This document shows, one piece after another, positions 1-64,000 of a stretch of DNA of 64,000 nucleotides; position 1 is the stretch's first letter; each line of letters begins with the position of its first letter. A program made the position numbers and the translations under genes. Under the pieces are notes generated by a model. That model was not told where the DNA came from, made no database searches, and saw nothing but the letters and a program-made list of their open reading frames with translations. This DNA is from Corynebacterium cystitidis (GTDB lineage: Bacteria; Actinomycetota; Actinomycetes; Mycobacteriales; Mycobacteriaceae). Where the stretch lies: positions 620,001 to 684,000 of the forward strand of contig NZ_LT906473.1 of assembly GCF_900187295.1 (NCBI RefSeq). The letters run 5' to 3'.

Positions 1-1
1 C

Positions 2-1237
2 AGCGTGCCCAATCCGGAGTTCTACCGCAAGCAAAACTCACGAATGTCCACGTATGGGACACCACGCATTATTACGCGGTGGGAGGAGCGCGATGATGAG
101 TTGGTGCTCCCGCGCGGGCTTGTCGACGATGCCGTCCACGTATTGGAACGGGCAGGGTATGAGGTGAACGTGTCGCGGCCGCGGCCGGCCAAGAAAATTG
201 CTGTGGAGTTCACCGGGACGCTGCGGCCAGAGCAGAAGAAGGCAGTGCGGGATGTGTGCGCTGATCCGGTGGGGATCCTGCTGGCGGACCCGGGGCAGGG
301 CAAGACGGTGATGGCGTGTGCGGTGATCGGCAATCGGAAGGTGCGCACGGCGATCGTCGTGAACCGGAAAGAGCTGCAGAAACAGTGGGAGTCGCGGCTG
401 GACACCTTTCTCGACTGTGTTGACGGCGTGGAGGTTGTGTCGCAGCAAGCGCTCGCGCGCTCGGGCCCGGGCTTGCTGGCAGAGTATGACCAGATCATTG
501 TGGACGAATGCCACGGAGCGGTCGGGCCGGCGACGGAAGCGGCTTTGAGTTCTGTGAAAGCGCGCTATTGGCTGGGGTTGACCGCGACGAACTACCGCTA
601 CGACAAGCTAGACCGGCTGATCAACTTCCAGTTCGGGCCCGTGCGGCATCACATGGTGCGCGAGACCGGGGTGGGCAAGCGGACTGTGATCGTGCGGCGC
701 ACACCGTTTAGCAGCGAAAGTGCAGATTTAGTAGAACTCTGTAACGAGATCGCCGAGGATTCTGCTCGGGTAGAACTGCTCGCCCAGGATGTGGCAGAAG
801 CGCTCGGCCAAGGGCGGTGCTGCCTGGTGCTAGTGAACAGGTTGGCGGGTGTAGACGCAATGTACAAGGCAGTAGTATCTGCCCTGGCGGGTGGCGCCGA
901 TAGTGAAATCCCCGTACTTACTATGACGGGAGCACAAACGACGGCGGAACGATCTGAGTTACGTAAGCAGTTAGAAGCACCGCAGTTGTGCTTAATCGCG
1001 ATGAACAAAACTGCCGGTGAGGGCCTAGATGTGCCACAGTTAGATGCGCTTTTTCTGGCCGCTCCATTTAGATTCAAAGGGCTGGTAGTACAGTACACGG
1101 GTCGCATCACCAGGCGCGATGACGTAGATGCAGTGGTGTACGACTACGTCGATACGGCAGTGCCGATGCTAAACCGGATGGCGGGAGGCAGACACCGGGA
1201 GATGAAGAAAATCGGGTGGGATGTCGTGGAAGGGTGA
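2..1237 (+). CDS. C-terminal helicase part of a TOTE-type primase-helicase (runs off left edge)
   Basis: A superfamily II helicase. The reading frame is open to the window edge, so the GTG at 5 is probably not the true start. The opening motif (NPEFYRKQNSRMSTYGTPRI, then LPRG) is what I know as the linker after the archaeo-eukaryotic primase domain in TOTE conflict-system proteins, which would lie upstream. Visible helicase motifs, counted from the GTG: Walker A GQGKT (about residue 97), DECH (about 168), GLTAT (about 190) and the motif VI-like QYTGRITRR near 365. Family members are thought to act in defence against mobile DNA. An ordinary UvrB/RAD25-like helicase is the alternative if no primase domain is found upstream. 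Confidence 0.75.
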   Translation, partial: SVPNPEFYRKQNSRMSTYGTPRIITRWEERDDELVLPRGLVDDAVHVLERAGYEVNVSRPRPAKKIAVEFTGTLRPEQKKAVRDVCADPVGILLADPGQGKTVMACAVIGNRKVRTAIVVNRKELQKQWESRLDTFLDCVDGVEVVSQQALARSGPGLLAEYDQIIVDECHGAVGPATEAALSSVKARYWLGLTATNYRYDKLDRLINFQFGPVRHHMVRETGVGKRTVIVRRTPFSSESADLVELCNEIAEDSARVELLAQDVAEALGQGRCCLVLVNRLAGVDAMYKAVVSALAGGADSEIPVLTMTGAQTTAERSELRKQLEAPQLCLIAMNKTAGEGLDVPQLDALFLAAPFRFKGLVVQYTGRITRRDDVDAVVYDYVDTAVPMLNRMAGGRHREMKKIGWDVVEG

Positions 1238-1696
1238 GTGTTTAGGCGTCGCATTGGTTGTACGGAAGCGATTAGGTCTGGTGACTGTCAGGATTTGTCA
1301 GGATTTGGGCGACTCAAACATGTATGTAGTGAAAACCTATCCTATGTTGGATCGCGTGCCGATGCGGAGGATCTCACCCAGGAAACGCTGTTAACCCTGT
1401 TGACTAAAACCCCATGTTTTAATGATGAGGAGCACGAGAAGGCGTGGGTGCTGCGAGTAGCGATCAATAAGTGCAAGGAGCATCTGCGCAAACATGCTCG
1501 ACTAGTGCCACTCGACGAGCAGGAACTAGCCGTGCGTCAACCTGTCGGAAATAAACACCACGGCGCCGTTGGGTGTCTGCCACCGTTTTCGGCTTTGGGG
1601 TGTCGGACATGGAAATGCTGGACACTATTGGCAGACCAATCAATGCACGCGATACGTAGGCGGGGTGACGATCAGCGCAGAGGCGATCATAGGTGA
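1238..1696 (+). pseudogene. ECF sigma factor remnant (region 2 only)
   Basis: Residues about 35-95 read as sigma-70 region 2 of an ECF factor: SRADAEDLTQETLLTLL, then FNDEEHEKAWVLRVAINKCK and HLRKHARLVPLDEQE. The first 30 residues do not look like a sigma N-terminus, and region 4, needed to bind the -35 element, is absent: after the linker the frame runs into DUF4179-type sequence out of frame. The normal length is about 165-190 residues. I read it as the debris of a deletion joining the sigma gene to its neighbouring anti-sigma gene. It is unlikely to make a working sigma factor. Confidence 0.6.
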
Positions 1697-2324
1697 CGAA
1701 AGTCAACTCGCAGTGCGCTATCGCATTGAGTTTGAGGAAGGCCGAGAAGTTCCCCGCACTATCGAGGAATTGCACTTTGGCTACCATGAACTTGAAGTGC
1801 GCGCGATGCAGGGAGGTGGATTGACCCACAGTGAATTCCATGATGAAAATTCAGGCGATAACGCTATCGTGTTCTTCAGCGATCTGCGGGATGGTCAAGA
1901 AGTGGTGGCACCCGGCCTGTGGAAAATGCGTTTTGAAATTAACTTTCCTGAAAATGGTCGTACGCTGAACATTGATGGCAGTACCGGCATTACTTAGGTA
2001 AGTGTGTTTCCAATCGCTTTGAGCTGGGACTTTGTTGAGCGTGAGGAGAATGGTGGCTATTGTCCACCAGTGATGTTGGAATTCGCGGATGGTTCCACTG
2101 ACACTTTCTGGGGTGGGCCCGGCGGTTTAAATAATGGAGTTAGGGTCCCCGGCTGGTCGTCGATAAGCGAAATAGCTGGGGGATTCCTCCCGAATTTCAT
2201 GGGCGTGCTCCAACTAGGCACGCGAATCAAAATTCTGGTGCACGACAATATCGTGAAGGTGTGGAGATTCAGCACCTTAAGGCCCGGTAAACCACTCCGA
2301 TTGTCCCCACGAGGCTGCGGTTAA
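1569..2324 (+). pseudogene. DUF4179-type anti-sigma extracellular domain, frameshifted and interrupted
   Basis: The frame from 1569 contains VGGVTISAEAIIGDESQLAV followed by RYRIEFEEG, the start of a DUF4179 extracellular domain found in membrane anti-sigma-like proteins encoded beside ECF sigma factors. Just upstream the family sequence (LDTIGRPINARDT) is in another frame, so a frameshift lies near 1655. An in-frame TAG at 1995-1997 separates this part from 2004-2324, which continues the same domain (PIALSWDFVE, then VMLEFADGSTDTFWGGPG). The cytoplasmic sigma-binding part and the membrane segment are missing. Together with the sigma remnant upstream this is a dead sigma/anti-sigma pair. Confidence 0.55.
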
Positions 2325-2360
2325 GGCACACCCCAAGGATTCACGGAGAAGATACCCTCG

Positions 2361-2391
2361 GCTAGCACGGCTAGCACGGCTAGCACGGCTA
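2361..2391. repeat. 9-bp tandem repeat, three and a half copies
   Basis: The unit GCTAGCACG is repeated three times head to tail, followed by a degenerate partial copy (GCTA then TCGCA). It lies in the gap between the anti-sigma remnant and the convergent membrane-protein gene. No function is evident; slippage could vary the copy number. Confidence 0.8.
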
Positions 2392-2455
2392 TCGCAGTCT
2401 AAAATTGCGGAAGTGCCGTGTCGGCTCTGGAATCAGGTAGCCTTTAGCGCAACCT

Positions 2456-2839
2456 TTAGCGTGACTCGGCGACAGCGGTTTCTTCCTTCCACCGGCGCGC
2501 GGTCATAAAAGAACGAATGCCAAGCACCAGATAAACCACCAACAGAACGAAAGTGATGGTGCTGACGATCACGGCCGCAGGGCGTTGCGCAGTTCCGGCA
2601 AAAACTTCACCTAGCTGGAGGACGCTACGGAAAGTGCCGAGGATCCCGAGGATCGCGACAACAAGGGCGATGTGGATACCAATCTTCGGTTGTTTGATAC
2701 CAATGGCACCGAAAATAGCGATAACAGCCCCCAGGATTGACGGGATGAGGGCGGTCCAGCTAGCCATTCCGGTGGCAAAGTAGGCGATAATGCCCAGGAT
2801 AATAAGGATAGCGCCGAAAGAAATAGTGATTCTAGGCAT
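2456..2839 (-). CDS. Small membrane protein, about four membrane segments
   Basis: A 127-residue hydrophobic protein. Four membrane segments are visible at about residues 5-25, 29-46, 55-72 and 90-108, with a short charged C-terminal tail (ARRWKEETAVAESR). It starts MPRITISFGAILI at 2839 with an AAAGGAG ribosome site about ten bases upstream. No family is recognised. It stands alone downstream of the hipBA operon, separated by about 115 bases, and may have its own promoter. Confidence 0.75.
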   Translation of the reverse strand: MPRITISFGAILIILGIIAYFATGMASWTALIPSILGAVIAIFGAIGIKQPKIGIHIALVVAILGILGTFRSVLQLGEVFAGTAQRPAAVIVSTITFVLLVVYLVLGIRSFMTARRWKEETAVAESR

Positions 2840-2955
2840 AATAAGCCAGTCTCCTTTGATAGGACAATTGAAATGAATGGTGTTGGGACCAGTGTAGCCC
2901 CCGAATCATATAGATAGCTAGGCTGCGTGCCGGACGGTGAGCCGGTGATATGCCA

Positions 2956-4122
2956 CTACTCCAGTTGGCTCCGGCGCTGGCGCAGCTCGCGTTCGGCGGC
3001 GTAGAGGGGAGAGCCACTTAAGGGCAAGGTCTCTAGATTCACGGCCTGAGCAGCGCGCATGGCTACCGTGTTAGCGCTTCGAGCTGCAGCATGGGGCAGG
3101 CCGATAGCGTCTGCGAACTCATCCCAATGACGTAGGCGGACGTTTTTCGTTCGGCCCGCGACCGGCAAGGCCAACGTCATATCCCCGTACAGCGCGGTGC
3201 ACGGCACGTCATAGACTGGTGCAATATGCCAGTCGCCAGTGGCATCTTGCACGATCGAGACGTTCTTTGCATGCAAGTCGCCGTTACCAGTTAGCCACGC
3301 AAAGATAAATTGGAGATACAGGTTGCGGGTAGCAATAAGCGGTGCTTTAGTTTTGGCGGCCAGCGCTTTAACTACTTCTGCTGCGTCGACGTTGTACTTT
3401 CGTGCTGGAGGAAGATCCAACACTTGGGTGGCATCTTCAAGCGCCCGTGTCGAGCCATCTGTGCAACGGTCGAATCGTTTCACCACTAGGCCGGGAATCG
3501 ATTCGCGGTCATGTGTTATCGTTGCTTCACTAACTGGAATTCCCAGGTTGTGGGCGTGGGTGAGATGGAGCGCCTCGTTGAACACTAAGTGTGGATGCTC
3601 AGGAGGATCAATTTTGAGAATTGCGTGTTGGTTTCGACTCGTGACCAACGCATTAATCATAGATGCGGAGGCCTTCGATTGAACACCGGGAATGCCAACC
3701 GTATCCACCAAGTCGACAATATCGCGGAACCGAACATTCGGATCACCAATATCAATAGACGGAACAGAATCAGATGGGTGCTGGCCTTCTGGTAAGACTT
3801 GGACATCTCCAGGAAGATCATTTCCTACAGCAAGCAGTAGCGTAAATTCATCATCCAAGGAAGTCTTGACCGCACGCTGTAACACCGATAGTCGGTGGCC
3901 CTCAGGTAACAGACCCGCGAAGAAAGGCGGCAGCGCCCCGTTGGGGGCGGGGGAGCGGTCAACGCCGAGAGGGAGTGTCGTGGCAACACCTGGACCGCTG
4001 TAGGATTCTTTGTATTGGAAAGTAACGCTTCCCGAGTCATTTCGGGTCAGCTGAGCAGCGAGCCGTCCAGCTTTGAACACATTCGCGCTGTCAATGAAAC
4101 GCAGTCGTGACAGGTCTGTCAT
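2956..4122 (-). CDS. hipA: HipA-type serine/threonine kinase toxin
   Basis: A 388-residue HipA-family kinase. The N-terminal module (GRLAAQLTRNDSGSVTFQYK, then LPPFFAGLLPEGHR) is the HipA N-terminal domain; the kinase part carries the GVQSKASASM nucleotide loop (about residue 150) and the catalytic NGDLHAKN motif (about residue 280). HipA of E. coli phosphorylates GltX and stops translation; the substrate here cannot be inferred. Its ATG overlaps the stop of the upstream HTH gene (ATGA), which indicates translational coupling. Length is slightly below the roughly 440 residues of E. coli HipA, closer to the shorter HipA group. No catalytic residue appears to be missing. Confidence 0.9.
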   Translation of the reverse strand: MTDLSRLRFIDSANVFKAGRLAAQLTRNDSGSVTFQYKESYSGPGVATTLPLGVDRSPAPNGALPPFFAGLLPEGHRLSVLQRAVKTSLDDEFTLLLAVGNDLPGDVQVLPEGQHPSDSVPSIDIGDPNVRFRDIVDLVDTVGIPGVQSKASASMINALVTSRNQHAILKIDPPEHPHLVFNEALHLTHAHNLGIPVSEATITHDRESIPGLVVKRFDRCTDGSTRALEDATQVLDLPPARKYNVDAAEVVKALAAKTKAPLIATRNLYLQFIFAWLTGNGDLHAKNVSIVQDATGDWHIAPVYDVPCTALYGDMTLALPVAGRTKNVRLRHWDEFADAIGLPHAAARSANTVAMRAAQAVNLETLPLSGSPLYAAERELRQRRSQLE

Positions 4123-4334
4123 GAGGTCACCTCAAAAGAGAGCCCAAGGACATCGAGGACCGTGAGTACCGAGTTCAAGCTCGGTGAGCCCGTCCCATGC
4201 TCGATATCGCGTACTGTTTTATCCGATAATCCCGCGAGCTCCGAGAGTTGCACCTGGGTAAGATTGTATGTCTTGCGGGTTTTGTAGATGATCTTGCCAA
4301 CATTCACAGCTACGTCGTTACGCGTCTCAGCCAC
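4119..4334 (-). CDS. hipB: HipB-type HTH antitoxin
   Basis: A 71-residue XRE-type helix-turn-helix protein. The motif IYKTRKTYNLTQVQLSELAG, then LSDKTVRDIEHGTGSPSL is the Cro/CI fold with the recognition helix around SDKTVRDIE. I place the start at the GTG at 4334 because a GAAAGG site lies seven bases upstream; a longer frame goes to 4499 but crosses palindromes that look like operators. It is cotranscribed with hipA through an ATGA overlap and is expected to bind HipA and repress the operon. Confidence 0.88.
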   Translation of the reverse strand: MAETRNDVAVNVGKIIYKTRKTYNLTQVQLSELAGLSDKTVRDIEHGTGSPSLNSVLTVLDVLGLSFEVTS

Positions 4335-4352
4335 GAGCACACCTTTCGGAAG

Positions 4353-4486
4353 AATCCTTCGGATTAATGGATTATCCCGCAGTATAACTGAAGTGAAGAT
4401 CAAGAATCCGAAGTATCCTTCGGATTTGGCCCTTTTCGGGTGCGGCGGCCGACCCGGAAGCCGTATTCCGAATAATACTTCGGAAT
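4353..4486. promoter_or_regulatory. Three palindromes upstream of hipBA, likely HipB operators
   Basis: Three inverted repeats share a TCCGAA/TTCGGA-type core: AATCC-TTC-GGATT (4353-4365), AATCCGAAG-TATC-CTTCGGATT (4405-4413/4418-4426, perfect 9-bp arms) and ATTCCGAA-TAATAC-TTCGGAAT (4465-4472/4479-4486, perfect 8-bp arms). They lie between the hipB start and the divergent side. In E. coli HipB binds several palindromes in the same position, so autoregulation by these sites is a natural inference. Confidence 0.65.
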
Positions 4487-4609
4487 TTTGGGGAAACAAC
4501 AGCCTTGATGGCCATTTCTGAAACGCTCACGTATTTATCTGGAATGCTGGCCTCAAGGCTAATCAAGGGTGCTGCATTTGGTGTTTCGAAGTTGTTGGCC
4601 TTGGTGGGG

Positions 4610-5086
4610 CTACTCGCAGGCCACGCCGTCACCATCGCGGTCGAGCTTGCTCCTATAGCCGGGCTCGCCAGCGTAAATCGGGGCGGCACCAGCAGCGCGG
4701 GCCTCGCTGCAATTCGCGTAATAGACCGACGCTGCTGCAGGAGCAGCCGGCGGTGCAGGAGCTGGGGCGGGCGCTGGTGGTGGTGCCGGTGCGGGCGCTG
4801 GTGGTGGGGCGAGGAACCCGAGCTGCTGATTGTTTTCCTCGGGGGCAGGGGCGGGCTCAGGTGCTGGCTCTGGTTCGGGGGCCGGGGCAGGCTCGGCGGT
4901 CACCGTCTCAGTGACCGTGATCGTGGAGAAAGCCGTGGTCACTTCGGTAACGGTGGTCGAGCGGTTCAGTGAAGCTTCAGCCGTATCGTCGGGACTGCCA
5001 GCACACGCAGTGGCAGATATGGCCACCGTGGTAAGAGCAGCAAGGGTAGTAAAGCGACGGAATTGGGGATGCAGTCTATGAGACAT
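4610..5086 (-). CDS. Lipoprotein with Pro/Ala-rich stalk and excalibur calcium-binding domain
   Basis: A 158-residue exported protein. An N-terminal signal with lipobox-like ATACAGS (Cys about residue 29) is followed by a Thr/Val-rich stretch, a long Ala-Pro/Glu-Pro stalk (about residues 64-115) and a C-terminal excalibur domain. The last has YYANCSEARAAGAAPIYAGE, then a DRDGDGVACE loop with two cysteines, which resembles an EF-hand. Such proteins sit on the cell surface of actinobacteria and are often extracellular nuclease-like or wall-associated, but the short excalibur module alone gives no enzymatic role. The plus-strand frame covering the same DNA reflects the repetitive proline codons. 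Confidence 0.85.
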   Translation of the reverse strand: MSHRLHPQFRRFTTLAALTTVAISATACAGSPDDTAEASLNRSTTVTEVTTAFSTITVTETVTAEPAPAPEPEPAPEPAPAPEENNQQLGFLAPPPAPAPAPPPAPAPAPAPPAAPAAASVYYANCSEARAAGAAPIYAGEPGYRSKLDRDGDGVACE

Positions 5087-5403
5087 GTCAGTCCTTATGC
5101 TTCGACAAAAGTTTGATTAGGAAAACTAACTCTCCACATACTATCGCTAGATTCACGCGGAAACCAATCCTGGGGCTGGGGAGCCCCGTGTGGTAGAGGA
5201 CCGAGCCCCGTCGAGCGCTCGGTCGCGCAGGCGGCGTCTCCAAGCAGGTAGGGCGCTTTCCGGCAACGGTTTCACCCAAACAATCGCCCTGGAACTGCAG
5301 GGATGGGACGACGAGATGGCATCGCGCGGAAGCCACGTACGCCCGCATGGCCACCAGCCAGGGCGAACACCGCGTCTGAACTGCGGCTGGATGGCAAATT
5401 GTA

Positions 5404-5565
5404 ATGCTCAATGATCAGCGCGAAGCATATCTCGACACGCTAGAGCGGGCAGACACAGGTAACTACCGTCCTTGTATCGACCACATTAGAGAAAAAGTTC
5501 CACGGTCTGCCGCCACCACCACAGTTATAACTCAGTGTGTCAAGGGCCGTGTCGACAGCGATTAA
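5404..5565 (+). pseudogene. Possible Fic-domain protein tail (remnant)
   Basis: A 53-codon frame beginning MLNDQREAYLDTLERADTGN, then YRPCIDHIRE resembles the C-terminal helix of Fic/DOC proteins (typically REAYLAALEAADxGDxxPL). The catalytic HPFxxGNGR part is not present upstream in any frame, although a short GNGFTQ occurs in the plus frame near 5265. If the match is right this is the last fragment of a decayed Fic gene; the evidence is one short motif only. Confidence 0.3.
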
Positions 5566-5963
5566 CGTGGTGTGTTTAGGGTCCAAGCCAGGATTTCGTT
5601 CATGGGCGGGCGGGGTTGGTTGTCGATAAGCACCTGCGCGTGGTCAACGATGACCCCACTGGCACCTTGGAACCGCACCGAGAATTGGTCGTCGAATTGC
5701 GCAACGTGGATCCCGTGATTGACAAAGCAACACGCCAACGCATCGAAGCGAGGGCAGAAAACTTTGTTAATCATTTCGGGGCGGTAGAGGTATACAGGTA
5801 TCGGGTCGGCAGTTGAGCCGCAGTCCCACACCCGTGGGACACCGGCGAGTTGTTGGAACGGTTGGTCTTCGCTGCGCTCGGGTGAGGTACGTGCGGGTAG
5901 GGCATGGATCGGCGAGGCCTTTAGTTGCGCGAAGGTAAGTTGGCTGCCGGTGCGCCACGTCAG
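5562..5963 (-). pseudogene. Open frame of unknown function without a clear start
   Basis: A minus-strand frame of about 133 codons open from a stop near 5966 to the stop at 5562, containing SPERSEDQPFQQLAGVPRVW, then FDDQFSVRFQGASGVIVDHA. Within it the first ATG is at 5831 (89 residues). The composition is that of a real protein (balanced, few rare residues), but I recognise no family and there is no ribosome site. It is probably a fragment of a larger gene; it lies in a 975-bp stretch between the excalibur gene and the next secreted protein that otherwise holds only the Fic-like remnant. Confidence 0.3.
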
Positions 5964-6061
5964 TTATGTAACGAAACGGTCTCGGAACCGATAGAGGGGG
6001 AGTACACCGTATTAAACCGTATTAACCGGCATCAAGGCCGGAGAACAGGGAAAGGTCATTC

Positions 6062-6472
6062 ATGAAGGTCAAACGGGTTTTGGTTTCTGTCGCTACAGCA
6101 GCAGCGCTTGTCATGGGCGGGGCGCAGGTTGCTGGGGCGCAGCCGGCTGGGCAGGCTGCTGGGGCGCAGGTTGCTGGCCAGGAGGCTGCCAAAGATGAAG
6201 ACGGCTCTGCGGCGCGATTGTCGTCGCTGAGCTCGGAAAGCTTGTCCAGTAGCGGGACTAAGGGAGAAACCGGTGATCTAGATAAAGGTGACAAGGATGA
6301 CGAAGCCTCTGAGGTTGCGGCGATGAGCTCCGAGGTAGTCGCCGACCTCTTCGGCCCGCTTGCGCCACTAGTTGTGGCGCTTTCTCCGCTGCTGGCAAAG
6401 CTGCTCGGGATGCTCGACGTGATCACGGATGCGGTGGGTAGCGTTGCAAACCTGGGTGCTGCTGTGCGATAG
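6062..6472 (+). CDS. Small secreted protein, Corynebacterium type
   Basis: A 136-residue exported protein with a clear signal peptide (MKVKRVLVSVATAAALVMGG, cleavage after about AGAQ) and an Ala/Gln-rich mature start with short repeats of AGAQ/AGQ type (residues 22-43). An acidic Ser-rich middle follows, then a hydrophobic amphipathic C-terminal half (VADLFGPLAPLVVALSPLLA, then KLLGMLDVITDAVGSV). A ribosome site (AGGGAAAGG) precedes the ATG. No family is recognised; the C-terminal helix-like segment could be membrane-interacting. A 66-bp inverted repeat begins 21 bases after the stop. Confidence 0.75.
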   Translation: MKVKRVLVSVATAAALVMGGAQVAGAQPAGQAAGAQVAGQEAAKDEDGSAARLSSLSSESLSSSGTKGETGDLDKGDKDDEASEVAAMSSEVVADLFGPLAPLVVALSPLLAKLLGMLDVITDAVGSVANLGAAVR

Positions 6473-6493
6473 GGGCATCTGTTTGCCGGTGGC

Positions 6494-6559
6494 GTCAGTT
6501 TTGGTCGACAAATAACGGGTCTGTGTGGGTGGCGGGCGGATTTGTCGGCGGAAAAGCGC
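6494..6559. repeat. 66-bp inverted repeat element, copy A
   Basis: Left arm GTCAGTTTTGGTCGACAAAT (6494-6513) and right arm ATTTGTCGGCGGAAAAGCGC (6540-6559) enclose a 26-bp centre. The reverse complement of the right arm matches the left arm at the ten inner positions except for one base (CCGACAAAT against TCGACAAAT region). It lies between the secreted protein gene and the DUF4230 pseudogene. Confidence 0.7.
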
Positions 6560-6674
6560 GTTGACCCCTTTCGAAGCGGAAGCAACAGTGGGGCAGGGGG
6601 AATCGTCGTTAAGCGCGATGTGTAATACAAAGCGCAATGGTCGCCTCATCAACTAAGTGCGGTACGCTGCCAGC

Positions 6675-7298
6675 ATGAGAAAAGCTTTCAAGGTCCTGTG
6701 AATTTTTGTTGCGTCGGCGCTGCTGGTCGTAGCTATCATCGCCGCTTTGTGGACGGTCAACCCGACGCAGGGCGAGGAAGAGGTGTCGGTCACGCGCACG
6801 ACGGTGGAAGGCTCGTTCGATCAAATCGCCGAGTTGTCCGTTGAGGAATATATCTTCACCAACGTGGGCAAGCGCGAGAACGCAGGCCGAGTGCTGTTCG
6901 GGCGCAACGTGCCGCTGACAGGCAACTCATTTTTGCTGACCTACTCCGGCGTGGTCAAGGCGGGCGTGGAGGATTTTGAGGCGGTGGAGGTGCGTATCGA
7001 CGATGAGGCAGCCACCATCGATGTGACGGTGCCGAGGGTAAAGGTGACAAGTTCTGAAATCGATCCGGACTCAATAACTGTGTACGACCAGTCAATGAAC
7101 CCGTTCAACCAGATAGAAATGCAAGACTTCTCCAATTTCATTGCCGAAGAAAAACGCGTGGCCGAGCAAAAGGCTGTGGAGGCTGGACTTCTGGAGCGCG
7201 CGGAAGATCGCGTGAAAATGCTGATGGTCTCGCATGTGGAGGCACTGACTGGGGGCACCCAGCAGGACGGCTACGCCGTGAAGGTGGGTTGGAAGTAG
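6675..7298 (+). pseudogene. DUF4230-like exported protein with a stop codon in its membrane anchor
   Basis: The natural start is ATG 6675 (MRKAFKVL), but codon 9 is TGA (6699-6701). The frame then continues IFVASALLVVAIIAALWTVN and about 180 residues without interruption, ending at 7298. Residues after the anchor (IAELSVEEYIFTNVGKRENA, then VRIDDEAATIDVTVPRVKV) resemble DUF4230, an extracytoplasmic domain of unknown role. If translation restarted at TTG 6747 the product would lack the membrane segment. Either this is a recent nonsense mutation, a TGG-to-TGA sequencing error, or an unusual restart. The rest of the gene looks undamaged. Confidence 0.6.
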
Positions 7299-7336
7299 TG
7301 GTGTAGGCGGCGGGCAGGCGCTGTCAAGCGCACAAT

Positions 7337-7376
7337 AATTGTCATGTCACCCAATTGTCAATCATTCTATTGAATG
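7337..7376. promoter_or_regulatory. Repeats upstream of the ABC transporter operon, possible operator
   Basis: Two direct copies of AATTGTCA (7337-7344 and 7353-7360, start to start 16 bp) are followed by the inverted repeat CATTC-TATT-GAATG (7363-7376). This AT-rich block sits 40-80 bases before the binding-protein start and looks like a regulator site. A TTAGGGTAG stretch just after it matches only half of a DtxR box, so metal repression is suggested by context, not shown. Confidence 0.4.
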
Positions 7377-7416
7377 TTAGGGTAGATCTTAAGTGTTTAC
7401 TGAGAAAGGGGTAGAC

Positions 7417-9063
7417 ATGCGTAAAAGTTTCTTGACCTGGGGTGCGGTGGTCGTCTCGGCCTCGCTGCTACTGACCGCTTGCAGCGACTCCGACACCACA
7501 ACTGACGCGGGATCAGACGCGACCAACGGCACCACTTCTTCATCCAGCCAGCGTGGAGGCAGCACTACCGAGCGTGCCGACGACGAACTGGTCCTCGCAC
7601 TCGGAGATTTCGGCGAGTCTGAATTTGATCCCGCCAAGGGCTGGGGTACCCACAATGAGCACAAGGTGCTGCACTCTTCCCTGCTGAAGTGGACCAATGA
7701 CATGGAATTGGTCGGCGACCTCGCGGAATCCTACGACGTGGACGGGGCAACCTGGACATTCCAACTCAACCCTGACTTCGCTTTTTCTGACGGCGAGCCC
7801 GTCACCGCAGAAGACGTTGTGTTCACCTACGAGATGCTGGTCGAGGATGGAACCAACTTTGACCTCTCTACGGTCAAGGAGGTCCGCGCCGAAGGTGACA
7901 CCACGGTGGTCTTCGAGCTCAACGGGCCAGACTCGCTTTTTGGGCCGCTGACCGCACTGATCGGCATTGTTCCGGAGCATGCTTATGGCCCCGACTACTC
8001 TGATAACCCCATTGGCTCCGGCCCGTACAAGATCGTTGATAAGCAGATCGGCGAGCAGGTTATCATGGAAGCCAACGAGCACTACCCGCAGGAGATGCAC
8101 TATAAGAAGCTCACATTCTTACTGGCAGACGAAGAAGCCGCCATCGCCGCGGCTAACGCCGGCGAGGTCGACGTACTGAAGGTCTCGCACAGTAACGCAG
8201 ACCAGCAGATTGATGGCATGGAGCTGGAGGTGCGCGAATCCGTCGATACGTTCGCAGTTGTTCTTCCTGTTACTGAGTCCGGCAACACGGGTGTCACTGT
8301 GGGCGAGAAGGTGGAAGTTGGCAACGACATCACTGCCGACCCAGCAATCCGCGAAGCGATCACCGTGGGGCTTGACCGCGAGGAGCTGTCCGAGCTGGTG
8401 CTCAACGGATACGGGCACCCGGCATGGTCGGTGGCTGACGAGCTACCGTGGGAAGTTGACTTCTCCTTCGACGACGGCCAGGTTGAGCAAGCCACCCAGA
8501 TCCTGAAGGACGCCGGATGGGAAGACACCAACGGCGACGGCACCGTGGACAAAGACGGCACCGAAGCAGTCATCCCGCTGATGGTGCCCTCTACTGACCC
8601 GACCCGCGTCGACCTCGGCGAGGTACTAGCGGTGCAGGCCGAACGATTTGGCATCAAGTTTGAGCAAGAACATGTCACCTGGGATGACATCTACGAAGAG
8701 GGCAAGACCAAGGCGGTTATTTTCGCTCTGGGCTCACTCTCGCCTAAGGAATTGTGGGACGTTTACTCCACCGACGCGATTGATACTGGCTACAACAACA
8801 TGCCGAACTACTCCAACCCGGAAGTAGATAAGTATTTTGAGCAGGCACGCCGCGCAGAAGACTTCGAGGCGTCGCTGAACCTTTGGAAAGAAGGCCAGAA
8901 GGCCGGTGCCAACGCACACCCTGATGGTGATGTTTCCATGGCGTGGATCCTGCGCCGTGACCACCTCTTCATAGTCAACGAGGACGTTGACTTAGGCAGC
9001 GAACTCATCCATGGACATGGCCACGGCCTGCAGATCTTCCGCAATGTGGAGGAATGGAGCTGA
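7417..9063 (+). CDS. ABC transporter solute-binding lipoprotein, SBP_bac_5 (dipeptide/nickel/metallophore) family
   Basis: A 548-residue periplasmic-type binding protein anchored as a lipoprotein (LLLTACSD, Cys about residue 21) after a Ser/Thr-rich linker. SBP_bac_5 hallmarks are present: LAESYDVDGATWTFQLNPDF with SDGEPVTAEDVVFTYEMLV, GSGPYKI, and DPAIREAITVGLDREELSEL. I start at ATG 7417, which has a GAGAAAGGGG site, rather than the earlier frame start at 7393. First gene of a five-gene operon with two permeases and two ATPases. The family carries peptides, nickel or opine-type metallophores; the siderophore-type transporter next door makes a metal chelate the more likely cargo, by inference. 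Confidence 0.88.
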   Translation: MRKSFLTWGAVVVSASLLLTACSDSDTTTDAGSDATNGTTSSSSQRGGSTTERADDELVLALGDFGESEFDPAKGWGTHNEHKVLHSSLLKWTNDMELVGDLAESYDVDGATWTFQLNPDFAFSDGEPVTAEDVVFTYEMLVEDGTNFDLSTVKEVRAEGDTTVVFELNGPDSLFGPLTALIGIVPEHAYGPDYSDNPIGSGPYKIVDKQIGEQVIMEANEHYPQEMHYKKLTFLLADEEAAIAAANAGEVDVLKVSHSNADQQIDGMELEVRESVDTFAVVLPVTESGNTGVTVGEKVEVGNDITADPAIREAITVGLDREELSELVLNGYGHPAWSVADELPWEVDFSFDDGQVEQATQILKDAGWEDTNGDGTVDKDGTEAVIPLMVPSTDPTRVDLGEVLAVQAERFGIKFEQEHVTWDDIYEEGKTKAVIFALGSLSPKELWDVYSTDAIDTGYNNMPNYSNPEVDKYFEQARRAEDFEASLNLWKEGQKAGANAHPDGDVSMAWILRRDHLFIVNEDVDLGSELIHGHGHGLQIFRNVEEWS

Positions 9064-10088
9064 AGCGGCTAGCACTAACGATTATTCGGCTGGCAGGGCT
9101 GCTGCTGAGTGTCACACTCGTGGCATTCCTGCTTGTCGAGTTTTCGCCCTTGGACCCCATCGCGGAGTACATCAATGACCTGCAAGGGATCAGCGATGAG
9201 CAGATCGCCCAGATTGCTGCGCTGTGGGGGCAGGACCAACCGTGGTGGCAGCGCTACTTCGGCTGGCTGGGTGGGTTAATCACTGGTGACATGGGCACCA
9301 GCTACATGTACCGTCGTGATGTCGCCGACATCCTCGCCTACGCGGTGGGTAACTCGCTGATCCTCATGACGATTGCGTGGTCGCTTTCTGCCGTCCTCGG
9401 TTACAGCCTCGGAGTGGTGGCCGGCGCGCGCCGCGGTGGGATCTTCGACCGGATCATCGTCGCGGTGACCTACCTGCTCACCTCAACGCCAACATTCGTG
9501 GTAGGCCTCGTTCTCATCATGATTTTCGGCGTGTACTTGGGCTGGGTGCCCGTGGGGATGTCGCAACCATTGGGCATGCTTTCCGACGAAGTTACTTTCA
9601 CTGACCGCCTCCAACATGCAGTGATGCCGGCCATCACTGTGGCGCTGGTGGGTATTTCTTCGGTGACGCTGCACACTCGCCAGGCAATGGTGGCGTTTAT
9701 GGACTCTGACATTGTGCGCTTTGCCCGTTCCCGCGGGATGTCCACAGGTCAGATTGTGTGGCGCCAAGGTATCCGCAACACCATTATTCCGGCGATCATG
9801 CTGCAGTTCACCACGCTGTCATCCCTGGTGGGTGGCTCGGTGATGGCAGAGACCGTCTTCTCCTATCACGGCTTGGGCTCCATCATTACCCAAGCAGGCC
9901 TCAATGGTGATATCCCGCTGCTGCTGGGTGCTGTGGTGATCACCTCGATGGTGGTGTTTGTGGGAAACCTGCTGGCAGACGCCATCGCGGTGGCATTGGA
10001 GCCACGCATTCACAGCAGCAAACAAGCACAGGTAAAGGAGGACCGCGATGCGTTCGACCCTGTATCAGCCACGGCGCACCCTCAATAA
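9054..10088 (+). CDS. ABC transporter permease, OppB/DppB type
   Basis: A 344-residue inner-membrane permease with about six membrane segments and the BPD_transp_1 loop (VRFARSRGMSTGQIVWRQGI, the EAA-like cytoplasmic motif that docks the ATPase, about residues 220-240). It starts with a membrane helix followed by the family's external loop (DPIAEYINDLQGISDEQIA). The ATG overlaps the end of the binding-protein gene by ten bases. It pairs with the following permease to form the channel of the five-gene transporter. Confidence 0.88.
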   Translation: MELKRLALTIIRLAGLLLSVTLVAFLLVEFSPLDPIAEYINDLQGISDEQIAQIAALWGQDQPWWQRYFGWLGGLITGDMGTSYMYRRDVADILAYAVGNSLILMTIAWSLSAVLGYSLGVVAGARRGGIFDRIIVAVTYLLTSTPTFVVGLVLIMIFGVYLGWVPVGMSQPLGMLSDEVTFTDRLQHAVMPAITVALVGISSVTLHTRQAMVAFMDSDIVRFARSRGMSTGQIVWRQGIRNTIIPAIMLQFTTLSSLVGGSVMAETVFSYHGLGSIITQAGLNGDIPLLLGAVVITSMVVFVGNLLADAIAVALEPRIHSSKQAQVKEDRDAFDPVSATAHPQ

Positions 10089-10896
10089 CCGCGTGCTATT
10101 CGCCGTGTTCCTTGTGCTGGCTATTGTCTGGGTGGCACTCATTTTCTTCCTGGCGGCTGCCTACCCTGAGGCGTCGATACGCCCCACCGCAGGCCAGCGC
10201 AACCTACCACCCGACAGCGAATTCCTGCTCGGCACAGACTGGATGGGCCGCGATATGATGGCGCGTACTGTCAAAGGGCTGGCTTTAAGTCTGCGCGTGG
10301 CAGCGGTCACCGCCACGGTGTCTGCGCTGGTCTCTGTGGTACTTGGCATCCTGGCTGCTAGTGGGCCGAAGTGGGCCGATCGGCTGGTCAACTGGCTTGT
10401 CGACATGAACTTGGGCGTGCCCCACATTGTGGCCTCCCTGCTGATCTCGTTTGCGGTTGGTGGAGGAACTCTCGGTGTGGTGCTTGGCGTGGGGCTGACC
10501 CAATGGGCGCCGCTGGCACGGCTAATCCGCGGTGAGATCTTGAAGGTGCGGGAAGAACCATATGTGGCCATGTCACGCGCCCGCGGCCATAGTCGTGGTT
10601 GGGTGGTGCGCAACCACCTTTTGCCGGCGCTGATCCCTCATATCCTGGTGGGCTACGTTTACATGATCCCGCATTCCATCCTGCACGAGTCTTCGCTGAC
10701 ATTTCTTGGTTTTGGCTTCGACCCCACACGCCCGTCGTTAGGCATCATTTTGAGCGAAGGTATGCGCTTCCTCTCTGCCGGGCAGTGGTGGCTGGTCGCA
10801 GGTCCCATCGTGATGCTGCTTGTACTCGTGTTGCTTCTCGAGGCATCTAGCCAACTGCTGCGCGGCCTGCTCGCCCCGGCCACGAGGCACCAATAG
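10048..10896 (+). CDS. ABC transporter permease, OppC/DppC type
   Basis: A 282-residue permease with an N-terminal helix, the DppC-type LGTDWMGRDMMARTVKG segment (about residues 69-85) and the EAA-like loop (EEPYVAMSRARGHSRGWVVR, about residue 170). It begins inside the preceding permease (41-base overlap) with AAAGGAGG directly upstream, showing tight coupling. It forms a heterodimeric membrane channel with the OppB-type subunit. Confidence 0.88.
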   Translation: MRSTLYQPRRTLNNRVLFAVFLVLAIVWVALIFFLAAAYPEASIRPTAGQRNLPPDSEFLLGTDWMGRDMMARTVKGLALSLRVAAVTATVSALVSVVLGILAASGPKWADRLVNWLVDMNLGVPHIVASLLISFAVGGGTLGVVLGVGLTQWAPLARLIRGEILKVREEPYVAMSRARGHSRGWVVRNHLLPALIPHILVGYVYMIPHSILHESSLTFLGFGFDPTRPSLGIILSEGMRFLSAGQWWLVAGPIVMLLVLVLLLEASSQLLRGLLAPATRHQ

Positions 10897-10903
10897 GAGA
10901 AAC

Positions 10904-11626
10904 ATGACTGCACCATCTGCATTATTTGTGCGCGACCTTGAGGTCTCCTTCCACCAATACGTTGGGTTGGTGGGGCGCCGCCACGTCACACCCTTGCGCG
11001 GGGTCAGTCTGGACATCGCGCCGGGGGAGATCCTGGCTGTTGTCGGCGCGTCCGGCGGGGGTAAGTCTTTGCTTGCCGACGCCATCCTGGGACTTCTGCC
11101 CGTTAACTCGCATGTGCGCGGCAAAATTCATGTGGACCCCGACACCATGAGGTACGTGCCTCAAGGTGTCAACCACTTCGACCCAACCTTGACCATGGGT
11201 AAGTTCATTTCGATGGACCGCTTGGACCCAGTGCGCCAGTTGGCACGGTTTGGGTTGGGGGAGGAGGTCGCCCACATGTACCCCCACGAACTATCTGGCG
11301 GGATGCTGCGGCGTGCCACCCTGGCCACTGTCAACCCGAAACTGACGCGGCTACTAATCGCTGACGAGCCAACCCCTGGCCTGGATCCCGCCACAACTGA
11401 CCTGGTGTTGGAGTTTTTTAACCAGCTGTCGGTCGAGGGCTGCGCTATCTTGTTCATCACTCATGACATGGTGGCTGCCACGCGTGTGGCTCACCGCATT
11501 GCTGTGCTACGCGATGGTCAGATCGTGGAAACTGTGCCCGGCGATCTGTCCGGCGAGCTAGCTCCTTATACCCAAGCCCTGTGGGATGCCCAACCCGCCA
11601 ACAAATTCTGGGGAGCAATCCGATGA
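10904..11626 (+). CDS. ABC transporter ATPase, DppD type (short)
   Basis: A 240-residue ATP-binding subunit: Walker A GASGGGKS (about residue 46), ABC signature LSGGMLRR (about 130), Walker B LLIADEPTPGLDP and the switch His in FITHDM. The start is ATG 10904 after AGGAGAAAC, seven bases after the permease stop; the upstream extension of the frame overlaps the permease and is not needed. It lacks the C-terminal oligopeptide extension with the Fe-S cysteines seen in typical OppD/DppD (about 320 residues), as in nickel-type or truncated transporters. Confidence 0.85.
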   Translation: MTAPSALFVRDLEVSFHQYVGLVGRRHVTPLRGVSLDIAPGEILAVVGASGGGKSLLADAILGLLPVNSHVRGKIHVDPDTMRYVPQGVNHFDPTLTMGKFISMDRLDPVRQLARFGLGEEVAHMYPHELSGGMLRRATLATVNPKLTRLLIADEPTPGLDPATTDLVLEFFNQLSVEGCAILFITHDMVAATRVAHRIAVLRDGQIVETVPGDLSGELAPYTQALWDAQPANKFWGAIR

Positions 11627-12237
11627 GCCTGCATGCACACGACATTAGTTTCGCGTATCCCGGCGCTGGCGCTGCCACCGGGGCAGGCCCCATCCTGTGC
11701 GGGATTAATCTGGAGGTGCCGCCCGGTGTGGTTGTCGGCCTGCACGGCTACAGCGGTGCCGGTAAATCCACCCTGGCGAAGATTTTGGCCGGGCAATTGC
11801 TACCGGATGCAGGTCAGGTCACCGTTGACGGCCAACCGCTGCACCACGGCACGTACCTGCCTGTCCAATTGATTCAGCAGCACCCTGAGCGTGCCATTGA
11901 TGCCCGCTGGCGCCTGAACAAAGTTGTGCGGGGTATCTCGGCAGAGACTTTGGAGCGTATGGGTGTAGAGCCTGACTGGCTGGAGCGCTACCCTTTGGAG
12001 GTCTCGGGCGGCCAGCTGCAACGCATCAATATCTCACGCGCTTTAGATCCGCGCACCAAATACGTGGTGGCTGATGAAATCACCACCATGATGGACGCGC
12101 TGCTTCAGGCAGACATTTGGGCAGGGCTTATCGACGAAGTCCAGCGAAGGCAGCTCGGATTGTTAGTGATCTCGCACGACCATGACCTGCTGCGCCACGT
12201 GTGCGACCAGGTTGTGGCCTTGGACGAGCTGGGCTAG
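11623..12237 (+). CDS. ABC transporter ATPase, DppF type (short)
   Basis: A 204-residue ATP-binding subunit: Walker A GYSGAGKST (about residue 43), signature VSGGQLQRI (about 128), Walker B YVVADEITTMMDA and VISHDHD. The ATG overlaps the stop of the preceding ATPase (ATGA). Walker B reads ADEITTMMD where most paralogues have DEPTSALD, a feature of the nickel/metallophore group. It is the last gene of the operon; a 153-base gap follows before the next transporter. Confidence 0.85.
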   Translation: MSLHAHDISFAYPGAGAATGAGPILCGINLEVPPGVVVGLHGYSGAGKSTLAKILAGQLLPDAGQVTVDGQPLHHGTYLPVQLIQQHPERAIDARWRLNKVVRGISAETLERMGVEPDWLERYPLEVSGGQLQRINISRALDPRTKYVVADEITTMMDALLQADIWAGLIDEVQRRQLGLLVISHDHDLLRHVCDQVVALDELG

Positions 12238-12390
12238 TGACTCTAGTCGCTCCGGTGGTGACGGGTGGCTGCGGGCAGGGTCCTGCGCCAGGTTTCGCGC
12301 CGGCACGTGCTAGAAGTTTGCTTGGAGGCATGGCACCAACTAGGATCAGGCGAAGATCAATTGAACTTTAGAACATTTGGAGAAGATTCC

Positions 12391-13449
12391 ATGTCGCTTG
12401 CACAAAAGTCCACTTTGGGCGCCATCGCGCTAACCACCGCCATCACACTTGTGGCCTGCGGAGGTGAGACCGCCGACAATGGTGCCAGCGGATCGGGAGA
12501 GTCGTCGGCAAGCGACACTACTACCGCCGCTGCAAGCGACTTTGAGCCGGTGACCATTGATAACTGCGGCACCGAATTCACCATCGAGCAGGCCCCGCAG
12601 CGCGCGACCACCCTAGAGCAGGGCGCGACCGACACGCTGCTCATGCTCGGCGCGGCCGACCAGATCGCCGGCCACAGTCACTACAAATCGCACCCGCCGG
12701 CCGGCTACGAGGATGAAACCGAGCAGCTCACACTGATCAGTGAAGACCCAGCGACGTCCGAACAGCTGCGCGCAGCCGACACGGATTTCATCTACTCGCC
12801 ATTCGAACTGTCCTGGGACGAGTCCGGTGCCGGCACCCGCGAAGAATGGGCGCAGTTGGGCGTGCCCACCTTCAACAACAACACCGAATGCCAGGAATAC
12901 GGCGACAACAAGGGTAAGACCCAGTTTGAGCTGCTGGAGCGCGACTTCACCGAGCTCGGCCAGATTTTTGGGCGCCAAGACGAGGCTCAAGCGCTGATCA
13001 AGAAGCAAAACGAGGCGCTGGAAGACGCATCCGACACTCAAGCGCCAGAAGGCACCACGTTCATGATGCTGTACTCTGCCTATGAGTCAGATCCCTACGT
13101 GGCCGGTGGCCCATCGATCCTGACCGAGATGGGCGGGCTGTTCGGCATGACCAACGTTTTTGCCGATGTCGATGAGGAATGGCCCACCGTTTCCTGGGAG
13201 GCCGTCGCTGAGGCAAATCCTGACGTGATTATTCTCGGCGACCTACCTCTGCGTGGCTCACCTGGTGATAAGTGGGAAGAAAAGGTGGAAATCCTTGAAA
13301 CCACCCCCGCTGTGCAGAATATGGATGCGGTGAAGAACAAAAAATACATCGTAATTGATGGCATCACCGCGTCGGCGTCGGTACGCACCCACGAAGGCGT
13401 TGTAGAAATCGCAGATGCGCTGCGCGACGGCGTGCTCGACGACGACTAA
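12391..13449 (+). CDS. Siderophore/cobalamin-type ABC binding lipoprotein (FecB/BtuF fold)
   Basis: A 352-residue lipoprotein (signal ending TLVACGGE, Cys about residue 22) with a Ser/Thr-rich linker and a TroA-like two-lobed domain. Its start (DNCGTEFTIEQAPQRATTLE, then GATDTLLMLGAADQIAGHS) and the second-lobe sequence WPTVSWEAVAEANPDVIILG are typical of ferric-siderophore, haem or cobalamin binding proteins. ATG 12391 has AGAAGATT just upstream. The downstream permease and ATPase complete the importer. The exact ligand cannot be read from sequence. Confidence 0.85.
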   Translation: MSLAQKSTLGAIALTTAITLVACGGETADNGASGSGESSASDTTTAAASDFEPVTIDNCGTEFTIEQAPQRATTLEQGATDTLLMLGAADQIAGHSHYKSHPPAGYEDETEQLTLISEDPATSEQLRAADTDFIYSPFELSWDESGAGTREEWAQLGVPTFNNNTECQEYGDNKGKTQFELLERDFTELGQIFGRQDEAQALIKKQNEALEDASDTQAPEGTTFMMLYSAYESDPYVAGGPSILTEMGGLFGMTNVFADVDEEWPTVSWEAVAEANPDVIILGDLPLRGSPGDKWEEKVEILETTPAVQNMDAVKNKKYIVIDGITASASVRTHEGVVEIADALRDGVLDDD

Positions 13450-13459
13450 TCTGCCCACA

Positions 13460-14476
13460 GTGAAAAGAACTGTAACAACTGCCGTCGTCGGCGGGCTTAT
13501 CCTCCTGGTCGTGATGGTGGTATCCATGACCATGGGTGTCAGTTCTGTCAGCCTCGCCGAAATCCGCGGCTGGGCCACCCACTCCACCGGACTGTTCGTG
13601 GATCCGGCCTATCCACGGCCGTCCACGCTGCGCGAATCTATCCTGGTGGATCTGCGCTTGCCGCGCGTGCTGATGGCCGCGCTGGTTGGTGCGATTCTGG
13701 CTGTGTGTGGTGTGGTCATGCAGGCGATCACCCGCAACGACCTGGCTGAACCTTACCTGCTAGGAATCTCCGCGGGCGCTTCAACCGGTGCCGTGGTGGC
13801 ACTGATTTTTTCCTCGTGGCAGTGGGGCATTACTGGTGGTGCCGCTGTGGGGGCGTTGCTAGCCTTTGCTGTGTTAATGGGGTTGATCGGCGGCCGGGCC
13901 GAGGACGCGACCCGGTTGGTGCTCACCGGTGTGCTGGTGGGCTTCCTTTTTGATGCGTTGACCCAGTTGATTACTACCGCATTTGGCGATGCAGAAGCCA
14001 CCCGCAGCGCGCTGTTCTGGCTGCTCGGCGTGTTGGGCGCGGCTCGCTGGGACAGCCTGATCGTTGTGGCGCTTGCCGGCGCCGTTGGCCTGCTAGTCCT
14101 GTGGGCGCTGGCGCGCTACTTGGATGCGATGGCGTTGGGCGGGGACATCGCCTACACCATGGGCGTGCCCGTGAAAACTGTCAGCTATGTGGTATTGGTG
14201 GCGGTCAGCTTGCTCACGGCGGCGACGGTGTCGGCGGTGGGCGCGATTGGTTTTATTGGCCTGATTGTGCCGCACGCCGTGCGCATCATTGCGGGCCCGA
14301 AGCACGTGTCGTTGATCCCGCTGTCTGCACTGGTGGGCGCGATTTTCTTGGTGACGGCTGACGCTTTTGCCCGCGTAGTGTTCGCCCCGCAGGAGATCCC
14401 CGTCGGCGTGATCACTGCGCTGATCGGTGTGCCCTTGTTCTTCATGGTCCTGCGCCGAAAGGAGCGCCAACGATGA
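13460..14476 (+). CDS. FecCD-type ABC permease
   Basis: A 338-residue integral membrane protein of the FecCD/BtuC family: RLPRVLMAALVGAILAVCGV then MQAITRNDLAEPYLLGISAG (the conserved N-P-L-A-E-P-like loop; here RNDLAEP), and VSAVGAIGFIGLIVPHAVRI near the C-terminus. About ten membrane segments. Translation most likely begins at GTG 13460, eleven bases after the binding-protein stop. It works as a homodimer, consistent with only one permease gene in the operon. Confidence 0.88.
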   Translation: MKRTVTTAVVGGLILLVVMVVSMTMGVSSVSLAEIRGWATHSTGLFVDPAYPRPSTLRESILVDLRLPRVLMAALVGAILAVCGVVMQAITRNDLAEPYLLGISAGASTGAVVALIFSSWQWGITGGAAVGALLAFAVLMGLIGGRAEDATRLVLTGVLVGFLFDALTQLITTAFGDAEATRSALFWLLGVLGAARWDSLIVVALAGAVGLLVLWALARYLDAMALGGDIAYTMGVPVKTVSYVVLVAVSLLTAATVSAVGAIGFIGLIVPHAVRIIAGPKHVSLIPLSALVGAIFLVTADAFARVVFAPQEIPVGVITALIGVPLFFMVLRRKERQR

Positions 14477-15312
14477 GCATCACTGTGCGCGACCTCGCCG
14501 TGAAATACGGCCGGAAAACAGTGGTCAGCGATATCTCATTGGATTTCTCCTCGCCCGGGGTCTACGGCATCGTGGGGCCCAACGGCGCCGGAAAGTCTAC
14601 GCTCATGCGCGCGGTCGCTGGAGTGCAGGATTTTTCCGGAACGGTGCTTTACGACGACCAACCATTGGTGGCGTATTCCCGAGCACAGCGCGTGGAAGTA
14701 TTGTCCTATATCGCCCAGTATTCCGGGCCGCCGATCTCGATGACGGTGCGCGACGTGGTTACGTTGGGCCGCACCGCAGGTAAGGGGTTGTGGCGGGGCA
14801 TGGATTCCGGTGACGAGGATGTGATTAACCAGTCGATGAATCACACCGATGTTTATGGGCTTGCTGACCGGCCGTTGGCTGAGCTGTCCGGTGGGCAGGT
14901 GCAACGCGTGATGTTGGCCCGCGCTATGGCCCAACAAGCCAGCCACATGCTGCTGGACGAACCCAATAATCACCTTGACCTGCAACACCAGTACAACTTG
15001 ATGAGCTTGCTCCGCCATTTTTCTCGCGAACACGGGGTTATCGTTCTTATCGCGATTCATGACATAGCGATGGCCGCCAGGTTCTGTGACTCCGTCGCCC
15101 TCATCGGTGAAGGCGGCATCCTGCTGGAAACCGGGCCTGCCGACGAAATCCTTACCCCTAATGCCCTAAAGGAGGTTTTTGGGGTACACGCCAAGCTAGT
15201 GGAGATCGCCTCTGGCCGGGTAGTGCTCGACGTCGAGGGCACCACCTTGCGAACGTGGGGCCCACACCTTGACCAGCCTCAAGCCCACCGCACGCCCCGC
15301 AGCCACGATTAA
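14473..15312 (+). CDS. FecE/BtuD-type ABC ATPase
   Basis: A 279-residue ATPase: Walker A GPNGAGKST (about residue 36), signature LSGGQVQRV (about 138), Walker B MLLDEPNNHLDL and IAIHDIAMAA. It overlaps the permease stop by four bases (ATGA). The C-terminal part (LKEVFGVHAKLVEIASGRVV) is the tail of the siderophore ATPase group. Last gene of the three-gene importer. About 225 bases of non-coding DNA follow, including copy B of the 66-bp repeat. Confidence 0.88.
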   Translation: MSITVRDLAVKYGRKTVVSDISLDFSSPGVYGIVGPNGAGKSTLMRAVAGVQDFSGTVLYDDQPLVAYSRAQRVEVLSYIAQYSGPPISMTVRDVVTLGRTAGKGLWRGMDSGDEDVINQSMNHTDVYGLADRPLAELSGGQVQRVMLARAMAQQASHMLLDEPNNHLDLQHQYNLMSLLRHFSREHGVIVLIAIHDIAMAARFCDSVALIGEGGILLETGPADEILTPNALKEVFGVHAKLVEIASGRVVLDVEGTTLRTWGPHLDQPQAHRTPRSHD

Positions 15313-15395
15313 AAGCTGGCCCTTGAGGCGCCACTAACGGTGGTGTGAGCAGACACAGCCCGCTTTGTCTTGCAGCCCGCGCTTTCTACCAGCCC

Positions 15396-15461
15396 GCTCT
15401 TTTTGGTCGACAGATGGTTGATTTTCTGTGGCGGTGGGCGGATTTGTCGACTGAATATGTC
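15396..15461. repeat. 66-bp inverted repeat element, copy B
   Basis: Left arm GCTCTTTTTGGTCGACAGAT (15396-15415), 26-bp centre, right arm ATTTGTCGACTGAATATGTC (15442-15461). The inner GTCGACA/TGTCGAC cores are perfectly inverted; the outer arm is the most degenerate of the four copies. It lies between two convergent genes, 83 bases after the ABC ATPase stop and 76 bases before the stop of the AbiEi-like gene. Confidence 0.75.
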
Positions 15462-15537
15462 ATTGGCATAAGGGTGGAGCATCCGAGTGTGCCACTCGGC
15501 AGAGTCAAATACCGGTGAGGAGGAAGCGGCAAACCTT

Positions 15538-16461
15538 TCAGGCTATTCGACGCCGGTTCAGACGCTGGATCCAGGAGTGCCAGCGCCATGCTGGTTTCCA
15601 TTTTCTTTGTGGTTTCCCGCCTTCCAAGACTCTCATGGAGTCTTCGACCATGTCGAGGCAGCGTTCCAATTCATTATCAATGCATCGTGCAGTGAACTGG
15701 AGAACTACAAAGCCGTTGAGCGCTGCATAGTTCAGCTTCCACGAGTCGTGTACATGCCCCTTTTCACCTTCGGCAGTGGAAAGATCGCGGTGGTATTTGT
15801 AAGCGCCGATTTCGATGAGGAGCCGGGAAAACCTTTTACTGCGGAAGTCCCACCGATAGGGCCCGACAACCACATTCTGATCAAACTCAAAGCCCCTGCG
15901 CTTCAAAGCGCGAAGGAATTTTCGTTCAAGGTTACTATCAGTGCCAATGGAGAGCGTCGAAATATATTCGCGGAGGCCAACGGGCACGTGCCCCATCCAT
16001 GACAAATGGAGGTCCAGGTTGCGTTTGCCGCTCTTGAAGGCATAGGCATCCTCGAGAAAGTCAACCAAATCGTGCGCAGAGATCTCATCGTGGGCATCCC
16101 ATGCAGCAACGATGGGCGGCACTACTGTGAACTGCCCAAACCGGGAGGACACCGGGTACCGGTGTGCTTTCACCTGAAAGTGAGCGGAAGAGCGGCTCCT
16201 CGTGTTACGTGGCGCACGGAAATGCAACGGGAACGTCAGTGGGGCCCGATTGTGGAATTGATAAGCCGACACTCCGGTGAGCACCCAGGTCGGGTGGATC
16301 TGGAGGAGTGCCTGGGCAAATTCCTGGCCAGTAAATGAGCCTAACGCATAAAAGCCGTGGTCAAGTTTGGTGATCTCGCCGCTTTGTAAACGGCTACGAA
16401 ATGCTCTTTCCCCGATACCTAAATGAGTGCGCAGTTCTTCCCGAGAATAAATCTTCATCAT
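15538..16461 (-). CDS. AbiEi-like N-terminal domain fused to a DUF559 (Vsr-like) nuclease domain
   Basis: A 307-residue protein. The first 60 residues (YSREELRTHLGIGERAFRSR, then LDHGFYALG) are the winged-helix start of AbiEi-type antitoxins common in actinobacteria. Residues about 175-275 fit DUF559, a PD-(D/E)xK/Vsr-like fold: SNLERKFLRALKRRGFEF, then YRWDFRSKR, LLIEIGAYKYH and VVLQFTARC, with the acidic and His residues of the family in place. No AbiEii toxin gene is adjacent. Role unknown; a nuclease or DNA-binding regulator is plausible. It is flanked on both sides by 66-bp inverted repeats. Confidence 0.7.
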   Translation of the reverse strand: MMKIYSREELRTHLGIGERAFRSRLQSGEITKLDHGFYALGSFTGQEFAQALLQIHPTWVLTGVSAYQFHNRAPLTFPLHFRAPRNTRSRSSAHFQVKAHRYPVSSRFGQFTVVPPIVAAWDAHDEISAHDLVDFLEDAYAFKSGKRNLDLHLSWMGHVPVGLREYISTLSIGTDSNLERKFLRALKRRGFEFDQNVVVGPYRWDFRSKRFSRLLIEIGAYKYHRDLSTAEGEKGHVHDSWKLNYAALNGFVVLQFTARCIDNELERCLDMVEDSMRVLEGGKPQRKWKPAWRWHSWIQRLNRRRIA

Positions 16462-16481
16462 GTTTCCCCCGAAACGTTGAA

Positions 16482-16499
16482 TATAACCAATATAACCAA
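16482..16499. promoter_or_regulatory. Tandem TATAACCAA repeat upstream of the AbiEi-like gene
   Basis: Two head-to-tail copies of TATAACCAA (16482-16490, 16491-16499) lie 20-40 bases upstream of the start at 16461. On the minus strand they read TTGGTTATA twice and contain a TATATT-like -10 element, so they may be promoter, operator, or both. AbiEi proteins are known to autoregulate through repeats near their promoter, which fits but is not shown. Confidence 0.45.
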
Positions 16500-16580
16500 C
16501 AGTCGATGGCTGGTTCTGCCCCTTAAGGTAGCTGATAGTTTCAGCGCCTGCCGGGTGAGCACGTCAGAGCTTGCCGGACT

Positions 16581-16646
16581 GCACTATTTGGTCGACAAAT
16601 CCGGTTCTCGCTGGGGTAACCAAGGGATTTGTCGGCGGAATAGTGC
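16581..16646. repeat. 66-bp inverted repeat element, copy C
   Basis: Left arm GCACTATTTGGTCGACAAAT (16581-16600), 26-bp centre, right arm ATTTGTCGGCGGAATAGTGC (16627-16646). The outer eight and inner eight bases of the arms are perfectly inverted, only the four between differ. It lies upstream of the AbiEi-like gene and 63 bases beyond the stop of the acetyltransferase gene. Confidence 0.8.
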
Positions 16647-16709
16647 GCGATCCAGATAGAGGCTGCGGGAAGGAATAGAAGATAGGGAAGGAGAGGAAAT
16701 TAACCGCAC

Positions 16710-17324
16710 CTAGAAGGCGTAGATGTAGTGGTCGACCGGCTCGGAATAAAGGGGTGAGGTGCGCTGGATTTCGGCTACGCGCCGCATGCCGCGTTTCTCA
16801 TAAAACTGCCAGGTGCAGTGTGAGTCAGTGTAGAGGAAAAATTCTTCGGCTTGCTCAGAAAACTCACCGAACAGGGCTTTGCCTACGCCGGTGCCGCGGC
16901 ACTGGGAACTAACGACGAACAACACCACCTCGTTGCCCACAGGAATATTTCGCGCTGTGATTCTGCGCATCAGCCGCCAAGCAACGAGCTGCTCAGAGGC
17001 CCAGTCCTTCAAACCAGTCCGCTCCCGTGGAAAAACCGGAAGCAAACGAAAAAAGTTTCCAACTATTGCGGCTAGTTTGCCACGTGTCCCAGGTAGAACA
17101 GGATCCCCTTGGATGCGTCCGATGAGCAGTCCGACAGGCTTGTCGTCGATAAGCGCGATGCGAAAATGCGTCGCACGCAACACCGCGGTGTGCAGGTAGA
17201 GGTCCAGGAAGTCGTCCAGGTGTGAGCGAAAGCGGGAATCAACGTTAAAACCCTCGTTGATCAGGTGGAAAACGAAGGGCTTGTCGGTGGGGTGGTAGTC
17301 GCGGATGCGCACGGAGGACTGCAT
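16710..17324 (-). CDS. GNAT-family N-acetyltransferase
   Basis: A 204-residue GNAT acetyltransferase. The acetyl-CoA loop is VVSSQCRGTGVGKALFGEF (about residues 143-161), preceded by the NEVVLFVV strand and followed by FLYTDSHCTWQFYEKRGMRR, the usual strand and helix of motif B. I choose ATG 17324 (MQSSVRIRDYHP) over the ATG nine bases earlier, since the domain begins there. The substrate is unknown. It is divergent from the TRIC gene. Confidence 0.8.
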   Translation of the reverse strand: MQSSVRIRDYHPTDKPFVFHLINEGFNVDSRFRSHLDDFLDLYLHTAVLRATHFRIALIDDKPVGLLIGRIQGDPVLPGTRGKLAAIVGNFFRLLPVFPRERTGLKDWASEQLVAWRLMRRITARNIPVGNEVVLFVVSSQCRGTGVGKALFGEFSEQAEEFFLYTDSHCTWQFYEKRGMRRVAEIQRTSPLYSEPVDHYIYAF

Positions 17325-17396
17325 GATCACCACAATACTGGGTGAACGTGCAGACTGGCAGTTGAAGGTGCGGGGCTGCGGTTTAGACTGGGGTGC

Positions 17397-18377
17397 GTGG
17401 AAGATCTAGCACCTAATGTTCAGGCCTTGTACCGTTTTCTTGACCTTGCTGGCGTGTTCCTCATGGGGATTATTGGTGGCACGGTCGCGAGGAAGCAGAA
17501 CTTTGACATCATCGGGTTTTTGTTCCTCTCGTTGCTGACTGCCTTGGGTGGAGGTATGTTGCGTGACATGCTGATCGGGCGTGGCACCGTGGCGGCGATG
17601 GCGAATGAGGAGTACCTGATTCTCGCGTTCGGTGGCGCATTGGTGGCGCTGGTTACCGATTTTAAAGGCAAAGGGTGGGAGCTGTTTCAATTCCATGCTG
17701 ATGCGGTGGTGTTGGGTTTTTGGGCCGTCACTGGGTGTGTGAAGGCGCTGAGTTATGACTTGCCTGTGGTGGCGTGTGTGTTTATGGGGGTGATCACGGG
17801 TGTCGGTGGTGGCATGGTGCGTGATGTGGTGATTGGTAGTGTGCCTAGCATTTTTACCTCCCAGCAGCTGTATGCGGTGCCGGCGTTGTTATCGGCGGTG
17901 TCGATGGTGGTTTTTGATGCGTTTGGCTTGAACTTGGTGGGCATGGCCATCTCGCCGGTGTTCGCGATTGCGTTGGCCATGTTGTCGTATTGGCGTGGTT
18001 GGTATATTCCGGCGCGGCCCGATTTCGCCCCGGTGAACATGACGGCAACGCAGGTGCGCGAGCTGATGAAGTTGGCGGAAGAGCGTGGCCGGCGGGTTGG
18101 CCGTCGTCTTGAGCCGCCGCGGGTGCGCAGCTGGCGCCATGAGCAGAAGGAGAAGGAGCTGGCGCGGCGTAAGGGTGAGCAGGTGCCTATGGATGCTGAC
18201 ACCCAGGAAGTAAAGGCAGAACAGCAGCGCCAGGAGTTCGAGGACGCCTTGGATGTATTGCTTGACGACGAGGCTGTGGTCGATTCTGGTGAGCAGTGGA
18301 CGTTGGGCACGGGGGAGCGTGACGACGAGGCCGGCGTGGATGAGGATGCTTCGGGTCGAGAGGAGAAAGGAATCTAA
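17397..18377 (+). CDS. TRIC/UPF0126 cation channel family protein
   Basis: A 326-residue protein with two UPF0126 repeats: residues about 10-90 (FLMGIIGGTVARKQNFDIIG, GGGMLRDMLIG) and 95-175 (FMGVITGVGGGMVRDVVIGS). Seven membrane segments are expected. Bacterial members are trimeric potassium-permeable channels related to the TRIC channels of sarcoplasmic reticulum. The C-terminal 120 residues are a long charged cytoplasmic tail (LARRKGEQVPMDADTQEVKA) absent from most relatives. A decayed paralogue lies 0.9 kb downstream. Confidence 0.85.
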   Translation: MEDLAPNVQALYRFLDLAGVFLMGIIGGTVARKQNFDIIGFLFLSLLTALGGGMLRDMLIGRGTVAAMANEEYLILAFGGALVALVTDFKGKGWELFQFHADAVVLGFWAVTGCVKALSYDLPVVACVFMGVITGVGGGMVRDVVIGSVPSIFTSQQLYAVPALLSAVSMVVFDAFGLNLVGMAISPVFAIALAMLSYWRGWYIPARPDFAPVNMTATQVRELMKLAEERGRRVGRRLEPPRVRSWRHEQKEKELARRKGEQVPMDADTQEVKAEQQRQEFEDALDVLLDDEAVVDSGEQWTLGTGERDDEAGVDEDASGREEKGI

Positions 18378-18407
18378 TGTGCAGCAGGAGCACGCTAGGC
18401 TTGGGGC

Positions 18408-19271
18408 ATGGATCTCACCTCGCAGTTAACTAAGCGTCTTGGCTCATGGCCACCGAATAATGTGGCGGCAGCGATCGTCGGCACGCCCAGCAGGAACAGC
18501 ACAAACAACCCCATCGCTAGCTACGGCGACCAGGACCGTGTGTTCGAGCTGATGAGTGTTACTAAACTGCTCGCCACCTATGCTTTTTTGATGGCCGTGG
18601 AAGAAGGGGCGCTCGAGCTCGACCAACCGGCAGGCCCTGAAGGCTCCACGGTGCGACACCTTCTTGCGCACGCCTCCGGTGTGGCGATGAGCGAGATGAA
18701 GGCCCAGAAAGGTGTGGAGGAGCGCCGCATTTACTCCTCGGCTGGTTTTGATTGGTTGGCGCAGGTGTTGGAAGAAGAATCCGGGATCACTATCGGTGAT
18801 TACGCCCGGGAAGGGGTATTCGCCCCGTTGGGGATGGGCCACACGGAGATCTGGGGATCACCGGGGCACGACGGACGGTCGTCGGCAAGCGATCTTACTG
18901 TGTTCGCGCGCGAGCTGCTGGAACCCACCCTGCTCGCGGAAGAAACCGTGCGCGAGGCGTTCACGGTGCAGTTCCCGGAGCTGATCGGTGTGGTGCCGGG
19001 CTACGGAATGCAGAAACCGAACCCGTGGGGGCTTGGCTTTGAGGTGAAAGGGGGCAAAGCCCCGCACTGGACCGGCGACAACATGCCTGCCGACACCGTG
19101 GGCCACTTCGGGATGAGCGGCACTTATCTGTGGGTGATCCCCACCTGGAGCGAGCACGAACTCGCAGGCACAGCGATGGTGTGCCTGACCGACAAGGACT
19201 TCGGCGACTGGGCGAAGCCTTTGTGGCAGGAGACGAACACAGCGCTTGTCGACGAAATGCTCGGCTCCTAG
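18408..19271 (+). CDS. Serine hydrolase of the beta-lactamase/penicillin-binding-protein-like family
   Basis: A 287-residue protein with the SxxK active-site motif SVTK (about residue 49), a Tyr motif YSSAG (about 108) standing for YxN, and the C-terminal strand HFGMSGTYLWV in the place of HxG. There is no signal peptide, so it is probably cytoplasmic. This group includes esterases and D-aminopeptidases; the substrate is unknown. It stands 30 bases after the TRIC gene and before the broken TRIC copy, possibly in one transcript. Confidence 0.8.
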   Translation: MDLTSQLTKRLGSWPPNNVAAAIVGTPSRNSTNNPIASYGDQDRVFELMSVTKLLATYAFLMAVEEGALELDQPAGPEGSTVRHLLAHASGVAMSEMKAQKGVEERRIYSSAGFDWLAQVLEEESGITIGDYAREGVFAPLGMGHTEIWGSPGHDGRSSASDLTVFARELLEPTLLAEETVREAFTVQFPELIGVVPGYGMQKPNPWGLGFEVKGGKAPHWTGDNMPADTVGHFGMSGTYLWVIPTWSEHELAGTAMVCLTDKDFGDWAKPLWQETNTALVDEMLGS

Positions 19272-19294
19272 AAAGTCCCAGTACTTTCGAATGT

Positions 19295-19931
19295 GTGAAC
19301 ATAGATGAAGTCGAACCATTTGTCCTGCAGACATATCACGTCCTCGACCTGATAGGTGTGGTCCTCAACGGAATAATCGGTGGCACCATTGCACGCCAGC
19401 GCGATTTCGGACTGGCGCTATCTCACCCTCGCATTTGTAGGCGCGCTAATTGCCGCGCTGACACGCCTGGAAAACAAGGCGTGGGAGTTTGTGAAAGCAC
19501 ACGGCGACGCCATTATTTTGGGTGTGTGGGCGGTCACTGGTGCTACGAAGGCGCTGAACTACGACCTGCCCATCCTGTCCGTGATCTTTATGGGTGTGCT
19601 TACTGCTGCCGGGGGCGGGATGCTGCGCGACATAGCGTGTGCGCAGATCCCGTCTGTTTTCGGTGGTAATACTTTGTACGTGGTGCCGTCGGTGATTGCG
19701 TCGTTGAGCATGGCGCTGTTCCACTATGGCAGCGAGCCGGTGCTGGGCATGATCATTTCGCCGCTGGTGGGTTACCTGCTGGCGTTGGTCAGCTACTACC
19801 GCGGGTGGGTGATTCCCACCCAGGACGAATTCGCTCCCGTCAACAGGGCCGCCCACAAGGTGGCGCGCCGCATCCCAAAGGCGCGTGGCATCTCGCGCCG
19901 GTGGGAGGGCAAACGGGAGGATCCTCGTTAA
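19295..19931 (+). pseudogene. Second TRIC/UPF0126 gene, broken by an internal deletion
   Basis: It starts at GTG 19295 (VNIDEVEPFVLQTYHVLDLI, then GIIGGTIARQRDF) in one frame and resumes in another frame at about 19410 (WRYLTLAFVGALIAALTRLE) through to 19931. Compared with the intact gene at 17397, about 30 residues are missing, including the first GGGMxRD loop, so roughly 100 bp have been deleted with a frame change. The second repeat (GVLTAAGGGMLRDIACAQIP) is intact. The downstream piece alone would begin at 19380 and lack the first half. Confidence 0.75.
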
Positions 19932-19957
19932 GCACGCGGATACTTAAGCGCGCGGGA

Positions 19958-21424
19958 TTAAGCGTACGGGTCTTTGAACCCGATGTACTGCAGCTCGGTG
20001 TACTCGTCGATCCCCTCGGCGCCACCTTCACGGCCCAGGCCGGACTGTTTCACACCACCGAAGGGGGCAGCGGCATTCGAGGCGACACCCAGGTTGTATC
20101 CCACCATGCCGTACGCGAGTGCGTCGGAGGCGCGGAACAAACGGGCAGGGTCCTGGGTGAACACGTAGGAGGCCAGGCCGTACTCGGTGTTGTTGGCCAT
20201 CTCGTAGGCCTCATCTTCGCTGCTAAAGCGGTAGATCGGGGCGACGGGGCCGAAGATTTCTTCGCTGAACACACGAGCCTCAGTGCTGACGTTGGTCAGC
20301 ACGGTGGGTTCGAAGAAGAATCCGTCGCCGTGGATACGCGATCCGCCAACTAGGGCCTGCGCGCCGTGGGAGAGGGCGTCGTCGACAAGCTCTTGGACAC
20401 TATCCACCGCGGATGCCTCCACTAGCGGGCCCACATCAACGCCCTCGTCGAACCCGTTGCCCACGGTCAGCTCGCGGAAGCGGGCGGCGAGCTTCTCGGA
20501 GAACTCAGCGGCAACCGCCTCATGCACGATCAAGCGGTTGGCGGCGGTGCAGGCCTCGCCGATGTTGCGCATTTTGGCGCTCATGGCACCGTCGACGGCG
20601 GCGTCAAGGTCCGCGTCTTCGAACACGATCAGCGGGGCGTTGCCACCGAGCTCCATGGAGGTGCGTAGCACATTGTCGGCAGCACCTTTGAGCAGCTGTT
20701 TACCCACGGCTGTTGAGCCGGTGAAAGAGAGCTTGCGCAGGCGTTGATCGGCAAGCAACGGCTCAGAGATTGAGGAGGCGGAGTTGGAGGCCACCACGTT
20801 GAGCACCCCTTCCGGCAAACCAGCGTCCTCCATGGTTTGCGCGAAGTATTGGGCGGTCAGCGGGGTGAGTTTGGCGGGCTTGAGTACCATCGTGCAGCCT
20901 GCCGCCACCGCGGGGCCGACTTTGCGCGTGGCCATCGCCAGCGGGAAGTTCCATGGGGTAATCAACAGGCACGGACCTACGGGTTTGCGCTGGGTGATCA
21001 CGCGGTTGCCGCCCTCGGGGATCGCAAATGTTTCGCCTTTCAGGCGCACGGCCTCCTCGGAGAACCACCGCAGAAACTCGGCTCCGTAGGTGACTTCGCC
21101 CTGGGCTTCGGCAAATGGTTTGCCCATCTCGGCGGTGATGAGAGTGGCAAAGTCCTCACTGCGCTGGATCACTAGTTCAAAGGCGCGGCGTAGGATCTCG
21201 GCGCGCTCGCGCGGGGCGGTGCGCGCCCACTTTTTCTGTGCGGCGCAGGCGGCGTCGAGGGCTGCGACCGCGTCGTCGGAGGTGGCCGAGGCCATAGTGG
21301 CTAATGTTTTGCCGGTGGCGGGGTTAATCACGTCGAAGGTCTCGCCGGTGGATCCTTCGCGCCATTGGCCGCCGATGGAGAGGCGGGTTTCTACTTTGTT
21401 AAGTGTTTCAGTCAGGTTCGTCAT
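19958..21424 (-). CDS. gabD: Succinate-semialdehyde dehydrogenase-type aldehyde dehydrogenase
   Basis: A 488-residue NAD(P)-dependent aldehyde dehydrogenase. Motifs seen: TPWNFPLAM, the coenzyme loop FTGSTAVGKQLL (about residue 235), the general-base Glu in MELGGNAPLIV (about 260) and the catalytic Cys in NIGEACTAANR (about 295). PFGGVKQSGLGREGG and the C-terminal IDEYTELQYIGFKDP match the succinate-semialdehyde group closely. The start is ATG 21424 (MTNLTETLNKVE); the longer frame has no support. It would feed GABA-derived succinate semialdehyde into the TCA cycle. It stands alone. Confidence 0.85.
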   Translation of the reverse strand: MTNLTETLNKVETRLSIGGQWREGSTGETFDVINPATGKTLATMASATSDDAVAALDAACAAQKKWARTAPRERAEILRRAFELVIQRSEDFATLITAEMGKPFAEAQGEVTYGAEFLRWFSEEAVRLKGETFAIPEGGNRVITQRKPVGPCLLITPWNFPLAMATRKVGPAVAAGCTMVLKPAKLTPLTAQYFAQTMEDAGLPEGVLNVVASNSASSISEPLLADQRLRKLSFTGSTAVGKQLLKGAADNVLRTSMELGGNAPLIVFEDADLDAAVDGAMSAKMRNIGEACTAANRLIVHEAVAAEFSEKLAARFRELTVGNGFDEGVDVGPLVEASAVDSVQELVDDALSHGAQALVGGSRIHGDGFFFEPTVLTNVSTEARVFSEEIFGPVAPIYRFSSEDEAYEMANNTEYGLASYVFTQDPARLFRASDALAYGMVGYNLGVASNAAAPFGGVKQSGLGREGGAEGIDEYTELQYIGFKDPYA

Positions 21425-21675
21425 GGCAACCACCGTACGCGCGAGTGGTGCTCGCTTCACGACGATCCCCTGAACCTCAAGTTTAGGTTGAGTAAATGGG
21501 GGGTGAAGTGCGACTTTAGGGTTGCCTATGTGGTGCAAGTGAAGCCAGAATCGAAACCACGACAGTGAGATTATTGAGGCCGTTGGGGAAGACGAACCTC
21601 GTCTCACAGGCGCCCATTCCGCATACGTGTGGGGTGGAGGTGTCTGTGCCTACTTTTCTACGAAGGGATCCCCAC

Positions 21676-22023
21676 ATGACCACAACATTGGCCGCGCCCC
21701 GAGCAGGCTACATTGAATTTTCTGAGACCCCCATAACCTGTGTCCTCACCATTTCTGGCATGCCAGTGCATCTGCGCGGACGCGTTGAGCAGTTAATGGC
21801 TGACATCCTGCCCCCAGCCGAGGTGGAGACGACTCCGGGCCTGGACATCTGGGATGTCACCTGGTTTACCCGCTGGCAGCGTGACACCACCACCTTCGGT
21901 GCCCGAGGGTTGCGCTGCCGCGAAGTGCTTTCTGCACCTGCCGCTGCCGCCGAGCAGTTTGCCAGCGAAGTGCAGCAGCTGGCTCGCACCGTGGGTTTCC
22001 ACGCGGTGGTAGATTTCCAGTGA
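21676..22023 (+). CDS. Hypothetical protein, 115 residues
   Basis: MTTTLAAPRAGYIEFSETPI starts at ATG 21676 after a GAAGGGATC ribosome site; earlier in-frame starts lie in the upstream gap. The protein is soluble, with a TWFTRWQRDTTTFG segment and a long amphipathic C-terminal helix (EQFASEVQQLARTVGF). No family recognised. Its 3' end abuts, and partly overlaps on the other strand, the truncated end of the nagD pseudogene, suggesting that a deletion joined them. Confidence 0.65.
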   Translation: MTTTLAAPRAGYIEFSETPITCVLTISGMPVHLRGRVEQLMADILPPAEVETTPGLDIWDVTWFTRWQRDTTTFGARGLRCREVLSAPAAAAEQFASEVQQLARTVGFHAVVDFQ

Positions 22024-22339
22024 GCTTTTGTCGGAAGGGGTAGCGTTCAATTTCGGCATCGTCGGAAATGCCCGAGCGGACCAAGATGGTGCGCATGCCC
22101 GCCTCAAGTCCTGCTTTCACATCGGTGTCCATGCGGTCACCGATCATCACAGCGCGTTCAGAGTGTGCCCCGATGTTGTTCAGGGCGGAACGCATCATCA
22201 CCGGGTTGGGTTTGCCAATATAGTACGGCTCCTTGCCGGTCACTGCGGTAATCATCGCGGCGACGGCACCGGGGATGAGTTCGCCCTCTTTGATGAGGAC
22301 ACCGTCCATGTCGGTCAGATAAGAAATCGGAGCGTTCAT
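22023..22339 (-). pseudogene. NagD-like HAD-IIA phosphatase, cap domain deleted and 3' end lost
   Basis: Start MNAPISYLTDMDGVLIKEGE carries the HAD nucleophile motif DMDGV. At about residue 22 (LIPGA) it jumps straight to AVAAMITAVTGKEPYYIGKP, then SERAVMIGDRMDTDVKAGLE, the last third of NagD proteins. About 150 residues (the entire C2 cap domain and motif II) are missing in frame. The normal length is about 270-330. The C-terminus also ends early: after ERYPFR the frame reads antisense into the neighbouring gene. The remaining frame has no chance of the usual fold, so I call it a pseudogene. Confidence 0.75.
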
Positions 22340-22358
22340 ACCTTTTATTGTGGACCAG

Positions 22359-22664
22359 TTAGGTGTTTTGTGCGAGGTAAGTGACCAGATCGTCAACAGT
22401 GTGAAAGTTCAGGGCTGTTTCTTCGTCGATACGCACCCCAAAATGCCCCTCAGCGCGCACGATCAACTCAATTCGGCTCAGCGAGTCAAGGCTTAGCGAG
22501 TCCGGTGTCGAATCTGGCGTCACCTCATCAGGGTCCACGCCGGCCACGCTTTCGATCAAGGCTGCGACCTGGCCGAGGGTAGACAAAGAAGAGTTCGCCT
22601 CCGGCTCATGATCCGGCTGCAGGGCCCCGAGGTTGTCTAGGTTTAAGCGTTGCGAAAGCTCCAT
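22359..22664 (-). CDS. Acyl carrier protein
   Basis: A 101-residue acidic protein. The phosphopantetheine attachment serine is in SLDSLSRIELI (about residue 60), followed by the conserved helix III (HFGVRIDEETALNFHTVDDL). The start at ATG 22664 (MELSQRLNLDN) matches the carrier-protein length; a longer frame begins at 22709. In corynebacteria such a gene stands beside nagD and an alpha/beta hydrolase, as here. It likely serves fatty or mycolic acid synthesis, which the sequence alone does not specify. Confidence 0.85.
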   Translation of the reverse strand: MELSQRLNLDNLGALQPDHEPEANSSLSTLGQVAALIESVAGVDPDEVTPDSTPDSLSLDSLSRIELIVRAEGHFGVRIDEETALNFHTVDDLVTYLAQNT

Positions 22665-22701
22665 GTCGGTCAGTTTACCCAGCTGGGCTAAAGTTGGGTG
22701 C

Positions 22702-23679
22702 ATGCACAACCCCCTCGATTATGCGCGCAGCCTCACACCCAATGGGCGCCGCCAGCTCGCGCTTGCGCGTGGCCAGCTTCACTCTCGACAGCGCACGCCA
22801 GGCTTGACTGACCTGAGCGCACAGGGCGTCGTGCTTAACGACGATGTCCCTGTCCACTGGTATGAAGTAGGGCAACCGGACGCCGAGATAACCGTGGTGT
22901 ATATCCACGGCTTCACCTTAGCGGCCGAGGCGTTCTATCAACAGGTTAATGCGCTGCGTGGCACAGGGGTGCGCCAGGTGCTGATGGATCTTCGCGGTCA
23001 TGGGCAGACCGGTGCCGTGCCCCCTGAAGAGTGCAGCGTTGATGCCGCCGCTGATGATGTGTGGGCGGTGATGCGCGAGCGCGAAGTGCGTGGCCCGGTG
23101 ATTGTAGTGGGGCACTCGCTGGGCGGGTTGGTGGCGTTGAGCCTGATTCGGCGTTACACGCACCAGTGTGATGTGGCCGGTGTTGTGTTGATTAATGCGT
23201 CAGTGGAGGCACTGGCGGATCAGGGTATCCCGCAGATTCTGGCTACCCCTGTTGCCGACGCCATCTATGACGCGGTAGAGGCCTCGCCTGAAGAGGCCGA
23301 CAAGTTCCGCAACGAGGTCACCAAGATCATCGCGCCGGGGTTGGCGGTGACCATCTTTCACCGTGACACCGATGATGAGCTGATTGACTTCCACGCGGCC
23401 ATGATCCACGAAACACCCCTGGAAACCTACGTAGGTTTCTTCGACGATTTACAAGTCCACGAAGAGCTCCAGGCCGGTCCTGCGCTGGCTGGGGTTCCAG
23501 GGTACGTGTTGGTTGGCACCCAGGATGATGTTACCCCGCTTAGCCAGGCCGAGCGCATTCAAGAGATTTGGCCCGATTCGTACTTGCAGGTGGTCCCCAA
23601 TGCTGGCCACATGCTCCCGTTGGAGGCGCCCGAAAGCGTGACCGTGGCACTGCTGCGGTTGATTGAGAAAGTGAGCTAG
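22702..23679 (+). CDS. Alpha/beta hydrolase
   Basis: A 325-residue alpha/beta hydrolase. Seen are the oxyanion strand VVYIHGFTLAAEAF (about residue 71), the nucleophile elbow GHSLGGLVAL (about 148), the late acid region GTQDDVTP (about 280) and the catalytic His in NAGHMLPLEAP (about 304). Start is ATG 22702 (MHNPLDYARSLTPNGRR), divergent from the acyl carrier protein gene with 37 bases between the two starts. Substrate unknown; a thioesterase or lipase role linked to the carrier protein is possible. Confidence 0.85.
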   Translation: MHNPLDYARSLTPNGRRQLALARGQLHSRQRTPGLTDLSAQGVVLNDDVPVHWYEVGQPDAEITVVYIHGFTLAAEAFYQQVNALRGTGVRQVLMDLRGHGQTGAVPPEECSVDAAADDVWAVMREREVRGPVIVVGHSLGGLVALSLIRRYTHQCDVAGVVLINASVEALADQGIPQILATPVADAIYDAVEASPEEADKFRNEVTKIIAPGLAVTIFHRDTDDELIDFHAAMIHETPLETYVGFFDDLQVHEELQAGPALAGVPGYVLVGTQDDVTPLSQAERIQEIWPDSYLQVVPNAGHMLPLEAPESVTVALLRLIEKVS

Positions 23680-23684
23680 CCACG

Positions 23685-23894
23685 TTGGCACCTATCACCT
23701 TGCATTTTCCCTTTACCGGCTGGTGGATGGCCAGGAATTCGCCCGCCCGCCACGTTCCCTCGCACGGGACCTGGATCGCAGGTACCGCCTATGCCATCGA
23801 TTTTATTGGGCTTGACGACGAAGGAAAGCGCGCACCCTGGGGCTGGGCCTCCACCTGCGGCACTGAACCCAACGAGAAGTTTCCCAGTTTCTGA
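23685..23894 (+). pseudogene. N-terminal fragment of an M23-type peptidase-like protein
   Basis: Sixty-nine codons: LHFPFTGWWMARNSPARHVP, then SHGTWIAGTAYAIDFIGLDD. This is the opening of the M23-like proteins whose first domain reads PFxGxWxxxNSPARxVPSHGT, normally over 200 residues with the catalytic HxH motif later. The frame stops at 23894 before that. It follows the hydrolase stop by five bases, and copy D of the 66-bp repeat lies 76 bases on. Confidence 0.5.
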
Positions 23895-23970
23895 CCGTGC
23901 CGAACCCTGGATGCCAGGCGAGAACGAAAGGTTCTTCGTTGAGTAGTGCTGGTGCCAGCCACAGGCGAAT

Positions 23971-24036
23971 GCACTTTTTGGTCGACAAATAAGCGGTTCT
24001 TCGCGGCCAAAGCAGGATTTGTCGACCGAAAAGAGC
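23971..24036. repeat. 66-bp inverted repeat element, copy D
   Basis: Left arm GCACTTTTTGGTCGACAAAT (23971-23990), 26-bp centre, right arm ATTTGTCGACCGAAAAGAGC (24017-24036). The arms pair at 18 of 20 positions, the best copy. It lies in the 327-bp gap between the peptidase fragment and the convergent aceE gene; that gap otherwise contains only the aceE terminator. Confidence 0.85.
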
Positions 24037-24140
24037 GTCACTGAAAAGTTTTCGGAGCCAGGAGTCCTGTTCGGTGTGAGCGCCGAAGTACCGATGGTCT
24101 AAGCAGTCGCCGGAGCATCACACGCACCACTAATAGTCAA

Positions 24141-24182
24141 AAGCCCCGTGTGGTTCTGCAGCTGCAGAACCACACGGGGCTT
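24141..24182 (-). terminator. Rho-independent terminator of aceE
   Basis: A perfect 42-base palindrome: AAGCCCCGTGTGGTTCTGCA with G completes the 21-base arm, mirrored without a loop. Read on the minus strand it lies 40 bases after the aceE stop and is followed by TTTTGACTATT. The GC-rich stem plus U-rich tail is a classic terminator. The perfect symmetry would also stop transcripts from the plus side. Confidence 0.85.
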
Positions 24183-24221
24183 CGTCGTGAAGCGCGATCT
24201 GCCGCGCACCAGAAACGCTAA

Positions 24222-26954
24222 CTAGACGGCGGTTGGGTCGTCGAGCTTATAGCGCTTCGCAGCCTCATCTGCCACGGAGATGTCGATCTTGCCCGCCTCA
24301 GCCAGGCCGATCAGCGCAGCAACAACCATGGACTCAGCATCGATGTTGAAGTAGCGGCGTGCTGCCTCGCGGGTATCGGAGAAACCGAAGCCGTCAGCGC
24401 CCAGCACGTAGTACTCGCCTGGGACGTACGGGCGGATCTGCTCGTGCAGGTCGGTCGCAAAGTCCGAGGTAGCAATGTAGGGGCCCGCAGTCTGCTTCAG
24501 CTGCTTGGTTACAAATGGCTCATCCGGATCCTCAGCAGGGTTGCGCAGCTTTTCGACGTTCTTTGCCGCACCATCGCGGGCCAACTCCACCCAGGAGGTG
24601 ACCGAATAGATGGAGGCGCCGACATTGAACTCGTCGGCAAGCAACTGCTGTGCCTTCAACGCGTACTGCATACCGATACCGGAAGCCAACAAGGAAACTT
24701 GGTGCTCGCCCTCGCCTGACTTGTCGTCGAAGAGGTAGATACCCTTGTGCAGGCCTTCCTCGTCCAGGTTCTCTGGCGGGGCAGGCTGGTGGGTGGGCTC
24801 GTTATACACGGTGAGGTAGTACATGACATCCTCGCCGCGGTCCGGGCCATACATGCGGTCCACACCCTCGCGGACCAAGTACGGCAACTCATAAGCAAAA
24901 GCTGGATCGTACTGGATCACGTTCGGGTTGGTCGACGCGATGATCGGGGAGTGACCGTCCATATGCTGGGTGCCCTCGCCGAACAGGGTGGTGCGTCCAG
25001 CGGTTGCACCCACGATGAAGCCGCGGGTCAGCTGGTCGGCTGCCGCCCAGAACACGTCGCCGGTGCGCTGGAAACCGAACATCGAGTAGAAGATGTACAT
25101 CGGGATCATCGGCTCACCATGGGTGGCGTATGAGGTACCTGCGGCGATGAAGGAAGAAGTGGAACCGTCTTCGTTGATGCCCTCGTGTAGGATCTGGCCG
25201 TCGACAGCCTCGCGGTAGGACAGCATCAGATCATGGTCTACCGGGATGTAGTTCTGGCCGTATGGGTTGTAGATCTTCAGCGTTGGGAACCACGAGTCCA
25301 GGCCGAAAGTACGGGCCTCATCAGGGATGATCGGTACGACGCGCTTGCCGATCTCCTTGTCGCGCATCAGTGACTTGAAGGTGCGTACCAGCGCCATGGT
25401 GGTAGCCACTTCCTGCTTCCCGGAGTCCTTCAGCAAAGACTTGAATGTGCTCATCTCTGGCACCTCAAGCGGGGTGTACTTCACGCGGCGTTCCGGCAGG
25501 GATCCGCCGAGCTCTTTACGACGCTCCAGCATGTACTTGATCTCTTCGGAGTCCTCGCCAGGGTGGTAATACGGCGGCAAGTACGGATCCTTCTCAAGCT
25601 CCTCATCGGAGATGGGGATTTGCTGCTTGTCGCGGAACAACTTCAAATCATCCAGAGTCAGTTTCTTCATCTGGTGGGTTGCGTTGCGGCCCTCGAAGTT
25701 GTGGCCCAGGCCATAGCCCTTAATGGTGTGCGCCAGGATGACGGTGGGCTTACCCTTGGTTTTCAGCGCGCGGTCATAGGCGGCGTAGACCTTGCGGTAA
25801 TCGTGGCCGCCGCGGCGCAGCGCCCAGATCTCGTCGTCGGTCATGTCCTCAACCAGCTTGGCTGTGCGCTCGTCGCGGCCGAAGAAGTGCTCGCGGACGT
25901 AGGCGCCATCATTAGCCTTGAAAGTCTGGTAGTCACCATCCTTAGTGGTGTTCATGATGTTGACCAAGGCACCCTCAGTGTCCTTGTCCAACAGCTCATC
26001 CCACTCACGGCCCCACACAACCTTGATCACGTTCCAGCCGGCGCCGTTGAAGAAGGACTCCAGCTCCTGAATGATCTGGCCGTTACCGCGCACAGGGCCA
26101 TCCAACCGCTGCAGGTTACAGTTCACCACAAAGGTGAGGTTGTCCAAGCCGTAGAGAGTAGCCATCTGGATGAGGCCACGAGACTCCGGTTCATCCATTT
26201 CGCCGTCGCCCAGGAATGCCCAGACGTGCTGCTGGTCAGTGTCCTTGATCCCGCGGTCCTGCAGGTACTTGTTGAAGCGTGCCTGGTAGATCGCGTTCAT
26301 CGGGCCGATACCCATAGACACGGTGGGGAATTCCCAGAACTCCGGCATGTCGTGTGGATGCGGATACGACGGGAGGCCACCCTGTGGGCGGGACACCTGC
26401 TGGCGGAACCCGTCGAGGTCATCCTCGGTCAGGCGGCCCTCCAAGAAGGCGCGGGCGTACATGCCGGGGGAGGCGTGACCCTGGAAGAAGATGTGATCGC
26501 CCCCCTGGGGTGCGTCTTTGCCCTTGAAGAAGTGGTTGAAGCCCACCTCGTATAACGGCGCAGCACCGGCGTAGGTGGAGATGTGTCCACCAACCTCAAT
26601 GCCTGGGCGCTGTGCGCGGTGCACCATGATGGCGGCGTTCCAGCGCATCCAACGGCGGTAGCGCTTCTCAATTTCCTCATCCCCTGGGAACTCTGGCTCC
26701 ATCTCGGTAGGGATGGTGTTTACAAAGTCAGTGGAGGTCAAAGAAGGCAAGTCAACGCGCTTTGCCGACGCCCGTTCAAGCAAACGAAGCATGAGGTAGC
26801 GGGCGCGTTCCGGAGAAGATTCGTCGAGAAGCCCGTCGAGGGAATCCATCCACTCGCGCGTCTCCTCCGGGTCCGAATCGTGTAGGTACGATGCGACTCC
26901 GTCGCGAATCAGCGGAAAGTTAGAGTCGGCGTTCTGTGCTTCTTGATCAGCCAT
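24222..26954 (-). CDS. aceE: Pyruvate dehydrogenase E1 component (homodimeric type)
   Basis: A 910-residue thiamine-diphosphate enzyme that decarboxylates pyruvate in the pyruvate dehydrogenase complex. The cofactor-binding motif is [17 protein letters not shown] (about residues 255-271), followed by [15 protein letters not shown]. The transketolase-like second half has [15 protein letters not shown] and [20 protein letters not shown], as in E. coli AceE. A GGGAGGA ribosome site precedes ATG 26954. In Corynebacterium E1 joins with AceF and SucA in a combined complex. It is divergent from a DUF3052 gene across 230 bases that hold both promoters; I see no clear GlxR or RamB site. Confidence 0.98.
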
Positions 26955-27184
26955 GAACAGTCCTCCCAGAAAGTTGAGTTAGTGCGGTCCTTCCAGCCTA
27001 CTGAAAAAGGAGTTTTGTACCCCTATTGGTGTGTTAAAGCGGGCACCCCTACCCCTGCGATGGTGGTAGCCCCCGAAATTGTACGAAATTGGGGGAGAAT
27101 TTAACTGTGCAAAGCAGGAAAAGCGCTCTGCGAACGGTTATCCTTTATCTGTTCTATTAAAACACTCAAGGAGGACAACTAACT

Positions 27185-27592
27185 GTGGACGCCGCCGGTG
27201 TCAATAATTACGCACAACTGCTGGGAATCCAAAACGATTTTATCGTTCAGGAAATTGGTTGGGATGAAGACGCTGACTCCTCAATTTCGGAGGCCATTGA
27301 GGAAGCGATCGGCGAGGCGCTCCTTGAGGAAGAAACCGATGAGCTATGCGACGTTGTCCTGCTCTGGTACCGCTCTGATGATGAGGATCTTGTCGACGCC
27401 CTCATGGATGCTGCCCGCAACCTAGCCGATGAAGGATGTATTTGGCTGTTAACCCCAGCGGCGAACAAGCCGAATAGCGTCCACCCTGGCGACATTTCCG
27501 AGTCCGCCCAGCTTGCAGGCCTAGTGCAGACCCGCGCAGAGAAGGTCGGCGACTGGCAAGGATCCTGCTTGGAAGCCGGTGGCCGCCAGTAG
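27185..27592 (+). CDS. DUF3052 family protein
   Basis: A 135-residue acidic protein found next to aceE in corynebacteria and mycobacteria. It starts at GTG 27185 (MDAAGVNNYAQLLGIQNDFI) after a strong AAGGAGGA site. Conserved features include QEIGWDEDADSSISEAIEEA, DVVLLWYRSDD and WLLTPAANKP. The fold suggests a single alpha/beta domain; the molecular role is not known. The gene ends 64 bases before tRNA-Val. Confidence 0.9.
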   Translation: MDAAGVNNYAQLLGIQNDFIVQEIGWDEDADSSISEAIEEAIGEALLEEETDELCDVVLLWYRSDDEDLVDALMDAARNLADEGCIWLLTPAANKPNSVHPGDISESAQLAGLVQTRAEKVGDWQGSCLEAGGRQ

Positions 27593-27656
27593 TTCGGCTG
27601 CGGTTGAACTGCGGTTTTGTTGCTGGGCGGGGTCCGTGCTAACGTATTCAAGCAGC

Positions 27657-27732
27657 GCGCCGTTAGCTCAGCTGGAAGAGCAACTGGTTTACACCCAGTA
27701 GGTCGGCGGTTCGAGCCCGTCATGGCGCACCA
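27657..27732 (+). tRNA. tRNA-Val (UAC anticodon)
   Basis: A 76-base cloverleaf: acceptor GCGCCGT pairs with ATGGCGC (one G-U), D stem GCTC/GAGC, anticodon stem ACTGG/CCAGT with loop TTTACAC (anticodon TAC), and T arm GGCGG-TTCGAGC-CCGTC (one G-U). The 3' ACCA is encoded. The start is at GCGC 27657. It is followed at once by a terminator. Confidence 0.95.
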
Positions 27733-27746
27733 AATATCTAAGAAAA

Positions 27747-27782
27747 CCCCTGCTACGAGCTTCTCGTGGCAGGGACTTTTTC
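27747..27782 (+). terminator. Terminator after tRNA-Val
   Basis: A 12-bp stem, CCCTGCTACGAG against CTCGTGGCAGGG with one G-T type mismatch and a CTT loop, is followed by ACTTTTTCTTT. It ends the tRNA transcript, 15 bases after the CCA. Confidence 0.85.
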
Positions 27783-27815
27783 TTTATATTCAGCGCGAAG
27801 GCGGGCTGAAGGCGG

Positions 27816-28484
27816 CTACTGGTCGCGCTCGGCCTCAATGGCAGAGATCAGCGCAGTGGCCTGTGCATTGTTGGCATCGACCCAGATGATCATGGGATTG
27901 GTGTGGTAGATGCCCTCAAAAGTGTAGGCGGTAAGCCCTGGGGCGGCGACTGCCTGTGGGAAGCGAGTTTCGGCATCAATGTCACCGAAGCACTCGTCCA
28001 AGTCAAAGGAAATATCATAGACATCCCATTCGCCGATGCGGAACCGAAGCGAACCTGAGCTCTCCGATCCTGGGTCTAGCATCACCACGACGTTGTGGTA
28101 AACGTGGCCGGTTTCGGCGGCGGTTGCAATGTCGTCCAGAAAATCAAGGTAGTCATTGACCGTGGAGCGATTGTGGTCCAGATCATCGATATAGACGTGG
28201 CGGAAGATGCGGTCCTCATAAGGGTCCCGTGCAGCCAGCAGGGTGGTCAACGGGCGACGGCGGAACATGCCTAGTTCTTCACTCACGGCATCTTCGATGT
28301 CCCCAGTCTCAACACCAGCATTGACCGTAATGCCCACACATTCCAAGGTGACCAGGCAGGTCTCCAGCAGGCTACGATCACTGTCGTCGAGGACATCGGC
28401 GAGGTGGGAGCCAACGGCAGGCTCACGCTCAGAGCCGAGTTCGGAGTCTTTCTCTCCGCTGAATAGACGATTCCAGAAACTCAT
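27816..28484 (-). CDS. Hypothetical acidic protein, 222 residues
   Basis: It starts MSFWNRLFSGEKDSELGSER at 28484. No membrane segment or signal. Predicted mixed alpha/beta, with conserved-looking blocks EELGMFRRRPLTTLLAARDP, YHNVVVMLDPGSESSG and GEWDVYDISFDLDECF. The family is not recognised; it may be specific to corynebacteria. The next gene upstream on this strand starts over 1 kb away and ends 25 bases before this start, so SURF1 and this gene can share a transcript. Confidence 0.7.
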   Translation of the reverse strand: MSFWNRLFSGEKDSELGSEREPAVGSHLADVLDDSDRSLLETCLVTLECVGITVNAGVETGDIEDAVSEELGMFRRRPLTTLLAARDPYEDRIFRHVYIDDLDHNRSTVNDYLDFLDDIATAAETGHVYHNVVVMLDPGSESSGSLRFRIGEWDVYDISFDLDECFGDIDAETRFPQAVAAPGLTAYTFEGIYHTNPMIIWVDANNAQATALISAIEAERDQ

Positions 28485-28509
28485 AACGGGCTATCCTTTC
28501 CCAGAAGTT

Positions 28510-29484
28510 TCAGATGCGCTCTTCGTCGCGGTCGGTGTTTCGCGCCCAAAGGTTCCTACGTGAATCACCGTACCGGTTACGCATGCGTTGCGCTTGTGCT
28601 GAGCTCGTGGTTGTCACCGAAACCCCCTCCGGAGGGGGTGGGTCTGGCTGGGCGGTGTCGTCGATACGCGATGTGGACTCGGCCGCCGCCAACTCATCAT
28701 CCTCCTCGCGGACGCGACGGCGTTCCTTCAGCTCCGCCCAAATGAAATAGAGCAGCCCAAGCGGGGCCATGATGCCAAACGCAATCCACTGCAAACCGTA
28801 GGACAAGTGGTTGCCGCGCTCCAACATGGGAAGGGGCAGAGGGGTGAGCACGCCGGGCTGCTCGTCGGTAAGCATCACCCACGGTTCGGCTAGATCGACG
28901 CCTGTAATTTCGGAGATTTGCCCCGTATTTATGGAATGGACCTGCTGGAAATCTTCGCTTTCCAGAGGCGGCTTGGGGTGGACGCCTTCGTCGACACGCA
29001 CCAAGCCCGTCAGCGTGACCTGGCCCGTCGGCGGAGGGGCTATGGGGGAGACCTTCGTGCCGTCAATGGCGCGGACCCAACCACGATTGACCAAAATAGC
29101 CTGGCCACTATTCAGCAGAAACGGCACCAACGACTGGAACGCCGGGACGGAATCCACCGGGCGCAGGCGCAGCAACACCTCAGCCTGCGGCAGGTAGCGG
29201 CCCGCGAGTGTAACACGTGTCCACTCATCGGCGCGATCATACGTGCCGTCGGGATTAACCACCTCCGATACCGGCACCGGATCAACCTCAAACGCCTGCT
29301 CAATACGGTTGTTGCGCTCCACAATCGCGTCATCCTTACCCAACTGCCACGGCGCCAAAAAGGTAAAGGCCAGGTAGGAAAACAGCACAATCAACACGGC
29401 CGTAAAGATCCAGCCAGGGGTGAAAAACTTCCTCCACCACGATTGTTGCGTAGCTTTTCTCGTAGAGCTTTTTACCGTCGTCAC
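28510..29484 (-). CDS. SURF1-family cytochrome oxidase biogenesis protein
   Basis: A 324-residue protein with two membrane helices, near residues 20-40 (WIFTAVLIVLFSYLAFTFLA) and 225-250 (LSYGLQWIAFGIMAPLGLLY). Between them is the family domain with APWQLGKDDAIVERNNRIEQ, LVNRGWV and EPWVMLTDEQ. A 75-residue charged tail follows. SURF1 inserts haem into subunit I of cytochrome aa3 oxidase. I start at GTG 29484, eleven bases after the phosphatase stop; the longer frame overlaps that gene. Operon order: HAD phosphatase, tyrosine phosphatase, SURF1. Confidence 0.85.
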   Translation of the reverse strand: MTTVKSSTRKATQQSWWRKFFTPGWIFTAVLIVLFSYLAFTFLAPWQLGKDDAIVERNNRIEQAFEVDPVPVSEVVNPDGTYDRADEWTRVTLAGRYLPQAEVLLRLRPVDSVPAFQSLVPFLLNSGQAILVNRGWVRAIDGTKVSPIAPPPTGQVTLTGLVRVDEGVHPKPPLESEDFQQVHSINTGQISEITGVDLAEPWVMLTDEQPGVLTPLPLPMLERGNHLSYGLQWIAFGIMAPLGLLYFIWAELKERRRVREEDDELAAAESTSRIDDTAQPDPPPPEGVSVTTTSSAQAQRMRNRYGDSRRNLWARNTDRDEERI

Positions 29485-29494
29485 AGCACTAACC

Positions 29495-29965
29495 CTACTC
29501 GTCCAGGTGCTGCCGAACCCACTCCACAATCCCTGGGGCGGCAGATTCAATCTGGACACGGGTGGTAGTAAAGCCCTCTGGGCCGCCGTAATACGGGTCA
29601 GCCACGCCCGCCCGCTCGCCAGCGGCAGGATCGAAGGAGCGCAGCAGACGCACCTTCTCCTGCGGCACGCCCTGGGCAATGAGCTCGGAAACATGATTAT
29701 TGTCCAGGGCGACAATCAAGTCCGCGTCCAGGCGGTCTCCGCCAAACTGGAATGCGCGGTGGGCGGAGCCGTCATAGCCGTGGTCGTTGAGCTCCTGCAG
29801 GGCGCGGGAATCGGCCTGGTTGCCCACATGCCACCCGCCAATACCCGACGAGGTGACGCGGACCTTGTCGGCGAGGTTTTCGTTGTCCAAAGCAGAACGA
29901 ACAATGACCTCCGCCATCGGGGAGCGGCAAATATTACCCGTACAAACAAAATCAATGTGCAGCAT
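29495..29965 (-). CDS. Low-molecular-weight protein tyrosine phosphatase
   Basis: A 156-residue phosphatase. The active-site loop is CTGNICRS (residues 8-15) with nucleophile Cys and Arg, and the general acid is in DPYYG (about residue 122). The family length is normal (about 160). Such enzymes dephosphorylate protein tyrosine kinases or are secreted; no export signal is seen. It begins 14 bases inside the end of the HAD phosphatase gene. Confidence 0.92.
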   Translation of the reverse strand: MLHIDFVCTGNICRSPMAEVIVRSALDNENLADKVRVTSSGIGGWHVGNQADSRALQELNDHGYDGSAHRAFQFGGDRLDADLIVALDNNHVSELIAQGVPQEKVRLLRSFDPAAGERAGVADPYYGGPEGFTTTRVQIESAAPGIVEWVRQHLDE

Positions 29966-30605
29966 GAAAACTCCTGACTAGCTGGTCCAATTCTTCTATC
30001 GTGTGTGCCGTGAAGCGGGCGGTATCCCACTCAGACTGATCTCCATAACCCCAGGTAACGGCGATAGTGTCGATACCGAACGTGGCGGCACCTGCAATAT
30101 CGTGGGTGCGGTCGCCCACCATCACGGCGTGCTGAGGATCAAGATCTACCTTATCGAAAATGTATTGCAGTACATCGGTTTTCGAGCGCCTCGTGCCATA
30201 CTCCTCGGCAGCCCCAATAAAGGAAAAATGCTCCAGCAGACCCTCGCGCTGCAGGATGGCACGCGCAAAACCTTCTCCCTTGGACGTTGCTGTGATCAAA
30301 CGGAAGCCATCATTGCGCCACCGTTCTAGCAGTTCGGGCACCCCCGGGAAGGCTTGTGCCTCCTGCCAGCCGCCACCGCGGGTGTAGTCCATATAGGCGT
30401 TAAAGGCCTCCCGGCAGGTCTTTTCATCCAGGCCCAAGCTGGCCAGAGTTTTCTCCATGGGCGGACCAGGAATGCGGGCAATGAAGTCTTCGCTAGGGTG
30501 CGGGTGGCCAACGGTATCTAAGGCGTGGAGGAAGCCGGCACGGATGCCGGGGAAGGAATCAACGAGTGTGCCGTCAACGTCGAGCAGGATGGTTGGTGGG
30601 GTCAT
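29952..30605 (-). CDS. HAD-family phosphatase, phosphoglycolate phosphatase type
   Basis: A 217-residue HAD hydrolase: motif I LLDVDGTLVDSFPG (about residue 6), motif II TATSKGEGFA, motif III Lys in RRSKTDVLQY and motif IV MVGDRTHDIAGA. The cap is the small helical type, as in Gph/PGPase. ATG 30605 has GGAAG in front; an ATG four codons earlier is the alternative. First gene of the minus-strand operon, with its start 27 bases from the divergent NIF3 gene. Confidence 0.85.
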   Translation of the reverse strand: MTPPTILLDVDGTLVDSFPGIRAGFLHALDTVGHPHPSEDFIARIPGPPMEKTLASLGLDEKTCREAFNAYMDYTRGGGWQEAQAFPGVPELLERWRNDGFRLITATSKGEGFARAILQREGLLEHFSFIGAAEEYGTRRSKTDVLQYIFDKVDLDPQHAVMVGDRTHDIAGAATFGIDTIAVTWGYGDQSEWDTARFTAHTIEELDQLVRSFHAAH

Positions 30606-30632
30606 GGCTTCCAGCATGGCAGAATGGGACGC

Positions 30633-31799
30633 ATGACAACAGTTGGCACCGTAATTTCTACACTTGAGACCGCCTACCCACCGCAGCTTGCCGAAAGTTG
30701 GGATGCCGTGGGTTTGGTGTGTGGGGACCCCACCGACGAGGTCACCCGTGTGGCTTTCGCCCTGGACTGCACTCAGGAAGTTGCTGAACGTGCCGTGGAG
30801 TTAGGTGCGCAGCTTTTGGTGGTGCATCACCCTCTGCTATTACGTGGAGTGACCTCCGTGGCCGCCAACACCCCGAAGGGCAAAGTGATCCACACCCTGC
30901 TCAAAGGCGGGTGCGCCTTATTCACCGCACACACCAACGCGGATTCTGCCCGCCCCGGAGTCAACGACAAGCTAGCAGAACTGGTGGGAATCAAGCCTGG
31001 CCGCCCCATCAAAGTGGTGGACCCGCGCGCTCGCGATAAGTGGGGCGTCCATGTGCCCGCCACGCATGCCGACGAAGTGATGGCTGCCCTTTTCGAGGTG
31101 GGTGCAGGCCGCATTGGCAATTACTCCGAGTGCGCATTCCACATCGACGGGCGCGGCGGTTTCACCCCGCTAGAAGGTGCAGACCCGACAGAGGGGGTCG
31201 TCGGCAAGCACTATGTGGGAGACGAAACCCGCGTCGAATTCGTTGCCGATACCCGGATCCGGCGCGCGCTTATCGACGAGCTGCGCCGCGTCCACCCCTA
31301 CGAGGAACCAGCGTTTGATATCACAGCGATGGAACAAGACGTGGACCTAGAACAAGCCACTGGGTTAGGCCGCGTGGGCGAGCTGCCAAATCCGATGACC
31401 CTGCGCGAATTCACCCAGCAGGTGGCCAACGCCCTGCCTGAAACCGCGTGGGGAGTGCGCGCCGCTGGTGACCCGGACAAACTGGTGCAGAAGGTGGCTG
31501 TCAGCTCCGGCTCCGGCGACAGCTTCTTAGGCGATGTAACCAAGCTAGGCGTGGACGTGTACGTGACCAGCGATTTACGCCACCACCCCGTCGACGAGCA
31601 TTTGCGCGCAGGCGGGCCCGCCGTGATTGACACCGCCCATTGGGCAAGTGAGTTTCCCTGGACCACCCAGGCAGCGGGTATTGTTGCACGCCTTGGGGTA
31701 GACACGGAGATTATCAGCCTGCGCACCGACCCATGGACTGTGTCCGCGCACCCGAACACCGCGAACACCGCGAACACCACGAACACCACAGCGAACTAG
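30633..31799 (+). CDS. NIF3-like dinuclear metal centre protein
   Basis: A 388-residue NIF3 protein. Metal ligands sit in LLVVHHPLLLRGV (about residue 65) and FTAHTNADSARPGVND (about residue 100), plus SSGSGDSFL and HHPVDEH in the C-terminal half. The middle 120 residues form the PII-like insert. These proteins bind two divalent metals; a GTP cyclohydrolase-like activity has been proposed for some. The tail contains repeated NTANTTNTT coded by a short AACACC-type microsatellite (31753-31797). It is the first gene of an operon with the zinc-ribbon and RNase H genes. Confidence 0.9.
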   Translation: MTTVGTVISTLETAYPPQLAESWDAVGLVCGDPTDEVTRVAFALDCTQEVAERAVELGAQLLVVHHPLLLRGVTSVAANTPKGKVIHTLLKGGCALFTAHTNADSARPGVNDKLAELVGIKPGRPIKVVDPRARDKWGVHVPATHADEVMAALFEVGAGRIGNYSECAFHIDGRGGFTPLEGADPTEGVVGKHYVGDETRVEFVADTRIRRALIDELRRVHPYEEPAFDITAMEQDVDLEQATGLGRVGELPNPMTLREFTQQVANALPETAWGVRAAGDPDKLVQKVAVSSGSGDSFLGDVTKLGVDVYVTSDLRHHPVDEHLRAGGPAVIDTAHWASEFPWTTQAAGIVARLGVDTEIISLRTDPWTVSAHPNTANTANTTNTTAN

Positions 31800-31813
31800 A
31801 TAGAGGATGAGCC

Positions 31814-32527
31814 ATGAAACTAGCCACCGACCAGCAGCACCTTTTACTAGAACTAGCCAACGCCGAACGTGCCCAAGGCCAACCCGCCAAGATCAGCGCC
31901 GAACAAGAAGAACTAAACAAGCTGACCAAGGAACGCGCCCGCATGGCAGATGCCGCCGGCTCCGCCCAATTGGCCGTGGACGACATGGAGCTGGAAATCC
32001 TGCGCATCCAAGAAGATGAGCGCAAGCTGAAGCGCCGCGAGCTGGACAACAAAAAGCAACTGGGTGCGGAGACTGATCCGGAGCGTCGAAAAGATCTTGA
32101 ACACGACACCTATGCAACAAAGTCACGCATCATGGACCTGCTTTCCGAACTCAAAGAAGCCCACAATGAGATCGCCGCACTACGCAACAACCGCGACATC
32201 CATGGCGCGAAACTATCAGACCTTGATGCCAAGATTGAGGTGGCACGCCGCGCTGCCGAAGCCGCCCCCACACCCGCCGCCGCAGCCGATCCGGCCGACA
32301 TTCGCGCAAAGCTTTCCGACGACGTCCTGGCCGACTACGACGACTGTGGTGCCGCCCCCTTGGTCAGCGGACGCACCTGCGGTGGATGCTTCATCCAGAT
32401 GCCACCGGCCGAGCGCGAAGAAATCAACGCCGTGCCCGCCGACGAACTGCCCAACTGCCCCAACTGTGGAACTTTCCTGGTGCGTGGCACAGCTCACGCT
32501 GGCCGTTCCGACGCTGACGGGAGCTAA
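31814..32527 (+). CDS. Coiled-coil zinc-ribbon protein (CT398-like)
   Basis: A 237-residue protein: about 150 residues of coiled coil (LNKLTKERARMADAAGSAQL, then ERKLKRRELDNKKQLG), an Ala-Pro linker and a C-terminal C4 zinc ribbon with TCGGC and NCPNCG pairs (about residues 190 and 220). It precedes the RNase H/phosphatase gene by two bases, as in other actinobacteria. Role unknown; binding nucleic acid or protein through the ribbon is inferred. Confidence 0.88.
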   Translation: MKLATDQQHLLLELANAERAQGQPAKISAEQEELNKLTKERARMADAAGSAQLAVDDMELEILRIQEDERKLKRRELDNKKQLGAETDPERRKDLEHDTYATKSRIMDLLSELKEAHNEIAALRNNRDIHGAKLSDLDAKIEVARRAAEAAPTPAAAADPADIRAKLSDDVLADYDDCGAAPLVSGRTCGGCFIQMPPAEREEINAVPADELPNCPNCGTFLVRGTAHAGRSDADGS

Positions 32528-32529
32528 GC

Positions 32530-33708
32530 ATGAAGGTGACTATCTACGCGGACGGCGGCTCCCGCGGCAACCCCGGTGTCGCCGGTTCCGGCACAGTGCT
32601 TTACGACGCCGACGGCGACATCCTGCAGAAAATCGTCTACGTTGTGGGCCCCAAAGCGTCTAATAACGTTGCCGAATACCACGGCCTACTGCGCGGACTT
32701 GAAGCAGCCGCCGAACTAGGTGCCAGCGACGTTGAGGTGTTTATGGACTCTAAACTAGTGGTCGAGCAAATGAGCGGGCGCTGGAAAATCAAACACCCCG
32801 ATATGCAAAAACTGGCCCTGGCCGGACAAAAACTCGCCCGCGAGTTCAACTCCGTGACCTACAACTGGGTACCACGTGAAAAGAATCAAGTAGCCGACAA
32901 ACTCTCCAACGACGCCATGGACGCAGCCGCCCGAGGCGAATCCCCAGGAATCCTTGGCGGGCCGGCCTCGCAAGCCGAAATACCACCCGCGCAGCAGGGC
33001 ACTTACTGGTCGGCGCAGGAGCGCGAAACCGAGACCGGAACCGAATATGATCACGAGGTAGCCACCCACGCGCACTGGAACGGAATCGACGACACACCCA
33101 CCCGCTTCGTGCTGTTGCGTCACGGTCAAACAGCGCAATCGGCGGCAAAGGTGTACTCAGGATCCTCAGATCCGGAGCTCACCGACGTGGGCCGCGACCA
33201 AGCGCGCCGGGCAGCAGAGTGGATCGCAGCCATCGAAAAGATCGACGTGATTGTGTCCTCCCCGATGCAGCGGGCACAAGAAACAGCAGCAATAGTGGGC
33301 CAGAAGCTAGGACTGGAATACGAGACCGACAACCAGTGGCGCGAGATGGACTTCGGTGACTTTGAAAACCTCACACGCGACCAAGCCTTTGAACAGTATC
33401 CGGAAGAATTGCAGAAGTGGGAATCGTCGATAAGCGTGGCCCCTCCCAACGGTGAAGCCGTGGCAGCAATGCACCGACGCATCACCAGCGCACGCAAGAA
33501 ACTACAGGACAAATATCCAGGCAAGACGGTTCTGGTGGTCACCCACGTCACCCCGATCAAATCAATGGTGCGGCAAGGCCTGAATGCCAGAGGGGACCTG
33601 TTTGCGCGGATGTTTCTGGATTTGGCGTCTATTTCTGTGGTGGAGTTTTACCCCGACACCGCAGTGGTACGCCGCGTCAACGACACCGCTCACCTGATCC
33701 AGCGGTAG
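32530..33708 (+). CDS. Bifunctional RNase HI / histidine phosphatase
   Basis: A 392-residue fusion. Residues 1-140 are RNase HI (IYADGGSRGNPGVAG with the first catalytic Asp, Glu in NVAEYHGLLRGLE, Asp in EVFMDSKLV and the last Asp in NQVADKLSND). After a linker, residues 195-392 form an acid phosphatase of the phosphoglycerate-mutase fold (LLRHGQT with the phospho-His, and VVTHVTPI). Actinobacterial homologues (mycobacterial Rv2228c) combine RNase H with alpha-ribazole phosphatase-like activity. No cobalamin genes are nearby. Confidence 0.95.
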   Translation: MKVTIYADGGSRGNPGVAGSGTVLYDADGDILQKIVYVVGPKASNNVAEYHGLLRGLEAAAELGASDVEVFMDSKLVVEQMSGRWKIKHPDMQKLALAGQKLAREFNSVTYNWVPREKNQVADKLSNDAMDAAARGESPGILGGPASQAEIPPAQQGTYWSAQERETETGTEYDHEVATHAHWNGIDDTPTRFVLLRHGQTAQSAAKVYSGSSDPELTDVGRDQARRAAEWIAAIEKIDVIVSSPMQRAQETAAIVGQKLGLEYETDNQWREMDFGDFENLTRDQAFEQYPEELQKWESSISVAPPNGEAVAAMHRRITSARKKLQDKYPGKTVLVVTHVTPIKSMVRQGLNARGDLFARMFLDLASISVVEFYPDTAVVRRVNDTAHLIQR

Positions 33709-33758
33709 CGCAAAATTAGCAGAATACGGAGCCGAACGCGTAGAGTAAGTGCTTGCGA

Positions 33759-34161
<403 letters not shown>

Positions 34162-34163
<2 letters not shown>

Positions 34164-34186
34164 TCGCCCCTTTTTCGGGGGCGAAA
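34162..34186 (+). terminator. Hairpin after rnpB, likely terminator
   Basis: TTCGCCCC-TTTTTCG-GGGGCGAA forms an eight-pair stem directly after the P1 helix. There is no long U-tract after it, but the position fits the end of the RNase P transcript. Confidence 0.55.
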
Positions 34187-34257
34187 TGCCGTGTGCAGTG
34201 AGAGCCTTGGGCTGGCTGATTATGCCGAATTTTCCACAGATTTTTAAATATCTGATG

Positions 34258-34666
34258 CGCTTTTCACCGAACTGCATCATGCTTAAACCATGGGGAAACA
34301 CCAAATGAGAAAACTGGTGCGAGCTTTGATGTGACCGGAAATGCCGAGCAGAAGATCCCGGGATATAGCGATGGTGCCCAAAGAAATGGTGATATTGCCC
34401 TGCTGCCAGGAGCCCAAGCCACAGTCACCATTGTGGTAGATGCCCCTGAATCAGGTGCTCTCCATGCCAATATAGCTTCTGCCGTAGGTATCTCTGTCCC
34501 TACGGGACGCCAAGTCGAAGCGGACGATCCGGCGCACGCCTTTAAGCTGCCGGAGGTCCTCCTGCCCTATACCGGTGGACCTGGAGTATTTGGATATCTT
34601 GGTGTGGCTCTCGTGCTTCTGCTATCCGCCACAGGTGTAGCCATTGCCGCTAAGAGGCGCGTGTAG
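34258..34666 (+). pseudogene. C-terminal remnant of an LPxTG surface protein
   Basis: An open frame without a start or signal: ASFDVTGNAEQKIPGYSDGA, a beta-rich stretch (TVTIVVDAPESGALHANIAS), then the sortase signal LPYTGGPGVFGYLGVALVLL and a final AAKRRV. LPYTG, hydrophobic segment and basic tail are exactly the sorting pattern, with at least the first part of the protein missing. The best internal start is GTG 34331 (111 residues), which could not be exported. A 16-bp direct repeat overlaps the stop (34635-34650 and 34661-34676). Confidence 0.6.
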
Positions 34667-34826
34667 CCATTGCCGCGAAGCGACATCTGGGAAGAAGGCG
34701 GAGAATAGTAGTGCGAAGACAAGATGGCAACCTGTAGTAGAACCTGTGCCACCACCACCGCCGCCTCCACCGCCTCAATCGATAGCGCTCAGTCTGCCCG
34801 GGGAGTTTCTGCCATACTGGTGTTTT

Positions 34827-36233
34827 ATGAAGCTGTACGCCGCCCCGCTGAATTTCCGGTCGATCGCAGAAGAGTTCGAAGTCCCCACCGAATTTAGCCC
34901 TGATCTGCACGAATCTGCGGCGGCAGCAAGAGACAGGTTCGCTAATCAACGCAGGGATGCCCGTGATATTCCGTTTGTCACTATTGACCCGCCGGGTTCG
35001 AAGGACCTGGATCAGGCGGTGTTCATCGAGAAACGCAGCAGCAAGAACAACGCAGGCTACATAGTGCAGTACGCCATTGCAGATGTGGCCGCTTTTATTG
35101 GTCCGGATTCGCCTCTGCGTGAGGAATCTTTGAAGCGTGGCCAGACTATTTACTTGCCCGATGAACCGGCGCGCCTGCACCCGGAGGAACTCTCGGAAGG
35201 TTCTGCCAGCTTGCTGCCTAACGTTGATCGTCCGGCGGTGTTGTGGACATTCCAGCTGGATAGTAATGGTGATGTTGAAGATGTTCGAGTGGAGCGCGCG
35301 ATGATTCACTCGGTGGCGCGCTTTGACTATGACGGCGTGCAGGAGGATTTGGGTCAGGGCCGTATCCACCCCTCGATTGAGCATTTGCCGGAGGTGGGGC
35401 GGCTGCGCCAGGTGAGCAGTCTGCGTCGTCAAGCGATTAATTTGCGTCTGCCGTCGGTGCGCGTGGATCAGCTCGACGATGGTCGTTATGAACTGCGCAT
35501 TGAGCCGCGACACCCGATCATGGATTACAATTCTGAGATTTCTCTGCTTACGGGCATGGTGGCCGGCCAGCTGATGGAGAAAGCCAACAAGGGGTTCCTC
35601 CGCACGCTGCTTCCGGCCAATGCTGAGTCGGAGCAGACGTTCAGCACTGAGGTTCAGGCCTTGGGCTTTGAGCTGGGGGACATGCCGATCGGTGAGTTCT
35701 TGAGCAGCATCGATGCAGATACCCCGCGTGGGATGGCTGTGATGCGCGAAGCGCAGAAGTTGCTGCGCGGATCTGGTTACGTGTGGTTGGGTAGTCAGGA
35801 TCCGGAGGTGCACGCGGGCATCGGTGGCTATTATAGCCACGTCACTGCGCCTTTAAGGCGTTTGATTGACCGTTACGCCACCGAGGTGTGTCTGGCGATT
35901 TCGGGTGGTTATGAGATCCCGCAGTGGGTCATCGAGGATGCGTCCCAGGTGATCAAGACGATGGGGCGCACGTCCCAGTTGGCAAATACCGTGGACCGGG
36001 CGTGCCTGAAGCTTACGGAGGCGACGGTGTTGCAGCCGTGGGTTGGACACAACTTTGATGGGGTGGTGTTGCTGACTGACACGGCCCGTTCCACCTGCCG
36101 CATCTTCGTCAATGACCCGCCGGTGTTCGGCGAGTCGCTGGGGCATCCTGCAGAAGGTACGGAAACGAAGTTTTCTCTGATTCGGGCGGATATAGATGGC
36201 CGTGAGGTGGCCTTCGCCTGGCCCGCAGATTGA
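34827..36233 (+). CDS. RNB-domain ribonuclease (RNase II/R family)
   Basis: A 468-residue exoribonuclease. The RNB motif I DPPGSKDLDQAVFIE (about residues 51-65) contains the metal-binding aspartates; EISLLTGMVAGQLM and the YSHVTAPLRRLIDRYA segment (about residue 345) complete the domain. It lacks the full OB-fold N-terminal and S1 extensions of RNase R, typical of the actinobacterial short form. ATG 34827 (MKLYAAPLNF) is chosen; the longer frame crosses a Pro-rich low-complexity stretch. Confidence 0.88.
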   Translation: MKLYAAPLNFRSIAEEFEVPTEFSPDLHESAAAARDRFANQRRDARDIPFVTIDPPGSKDLDQAVFIEKRSSKNNAGYIVQYAIADVAAFIGPDSPLREESLKRGQTIYLPDEPARLHPEELSEGSASLLPNVDRPAVLWTFQLDSNGDVEDVRVERAMIHSVARFDYDGVQEDLGQGRIHPSIEHLPEVGRLRQVSSLRRQAINLRLPSVRVDQLDDGRYELRIEPRHPIMDYNSEISLLTGMVAGQLMEKANKGFLRTLLPANAESEQTFSTEVQALGFELGDMPIGEFLSSIDADTPRGMAVMREAQKLLRGSGYVWLGSQDPEVHAGIGGYYSHVTAPLRRLIDRYATEVCLAISGGYEIPQWVIEDASQVIKTMGRTSQLANTVDRACLKLTEATVLQPWVGHNFDGVVLLTDTARSTCRIFVNDPPVFGESLGHPAEGTETKFSLIRADIDGREVAFAWPAD

Positions 36234-36252
36234 TGCTTCTTGGTGCTGCCGG

Positions 36253-37509
36253 TTAACGCTTATCGACGAGGCCTGCCACTTTTCCGCGTGCGATGGAAAA
36301 GACGTGGAAACCGTCGTCGGCAAGATCTGCACCGAAGTTGTGGGCTTTCTGAAGAGGGACGAAAGCGATGACGGCCTGGCTCATTCCTGCGGCCGCGGGG
36401 CGCGCAGCAACAGCGCCTCGCAGCGGCATTAGCTGGACTATGTCGTCGGGGGTGTCCAAGCCGTGGGTGTGGTTTGGCGTGTTCAGGAGGTGGAAAAGAT
36501 CATTGGTGTTGCGGGAGCGGAGTGCTTTGGCCACGGCCATGGAGCGCAACGTCTCGTTCTCGCTGAATTCGAGCCATCCTTTCGCCTCCTCAACACTAGG
36601 CAGTCCGTCTGTGCCTTTGACCTGGCGCACCGCTTCGAGCCATGCGACGGCGCGGGGGGTGGAATCGGGGATGGAACGTAGAGACTCGGTGCCGAAGTTC
36701 TGGCAGACCTTAGTGATAAAGGCGCGGCGGTCTGCAATCAGCTTGGCTTGAGAATCATCGGCTTTGCCCAGCGTTTTTGCCACAGCGAACACTTCAACAC
36801 CCGCGCGTTGTGGGTGAGGGGCCTGGGTGACAGAGCCGTCTGCATAGTCGATGACCGAAATAGTCTCGCCCACTCCGCGCAGTGCGGCTGTGTGGCGGGC
36901 ACGCAGCACCGGCATAGAGGAGTACTGGTCCACGGATTGGGTACAGACCTCAGCGATGCGGGTGCGCAGGGGTGCTTCATTGATGTCGTCATTGTCGGCG
37001 AGCAGGGCCAAGGCCAACGCGGCATCAGCGGCATACATGGCACCAAGACCTGCGCCGAGAGGAATGTCGGACTCCACTGTGATGTCTAAACCTGGGGTGT
37101 CGCGGCTGAGCATCTGGCGGCTCATCAACGTGTGCACAATGCCGCCGAAACGGATAGCAATCCCCAGCTCCTCCACAACTGGTTCTTCGTCGGCGTCGGG
37201 GTTCGCGTGGCGGGAGTTTGCCAGTTCGGCGACAGCATCCAAGGTGGTGTCGTCGTTAAGCTCGGTGCTGTTGGCGGTGCGGAACGTGACGCGGATGGTG
37301 TCGTCGTCACGCTCAGAGTAGGCGACGGCAGCGCGCAGGTCTGAAAGGCCGACGATGGTAACGCCCCCGTAGTGGTCGACATTCTCACCGATCAAAACCC
37401 ATGTGGCGGGTGCGTCGGCGATCTGCCTCGGAGTTTTACCGGTTAACTCCTGGTGGGTGGTGGCGACACGGTCGGCAGGGGCGGTGGCGGGAGCGGACCA
37501 CAAAGGCAT
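36253..37509 (-). CDS. galK: Galactokinase-like GHMP kinase
   Basis: A 418-residue GHMP kinase. The galactokinase signature is present in variant form as LIGENVDHYGG (about residue 40), and the ATP loop reads IPLGAGLGAMYA (about residue 150) where LSSSAS-type sequence is usual. Start ATG 37509 (MPLWSAPATAP). No galT or galE is adjacent, as in other corynebacteria. The altered ATP loop (AMY instead of SSA) makes activity less certain; a different sugar is possible. Confidence 0.78.
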   Translation of the reverse strand: MPLWSAPATAPADRVATTHQELTGKTPRQIADAPATWVLIGENVDHYGGVTIVGLSDLRAAVAYSERDDDTIRVTFRTANSTELNDDTTLDAVAELANSRHANPDADEEPVVEELGIAIRFGGIVHTLMSRQMLSRDTPGLDITVESDIPLGAGLGAMYAADAALALALLADNDDINEAPLRTRIAEVCTQSVDQYSSMPVLRARHTAALRGVGETISVIDYADGSVTQAPHPQRAGVEVFAVAKTLGKADDSQAKLIADRRAFITKVCQNFGTESLRSIPDSTPRAVAWLEAVRQVKGTDGLPSVEEAKGWLEFSENETLRSMAVAKALRSRNTNDLFHLLNTPNHTHGLDTPDDIVQLMPLRGAVAARPAAAGMSQAVIAFVPLQKAHNFGADLADDGFHVFSIARGKVAGLVDKR

Positions 37510-37615
37510 AGTGGGAGAAAACCTTTCTACGAGGTGGGAGCTGGCACCTACATTACCAACGCGGAACCAACGGGGCGCGGGTAGAGTGGGGTCCACAAAA
37601 ACTAAGGAGGACTTT

Positions 37616-37822
37616 ATGGCTGACAAGTTTTATTACGACACGAAGACCGGCGAGGTGACTCAGGGGAAAGAAACCAACTGGGATGACCGCATGGGCCCCT
37701 ACGACACGCGCGAAGAAGCCGAAAACGCGATGAAGATCGCCAACGAGCGCACCAAGGCCGCTGACCGCGCCGAGGAAGCCGACGACAACTGGGGCGAGCC
37801 AGCGTCCTGGGAGAAGAACTAA
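37616..37822 (+). CDS. Small acidic protein, SPOR-like (68 residues)
   Basis: MADKFYYDTKTGEVTQGKET, then GPYDTREEAENAMKIANERT. A strong AAGGAGG site lies seven bases before ATG 37616. The YDTKTGEV...GPYDTREEAE pattern is the short SPOR-like domain seen in small corynebacterial proteins. The gene overlaps the CYTH-CHAD gene end by four bases on the opposite strand. Function unknown; cytoplasmic. Confidence 0.8.
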   Translation: MADKFYYDTKTGEVTQGKETNWDDRMGPYDTREEAENAMKIANERTKAADRAEEADDNWGEPASWEKN

Positions 37823-39444
37823 CGCTGCTTCTTCAGGCGGTCAAACGCCCGCCTGATCTTAGCGACGACGTCGCCGTAGCCTTCAAGGGCTGTGGCGGCG
37901 TTGCCCATTTCCACCTGGTACAGCATGCCGTAGGCGAAGGTGTTCTCACCACGCTTGGCGGCAGAATCGGCGAGGTCGCGCAATCGGTTGCGGGCTGTCA
38001 CCGCATCCTGGAAATCGCCAAGCTGGGACTGCAACGTCTTGCAGTGCTTCACTAGTTTGCCCGTCTTCAACGTGGATGCCTGGCACACAGCTTCCGCGGC
38101 GTAGCGTAGCTTCTTCGCGCTTTTACGGGTGTCGTGGACGTACTCCTCGCGCTGGAAAAGGCTCAGCTCCGGGTTGTCATAGTTGTTCTGCACTCGGCGG
38201 TGGCGCTTCATCAACTTCTTGTAGGCTTTGGCCAGGTGGTCGTAGAGGACCTCAGATGGTTCTGCAGATGGCTCAGCAGATGGCTCAGCAGAAGGCTCTG
38301 CAGTGGCGGAACCTACAGTCGCAGACCCAGCCTGTGAGGACGCCGTAGCAATCAAATTGTCAATGGCATCAAGCAAAGACAGGTAGCGGTCCGAATCAAG
38401 CACGCGAATAATGTCGGCGTGTGCCGCCTTATATTCTTTGCGCATGTCGTCGTGGATGTGTGTCCGCGCGGTGTCGTCGATCAGCCCCGTGGGGTCGGAG
38501 TCGAGCAGGTCGTGGAAGCGTTCCTCCACCACTTCGGCGTCGCGGGCAACACCGAGCACCCGCGCTAATTCTTTGAGCTCGTCTTCGATATAGCTCATCT
38601 GATCATTAGCCAGCACCCCTTCGAAGGTTTCCAGCTGGCTACGCAGCTCGCGGGTGGCCACACGCATCTGGTGGACGGAGTCCCACTCGTCGCGGCGCAC
38701 CTTCGGGTCCCACTCCACAAGAGAATTACGGTTGGCCTTCACAGCCTCTACCACCGCAAAGGCTGGGTCGTTGTCATCCAGCGGTACACCGGCTAGATGT
38801 GGCGGCAGGGGAGCAGACTCTACGGTGTCACCTAAAGCTGCCACCAACTTAGAGGGGCTTGCAGAAACACGCGCACCTGCCGAAATTAACAACGTGGTGG
38901 CAGCACGGATAAGTTCAGTGCCCTCCTGCGTACCGGGCAGCGCACCTGCCAGCTCCAGCTCCCATTCACGCCAGTGTTGCTTCTGGCCGCCCGGCAGCAG
39001 CGACCAAGCAGTCACCCTGTCGTCACAGAACTCGGCCACAGGGGCGCCGGTGTCGTCGTAAAGTGTGGTTTCCCTGCGGTTGTTGTTCACCTGGGCAATG
39101 GGTTCTAAAGGCTGGTTGCGAACGATCACGCGCACCTGCGAGCAGATCTCTTCTGGCACCACAGCAGGATCAGTCAACTCCGCTCCCAGTTCCAGGCGGC
39201 CGTCGGTGGCGGGCAGTTTGATATGCCAGCCGTCATCCTTGCCGCCAGTGCGTCGTCTTAAAGTGATCTTCGCGCGCGTCAAGCGTAAATCCGCAGTGTC
39301 GTAGTAAATCGCAGACAGAGCATGGTCGCGGGCCTCACCTACGGCAGCAACCGCGTCCAAGGCGGTGAGATCCGGGGGAGGGGTAGAATCGTCGACGGCG
39401 AATTTCGCTTCTACTTCCAAAACTCCTGGTTTCATGCCCATCAT
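37819..39444 (-). CDS. CYTH-CHAD domain protein
   Basis: A 541-residue protein. The N-terminal CYTH domain begins VLEVEAKFAVDD (ExExK tunnel motif) and carries basic residues in ITLRRRTGGKDDGWHIKLPA. The C-terminal CHAD domain (about residues 215-535) has the His/Arg helices VHQMRVATRELRSQLETF, VHDTRKSAKKLRYAAEAV and KHCKTLQSQLGDFQDAVTAR. CHAD binds polyphosphate; CYTH is a triphosphatase fold. An insert of AEPS repeats (about residues 390-405) comes from a 12-base tandem repeat at 38263-38305. Three possible starts lie within four codons. Confidence 0.88.
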   Translation of the reverse strand: MMGMKPGVLEVEAKFAVDDSTPPPDLTALDAVAAVGEARDHALSAIYYDTADLRLTRAKITLRRRTGGKDDGWHIKLPATDGRLELGAELTDPAVVPEEICSQVRVIVRNQPLEPIAQVNNNRRETTLYDDTGAPVAEFCDDRVTAWSLLPGGQKQHWREWELELAGALPGTQEGTELIRAATTLLISAGARVSASPSKLVAALGDTVESAPLPPHLAGVPLDDNDPAFAVVEAVKANRNSLVEWDPKVRRDEWDSVHQMRVATRELRSQLETFEGVLANDQMSYIEDELKELARVLGVARDAEVVEERFHDLLDSDPTGLIDDTARTHIHDDMRKEYKAAHADIIRVLDSDRYLSLLDAIDNLIATASSQAGSATVGSATAEPSAEPSAEPSAEPSEVLYDHLAKAYKKLMKRHRRVQNNYDNPELSLFQREEYVHDTRKSAKKLRYAAEAVCQASTLKTGKLVKHCKTLQSQLGDFQDAVTARNRLRDLADSAAKRGENTFAYGMLYQVEMGNAATALEGYGDVVAKIRRAFDRLKKQR

Positions 39445-39476
39445 GTTAGCTGGCGGGAAACGCTACAGTCGAGGGT

Positions 39477-40805
39477 ATGAATAGCCAACAGGAATATGTC
39501 CTCAGCGCGGTCGAAGAACGCGGTATCCGATTCATCCGGCTTTGGTTTACCGACATCTCCGGCAGCCTCAAATCTGTCATGATGAGCCCTTTAGAGCTGG
39601 AAGGCGCGTTTGAGGAAGGCGTTGGCTTTGATGGCTCTTCCATTGAGGGTTTTTCGCGCATTAGCGAATCTGACACGCTGCTGCTGCCAGACCCCTCCAC
39701 CTTCCAAATCCTGCCGTTTGATGCTGATGAACCAGACCTGATTTCCGCGCGCATGTTTTGTGACATTTCCATGCCGGACGGTAACCCTTCTTTTGCGGAT
39801 CCGCGCCATGTGCTGCGCCGCCAAGTGGACAGGGCTGCCGACGAAGGTTTTACCTGTAACGTCGGCCCCGAGATTGAGTTTTACCTGGTCAACCGTGAGA
39901 ACAGGGAAGTGCCTGTGGATTCCGGTGGCTATTTTGACCAGTCTGCGTATAATCGCGCACCGAAGTTTCGTCGGGAAGCGATTCATGCCCTGGAATCGAT
40001 GGGCATTACCACCGAGTTTTCCCATCATGAAACGTCGCCCGGCCAGCAGGAGATTGACCTGCGCCATGCAGACGTGCTCACCATGGCCGATAACGTGGTG
40101 ACCTTCCGCTACCTGATCAAAACGGTGGCCGCCAACTCTGGGGTGCGCGCCACGTTCATGCCCAAGCCGTTTAAGGAGCACGCGGGTTCGGCGATGCACT
40201 CGCACTTTTCTTTGTTCGAGGGCGATACCAACGCGTTCCACGACCCGGATGATGAGATCTCCCTGTCGGCGACAGGCCGCCGCTTCGTGGCAGGCATTTT
40301 GGTGCATGCCCATGAGATTTCGGCGGTGACCAACCAGTTTGTCAACTCGTATAAACGCCTCGAGTTCGGCGCCGAGGCACCCACCGCCGTGACCTGGGGT
40401 ATTTCCAACCGTTCGGCGCTGGTGCGCGTGCCGACGTACCGCCTGAACAAGCCTGCATCGCGGCGGGTGGAGGTACGTTCCCCAGATTCCGGCGCGAACC
40501 CCTACCTGGCGTATGCAGCCATTTTGGCTGCTGGGCTGAAAGGGATCCGCGAGGAGTACACCTTAACCGAGCCCGCCGAAGATGACGTGTTTGCGTTGAC
40601 CCGCCGTGAGCGCCGCGCCATGGGCTACCGTGATCTGCCTGGCAGCTTGGATGAGGCGCTGCGCCACCTGGAGAAGTCCGAGTTCATGGCGGAGGTGCTT
40701 GGAGAGCAGGTGTTTGAATACTTCCTGCGCTCCAAATGGCGTGAATGGCGCGAGTACACAGACCAGATCACCGAGTGGGAATTAGCCACCAATTTCAACA
40801 TCTAA
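39477..40805 (+). CDS. glnA2: Glutamine synthetase, GlnA2 type
   Basis: A 442-residue class I glutamine synthetase making glutamine from glutamate, ammonia and ATP. Motifs: FDGSSIEGF (about residue 50), the glutamate-binding NPYLAYAAIL and GSAMHSHFSLF. The C-terminus lacks a recognisable adenylylation Tyr in the NLFELP context, as in other GlnA2. It lies just before glnE, the usual order in actinobacteria. A TACAGT -10-like hexamer is 16 bases before the ATG, inside the 32-base gap to the divergent CHAD gene. Confidence 0.92.
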   Translation: MNSQQEYVLSAVEERGIRFIRLWFTDISGSLKSVMMSPLELEGAFEEGVGFDGSSIEGFSRISESDTLLLPDPSTFQILPFDADEPDLISARMFCDISMPDGNPSFADPRHVLRRQVDRAADEGFTCNVGPEIEFYLVNRENREVPVDSGGYFDQSAYNRAPKFRREAIHALESMGITTEFSHHETSPGQQEIDLRHADVLTMADNVVTFRYLIKTVAANSGVRATFMPKPFKEHAGSAMHSHFSLFEGDTNAFHDPDDEISLSATGRRFVAGILVHAHEISAVTNQFVNSYKRLEFGAEAPTAVTWGISNRSALVRVPTYRLNKPASRRVEVRSPDSGANPYLAYAAILAAGLKGIREEYTLTEPAEDDVFALTRRERRAMGYRDLPGSLDEALRHLEKSEFMAEVLGEQVFEYFLRSKWREWREYTDQITEWELATNFNI

Positions 40806-40827
40806 AGGCTGTAAAGGAGTGTGCGCT

Positions 40828-43800
40828 GTGGCACGCAGCAACCAACCGTCCCCGGCTGTACTGGGTCTGACCAGTGAACACGCCGCCGCAGACCTGGAGG
40901 CTCTAGGCTGGGACAGTGATGCCTTGCGCTGGACTTTGGCGGGTTGTGGCGACCCAGACCTCGCTTTGAATACTGCCCGCCGACTGCGCGACAACCTCGG
41001 CGAGGGTTACGGCGGGCTGCTCCGCGCGCTTGACGACGATGACACTTTGCGCACCCGTTTCATGGCACTGCTGGGTGGTTCTTCGGCGCTGGGCGACCAC
41101 CTGGCCGCCCACCCGGAATTGTGGAAAGAGTTGCAGCGGCCTAGCCCCACACGCGAAGAGCTGTTTGAGACCATGCTGGGCGCGGTCGGTGCCGTCGCTG
41201 ACGCGTCTGCGACGACTGTGGGCACTGGGCCGGGGACCTACCGCGCCGAACTGGAAGGAAAAGACGCTAAAAACGCTCTGCGCATGGCGTATCGCACCCT
41301 TATGATGCGTGTCGCCGCCGCTGACTTGGCGGGCACGTTCGCCGCGCGCAAGGGATTCGGCGCGAATGAACCCCGCCTCGAATTTACAGACGTGACGCAG
41401 CTGCTCACCGACGCAGCCGATGCCGCCTTGACCGCGGCGCTGGCGGTGGCGGTGCGCACTGTTTACGGCGACGAGGAGCCGGATACCCGCCTGGGCGTGA
41501 TTGCCATGGGAAAGTGTGGCGCCCAGGAACTGAACTACATCTCCGATGTGGATGTGATCTTTGTCGCCGAACCCGCTACCACCAAGGCCACACGCTTAGC
41601 CAGCGAGTTCAACCGCATCGGCTCTGCGTGTTTCTTCGAGGTGGACGCCAACCTGCGCCCGGAGGGTAAGTCTGGTGCGTTGGTGCGCACCGTCGATTCC
41701 CACGTGGCCTACTACAAGCGGTGGGCCGAGACGTGGGAGTTCCAGGCGCTGCTGAAGGCCCGCCCCATGACGGGCGACATGGAGCTGGCCCGCGAGTACA
41801 CAAAGGCCGTCGACCCGATGGTGTGGGAGGCCTCCACCCGCGACAGCTTTGTCGATGACGTGCAAGCTATGCGCCGCCGCGTGCTGGACACCGTGCCCGC
41901 CGACATGCGCGACCGCGAGCTCAAGCTGGGCAACGGCGGCTTGCGCGACGTGGAGTTCGCCGTGCAATTACTCCAGCTTGTCCACGGGCGTTTCGACGAG
42001 GGCCTCAGGGTGCTCAACACCGTCGAAGCACTCCGCGCGCTCTCCGATGGTGGCTATATCGGGCGCAGCGATGCCGCCAGCCTCATCGAGGCCTACGAGT
42101 TTCTCCGCCTGCTGGAACACCGCCTGCAGCTGCACCGCTTCCGCCGCACCCATGCCCTGCCCGCTGAAGAGCACACGGAAGCGCGGAAATGGCTGGCCAC
42201 CACCGCCGGGTTTACCGCCACGGTGGCGCACAGTGCGGTGGAAGAGCTAGACAAACACCTTCGTGACGTACGCCGGCGCGTATCCAACTTGCACGCCAAG
42301 TTGTTCTACCGCCCGCTGCTGAACTCTGTGGCGCAGCTTAGCGCGGACGAGGCGTCGTTAAGCGCCCAATCAGCGAAACTGCAGTTGGCGGCGCTGGGCT
42401 ACCTGCACCCGGAGCGTGCGTTGGAGCACCTGAACGCGCTGGCCAAGGGTGCTAGCCGCAAGGCGAAACTGCAGGCGATCCTGCTGCCCACGCTGATGGA
42501 GTGGCTGTCAGAGACCGCGGACCCAGATGCCGGTCTGCTCAATTACCGCAAGTTGTCCGATGCCGCGTTTGACCGCACCTGGTTTTTGCGCATGCTTCGC
42601 GACGAAACCATCGTGGGCAAACGCCTGATGACAATCCTGGGCACCTCGCCTTTCACATCAGACCTGATTATCCGCGCGCCGGACGTCGTTAAGCTCTTAG
42701 GCGATGGTGCGAAGCAGCCCCGGCTACTCGATGCGGCGCCGGACCAGGTGTTCAAGGCGATCATCGCGGCCTCGAAACGCCACCACGACCCGGATAAAGC
42801 TGTAAACGCGGCGCGTGCTTTACGACGCTTCGAGCTGGCGCGCATTGCCTCTGCCGACCTGCTGGGGTTGATGGATGTGCGCCAGGTATGCGACGAGCTG
42901 ACCTGGGTGTGGCGCGCTGTGCTGCAAGCCGCACTACTCGCGGAAGTACGCGCTGAACTGGCTGAACGTGGAGCAGAGGAGCCACTGGCACGCATTTCTG
43001 TGATTGGTATGGGCCGGTTGGGTGGCAATGAGCTGGGTTATGGTTCTGACGCGGATGTGATGATTGTGGCCGAACCTACCGCCGGTGTTGAGGAATCGGA
43101 AGCGCTGGGCTGGACCACGAAGATTATTGATCAATTGCGCAGGCGCCTGTCCAAGCCGTCGGGGGACCCACCACTAGAGGTGGACTTGGGGCTGCGGCCT
43201 GAGGGCAGGTCCGGCCCTGTGGCCCGCACCGTAGGGTCCTACGAGCGCTACTATGACCAGTGGGCAGGCGTGTGGGAAAAACAAGCACTGCAGCGTGCCA
43301 CCCATGTGGCTGGTGACAAGGAGCTTTCGACGAAATTTCTGCAGGCCATTGACCGTTTCCGGTATCCGGCTGGCGGAGCAAGTCAGGCCGATATTCGCGA
43401 AATCCGCCGCATCAAAGCACGCGTAGATAATGAACGGTTGCCGCGTGGCGCCGACCGCAACACCCACACCAAACTGGGCCGCGGGGGTCTGACCGACGTG
43501 GAGTGGACCGTGCAACTGCTCACGATGATGCATGCCGACGAGTACCCGCAGCTGCACAACACCTCCACCTTGGACGTGTTGGATTTTTTGGCCACTGGAG
43601 AGGCCGCCGAAATAATTGCACCTGAACAGGTGGAATCTCTCAAGGCGGCGTGGCTGCTAGCTACTGACGCCCGCAATGCGCTGGTACTTGTGCGCGGCAA
43701 ACGTGCCGACCAGCTACCCAGCCCCGGCCCGCAGCTGGCTCAGGTTGCTGGTGCGTTGGGGTATGCCCCCCACAATAACCAGGAATTCTTGGAGGACTAC

Positions 43801-43881
43801 CTGCGCACCACCCGGCGTGCCCACCGCGTGGTGGAGGAAGTGTTCTGGGGTGAGGTGCCCACCTTCGAATTTGAGCAGTAG
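40828..43881 (+). CDS. glnE: Glutamine synthetase adenylyltransferase/deadenylylase
   Basis: A 1017-residue bifunctional enzyme. Two nucleotidyltransferase domains are visible: IAMGKCGAQELNYISDVDVI (about residue 228) with the D-x-D of the deadenylylase half, and IGMGRLGGNELGYGSDADVM (about residue 730) in the adenylylase half. Each is followed by a GlnD-UR helical region. The start is GTG 40828, eight bases after AAAGGAG. It sets the activity of GlnA (elsewhere in the genome) according to nitrogen status via PII. A weak hairpin, AACGCT/AGCGTT, follows at 43899-43919. Confidence 0.95.
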   Translation: MARSNQPSPAVLGLTSEHAAADLEALGWDSDALRWTLAGCGDPDLALNTARRLRDNLGEGYGGLLRALDDDDTLRTRFMALLGGSSALGDHLAAHPELWKELQRPSPTREELFETMLGAVGAVADASATTVGTGPGTYRAELEGKDAKNALRMAYRTLMMRVAAADLAGTFAARKGFGANEPRLEFTDVTQLLTDAADAALTAALAVAVRTVYGDEEPDTRLGVIAMGKCGAQELNYISDVDVIFVAEPATTKATRLASEFNRIGSACFFEVDANLRPEGKSGALVRTVDSHVAYYKRWAETWEFQALLKARPMTGDMELAREYTKAVDPMVWEASTRDSFVDDVQAMRRRVLDTVPADMRDRELKLGNGGLRDVEFAVQLLQLVHGRFDEGLRVLNTVEALRALSDGGYIGRSDAASLIEAYEFLRLLEHRLQLHRFRRTHALPAEEHTEARKWLATTAGFTATVAHSAVEELDKHLRDVRRRVSNLHAKLFYRPLLNSVAQLSADEASLSAQSAKLQLAALGYLHPERALEHLNALAKGASRKAKLQAILLPTLMEWLSETADPDAGLLNYRKLSDAAFDRTWFLRMLRDETIVGKRLMTILGTSPFTSDLIIRAPDVVKLLGDGAKQPRLLDAAPDQVFKAIIAASKRHHDPDKAVNAARALRRFELARIASADLLGLMDVRQVCDELTWVWRAVLQAALLAEVRAELAERGAEEPLARISVIGMGRLGGNELGYGSDADVMIVAEPTAGVEESEALGWTTKIIDQLRRRLSKPSGDPPLEVDLGLRPEGRSGPVARTVGSYERYYDQWAGVWEKQALQRATHVAGDKELSTKFLQAIDRFRYPAGGASQADIREIRRIKARVDNERLPRGADRNTHTKLGRGGLTDVEWTVQLLTMMHADEYPQLHNTSTLDVLDFLATGEAAEIIAPEQVESLKAAWLLATDARNALVLVRGKRADQLPSPGPQLAQVAGALGYAPHNNQEFLEDYLRTTRRAHRVVEEVFWGEVPTFEFEQ

Positions 43882-43931
43882 GGGTGTTTCGGGCGCCAAC
43901 GCTGACTGCGTTTAGCGTTTAACATGGTGGC

Positions 43932-44246
43932 ATGGCTGTAAATATGACAATTAATTTAGAAGACGCAACGTACTCAGACCTCGTGGCACTAGTCCAGGCG
44001 GCAGAGGTGGCAGGCGTGGACCACCTGGCACCGCTGCAGCTGGAGGGCAGCACGCTCTCTCTTACGGTGACGACGCCTGGGGTGAGCAGGCTGAACTTGG
44101 ATCGCAACGGGAATGCTGGTAGCGCACATACGCAATCGCGCAGCGCGTCGATCGCCTCGGACACAGTGGGCCAGATTGGAGATGCGGCGATCCGCAGTGT
44201 GATTGACATCCTCACTGGCAAGCAGGAACCACCACGCCAGAACTGA
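43932..44246 (+). CDS. Hypothetical protein, 104 residues
   Basis: MAVNMTINLEDATYSDLVAL, then AEVAGVDHLAPLQLEGSTLS. Predicted alpha/beta with an N-terminal strand-helix; no motif known to me. It lies between glnE and the convergent transporter gene, whose stop is six bases away. No strong ribosome site is seen before ATG 43932, and the context (51 bases after glnE) allows cotranscription. Confidence 0.65.
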   Translation: MAVNMTINLEDATYSDLVALVQAAEVAGVDHLAPLQLEGSTLSLTVTTPGVSRLNLDRNGNAGSAHTQSRSASIASDTVGQIGDAAIRSVIDILTGKQEPPRQN

Positions 44247-44252
44247 CAGGGG

Positions 44253-45620
44253 TCAGTCGCCGTGGCGTGGTTCTTGGTCATCAACGATGACCACGGGGCC
44301 GGACGATGTCACGGCTGCCTCTGTGCGTTTCAGCACGACACGGGCAATAATCAAGCCGACCATGCCTACCGCCCACACGGAGAAGACGGCTAGCCAGGCA
44401 AAGCGGAAGTCAGCCCACTGGTATTCCAACCCGTGGGAGGAGTAATCCAGCATCACTCCCATTAGCTGGGCGGCCAGCATGCCTGCGATAAATCCGCCCA
44501 TATTGGCCATGCCGGTACCTGTCGCAACCACCGAACGCGGCAGTTTTTCGCGCACAGAGTCAAAACCGTAGTTGGCGGCTGGGGTTAAGATTCCGATGAA
44601 CAGCTGCATCACAATCACCGCGGCCACAGTACGCGGGGTAGGGGACCACAAGAACACGACCCAGCCCACCGAGTGCACCAGGGAAAAGAGGATGCCAGCG
44701 AGCTCGCGGCGCTGACCCGCACGCGAGGAGACAGCACCCATGAAGGGCCCGGCCAGCATGGTCACTACGGTGTTGATCACGAGCACCGTGCCCGCAAGTG
44801 GCTCGGAAAGTCCCATGCCCAGCGTCATCAGTGGAACACCCCACAGCAGGGAAAACACCAGCATGTACACCATGGACACCCAGTGCAGGAAGAAAGCCTG
44901 CCAGCACACCGCGGACCTAAACACGGTTTTCAGCGCGCTGCTTAAGGAAAGCCGTTCGGCGCGTTGGCGGGCGCGCTCCTGCATTTCTTCGCCGCGGGAG
45001 CCCTCCGGTGTGTCAGACACAGCGACGATGGCCGCCAGGCACACCAGCACTCCCGTAGCACCAAGGCTTAAAAACGCCACGGTCCAGCCGGAGGTGTTTA
45101 ACAGCCAGAGGAAAGGTACCGCCGAGAGGAACTGGCCTACTTGTCCACAGGCAGAGGTGAGTTGGGTAAACAGGGGTGTTTTCTTCATGGGGAACCAGTA
45201 CGGGAGGATGCGCATCACGGAAAGGAACCCGGTGGCGTCGCCCAGCCCGATGAGAACGCGGGCACCAATGGCTACCCAGTAGCTCGTCGTTAAGCCCAAG
45301 ATCGTTTGGCCTACAGCCATGATCAGCGCGCCGATCACCAGCATTTTACGGGGCCCGAAGCGGTCGATCAGCAGGCCCATGGGGATCTGGGCCAGCGCGT
45401 ATACGCCGATCTGTACTGCGGTGAACACCGCGATGCGGGAGGCGTCCACCTCGAAGCGTTCGATGGCATCCACGCCGGCCACGCCGAAAGAGGTCCGGCC
45501 TAAAATGGCCACGATGTAGACAGCCAGCGCCGCCACCCACACGGTAAGTGCTTTGGTGGTAACAACGTCGCGGGGGTTGGGGCGCGGGTTCGGTCGCGGT
45601 GCAGGCTGGGATTTAGGCAT
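44253..45620 (-). CDS. MFS transporter
   Basis: A 455-residue membrane protein with about 12 helices. The loop after helix 2 reads GLLIDRFGPRKML (about residue 75), the MFS motif A. The first half carries GRTSFGVAGVDAIERFEVDA and SAVPFLWLL segments; a longer charged loop (EEMQERARQRAERLS) links the halves. Substrate unknown. ATG 45620 (MPKSQPAPRPNPRPN) is used; an earlier start at 45713 would overlap the divergent thrC start. Confidence 0.85.
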   Translation of the reverse strand: MPKSQPAPRPNPRPNPRDVVTTKALTVWVAALAVYIVAILGRTSFGVAGVDAIERFEVDASRIAVFTAVQIGVYALAQIPMGLLIDRFGPRKMLVIGALIMAVGQTILGLTTSYWVAIGARVLIGLGDATGFLSVMRILPYWFPMKKTPLFTQLTSACGQVGQFLSAVPFLWLLNTSGWTVAFLSLGATGVLVCLAAIVAVSDTPEGSRGEEMQERARQRAERLSLSSALKTVFRSAVCWQAFFLHWVSMVYMLVFSLLWGVPLMTLGMGLSEPLAGTVLVINTVVTMLAGPFMGAVSSRAGQRRELAGILFSLVHSVGWVVFLWSPTPRTVAAVIVMQLFIGILTPAANYGFDSVREKLPRSVVATGTGMANMGGFIAGMLAAQLMGVMLDYSSHGLEYQWADFRFAWLAVFSVWAVGMVGLIIARVVLKRTEAAVTSSGPVVIVDDQEPRHGD

Positions 45621-45673
45621 ATGGTGCACCCTACTCTGCCCGTGTGTCGGGTGCTCCACGTAAGCTAGTGTCC

Positions 45674-47119
45674 GTGGATTATATTTCAACTCGCGATTCT
45701 TCCCGTACCCCATCTAAGTTCACCGATACTTTGCTCGGTGGACTCGCCCCGGACGGCGGGCTGTACATGCCGGTTCAGTATCCAGAGCTTGACGACGACA
45801 CCTTGAGCCAGTGGCGCACGCTACTAGAGGAGAAGGGTTATGCGGCGTTGGCTGCTGAGGTGCTGAAGCTGTATATCGATGACATTCCGCACGAAGATAT
45901 CGAGGCGATTACGGCGCGTGCCTACCGCACCCCAAATTTTGCGACTGAGGCGATTGTGCCGGTTTCGCGTGTCGACAACCACCTCATGATTGCCCACTTG
46001 TCCGACGGGCCGACGGCCGCGTTTAAGGATATGGCGATGCAGTTGCTCGGGGAGCTGTTCGAGTACGAGCTGGGCCGGCGTTGTGAGACCATCAATATTT
46101 TGGGTGCGACGTCGGGTGATACTGGGTCATCGGCGGAGTATGCGATGCGCGGGCGTACCGGGATCCGCGTGTTTATGTTGACTCCGGCAGGGCGGATGAC
46201 GCCGTTTCAGCAGGCGCAAATGTTCGGTTTGGATGATCCGAATATCTTTAACATCGCTTTGGATGGCGTGTTTGATGACTGCCAGGATGTAGTCAAGGCC
46301 GTCAATGCTGATGCTGAGTTCAAGGCAAAGTACCGCATTGGCGCGGTCAACTCGATTAATTGGGCGCGCTTGTTGGCGCAGACGGTGTACTATATTTCCA
46401 CGTGGCTGCGCGTGACTGAGTCGAATGATCAGAAAGTGTCCTTTAGCGTTCCTACCGGTAACTTTGGTGATATTTGCGCCGGCCATATTGCGCGCCAGAT
46501 GGGGCTGCCGATTGACCGCTTGATTGTGGCTACTAACGAAAATGACGTGCTCAATGACTTTTTCACCACCGGCAAGTACATTCCGCGCTCGGCGGCTGAA
46601 ACTCTGGCGACTTCGTCGCCGTCGATGGATATTTCCAAGGCGTCGAACTTTGAGCGCTTTGTTTTCGACCTGTTGGACCGTGACGCCACGCGTATCGACG
46701 AGCTCTTCGGCACGGCGGTGAACACCGGCGGTTTCTCCCTGGAAGATGATGTCACCCGTTCGAAGGTGCGCGATGAGTTCGGGTTTTACTCGGGCAAGTC
46801 CACACACTTGGACCGCGTTGCCACAATCAAGGCGTTGCACGAGGCGTTCGACATCATCATCGACCCGCACACAGCGGACGCAGTGAAGGTTGCCCGCGAG
46901 TGGGAAGACGAAACTGACACCCCGATCGTGGTGCTGGAGACGGCGCTGCCAGTGAAGTTCTCTGAGACCATTGTGGAATCAATCGGGCAGGAGCCGGAGA
47001 TCCCTGAGCGCTTCGCGGATATTATGGGCGCAGATCGCCACGTGGCTGATATGCCGAATGATGCCGAAAAGGTGAAGGAATTCATCGCAGAATCCATTGC
47101 CAAGTCAGACGTTAAGTAA
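45674..47119 (+). CDS. thrC: Threonine synthase
   Basis: A 481-residue PLP enzyme that converts O-phosphohomoserine to threonine. Start GTG 45674 gives VDYISTRDSSRTPSKFTDTL, matching the usual N-terminus. The Schiff-base Lys is in TAAFKDMAMQLLG (about residue 117), and the phosphate-binding GATSGDTGSSAEYA lies at about 148. The length equals that of the C. glutamicum enzyme as I know it. It is monocistronic by layout, separate from hom-thrB. Confidence 0.96.
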   Translation: MDYISTRDSSRTPSKFTDTLLGGLAPDGGLYMPVQYPELDDDTLSQWRTLLEEKGYAALAAEVLKLYIDDIPHEDIEAITARAYRTPNFATEAIVPVSRVDNHLMIAHLSDGPTAAFKDMAMQLLGELFEYELGRRCETINILGATSGDTGSSAEYAMRGRTGIRVFMLTPAGRMTPFQQAQMFGLDDPNIFNIALDGVFDDCQDVVKAVNADAEFKAKYRIGAVNSINWARLLAQTVYYISTWLRVTESNDQKVSFSVPTGNFGDICAGHIARQMGLPIDRLIVATNENDVLNDFFTTGKYIPRSAAETLATSSPSMDISKASNFERFVFDLLDRDATRIDELFGTAVNTGGFSLEDDVTRSKVRDEFGFYSGKSTHLDRVATIKALHEAFDIIIDPHTADAVKVAREWEDETDTPIVVLETALPVKFSETIVESIGQEPEIPERFADIMGADRHVADMPNDAEKVKEFIAESIAKSDVK

Positions 47120-47208
47120 TCCTCGTCGGGGCAAACCTCATCTGAATCAACCCGAAACCTGAATCAACCCAAAGCAAGCTGGAGCAACCTGGAGTAAAGG
47201 AGCCACTG

Positions 47209-47388
47209 ATGGCACAGGAACAATTTGCAGGCCCGGAATACTTCACCGAGTTCGATCCGGAGAAGTTCATCCGCGACATGAAGATCCAGGCCGAGGAAGC
47301 CGAGAAGGGCCAGAACCAGAGTAAGAACGGTGACAAGGATGTCGCTGCTGCTGAAATGGATGCTGAAGGCCCGCAGCCCGAGAAGTAA
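47209..47388 (+). CDS. Small acidic protein, 59 residues
   Basis: MAQEQFAGPEYFTEFDPEKF, IRDMKIQAEEAEKGQNQ, ending EGPQPEK. ATG 47209 follows AAAGGAGCC with normal spacing, and the stop at 47386 is 12 bases before the protease gene. Many Glu/Asp/Lys residues and no hydrophobic core suggest a disordered or helical small protein. The good ribosome site and position in an apparent operon support it as a real gene. Confidence 0.65.
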   Translation: MAQEQFAGPEYFTEFDPEKFIRDMKIQAEEAEKGQNQSKNGDKDVAAAEMDAEGPQPEK

Positions 47389-47400
47389 GGCAGTAAGACT

Positions 47401-48372
47401 GTGAGCAACTCCACTGGACGACACCGCCAAGCGCAAGGCCACACCGGTGCGGGGCTGACCTTATGGTCGGCCCTTGTCATGGTGGTCGCATTTGTCGTGG
47501 CGATTGTGGTGTGGATGGGGATAACCACCCACGATGTAACAACGCCGTCGGCGGAAGAGGTAGCCGTGAAGCAGTCGGCCCAAACACCGCCACCGGTGGA
47601 TCCGAATGTGGTCCCACAATCCACGGTGCTCACGCCGACTTCCGCGCCGTGGGCACCGGGCACGTTAATTCAGTTGACAGATTTCTATCCGCAGCCGGGG
47701 CAAACATTCACCGCCCAGTCGTGCACGGTGGCGTTCAGTTTTACCGGCGAGGATGGTCGCGCGTATGCGGTGACGGCCGGGCATTGTGGCAAGGTCGGCG
47801 ATCTGGTGTGGCCCACCAATGCTACGCACGCCGAGGACTATAGGGTGGAGGCCGGTACCTTCATTTATTCCGGTATGCAGCCCCCAGGCACAGAAGGTGC
47901 TGGAGGCACAGGTCAGAACATCGACATCGGAATCATTGAGATCACCGACCCCAGTCGTGCGATGGAGGTTGTCGGTGACGCGATCCCAACGGGTCTTGTT
48001 GTCGATCTGCACACTGAGCTGATCGACGTGTGCAAGACCGGTGGTACCACCGGTTATACCTGTGGTCAGTTCGGCCAGCCCAACCAGATTCAGCTTGTCA
48101 CGGACGATAGCGGCACCACCATCGAGACTCGGGGGGATCTTGCCCAGGTGTGCGCGGCGAAGGGCGATTCGGGCGGCCCGGTGTTCACGGAGGTAAATGG
48201 CCGGGCGGCGATTATTGGGGTGGTGTCTGGCACCGAGGCGGGCATCAACGTGGAAGATTGTGCTACTGAAGAAAGCCAATCCATGCTCATGTCCTATACG
48301 AATATGGACGCCACTTTGGATGTCATCAGCACCGTGGTCCCCGACGCAGCGCTGATTGAACAGCCCTGGTAG
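47401..48372 (+). CDS. Membrane-anchored trypsin-like serine protease (S1 family)
   Basis: A 323-residue protein: a cytoplasmic N-terminus, one membrane helix (about residues 21-42), a Pro/Thr-rich linker and a chymotrypsin-fold domain. The triad is in VTAGHCG (His, about 120), NIDIGIIEI (Asp, about 178) and KGDSGGPV (Ser, about 257). It has the disulfide-type cysteines of the family, so it should act outside the membrane. Translation starts at GTG 47401. Confidence 0.88.
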   Translation: MSNSTGRHRQAQGHTGAGLTLWSALVMVVAFVVAIVVWMGITTHDVTTPSAEEVAVKQSAQTPPPVDPNVVPQSTVLTPTSAPWAPGTLIQLTDFYPQPGQTFTAQSCTVAFSFTGEDGRAYAVTAGHCGKVGDLVWPTNATHAEDYRVEAGTFIYSGMQPPGTEGAGGTGQNIDIGIIEITDPSRAMEVVGDAIPTGLVVDLHTELIDVCKTGGTTGYTCGQFGQPNQIQLVTDDSGTTIETRGDLAQVCAAKGDSGGPVFTEVNGRAAIIGVVSGTEAGINVEDCATEESQSMLMSYTNMDATLDVISTVVPDAALIEQPW

Positions 48373-48413
48373 CACATGCGCACGTAACGACGCCACACTG
48401 CACTGAACGACGT

Positions 48414-49151
48414 TTAGCGGGCCCAGCGCTGGTCGAATGCCTCGTTGGCCGGCGACTCCTTCCTCGTTGGCTTGCCACCTTCTTCAAAATCCACAACTTG
48501 GATGGAATCCGGGCCGTAGAGGCTTAGCGAGATCAGTTCGATGTCCTTATCCCCGGTGATCACGGTCCACTTCTTTTCAATTTCGGCCTGTTCGCGGTCT
48601 GTGTCAGCAAACCACGTATAGAAGACTTCTTTGTCGTGGTTGCTGCCAGGAAAGTCGAGAATGGCTAGCGAGTCGGCGCCGGTTACCCTGGCGTCGGTGA
48701 TCAGTTTTTCGAGCTGCTCTGGTGGCATCGAGCTATAACAGAACCCCCAGAAATCTAGCTGCATGTTGTCCGGGGTCTCGAGGGCCAGGTTTGTCAGGCA
48801 GGTGCTCATGAGCAGTTGATCGATGTGGATGGCTAAAGCGCTGGGGTTGGCGTCGGCTGCTTCGGTGAGCATCCCTTCGAGCCGGAGTCCGTTTTGGGCG
48901 GGAGCCGCGCTCGCTTCGTCGATAAGCCATGGCTGAACCAATCCAAGGGTGGCCTGTGGGTCTGTCTCAAATGTTGGCCCAGCGCTGTTCTTCTTCTCTT
49001 TGGGTTGCGGCGTTGCTTCGCTACTGGCTTCGTGGTTGACAAGCAGGACGATTAACACCACAGCGGAGATGAGGAGCACCCCGTAGCCCAACACGAACAC
49101 TGGTGCAGGCAGTATGCGGCGGGGCTTCGCGGGCGTTATCGAGGTGCTCAT
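48414..49151 (-). CDS. Membrane-anchored protein of unknown function, 245 residues
   Basis: A short N-terminus, one helix (about residues 17-40, VFVLGYGVLLISAVVLIVLL), a Lys-rich linker and an extracytoplasmic domain with two or three cysteines (TCLTNLALE, GFCYSSMP). No family known. The domain order and cysteine spacing recall the next gene at 49222, which suggests divergence after duplication. Confidence 0.7.
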   Translation of the reverse strand: MSTSITPAKPRRILPAPVFVLGYGVLLISAVVLIVLLVNHEASSEATPQPKEKKNSAGPTFETDPQATLGLVQPWLIDEASAAPAQNGLRLEGMLTEAADANPSALAIHIDQLLMSTCLTNLALETPDNMQLDFWGFCYSSMPPEQLEKLITDARVTGADSLAILDFPGSNHDKEVFYTWFADTDREQAEIEKKWTVITGDKDIELISLSLYGPDSIQVVDFEEGGKPTRKESPANEAFDQRWAR

Positions 49152-49221
49152 AGTAGATAGAAGTTTAGTGGTGGAAGTCGAAACCGATCAAAGTGAACCG
49201 CCATGGTTCCAGTGCCTGTTT

Positions 49222-50427
49222 TCAAGGTCGCTCGTCTTCCACCAAACCGTCAGAGGTGAGGGTGTACCACAGGAAGTCGGACGTATCACGGGGGAAGAAG
49301 GTGACTCGGATGCGTACGCCCTCGGGAGCGCGGAGGTTGCCATAGTCTTGCTCAATGGTGTCTGGATTGACGTCGTTGAAGGAAACCCGGTAATCATGGG
49401 AGCCAATTGCGGAGGATTCGATCTGAAATGGATCATGGTCACGCACTGCGTTAATGACAGAGACGAACTCCTCAACGTCAGTTTCTTCTTGGCAGGCGGC
49501 GTCGACCCCGATACGGGTGTCGGCACGGCGGGTTCCCTTGGCGTCGAAGCCGAAGAAGCAATAGCGGGAGGTGAGCTTGTTGATTGCCTCAACGAGTTTC
49601 TCCGGGTTATCCAGAGCATCGGGAACCATCACTGCAGAGACGACGTAATCCATTCCTGGGCGGATTGGCTCCTTGAACTTATCCAGGGTGACGTCGGCGA
49701 ACACATCAGCATCGACATGTTCTTTCATCTCGTCGGATAGTTCGATGCCCATGATCATCGAGTCATAGTCTTGCCCCGTGGTGTCATCGACTACGATCTC
49801 GCCAGGCTTGGACGACGCTGTAGACCCATTTTGGGCCGAGCTAGTTTCCGTCGGCTGCGTCGATGATGCTTCGCTGGTGCCTGTAGCGCTGGTGCTAGCA
49901 GGAGAGGATGTGGTACTGCCCGCCGCCGGATCCACGTCGTTACCACCGCTGAACAGCGCAAAAGATGCGATTAGTGCGATGATTGTTAACACCACCAAGA
50001 CGCCGATGACTATGAACACGGTCATGTTGGAGCCCGAGGTGGTTGTACCCGCGCTTGACGATGACGCCGCTGGTGCTCCCGCGAAACCGTACTGGGGGGA
50101 AGCACTAGGCTGATTGAACTGCTGCCCACCGGAGGAGGGCTGCCCGCTGGGGTAGTGCTGCCCGCCGGAGGAGGGCTGGTTGGCATAAGGGTTCTGGTTG
50201 GGCGCTTGATCCTGGTTGTAGGGCTGGCCGTAGTTGGGTTGCTGCGGGCCACCGAACTGCCTAGTGTCGTTTGATTGCCCAGGCGGAAAGTGCTGGCCCG
50301 GTTGGCCCGGCTGGCCCGGTTGGCCCGGCTGGGTGCTCTCACCGTATGGGTTCGGCACCGAAGGCTGGGATGGTCCCTGTGGTGGTGGGCCGTACGGGTT
50401 GGGGTTCTTAGAGTTATCCGACGACAT
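49222..50427 (-). CDS. Membrane-anchored protein with Pro/Gly/Gln-rich cytoplasmic head, 401 residues
   Basis: Residues 1-130 are low complexity (PNPYGPPPQGPSQPSVPNPY, then PGQPGQPGQPGQ from an 18-base repeat at 50292-50340). One membrane helix follows (about residues 136-160), a Ser/Thr/Ala linker and an extracytoplasmic domain with cysteines in SRYCFFGFD and DAACQEE. Pro-rich heads of this kind occur in envelope-spanning proteins of actinobacteria. Function unknown. A possible relative is the gene at 48414. Confidence 0.7.
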   Translation of the reverse strand: MSSDNSKNPNPYGPPPQGPSQPSVPNPYGESTQPGQPGQPGQPGQHFPPGQSNDTRQFGGPQQPNYGQPYNQDQAPNQNPYANQPSSGGQHYPSGQPSSGGQQFNQPSASPQYGFAGAPAASSSSAGTTTSGSNMTVFIVIGVLVVLTIIALIASFALFSGGNDVDPAAGSTTSSPASTSATGTSEASSTQPTETSSAQNGSTASSKPGEIVVDDTTGQDYDSMIMGIELSDEMKEHVDADVFADVTLDKFKEPIRPGMDYVVSAVMVPDALDNPEKLVEAINKLTSRYCFFGFDAKGTRRADTRIGVDAACQEETDVEEFVSVINAVRDHDPFQIESSAIGSHDYRVSFNDVNPDTIEQDYGNLRAPEGVRIRVTFFPRDTSDFLWYTLTSDGLVEDERP

Positions 50428-50646
50428 AGGCGTTGCCTTTCAGCTGAAAATCGTGTGTACAAAACCTGATAGATATGTTCAGGATAGCGGAGAAGAAAAG
50501 CGGAGACTGGCACAGCCGGCTTTGCCCGCAATAGCATTCTAGCCAGCACCACCGGCTCGCCTGGGCCTCGCCTAGGGCTAGGGCTAGACTGGGCGCGTCT
50601 GTACTAGTGAACATTGCGCCGCCGCAGAAAGGTTCCCGCGAAGGTT

Positions 50647-51174
50647 ATGCCGATCCCAGAGTTTATCGTCGAAACGCGAAAGAAAATCGGGCACGATCCG
50701 ATGTGGATACCCGCGGTTACCGCTGTTGTGCTGCGTGATTCTACCGATGATTCGCCGTGGGCTGTGCCCGAGGTATTGCTGGTGCGTCGCGCCGATAATG
50801 GCACGTGGACACCCGTGACCGGAATTTGCGACCCAGGCGAGGAAGCCCACGTCACCGCGGTACGTGAAACCAAGGAAGAGACAGGTATTCAGGCCACCCC
50901 GGAGGCGTTATTAGGTGTTGGTGCGATTGGGCCCGTTGTTCATAACAATGGTGACCAGGCAAGTTATCAGTCTGTTGCCATTCGCTTGGAGCCTGAAGAC
51001 CCTGGTGCGGAACCGCTGGTTGGTGACGACGAGTCCGTAGATGTCGGTTGGTTTTCCATCGCGCATATGCCGGTGCAAGACCCGAAGTTCCGCCTGATCA
51101 TCGCGGATGCTGTTGCACAACGGAAGCACCCGCAGGCGTTTCGGCCGCGGATGGGCTTTACCAAGCGCTCCTAG
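50647..51174 (+). CDS. Nudix hydrolase
   Basis: A 175-residue protein with a Nudix box GICDPGEEAHVTAVRETKEE then TGI (about residues 59-81), which binds metal for cleaving nucleoside diphosphate-linked substrates. The box has the family Glu residues, with T in place of the usual L after RE. ATG 50647 is used, after GAAGG. Substrate unknown. Confidence 0.88.
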   Translation: MPIPEFIVETRKKIGHDPMWIPAVTAVVLRDSTDDSPWAVPEVLLVRRADNGTWTPVTGICDPGEEAHVTAVRETKEETGIQATPEALLGVGAIGPVVHNNGDQASYQSVAIRLEPEDPGAEPLVGDDESVDVGWFSIAHMPVQDPKFRLIIADAVAQRKHPQAFRPRMGFTKRS

Positions 51175-51206
51175 TCACGTGCACCCGGCCCCGCTACAAT
51201 GATGTC

Positions 51207-51932
51207 ATGGCAACAAAGATCGAGACTGAAAACACCGACACCACGCTCGCGCCCCTCGACACCACCGGTGTTGAGCGCATCTTGTGCGTTGTCGCCCACC
51301 CGGATGACCTGGAATACGGCATTTCTGCGGCCGTGGCCGCCTGGACTGCTAAAGGCATCACGGTGGACTACCTGCTGCTGACTGCTGGCGAGGCCGGCAT
51401 GCAGCGCCCACCGGCCGAAGTAGGCCCGCTACGTGCCAAAGAACAGCAGCGGGCCTGCGACATTGTCGGCGTTACTGAGCTGCGGATTCTTGACTTTCCC
51501 GATGGGCTGATGGAATACGGCATCCCCGTACGTAAGGCGATCGCGGAGGCGATCCGTGAGCTCAAGCCCGACTGGGTTGTTACCTCTAACTTTGACCTTG
51601 AGGCGCCTTGGGGCATCAACCATGTTGACCACCGCGTGACCGGCAAGGCCACAGCTGATGCGGTCCGCGATGCGGGCAATAAGTGGCTTTTCGACGATCT
51701 AGGCGCCCCACACGCGGCCTCCAAGTTCTTGGTAGGCGGTGTGACTGATCCTACCCACTACCAGGATGTGGCGGGGGAGTTCTTTGACAAGGGTGTGGCC
51801 TCACTTGCCGCCCACAAAGAATATTTGGCTGACCTACCAAATCACCCGAGCCCGCAGGAAGTGCTCGAGTTTGCTACGCGCCCTGCTGGCGATTCGGAGT
51901 GTGCGATGTGCTTTAAGGTGTGGGATATGTAA
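51207..51932 (+). CDS. PIG-L family N-acetylglucosaminyl deacetylase
   Basis: A 241-residue zinc-dependent deacetylase. Zinc ligands are in VVAHPDDLEYG (about residue 33, HPDD) and the later HVDHR (about residue 140). This family includes MshB and Mca, which deacetylate a precursor in or detoxify via mycothiol; this one is shorter and I cannot assign the substrate. ATG 51207 is 32 bases after the Nudix stop, so the two may be cotranscribed. Confidence 0.85.
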   Translation: MATKIETENTDTTLAPLDTTGVERILCVVAHPDDLEYGISAAVAAWTAKGITVDYLLLTAGEAGMQRPPAEVGPLRAKEQQRACDIVGVTELRILDFPDGLMEYGIPVRKAIAEAIRELKPDWVVTSNFDLEAPWGINHVDHRVTGKATADAVRDAGNKWLFDDLGAPHAASKFLVGGVTDPTHYQDVAGEFFDKGVASLAAHKEYLADLPNHPSPQEVLEFATRPAGDSECAMCFKVWDM

Positions 51933-51943
51933 AAGGGGGCTGG

Positions 51944-53455
51944 CTAGTCGTCGGCAAGTACTCCGCGGGTTACTGCTTCAAGCCACTGCTGGGCGTAGTC
52001 CTGGCCGCGCAGGCTTTCAATGTAGTAGCCACCCTTGTAGTAGCTCATGTGCTTCGGCCCAAAATCGCCTGCAAGTTGCGCCGTGAGCACAGTGTTTGCG
52101 TGTGTTGGGTCAGCCAGTGCGCCATCTAAACCGCTGACCTCGGCGACCGCAGCCATCGCAACCGTTGTCGCGTGGTGTGCAGCAGCCTGCCGCATCTCGG
52201 TGGCGGTGGTGATGCGCGGAAGATGGCCCGCATAGGAAACATCCTTGTAGAGGGTTTCGGCAGCGTCGAGAGCATAGAGCGTATCGACGACCACCCGGAT
52301 CCACACTGCTGCCTCAGGTGAGGCCGCGGCGAGAATATCTGCCACCGCGCCGAGAATACCACCGAGATACTCTGCAGTAACGGCCTCGTGCATCAGATTG
52401 GGCAACGCTGCAATGAGGATCAGCCCGAATAATTCGGCCGGGTCAAGTCCGTTGCCGGAATGATCGTAGGCAAGGTCGCCGTATTCGTGTAACTCGATAA
52501 TAATGTGTGTAATCGCTGGTAATTGCGCCAATGTCAGCCCAGCAGCCTCGGCGGCTTCATCGACCTCCACACCGGCGAAAACTTGGGACAAGAACTCTTT
52601 CAGGATCGGCCCGGACTCCAGATCGCCGGGCACATCCTTGTCAACCCGTGAGGCATAATCAGCCAGTACTCTGATCAATGAGTCCTGTGGTGAAGAGCAG
52701 GATAAATCCTCGGCATTACACAGCGAGAGTACTTTGCCGTAAAGTTCGGCAAAGTCGCGTTGACGTGGCCCGGCCATGCCTTCGCGTGCACCATGCACAC
52801 CGGTGCCACCGCCGTTAATGATCTCGAAGTTAGCACCCATTTCGCCTGGGGGAAGAGGGCCATAAAGTTTGGCTGGTTGCGGCCGGTTTGAGTGATCGTC
52901 GATACGTGCGCGCCCAGGATCGGCGACCAGTAAAACCGCAGCGATATCATCAGCGGTAATGCCGGTGACCTCGCCGTTGGCGATCAACGCAGCCACATCG
53001 CCAACGACCGCTGCTCCCTGCGAATAGCCAGCGAAGATGAATTTCGTTTCTGGGCAGTGCGCCGCGACCATCTGGACTTCGTCGAGCGCGGTCTGGACAC
53101 CAGCCAAGCGTGACTCGCCGAAGGTGGACATTTCATAGCCGAACTCATCACCGTGCAGCGCACTGAACGCACCCAAAGAACTGGGGTATGAGATGTTGAA
53201 ACCGCTGACGTTTCGCGCCCCGAATTCGATTTGCAGCTCGTCGGCAGGATTGTAGCCGTTGTCAAAAAGGGGTTGCGGCTCGGCCGTGTGGAACCGATTG
53301 GACATCCCTGTGCCACCTGCCTGCAACACGTGCACCGGAGTGCAATTCGCGGACACCTCAAAAGCCTGTGCTGGGGTGGTGGCCTGGGAGACAGCGAGGG
53401 ATTGGGCCAGGCTCGCGGACAAACCAAGTGCAATAACGGTACGGGCAGACAGCAC
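51944..53455 (-). CDS. Secreted cutinase-family protein, 503 residues
   Basis: A signal peptide (residues 1-30, cleavage near TPAQA), then the cutinase domain with N-terminal VHVLQAGGTGMSN, the nucleophile elbow FAGYSQGAAVV (Ser about residue 145) and a second-half Asp/His candidate in NGGGTGVHGAREG. About 200 residues of C-terminal sequence without known domain follow (MTDLDGA-like helices, ending ITRGVLADD-type). Related proteins of corynebacteria and mycobacteria are lipases or phospholipases. The stop is 12 bases past the convergent deacetylase. Confidence 0.82.
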   Translation of the reverse strand: MLSARTVIALGLSASLAQSLAVSQATTPAQAFEVSANCTPVHVLQAGGTGMSNRFHTAEPQPLFDNGYNPADELQIEFGARNVSGFNISYPSSLGAFSALHGDEFGYEMSTFGESRLAGVQTALDEVQMVAAHCPETKFIFAGYSQGAAVVGDVAALIANGEVTGITADDIAAVLLVADPGRARIDDHSNRPQPAKLYGPLPPGEMGANFEIINGGGTGVHGAREGMAGPRQRDFAELYGKVLSLCNAEDLSCSSPQDSLIRVLADYASRVDKDVPGDLESGPILKEFLSQVFAGVEVDEAAEAAGLTLAQLPAITHIIIELHEYGDLAYDHSGNGLDPAELFGLILIAALPNLMHEAVTAEYLGGILGAVADILAAASPEAAVWIRVVVDTLYALDAAETLYKDVSYAGHLPRITTATEMRQAAAHHATTVAMAAVAEVSGLDGALADPTHANTVLTAQLAGDFGPKHMSYYKGGYYIESLRGQDYAQQWLEAVTRGVLADD

Positions 53456-53521
53456 AGCAGAAACCTACTTTCGTGGTTAAGAGCTTAAAAGGAAGTATAG
53501 GGAGTCTGTGCCACAGGTGGT

Positions 53522-53998
53522 TTACTCCGCTGCCACCATCTCGTCGCGGTTAATTCTGGTGGCTAGGTACCGTGTCACGCTGAAAGGAACTCCGATGAGT
53601 TGGATATAGACCAGCTTTGAAAAGAACAAAGCTGTATCTAAACCGGTTAAGTCGAACCAAAAACGTGACACAAACGCGACGATCCCACCGATCAAAAACA
53701 AGACTAAAGACAAACAAATTGAGACCTGTAAACCGTGATCGCGCGCTTCGAGGTGAAGCTTGAACTCATATTCATCTAATTCTGTTGCCGGAAGATCAAT
53801 AGATTTGATGCTGCGACGCAGGGCGACAATACCGAAAATAAACAGGAAAGAACCGAGTATCCATAAAAGGTTGGAGATACCGGGTTGGAAAAAATGGAGC
53901 ATAGCGGCCAGGACAGTAACGGCGATAGCAATATAATTGACAGCGATCAGCTTCTTACGGGTTAAGGCTGACTGCGGAATGGTACCGGTGGTCTTCGT
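53522..53998 (-). CDS. Membrane protein downstream of an HTH gene (start unclear)
   Basis: The ORF from ATG 53902 (126 residues) has three membrane helices, but the same frame extends upstream to the stop codon of the HTH gene (53999-54001) and encodes another good helix (LIAVNYIAIAVTVLAAMLHF) before the first ATG. No ATG, GTG or TTG exists in that extension. So either translation uses a non-standard start or couples from the HTH gene, or the protein is shortened. Family not recognised; HTH plus small membrane protein pairs are common regulators in actinobacteria. Confidence 0.55.
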   Translation of the reverse strand, partial: TKTTGTIPQSALTRKKLIAVNYIAIAVTVLAAMLHFFQPGISNLLWILGSFLFIFGIVALRRSIKSIDLPATELDEYEFKLHLEARDHGLQVSICLSLVLFLIGGIVAFVSRFWFDLTGLDTALFFSKLVYIQLIGVPFSVTRYLATRINRDEMVAAE

Positions 53999-54259
53999 TT
54001 AATCCTTTCGGTAGATTTCGGTTGACATCGGTGTGAACTCGGTGCGAGAAAACACAGCCTCGACGGGGAGCTGGAAAACATCGCAGATTCGGAATGCGAG
54101 ATCAAGGCTGGGGTAGTGATCACCACGCTCAAGCGCGCCAATGGTTTGAGGGTTGACATCAACCGCCTCAGCAAGTTGTACGCGCGACATGTCCCTTTCC
54201 ACGCGCAAAACACGAATCCGGTTATAAATAGGATCAACTGGCTTCTTCTTTGGGGACAT
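53999..54259 (-). CDS. XRE-type HTH transcriptional regulator
   Basis: An 86-residue Cro/CI-type protein: RIRVLRVERDMSRVQLAEAV, then DVNPQTIGALERGDHYPSLD, with the recognition helix around NPQTIGALE. Start ATG 54259 (MSPKKKPVDPI). It is followed at once by a membrane-protein frame in the same frame. A TTGACA element lies 30 bases upstream (54290-54295, minus strand). Confidence 0.85.
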   Translation of the reverse strand: MSPKKKPVDPIYNRIRVLRVERDMSRVQLAEAVDVNPQTIGALERGDHYPSLDLAFRICDVFQLPVEAVFSRTEFTPMSTEIYRKD

Positions 54260-54267
54260 GCTTGAAA

Positions 54268-54295
54268 GTATTGTATAAACGCAATAATCTGTCAA
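54268..54295 (-). promoter_or_regulatory. Candidate promoter of the HTH/membrane gene pair
   Basis: TTGACA (54295-54290) is followed 14-16 bases on by TACAAT/AATACT (54275-54268), 10-15 bases before the ATG. The spacing is shorter than the ideal 17, so strength is uncertain; a short leader is implied. Confidence 0.35.
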
Positions 54296-54450
54296 GGTTT
54301 CCGATGACGAAACTTGAAGGGCAAGTGTCGGTGGAACGGCCCGGGATAGGCGTTGAGGAAGCAGGCGGATAACGGCCGAACCGGAAGTAAGCAGGGGTAG
54401 AAAAAGAAAGAGCCTTCCCCGCGGCTGCCATTTGGTGCCACAATGGAGTT

Positions 54451-54879
54451 ATGGCTACTAATGAAGAAATTATCCGGAACCTGACAGAGGAAGAGTCCCT
54501 CGAACTCATGGCTGGCCAGACGTTTGGGCGCCTAGTGGTTCAGCTCAAAAATGATGTTGATATCTTCCCGGTAAACTTTGCGGTCCATGACGGCAAGATC
54601 TACTTCCGCACTGCCGAAGGAACCAAACTATTCGGCGCTGCTCGCGCCGACGATCTCATCCTCGAAGCAGACCACGTTGATCAGGACGCCAGTGTGGCGT
54701 GGTCGGTCGTTGTGAGGGGGCCGTCGCGGATTCTGACCAAAGCCGATGAAATCCTCGAGGCTGAAGAATACGGCGTCAAGCCTTGGATCCCAACACTAAA
54801 ATACAACTTCGTGGAAATCACCCCGCGCACAATCTCCGGCCGCGAATTCCAGCTCGGTGAGGAACCAGAGCGCTACTAA
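54451..54879 (+). CDS. Pyridoxamine 5'-phosphate oxidase-fold protein
   Basis: A 142-residue split-barrel protein. The N-terminal ESLELMAGQTFGRLVVQLKN and DIFPVNFAVHDGKIYFRTAE are typical of the small flavin/F420-binding oxidases, with the T-E-G-T segment after the third strand. ATG 54451 has GGAG in front. The cofactor and substrate cannot be told. It stands alone, convergent to nothing for 360 bases. Confidence 0.85.
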   Translation: MATNEEIIRNLTEEESLELMAGQTFGRLVVQLKNDVDIFPVNFAVHDGKIYFRTAEGTKLFGAARADDLILEADHVDQDASVAWSVVVRGPSRILTKADEILEAEEYGVKPWIPTLKYNFVEITPRTISGREFQLGEEPERY

Positions 54880-55242
54880 AGCCTGAACGCTTTTACCCGA
54901 GCGCTTTAAAACGTCAGACGGTTACTGAAACCTGCTTGGCCACAGAAGTGTGATCGGTGGGTGCAGTGGTCGTCGATAAGCGATAAGGGCAGGCGACAAT
55001 GGGCCCATAACCTCCGGGCAGGAAGTCTAGGGCCGCTCTATGCTGGGGCATCCCTGGGGTCGCCGTACCCACGAAACTACTTCTCGCTCAATCTTCAGAT
55101 TCCCCAACCACAGGTCAGGAGATTTGAAACCTGCCTTAGATCCAAACTGTGTAGCGCATTTCATAGGGACATTGTGGGCTGGGAATTTGCTATGTAAGTG
55201 TCTTGGATTTCTCACTCAGCGGGTAAGTATGGAGGCCAGAAG
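54880..55242. other. Intergenic stretch without genes
   Basis: No frame here has a start, ribosome site and balanced composition. It contains one exact copy of the over-represented 12-mer TCGTCGATAAGC (54970-54981). It marks the border between the core region and the mobile flank. Confidence 0.6.
54970..54981 (+). repeat. Copy of the 12-mer TCGTCGATAAGC in an intergenic site
   Basis: The one exact copy I see in clearly non-coding DNA (followed by GATAAG, a partial repeat). Other exact copies are listed in the findings, mostly within genes. Confidence 0.8.
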
Positions 55243-56142
55243 TCATGCTTTATGCGGGTTGGTGATCCCGCGTAGGTAGGAGTTGTTTACCCGCGCAACC
55301 TCGAAAAACTCATCCAGAAAACTCGTCTGAATGTTTGCCCTCGCTAAATAGTTATCCATTGCAACGATGACTGCGAATACTGAGTTCGGTTCATACTGAC
55401 CTCCTAAGGCCCTCTTAGCCTTCTTTCTGACCTTTGGCAGCACTGACGGTTGATCTGTCGTCGAGATATTCCATAATCGCGAATAGTGGGCACACCTATT
55501 TCTAAGGTGCGCGAAAGCCCTTAGCTGTTTAGAAAGATCTTGATTGTTTGCGTTGAGAATCGAGCAACAAGACTTGTAAACCCGCATGTCGTCGTCGCGG
55601 TAAGTGACCGCTTTAGATAGCGTTCCAAATGAGAACGTTTCGACGGCCGCCCATACCGGAACGTTATTTGCCCAGCTGGCTCCGGTTTCGCCCTCACTCC
55701 GATGCCTCAGGATGAAGGGCTCCTTAGAACGCTCCAGCTCCGATAGGATGATGTCCTCCGTCGGCGTTTCGTTTGGGCGCGGAGGTTGCGAGTAGGCCCC
55801 AACTTCTAGATAGGCTGCGTACGGAGTGTGAATTTCGGCCTCACTGTGTGCAAACGCAGTTCTCGCTGATATTTCAATTTTTTGTAAGCCGTCGAGGATT
55901 AAAGTTCGCAGTTGTGCATCGAGCTCGTATATCTCTCTGATTTCGGAGAAAGTAGTTCCACTGCGAAAATTTTCGTCACCCTTCGACGGAGCAACCTGGA
56001 AGTATCGCATATAGCCAGAGAACCGATAATAGCTGTTCTGACGCAAAAAACCTTCGGGCTCGTCTGATTCGACAATGCTGAGGCCACGTTCATCGACAAT
56101 CCCGATTTGGCGCTCAAACGATGCAAACTCTTTGCGGGTCAA
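55243..56142 (-). CDS. Abi-family (AbiD/F) protein with a HEPN motif
   Basis: A 299-residue protein of the Abi_2 family: RQNSYYRFSGYMRYFQ near residue 35, LDAQLRTLILDGLQKIEIS near 85, VPVWAAVETFSFGTLSKAV near 180, and the HEPN RNase-like motif LRNRCAHYSRLWN (R-x4-H) near 225. AbiD/F proteins cause abortive infection in lactococci; HEPN domains usually cut RNA. The start is TTG 56142, seven bases after GGAGGA; an ATG further up at 56196 lacks a ribosome site. No antitoxin gene is seen beside it. Confidence 0.8.
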   Translation of the reverse strand: MTRKEFASFERQIGIVDERGLSIVESDEPEGFLRQNSYYRFSGYMRYFQVAPSKGDENFRSGTTFSEIREIYELDAQLRTLILDGLQKIEISARTAFAHSEAEIHTPYAAYLEVGAYSQPPRPNETPTEDIILSELERSKEPFILRHRSEGETGASWANNVPVWAAVETFSFGTLSKAVTYRDDDMRVYKSCCSILNANNQDLSKQLRAFAHLRNRCAHYSRLWNISTTDQPSVLPKVRKKAKRALGGQYEPNSVFAVIVAMDNYLARANIQTSFLDEFFEVARVNNSYLRGITNPHKA

Positions 56143-56744
56143 TGCCGAATCCTCCACTCGCCACACGAAAAAGCCCCCCTCGCATTTGAGCTGCAAAGCA
56201 TAGGCTTGGAGGGGGTATCTCTTGATACTGAGTGTACACGGCTTGAGCTAAAAGGGGTAATTGGGGTTGTCGTAAATTGTGGATATGAAACACCAGCTAT
56301 CAGGCACTCGTGCCTGTGGCGTTGAGCGCTGAGACGGGTATGGTTGTGATCCTTGTCTGTACTGACAACCTTTTCGAAGACCTCACTGGTGTTAGCGGCG
56401 GTGCCAATGGCCGTGTTAGTTGCCGGGTCCTTTAAGTCCACTACCTTTAACATTCCCAGTCTGGCACCCGAGGCTGGCTCGATACGGACGAAAATAAAAA
56501 TCGTTTGCATGTTGCGCCATCCCAGCTTCAGCTTCCCAGTCGTCGAGGTTGAAACGGGGCTTTGCCACCATCGCTTACGAATGTGCCCGTCCAGACGTGG
56601 GTAAGGGGGGCGAAGCCTTGGCCATTGAAATCATTGCTGGTCTGCTGTCATTGATTATCACCCGCCTGCAACGCCTCCGGATCTTCACCCCACCACCACA
56701 TTCCACAACACACGGCGTACCCGGACGACACCCCCCACGGCCGG
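56143..56744. other. Non-coding stretch upstream of the Abi gene
   Basis: No convincing gene in any frame; the longest frames have unbalanced, Arg/Ser/Pro-rich composition. It probably represents decayed mobile-element DNA, since an istB fragment follows. Confidence 0.5.
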
Positions 56745-56748
56745 GCCC

Positions 56749-56866
56749 CACCGCCGCCGCAGCAATGATAGAGAGACTCGTCCACCACGCAGAAATATTC
56801 ACACACAAGTGAACCAGCTACCGAATCGCGGGCAAGGAAGACATACTTCCATCAGTAGCCACCTAA
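56749..56866 (+). pseudogene. istB (IS21-family ATPase) C-terminal remnant
   Basis: AAAAMIERLVHHAEIFTHK, then TGA (56810-56812), then TSYRIAGKEDILPSVAT and TAA. IstB proteins end AMxxRLxHHAxxxxxxGxSYR, so the TGA replaces the usual Gly codon and only the last 35 residues survive. Just beyond, a repeat-like pair AATGGGCTAATTTTCAA and TGAAAATGGGCTATTT (56897-56936) fits the terminal repeats of IS21 elements. Confidence 0.6.
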
Positions 56867-56939
56867 CGAAGCGAGTACGTAAACTAACAACACAAGAATG
56901 GGCTAATTTTCAACCGCTGAAAATGGGCTATTTGCAGAC

Positions 56940-57404
56940 CGTCGCTGACACCCCTGGCGTTATCCCACACAATCGTGATCTTTTTGCCTGCGTATCAGCG
57001 GGTTATCTCCCTTAGCACTGGAATAATATTGTCCGTGTCCTGCCAGGCCATGGCGACTACATCAACATCACCAGTTTTGGTGTTTAAAAACCCACAACAC
57101 GATTGTGCCCGACGGGTGCGATCCACCCTGATCACAGCAGCAGCCCCGGGACGGATCCAGCCTTGACGGATGACGGGTAGATAAACCGCAGCCCAGTATG
57201 TTTGAGCAGCAGGTGAAATGTTGAGTCTGATTCGTAGATCACCCCGAAGGTTGATGATATCCATTTACGCACTGCTGGTACTGTCCACAACGCATGAGGT
57301 AATCCCTGCTGACTTGGTGGGGAAGGCAGGCCCTGATCTATGTGTTGGCGCTGCTGGTGAGTCAGTGTACTGGCGTTGGTGTTTCCACAGTGGTGGGAAA
57401 ACAT
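56940..57404 (-). pseudogene. IS630-type transposase remnant, frameshifted
   Basis: On the minus strand the winged-helix start LPHALWTVPAVRKWISSTFG, then ESDSTFHLLLKHTGL is read in one frame. The DDE part (RRAQSCCGFLNTKTGDVDVV, then MAWQDTDNIIPVLREITR) follows in another frame, a TGA interrupts at about 56993, and YAGKKITIVWDNA continues in frame. This is the order of IS630-family transposases. At least one frameshift and one stop inactivate it; its N-terminal region would extend into the neighbouring transposase. Confidence 0.65.
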
Positions 57405-57427
57405 ACTGGCTATCGGGATACGGTTAA

Positions 57428-59182
57428 ATGGACCTGCCCACCGAAGGCCCAGTCAGCTTAGAAATGGTTGAACTGGCTGCGCGTATCGTGGACACCTCCG
57501 GCGCACTGGAGATGCTTGCCGACTGGGACAAAGTAGATAACCCCACTCGCTACCGAGGAGGGCGAAAGCCATACATTCAGCCGCGCGGCGCCTTAATCCT
57601 CTTGGTTCTTGTTGGCCTGCTCGGCAAGCCACTCTATGTCAGTGAAGCGGCCGAGATCTTGCGCTTTCGTCTGCCAGGCAAGGCCTGGCAGGAGATCGGG
57701 TTGAACCTTTCCCACTTCGATGACCGTCAGAATGTCCAGTGTTAGTTCCGGCTGTGGCGCACTATCAAACACACCATTCGCCGGGTTATTGACCCTTACC
57801 CCGAGACCCCACATCACGGGCGGTTGACGCCGGAGAAATACGAGGAGCTTCGGGCCACTCGCGACCCTACCTTCATTGGTCAGCGTAAGAAGCGCGCTGC
57901 CTTACTCTCCTCGGCGTTCGCGCTCGCATCTGCGCGACTGATTGGCGACGACACTCTCACCAACTCCAAGGGAGATATGGCTATTGACGGCACCATGTTC
58001 CCGGTCACCGGCTACGGCTCTTTCGAGGGTCAGAAGCGAGTGCCTTCGACGCCTGACGCTGGCCACTATGTGCGTGAGGGCAACCACAACCCTAAAGACA
58101 ATCCCCGGGCCAAGAAGTACGCTTGGGGCTTTGAGGCGACTTTCACGGTCACTAGCGGCGGTGAGTTCGGTGTCTCCGTCCCTCATTTGATTACTGGCTG
58201 TTCTATCGACAAGCCAGGCCACCGCATAGGGCTTAACGCCCGGCAGGCACTCGCTATCTATGAAGCTACCGGCCTGCCGCGCCGCTACATGTCAGGGGAC
58301 ATGGCCTACTCGCCCGGTGCAGCAGTAGACAACTACCAAAGGCCTATGCGTGCTGCCGGGTGGAAGCTGACTGGTGATATTCCCAACCGAGAAGAGTCAC
58401 GGGGTATTCAAGGCGAGTACGAGGGTGTGGTCGTCGTTGATGGTCAGGCCTACTGCCCGTCAATTAAGACTATGCCCCAGCTTCTTGACCCGCGCAGCGT
58501 GCTAGAAGCAGGCGAGATCACCCAGGAGCAATTCGAGACGTTTATTGCCCAGCGTGAGGCCTTACGCCTGCGCACCAAGCAGATCAACAAAGACGGTTCG
58601 GTACGCTTTTCGTGCCCGGCGCTTGAAGGAAAGGTGAGCTGTCCGGTACGCAAGGCCGACAAACAGGCGCGTCTTTCTGCTGTTAAGAAGGCACGGTCTG
58701 GCCGTGTTCCGCTGCCGCTGACTGTAAAGCAGACGCCAGCGAAGGCCCAGCAGGGCGGAATCTGTACCAAGAAGTCGGTGACCGTCCCGCTCTACATAGA
58801 CAAAGGCGGAAAAGACAACCTGAACAAACATCTCCACCAAGGCCCGCCGGTTTACACCGACCAGTGGCACGACGTTTACAAGCGAGGTCGTGCTGCTGTG
58901 GAAGCCCGTAATGCCAGTGCCAAGCATGACGTTGCCTTAGGTATGGGCGACCGTGCCAAGCGGGGTATGCGTGGTTTTGACGGTTTCGCAGTGTTGCTCA
59001 CCGTCCTTGTCGCGGCGTCGAATGCGTTGCGTGTTATTGGGTACCTGAAGCGTGGACGTGACGGCGACCTTGCACCCACCTCACCGGGCGGTGGTAGGCC
59101 ACGCAAGAAGCGGGCGAAGGACAATGTGATTGGCGCTGCATGGAGTAACGCACCACCCGAAGAAGATCAACAAGCCGCCTAG
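57428..59182 (+). pseudogene. DDE-type transposase interrupted by one in-frame TAG
   Basis: Two frames, 57428-57745 and 57746-59182, are in the same phase, separated only by TAG at 57743-57745. Joined, they make a 584-codon transposase: helical N-terminus (LVLVGLLGKPLYVSEAAEIL), DDE core AIDGTMFPVTGYGSFEGQKR, SGDMAYSPGAAVDNYQRPMR with another Asp, and a basic C-terminus (RKKRAKD). Family not certain; similar in layout to IS1182/IS4-like. Everything outside the TAG is open, so this is either a very recent loss, a readthrough gene, or a base-call error. Confidence 0.7.
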
Positions 59183-59668
59183 GCCACGAGACCATACAGG
59201 TCCGTGGTCTGCACCTCGTGGGTATGAGCTAAAACGGCTGTTTTTCAACACCAAAGAACCACAAAAATTCACCCTAAAAGACCGAAAACCGGCCTGGCAG
59301 AACCTCCGCGCTGGAAGAATTTAGCAGACCGGCCCTCTAATCTAGTTTCGTAAATCTCCCCAGGTCAGAAGCATAAAAGTCCCAGCCCGGGACATTCACG
59401 AATCTCATTGACCAGCATGAAGCACACCCCTAGGGTAGCCCGTTCCCGCAAAACCTCCCCTGTTTTTCCCGCCGGATTCCGAACCAGCAGGTCAGGTCAT
59501 ATGAATCCAGGAGCGACGACCAGGGCCCAGGAAGACAGAGCAGTAGCGTAGGGGTTCGGCGTGACAGGACAGCTCGCCCCGTGGTGGCATACAAGAAGAA
59601 ACCCGGCCCAGTGAGGTAACTGGGCCGGGTTTTATTGTGTCCCGGGTGGCACCGGAGGAGATTTGTGC
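59183..59668. other. Intergenic stretch after the transposase
   Basis: No gene. It probably contains the right end of the insertion element; I found no clear terminal inverted repeat matching the left side. A strong terminator lies near its end. Confidence 0.5.
59599..59634 (+). terminator. Strong hairpin terminator
   Basis: AAACCCGGCCCAGT-GAGGTA-ACTGGGCCGGGTTT with a following TATTGTG: 14 perfect pairs and a T-run. It can end transcripts from the left; on the minus strand it lies beyond the stop of the 74-residue gene. Confidence 0.85.
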
Positions 59669-59893
59669 CTAGTGCTCAAGCTTTTGCCACATGACGCTAT
59701 AGCAAGTGCAGCCCTCGCCAATCGCATTCAGTTTACGGGTAACTTCAAGTGCTGTTGCCTGATACCCAAAAGAGGAGAGCATCTCGCCTGACGAGTCGCG
59801 GACCTCATAGCGGTAGGCAAACCGGGGCATAGTTCCGTTGCGACCGCTAGCGTCGTCGATGACGGCGTCCTCGCCAGGGTAGTGGGCACTCAC
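59669..59893 (-). CDS. Small protein of unknown function, 74 residues
   Basis: MSAHYPGEDAVIDDASGRNG, then RYEVRDSSGEMLSSFGYQAT. Its ATG overlaps the stop of the upstream gene (ATGA), so both are real and coupled. Beta-strand rich with GCTCYS at the end; no family recognised. It lies in accessory DNA between a transposase and the restriction system. Confidence 0.7.
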   Translation of the reverse strand: MSAHYPGEDAVIDDASGRNGTMPRFAYRYEVRDSSGEMLSSFGYQATALEVTRKLNAIGEGCTCYSVMWQKLEH

Positions 59894-60258
59894 CCCGCCC
59901 CTGGCTTCCTCTTCGCTAGGGGCGTCAGGGTCGCCCGCTCACTGTAGCGGTGCGCGTCAGGCGAGAGGTCGTAGGGGTCGACGCGAGCCACGAACGAGAC
60001 CGTGCCGCCATTACTGATGCTGATACGGCCGATGGACTGCAGAAAGAGTGGCACCGAAGATGTGTTGATTTTCCGCCTGCAACCGTCCGGGTCAATGGCC
60101 CAAAGGTATCCGGTGTTGTGGGCGATGATGTGGGCGAGTGCCCTAGCCTGAGAGCTGTCTATGTCGATGTCAATGCGAACCGGAACGGTCGTAGGGTTGG
60201 GTCTTTCCAGGTGTTGTTCAGGGGTTTTATCGTCCCCGTGGCTGTGGTGGGTTGTCAT
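59890..60258 (-). CDS. Protein of unknown function, 122 residues
   Basis: MTTHHSHGDDKTPEQHLERP, then VPVRIDIDIDSSQARALAHI and LAKRKPGAG. A His/Asp-rich start, a beta-alpha middle and a basic end. No signal peptide. It is cotranscribed with the 74-residue gene (four-base overlap). Such two-gene cassettes occur in phage or plasmid-derived islands; role unknown. Confidence 0.7.
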   Translation of the reverse strand: MTTHHSHGDDKTPEQHLERPNPTTVPVRIDIDIDSSQARALAHIIAHNTGYLWAIDPDGCRRKINTSSVPLFLQSIGRISISNGGTVSFVARVDPYDLSPDAHRYSERATLTPLAKRKPGAG

Positions 60259-60322
60259 AGGCCCCGTTGTTGCCTCTGGTGGGTCTGACGCTTAGTTGCT
60301 GGGTACACAGTGGGGGATAGGA

Positions 60323-60745
60323 CTACCAACCATAACAAGGGGCGTCAGCGCTACCCGTAAAGGATTCCCCAGTTAGCTGACGAAAAGAGTGTGCCTTGAG
60401 CGAACAGCTTGCAATTTTCGTGGGGGTGTCCAATTCCTGTTGGGCGCTAATCGTTGTGTGGAATGCCAACAGCGATGTGCCGTGATCTAAATTATCAAGG
60501 ATAAGATCAGCAGCTTCCCCACGAAGAATTCGCGGCAAAGCAAGGGGCAGGAAGCCTGTGTCCACAAGGGTGTGCAACGTTAGCCTGCATGGAATTAATT
60601 TGTGTGCAACAATCGACCTCGACGTCGCCGTTGAGACGGCGGGACGCCCCCGATCCTGCTTGAGCTCCCGCGACGTCCCTACTTCAATTCCTGTTTGAAC
60701 GCTTCCTGCTGGCAGCTCAACATTGATGGCACTGCGATAGAACAT
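60323..60745 (-). CDS. Possible hypothetical protein, 140 residues
   Basis: MFYRSAINVELPAGSVQTGI, then TLVDTGFLPLALPRILRGEA. The residue mix is acceptable, but there is no ribosome site before ATG 60745 and no known family. It occupies the otherwise empty 590-bp gap between the two-gene cassette and the HTH gene. It may be a gene remnant or spurious. Confidence 0.3.
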   Translation of the reverse strand: MFYRSAINVELPAGSVQTGIEVGTSRELKQDRGRPAVSTATSRSIVAHKLIPCRLTLHTLVDTGFLPLALPRILRGEAADLILDNLDHGTSLLAFHTTISAQQELDTPTKIASCSLKAHSFRQLTGESFTGSADAPCYGW

Positions 60746-60836
60746 TCAAAGGTGGCGAGGAGGCAAATCTCTGGACGGAGAGCTTCTGCTTTGTCGCCGT
60801 AGGCATCCGTCTTCCCTTTAACTGCCGAAGTACCGA

Positions 60837-60842
60837 TACTAT
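60837..60842 (+). promoter_or_regulatory. Candidate -10 element of a leaderless transcript for the restriction-system HTH gene
   Basis: TACTAT lies six bases before ATG 60849, so transcription would start at or next to the ATG and the mRNA would have no leader. No ribosome site is visible before this ATG, which agrees. Leaderless mRNAs are common in corynebacteria. Confidence 0.4.
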
Positions 60843-60848
60843 GTAAGA

Positions 60849-61211
60849 ATGTCGGAGATGCAGTCCAGCAAGAGAGGTCGCCGCCGAAGGACCCCTCTCA
60901 AGGAACTCTACCCCGGTTTTCCGTACGTCAATGAGTCCGTGATGGACCCTGAAGCTATAAAAGCACAACGCTTTGCGATTAACCTCGGTGAGACGATTAA
61001 AGAATTTATTGAGCGGGGAGAGTGCTCCAGCCTTCGTGACTTCTCTAGGAAGGTGGGAATTGCCCACAATATGCTCATCAGCTACATGGACGGGTCAGTG
61101 TGGATAGACGGGCATACCCTCGCCAAGCTGGAGACGATGACCGGGCGTCCGCTCTGGGACCCACGGACAGTGCGCCGAAAGTTGCCTCCCCAGAATGAGC
61201 CCGATGGTTAA
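60849..61211 (+). CDS. HTH protein upstream of the restriction-modification genes
   Basis: A 120-residue basic protein. The second half reads LRDFSRKVGIAHNMLISYMD, then HTLAKLETMTGRPLWDPRTV, an XRE-like helix-turn-helix with recognition helix around AHNMLISYM. The first 40 residues are Lys/Arg-rich. Its place 84 bases before the methyltransferase suggests a controller that times restriction after methylation, as C proteins do; I see no classic C-box, so the role is inferred. Confidence 0.7.
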   Translation: MSEMQSSKRGRRRRTPLKELYPGFPYVNESVMDPEAIKAQRFAINLGETIKEFIERGECSSLRDFSRKVGIAHNMLISYMDGSVWIDGHTLAKLETMTGRPLWDPRTVRRKLPPQNEPDG

Positions 61212-61295
61212 TTTTAACTACCACATGTGATAAAGTGACTCCCGGATTCGGCTCCATACGTGTCGGACATGAACTTATCGTAGAGGCGAACAAAG

Positions 61296-62162
61296 ATGAT
61301 CGAACCTGTCTACACCACTGAACACGGAAAGCTGTACCAGGGTGACTGCATCGAATTTATGGAAGGCCAGTCACCTGAGCAGTTTGACGTTATTTTCGCA
61401 GACCCACCGTTCAACCTTAATAAGGAATACGGTAGGAAGGTCAACGACAAGTTGTCGGACGAGGAGTACTTGGAATGGACTTATCGGTGGCTTGACCTGT
61501 GCGTTCCTCTTCTTAGGGAAGGGGGAGCTCTCTGGGTCTACAACCTGCCAAAGTGGAACATCATGTCGGGCGCTCACCTTATGGGCAATGAAGAGCTGAC
61601 CTTCCGTCACCAGGTAGCTGTCTCGATGAAGTCATCCCTGCCAATAAAGAATAAGTTGTATCCTGCTCACTACTCCCTGCTTTATTTCATCAAAGGTAAG
61701 CGTCCAAAGTCGTTTACGAAGGTGCGGACCCCCTATGAGCGCTGTCGTCACTGCGGAGGTTTTATCAAAGACTACGGTGGGCATATCAAAAAGATGAACC
61801 CAGAGGGTGTGAACCTGACAGATGTCTGGACTGACCTTTCACCGGTGCGCCACAAGAAGACTAAGTTCCGGAAAGCAAACGCGTTGCCTGAAAAGATGTT
61901 AGACCGAGTCTTGACGGTATCTGGGTTCGAGGGGGCTACCGTCTTCGACCCATTTGGGGGTTCTGGCACAACGTACGCGGTGGCCGAGCAAAAGCACCTT
62001 AACTGGGTGGGGATCGAACTTGGTGACGTTGAGCCGATTATCGCCAGGCTCCAGGGGGGCAAGGTTGACAATGTTATGCCCAACCTGGGTAGTGCTTCAC
62101 CAGTGAGGGGACAGCGCGGCTTGCTCCCCGAGGGGCAGGAAGACACCGGACGCCTTTTCTAG
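61296..62162 (+). CDS. Type II DNA methyltransferase (beta class, DPPF)
   Basis: A 288-residue SAM-dependent methyltransferase. Motif IV DPPFNLNKEYG lies first (about residue 36) and the SAM-binding motif I DPFGGSGTTYA last (about residue 208): the beta-class order. DPPF points to N6-adenine (N4-cytosine possible). A CRHCG pair in the middle (about residue 150) is typical of a subset paired with restriction enzymes. Its stop overlaps the convergent endonuclease stop by four bases. Confidence 0.9.
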   Translation: MIEPVYTTEHGKLYQGDCIEFMEGQSPEQFDVIFADPPFNLNKEYGRKVNDKLSDEEYLEWTYRWLDLCVPLLREGGALWVYNLPKWNIMSGAHLMGNEELTFRHQVAVSMKSSLPIKNKLYPAHYSLLYFIKGKRPKSFTKVRTPYERCRHCGGFIKDYGGHIKKMNPEGVNLTDVWTDLSPVRHKKTKFRKANALPEKMLDRVLTVSGFEGATVFDPFGGSGTTYAVAEQKHLNWVGIELGDVEPIIARLQGGKVDNVMPNLGSASPVRGQRGLLPEGQEDTGRLF

Positions 62163-62827
62163 TTCCCTTCCTGCGCTTCTCTGGCCCGCTTCTGGGCGAG
62201 TCCGTCCCTTCCTCCCTTGAAGTAGGGGACTTCTGAACTGAGGCCGTCTTGTTCTACAACGACGAACCCGAACAGGAAGGGGTCAGACGAGAGATTCTCT
62301 ACCTTCCTGTAAAGGTCAAAGTAGGGTTCCATCTCGTTTAAGTTTCCGATCCGGTCGGTTAGGTGAAGGTACATGTCTTTACTTGGGAGAACTACTACTC
62401 CGCCACTGGCGTGACCGTCGAGAATGGCCATCAATATGCGATTGGCGGCACGGTGCGACGATGAAATATTCCCCGTCTCCCACTCCACGATAAAAGGTCG
62501 GACTTCTCCCCTAAAGTCGAATACTGCATCACACTTTCCCAAGCCAGGGTGAACGCTTTTCTCAAATTGCCACCCCTGGTCACGAAGATTGTCGATGAAC
62601 CCCTTCTTAATGGGGACGACACCATTAACCGTCACTCCGGCCTGCTTCTTGAGGTCCCTCCCCGTCGCCTGATCCACAGCACGGGGGCGAAGCAGAAATC
62701 TGCCTGTTCCTGGCGGGTTATCATTGGCTTGGATAGCTCTCTCGATCATCTCCCTGACCTGCAAGAACTCGGTAGATTGAGAGTATCCACCTTGGTCTTG
62801 CAAAATCTTCCAATCAACGATCTTCAT
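62159..62827 (-). CDS. Type II restriction endonuclease, BamHI-like fold
   Basis: A 222-residue endonuclease: GKCDAVFDFRGEV provides Asp and IVEWETGNISSSHRAANRIL provides E-x-E, about 14 residues further, a D...E-x-E pattern as in BamHI. The start is ATG 62827 (MKIVDWKILQDQGG) because AAGGAG lies eight bases before it (62836-62841); a longer frame to GTG 62968 lacks support. Length matches the BamHI/BglII group (213-223). The recognition sequence cannot be told. It is convergent with its methyltransferase. Confidence 0.75.
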   Translation of the reverse strand: MKIVDWKILQDQGGYSQSTEFLQVREMIERAIQANDNPPGTGRFLLRPRAVDQATGRDLKKQAGVTVNGVVPIKKGFIDNLRDQGWQFEKSVHPGLGKCDAVFDFRGEVRPFIVEWETGNISSSHRAANRILMAILDGHASGGVVVLPSKDMYLHLTDRIGNLNEMEPYFDLYRKVENLSSDPFLFGFVVVEQDGLSSEVPYFKGGRDGLAQKRAREAQEGN

Positions 62828-63079
62828 CCAAGTGACTCCTTCTGGTTCTCCTGCAACGTTCCAGAGAGGATTGTTCTTGCGAAAAGTGTGCAGCGCGTCC
62901 CTTTTAAGGTATTGGTCATTTCTAACTAACCGAAGCGGGGCCACTGTTTCACCCAGTATTCGAGACACGAGTAGTCCTGAGAGAGGACAGGGATACCACA
63001 GGTTAAGGCTGCGCAGTAGAGTCGGGTTCGAGCAAGCGAGTGGGTTTGCCGAAGTTTCACGATGAAGGGGTGCAGGACT

Positions 63080-63445
63080 GTGTCTAAGTCAGTTGGTCAA
63101 CAAGGCGGAAGCGCGGAACAGGGACCGGGAGGTAAGGAGCAGATGATCCGGGCTGCGCACGACTACGGAACCAGATTCCTTAATAGCTTCCTCGGAGAAT
63201 CAGCGGATGAAGTTTTTTGGGCGGGGGTCGAAAACGCTGCATGCGCGCTGTATGAGGGTGGGGTATCTCAGAAAATGGTCCCCGGTCTACTGGTTAAATA
63301 CTGGGGGATCGACTGGAACACAGCTGAGGAAATGGCGGTGGAAGGAAAGGCCAGCGTTGTGCGCTCAAAGCGAGACCTGGCCGAATATGAAAAGGGGCTT
63401 TTGAGTGAGGGGCCACGAAGGCGGAAGAAGAAAGAAGATATTTAG
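63080..63445 (+). CDS. Hypothetical protein next to the restriction genes, 121 residues
   Basis: VSKSVGQQGGSAEQGPGGKE, then DYGTRFLNSFLGESADEVFW and a basic tail (RRRKKKEDI). Start GTG 63080 is a guess; ATG 63062 is six codons earlier, with no strong ribosome site for either. It is divergent from the endonuclease, across 230 bases. Acidic helical middle, no known domain. It could be an accessory gene of the system. Confidence 0.5.
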   Translation: MSKSVGQQGGSAEQGPGGKEQMIRAAHDYGTRFLNSFLGESADEVFWAGVENAACALYEGGVSQKMVPGLLVKYWGIDWNTAEEMAVEGKASVVRSKRDLAEYEKGLLSEGPRRRKKKEDI

Positions 63446-63817
63446 GGTCTTGGGTGATGTCGGTGCTCACTCCGGTAAGAGTTTGCGGAGGCATCACTTT
63501 AGACCCATCCAGAAAGGGCAGCTCTCCGATGCTCTTAGCGCCCACTTTCTTTCCGGGGGCAGCGGCACTACCATCGCCAGGAAATTTCTGGCTTCGTCCC
63601 TATCTACCGTTTCCGCTTCGCCGCCATCTTAAACCTCGCAAGGGTTGTCTGATCTCTCGACCCATATGTAAGCATGAGGGGCGAGCTGGTTCCACCTTAC
63701 GATCGTTCGCCCAAAGCATCGCCTGGGCCGTCAATGTGAGGTTTGCTCGGTTCGACCCTCCTGGTATTTGCAACAAGGCGCGTGTATTGTACTGCGGGCG
63801 GAGAGTAGCCTGAGTGT
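63446..63817. other. Non-coding stretch before the last gene
   Basis: No gene with plausible start and composition; the longest plus frame is Pro/Arg/Leu-rich and has no ribosome site. It likely contains the promoter for the gene at 63818. Confidence 0.5.
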
Positions 63818-64000
63818 ATGTCTGCTATTGAAGACAATGCTGTCAGGGTGTTTAGTCACATTATTGGTCGGACGAAACGGCTTGATCCGATGATCGACAC
63901 CGGGGATAGAACCCCGCTCACTGATGGGCATATCGAGATCTACCGAGACGAACACAATCAGGGCGGCAGCTACAAATTAGGAGACAGGAATTGTATCGGC
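63818..64000 (+). CDS. Partial gene at the right edge, DUF4365-like start
   Basis: MSAIEDNAVRVFSHIIGRTK, then DPMIDTGDRTPLTDGHIEIY. It runs off the end after 61 codons. The DTGDRTPLTDGHIEIYRD block resembles the opening of DUF4365-type domains (Dxx-P-x-WDG-x-I-x-Y), thought to be nuclease-like and found in defence islands. GGCGGAGAG precedes the ATG. Only the N-terminus is visible. Confidence 0.4.
   Translation, partial: MSAIEDNAVRVFSHIIGRTKRLDPMIDTGDRTPLTDGHIEIYRDEHNQGGSYKLGDRNCIG

What the first reader, a model, noticed from the sequence alone, without database searches (positions are those of the whole stretch)
118..54981. Over-represented, strand-biased 12-mer family TCGTCGNNAAGC
Exact TCGTCGATAAGC occurs eight times: plus strand 2157, 17143, 33424, 48916, 54970; minus strand 12126, 31268, 36258 (plus a near copy at 5620). 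TCGTCGTTAAGC occurs at 6603, 37250, 45284 (+) and 22833 (-). TCGTCGGCAAGC occurs at 12502, 18880, 24631, 31198 (+). Chance gives about 0.008 copies of one 12-mer in 128 kb of strand. Variants with AC or GT also occur (118 and 19244 minus, 20379 and 28862 plus). Of the 16, 12 are on the plus strand. It resembles a polar chromosome motif (KOPS- or AIMS-like) or an uptake or methylation signal.
Basis: seen in the sequence. Interest (0 to 1): 0.75.

Follow-up and report, generated by a model that had tools for sequence, protein, structure and literature searches.

The report
Likely DNA-uptake signature of Corynebacterium
Short DNA words scattered through most sampled Corynebacterium genomes, often a thousand times each, look like the "own-DNA" tags that two families of Gram-negative bacteria use to choose which loose DNA to take in; uptake itself has not been tested.

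Summary
The repeat is real and larger than reported: 33 copies of TCGTCGNNAAGC in the window against 0.17 by shuffling, and 1,301 in the genome, 649 forward and 652 reverse, against 15 for the reversed pattern. The strand bias came from an incomplete list (17 plus, 16 minus). It is not AIMS/KOPS: a known corynebacterial AIMS word lies 28:1 on the G-rich strand of the same stretches, the motif 67:76. Codon usage does not explain it: 186 coding copies against 6 after synonymous shuffling.

The site is non-palindromic and extended, about 1 per kb, changes by substitution and is kept between species: 29 of 38 in C. pilosum against 36 of 238 for permuted motifs. Four long motif-free gaps exist, three with mobile, RHS or restriction genes. 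Of 242 Corynebacterium genomes, 167 carry CGTCGNNAAGC at 5x control or more and 17 others CATCGNNAAGC; none of 395 other actinobacterial genomes comes near. Best reading: a DNA uptake sequence, which would be a third lineage and the first in Gram-positives, probably read by the Tad/Flp-ComEA-ComEC apparatus. Receptor unknown.

The parts
118..129 (-). core site TCGTCGACAAGC
2157..2168 (+). core site TCGTCGATAAGC
6603..6614 (+). core site TCGTCGTTAAGC
9578..9589 (-). core site TCGTCGGAAAGC
12126..12137 (-). core site TCGTCGATAAGC
12502..12513 (+). core site TCGTCGGCAAGC
14646..14657 (-). core site TCGTCGTAAAGC
17143..17154 (+). core site TCGTCGATAAGC; kept in C. pilosum
18260..18271 (-). core site TCGTCGTCAAGC; kept in C. 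pilosum
18879..18890 (+). core site TCGTCGGCAAGC; not kept in C. pilosum
19244..19255 (-). core site TCGTCGACAAGC; kept in C. pilosum with a changed free base
20379..20390 (+). core site TCGTCGACAAGC; kept in C. pilosum
21454..21465 (-). core site TCGTCGTGAAGC
22833..22844 (-). core site TCGTCGTTAAGC; kept in C. pilosum
23810..23821 (-). core site TCGTCGTCAAGC
24182..24193 (+). core site TCGTCGTGAAGC
24631..24642 (+). core site TCGTCGGCAAGC; not kept in C. pilosum
26821..26832 (+). core site TCGTCGAGAAGC; kept in C. pilosum
28862..28873 (+). core site TCGTCGGTAAGC; not kept in C. pilosum
31198..31209 (+). core site TCGTCGGCAAGC; kept in C. pilosum
31268..31279 (-). core site TCGTCGATAAGC; kept in C. 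pilosum
32311..32322 (-). core site TCGTCGGAAAGC; not kept in C. pilosum
33424..33435 (+). core site TCGTCGATAAGC; kept in C. pilosum
36258..36269 (-). core site TCGTCGATAAGC
37250..37261 (+). core site TCGTCGTTAAGC
39968..39979 (+). core site TCGTCGGGAAGC
41028..41039 (-). core site TCGTCGTCAAGC
42594..42605 (-). core site TCGTCGCGAAGC
45284..45295 (+). core site TCGTCGTTAAGC
45787..45798 (-). core site TCGTCGTCAAGC
48916..48927 (+). core site TCGTCGATAAGC
51686..51697 (-). core site TCGTCGAAAAGC
54970..54981 (+). core site TCGTCGATAAGC; all 62 matches of the window to the wider form CGTCGNNAMGY, these 33 included, are listed
55646..64000 (.). motif-free island (Abi_2 gene across its edge, N6/N4 DNA methylase, BamHI-type endonuclease)

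Best explanation
The repeat is a DNA uptake sequence (self-recognition tag) of Corynebacterium. A DNA receptor of a natural-transformation apparatus, most likely a minor pilin of the Tad/Flp pilus (TadE or TadF) or ComEA, would bind the site NCGTCGDHAMGY with its G-rich upstream flank on double-stranded DNA in either orientation. DNA that carries it would be taken in preferentially through ComEC and recombined, so alleles with a site are over-transmitted and sites build up by substitution to about one per kb. When the receptor's preference shifts, the genome's sites follow, giving dialects (TCGTCG, GCGTCG, NCGTCGATAAGC, GCATCG forms). Shown here: number, symmetry, extended consensus, turnover by substitution, conservation between two species, dialects, absence from islands, presence of Tad/ComEA/ComEC genes. 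Inferred: that cells take up DNA at all, that uptake is biased, which protein reads the site, and the drive that spreads it.
For:: 33 in the window against 0.17; 1,301 in the genome (649/652) against 15 for the reversed control; 186 of 217 sampled copies lie in called genes against 6.0 (max 15) in 30 synonymous-codon shuffles; all six frames and 30 between genes; extended consensus, seen also at the 59 intergenic sites; 29 of 38 sites match in C. pilosum at 77% identity against 36 of 238 for 150 permuted motifs; 2 of 38 overlap a gap (permuted 15 of 238); of 20 kept sites 7 differ only at free or two-letter positions; 167 of 242 genomes with CGTCGNNAAGC at 5x control or more (median 1,094), strands balanced in all 167; 17 of the other 75 with CATCGNNAAGC; dialects in named species; 4 motif-free gaps of 8 kb or more against 0.16 expected, three with transposase, RHS or restriction genes. 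Tad/Flp, ComEA and ComEC genes. PMC4322843 (abstract and passages): tad genes are required for transformation of the actinobacterium Micrococcus luteus.
Against: Our paper searches (listings only, 20 of 314 and 12 of 495 in the last two) showed no report of natural transformation of a Corynebacterium, so competence is inferred from genes. ComEC and Tad ATPase are nearly universal in the genus (241 and 235 of 242) although 58 of 242 genomes bear neither dialect, so gene presence does not predict the motif; and of the 7 genomes without a Tad ATPase above cut-off, 5 are motif-rich (G021, G238, G239, G259, G267; all drafts, some incomplete), while G255, the one without ComEC, bears the CATCG form. 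Inverted pairs, common in Neisseriaceae and Pasteurellaceae, are not enriched (31 against 28.6) and spacing is not even (CV 1.15). Residues that follow the dialect do not single out a receptor. ComEC of this genome (546 aa) scores below the NCBIfam ComEC/Rec2 cut-off (77 against 190 bits) and ComEA below the comE model (83 against 152), though their domain models pass. C. phocae, C. spheniscorum and C. uropygiale have the genes but few or no sites. With C. lubricantis 0 of 10 sites are shared in 7.6 kb.
Confidence: 0.75

Rival explanations
1. A recombination or repair hotspot (Chi-like) recognised by a helicase-nuclease such as AdnAB, which would spare and recombine own DNA.
For: Dense, characteristic of the genus, missing from islands.
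Against: Chi sites are shorter and biased to the leading strand (recalled); here 67 against 76 and strands balanced in all 167 genomes. Corynebacteria are reported to lack recBCD (passage of PMC3350403). AdnAB was not looked for here.
Confidence: 0.09
2. Binding sites of an abundant chromosome-organising or nucleoid-associated protein, spread over the whole chromosome.
For: Even strands and wide spread; slightly fewer sites near the presumed terminus.
Against: Copy number falls to background in 58 of 242 congeners and the core switches between close relatives, which an essential architectural site should not do; no excess of pairs or regular spacing.
Confidence: 0.09
3. A restriction-modification, BREX-like or other DNA-modification motif.
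For: No methylome was available.
Against: Such motifs are usually not enriched genome-wide and have no long partly specified flank (recalled); dialects would require a swap of the system with re-enrichment of some thousand sites each time.
Confidence: 0.04
4. A by-product of codon usage or of common peptides (for example Leu-x-Asp-Asp/Glu on the opposite strand).
For: 109 of 217 copies lie in one antisense frame.
Against: 186 coding copies against 6.0 with the same proteins and codon usage; intergenic copies show the same flanks; related genomes without the motif.
Confidence: 0.01
5. A polar segregation motif (KOPS/AIMS).
Against: No strand bias; AIMS is another word and is polar in the same stretches.
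Confidence: 0.01

Closest known systems
USS of Pasteurellaceae (AAGTGCGGT and ACAAGCGGT)
   Same: Hundreds to thousands of copies, origin by mutation rather than copying, clade-specific dialects, discontinuous extended consensus of about 30 bp (PMC1626085 abstract; PMC12616744 introduction read).
   Different: Unrelated sequence; the partly specified flank is G-rich and upstream, not AT-rich and downstream; host is an actinomycete with a Tad/Flp pilus; no excess of inverted pairs; uptake not shown.
DUS of Neisseriaceae
   Same: Genome-wide tag with dialects that share an inner core; there read by the minor pilin ComP (PMC12616744 introduction read).
   Different: Unrelated sequence; DUS is continuous; no ComP was sought or found here and the receptor is unknown.
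AIMS/KOPS of Corynebacterium, (T/C)GGGGGAG
   Same: Short, genome-wide, same genus.
   Different: AIMS is strand-polar (28:1 in these stretches), the present motif is not (67:76).
Chi sites
   Same: Would also mark own DNA.
   Different: Chi is leading-strand biased (recalled); corynebacteria are reported to lack recBCD (passage of PMC3350403).

Membership tests
DNA uptake sequences (DUS/USS) | Hundreds to thousands of copies, far above expectation, in both orientations | tested here: met
DNA uptake sequences (DUS/USS) | Non-palindromic core of about 9-12 nt, with dialects that keep an inner core | tested here: met
   TCG..A.G kept, CG/CA before it varies
DNA uptake sequences (DUS/USS) | Sites arise by substitution, not insertion | tested here: met
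   2 of 38 sites overlap a gap, permuted motifs 15 of 238
DNA uptake sequences (DUS/USS) | Dialects follow the phylogeny | tested here: inconclusive
   the CGTCG form is clustered (5 changes against 11.2 shuffled), but the GCATCG form needs 3 changes among 3 rows
DNA uptake sequences (DUS/USS) | Inverted pairs as terminators (frequent, not defining) | tested here: not met
   31 pairs within 60 bp against 28.6 expected, orientations even
DNA uptake sequences (DUS/USS) | Host has a DNA-uptake apparatus | tested here: met
   by homology only; also present in species without the motif
DNA uptake sequences (DUS/USS) | DNA with the site is preferentially bound and taken up | not testable with these tools
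   Needs an uptake assay
DNA uptake sequences (DUS/USS) | A receptor whose specificity follows the dialect | tested here: inconclusive
   no Tad or Com protein stands out
KOPS / AIMS | Strand bias that follows the direction of replication | tested here: not met
   67 against 76, with AIMS as positive control 28 against 1; replichores judged by GC skew only
Chi | Bias to the leading strand | tested here: not met
Chi | Attenuates the host's recombination nuclease | not testable with these tools
   A passage of PMC3350403 says corynebacteria lack recBCD; AdnAB not looked for
HIP1-like palindromes | Palindromic word (recalled) | tested here: not met
   The consensus is not palindromic

The most novel reading that the evidence does not exclude
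Most Corynebacterium species practise self-selective natural transformation: a Tad/Flp-pilus system in a Gram-positive genus reads an extended, dialect-bearing uptake sequence that evolved independently of those of Neisseriaceae and Pasteurellaceae, and the motif-free species have lost or never gained this selectivity.
Probability: 0.65. Interest if true: 0.95.

Novelty: new variant of a known kind. Interest (0 to 1): 0.9.

Why it matters
A 2025 paper names Neisseriaceae and Pasteurellaceae as the only families known to choose DNA at the binding step by a short genomic motif (PMC12616744, introduction read). A third, independent case in a Gram-positive genus would show that self-tagging evolves repeatedly and with another pilus class, would imply natural transformation, present or past, in 184 of the 242 genomes sampled (76%), and would give a practical key to transforming corynebacteria (put the species' own site on the DNA). 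Dialect switches between relatives offer a natural experiment for finding the receptor.

Tried and rejected
Polar motif and codon by-product: rejected. Inverted pairs and even spacing: not found. ComEC or Tad ATPase presence as predictor of the motif: not discriminating. HHH_3 as a proxy for ComEA: uninformative, because the listed best matches lie in frames of about 750 aa or more (Tex-like, recalled). A first reading that C. mastitidis lacks TadE/TadF was wrong: about 3.8 kb with a transposase-like gene (judged by eye) separates TadC from Flp, and TadE and TadF lie behind it. A first reading that C. spheniscorum ComEA is split was an edge effect of my stretch and was dropped (whole gene). 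Receptor by dialect-following residues: ComEA A218S occurs in 9 of 9 CATCG genomes with data but also in C. pilosum; with the same 9 genomes the share of such columns is highest in Flp (9.7%) and TadF (8.5%) and lowest in TadE (1.1%), which I do not regard as a signal. Papers printing the word: 28 hits, 15 listed, none on Corynebacterium by title. PMC5217627 (passages) searched spaced motifs in C. aurimucosum and two other species and in those passages names only CRISPR repeats; PMC2267715 (passages) counts stem-loop families of C. diphtheriae only.

Rows dropped: of the 80 loci, 76 were named and 50; 26 were left out because of the limit of 50 and 4 were never named. Searches used 48 genomes (the window's and 47 of those 50). 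Sites close to stretch ends were left out of the flank tables; the first 8 kb of L150 were left out because they overlap L087. Searches scanned 20 of the 31 genes called in the five gaps outside the window, four window genes. The 17 of 75 tally rests on counts typed.
Full report
WHAT IS THERE. The window lies in a 3,011,567-base single-contig genome (C1:620001-684000). Its pyruvate dehydrogenase E1 (AceE) is 97% identical to that of Corynebacterium pilosum, with C. lubricantis next, so it is a Corynebacterium close to C. pilosum. TCGTCGNNAAGC occurs 33 times in the window, 17 plus and 16 minus, against 0.17 expected, and 1,301 times in the genome, 649 forward and 652 reverse, against 15 for the reversed pattern.

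THE TRUE SITE. I took 20 stretches of 20 kb spread over the genome and with the window studied 464 kb. Letting each core position vary shows that position 0 prefers T but tolerates G (18x expected; A 10x, C 9x), that the second A of AAGC may be C (23x) and that the last C may be T (11x); no other single change exceeds about 4x. An iterated weight matrix settles on 434 sites in 464 kb at a threshold that gives 10 in simulated DNA. The consensus is T(>G)-CGTCG-[AGT]-[CTA]-A-A(>C)-G-C, then mostly G, then rarely G, with an upstream part rich in G at -4, -7 and -10 and almost without T at -7 and -10. Part of the three-base rhythm upstream reflects codons, since half the sites (109 of 217) lie in one antisense frame, but the same preferences appear at the 59 intergenic sites. 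With CGTCGNNAMGY there are 491 sites in 487.5 kb, 1.0 per kb, which extrapolates to roughly 3,000 in the genome; the window has 62.

NOT CODING, NOT POLAR. Of 217 core copies, 186 lie inside called genes; 30 rounds of synonymous-codon shuffling, which keep every protein, give 6.0 on average and at most 15. Copies occur in all six frames and between genes (30 of 217; 19% of the sample is intergenic). In the 14 of 21 stretches with clear GC skew, 67 lie on the G-rich and 76 on the C-rich strand (p=0.5). As a positive control, the AIMS words reported for C. resistens (passages of PMC3350403) lie 28 to 1 and 17 to 3 on the G-rich strand in the same stretches. The first genes of the contig are sulfur-assimilation genes (by eye), not dnaA, so replichores were judged by skew alone.

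KEPT BY SELECTION OR DRIVE. Over 29,459 columns aligned to C. pilosum at 77% identity, 29 of 38 sites of the window's genome match the motif in C. pilosum too; for 150 permuted motifs pooled it is 36 of 238 (15%). Only 2 of 38 sites overlap a gap (permuted: 15 of 238), so sites come and go by substitution, not insertion. In a slightly smaller alignment 20 of 27 were kept, 7 of these with changes only at free or two-letter positions, and 8 were private to C. pilosum; with C. lubricantis none of 10 was shared in 7.6 kb.

DISTRIBUTION AND DIALECTS. Over 242 Corynebacterium genomes, CGTCGNNAAGC is at least five times its control in 167 (median 1,094 copies, 195 to 1,964), two to five times in 10 and below twice in 65; none of the 167 shows strand imbalance beyond |z|=3. 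Of 396 genomes across the phylum (the window's own and 395 others) only the window's own stands out; the best of the others, by eye, reach about 4.3 times control with 100-140 copies. In codon-shuffle scans of sampled stretches, words of the motif head the list in the five motif-bearing species, and C. phoceense showed another form, GCATCGGNAAGC. Counting CATCGNNAAGC over the genus, 17 of the 75 genomes outside the 167 have at least 200 copies and five times control, up to 1,337. Only one of these (G112) also has many CGTCG copies (352). Thus 184 of 242 bear one form or the other and 58 bear neither. Among named species C. phoceense (14 TCGTCG, 511 GCATCG copies), strain J010B-136 (41, 490) and C. 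macginleyi (9, 230) have the second form, while near relatives such as C. tuberculostearicum (107, 55) keep mainly the first. Finer differences exist: T before CGTCG in the window's genome, G in the C. tuberculostearicum and C. aurimucosum samples, no fixed base but a preferred ATAAGC in the C. glaucum and Marseille-P4321 samples. On an AceE tree of 42 rows (41 Corynebacterium, one Dietzia) the CGTCG form is clustered (5 changes against 11.2 shuffled), and one clade (C. variabile, C. glyciniphilum, C. kalidii, ACRPH; support 97/97) lacks both forms; motif-bearers (TAE3-ERU12, C. glucuronolyticum) also fall outside it, on a weakly supported fork, so early origin with losses or repeated gain are both open.

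ISLANDS LACK IT. Four motif-free gaps of 8 kb or more occur in the 487.5 kb against 0.16 expected. One is the end of the window, with an Abi_2 protein, an N6/N4 methylase and a BamHI-type endonuclease. Two others hold Mutator-type transposases, one of them with an RHS-repeat gene; in the fourth the genes scanned gave DUF3558, a molybdopterin/cytochrome b561 protein and two without a match. The fifth gap (7.0 kb) is the conserved qcr/cta respiratory region, so strongly constrained genes also lack sites.

MACHINERY. The genome has comEA and comEC side by side (C1:470155-472599) and a Tad/Flp locus ssd-tadA-tadB-tadC-flp-tadE-tadF (C1:2366455-2371046). NCBIfam models match above cut-off for TadA, Ssd, the Rv3654c-type TadE-like protein (here TadF), the ComEA helix-hairpin-helix region and the ComEC N-terminal region; the full-length ComEC and ComEA models and the TadE model match below cut-off, and TadB, TadC and Flp match none and are named by position and similarity. 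All 12 motif-rich genomes first examined, the window's included, have all seven Tad genes. But ComEC (241 of 242) and the Tad ATPase (235 of 242) are nearly universal in the genus, so they do not discriminate. Two observations hint at decay: C. mastitidis (15 copies) has about 3.8 kb inserted inside the tad operon while its sister C. lowii (75 copies) has all seven genes within the 11 kb fetched, and C. phoceense has truncated comEA, comEC and tadC beside a still abundant second form. C. phocae, C. spheniscorum and C. uropygiale have the genes and few or no sites, against a simple link.

RECEPTOR. I compared Tad proteins of 27 CGTCG and 15-17 CATCG genomes and Com proteins of 27 and 9. No protein stands out by residues that follow the dialect. 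Minor pilins are favoured only by analogy with ComP and the proposed ComN (PMC12616744).

READING. What sequence can show fits an uptake sequence as described for Pasteurellaceae and Neisseriaceae (PMC1626085 abstract; PMC12616744 introduction). Two common traits of those, inverted pairs at terminators and dialects strictly by clade, are absent or unclear. What is missing is the defining experiment, preferential uptake. I therefore say it works like an uptake sequence and probably is one (0.75), and do not claim membership as shown. Paper searches (listings, partly capped) showed no report of uptake sequences in Corynebacterium or other Actinobacteria in the library held, which lacks most subscription journals.

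Noticed in passing
464 kb sample of the window's genome; C. gallinarum, C. glaucum, C. phoceense and C. glyciniphilum samples: The AIMS word (T/C)GGGGGAG is strongly polar here (28:1), and TGGGGGAG is among the most over-represented words of the four other samples.
   Followed up: partly
window:55243-62968: Island with an Abi_2 protein, a possible transposase without a Pfam match (57824-59182), an N6/N4 methylase and a BamHI-type endonuclease.
   Followed up: partly
L084:16034-19594 and L093:10464-13775: Two similarly arranged motif-free loci pair a DUF3558 gene with a large protein (609 and 592 aa) without a Pfam match; the two large proteins were not compared.
   Followed up: no
C. variabile, C. 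glyciniphilum, C. kalidii, strain ACRPH: The motif-free clade has a longer ComEC frame (701-739 aa against about 460-580 in motif-rich species) and TadB and TadC hits in one frame of about 360-400 aa.
   Followed up: no
genome G112 (unnamed, 2.45 Mb): The only genome of the 242 with both forms in quantity: 1,337 CATCGNNAAGC and 352 CGTCGNNAAGC; perhaps a dialect switch under way.
   Followed up: no
window's genome, stretches at about 1.15-1.92 Mb: Core density looks lower near the presumed terminus (43 in 120 kb against 174 in 344 kb elsewhere, summed from the table).
   Followed up: no
C. spheniscorum sample (L121-L125, L025): Other over-represented words (GATCATCC, CGCTTTCG) and interrupted palindromes, without the motif.
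   Followed up: no
L142:9592 (Marseille-P4321): One perfect inverted pair of the motif, 26 bp long, although pairs are not enriched overall.
   Followed up: no
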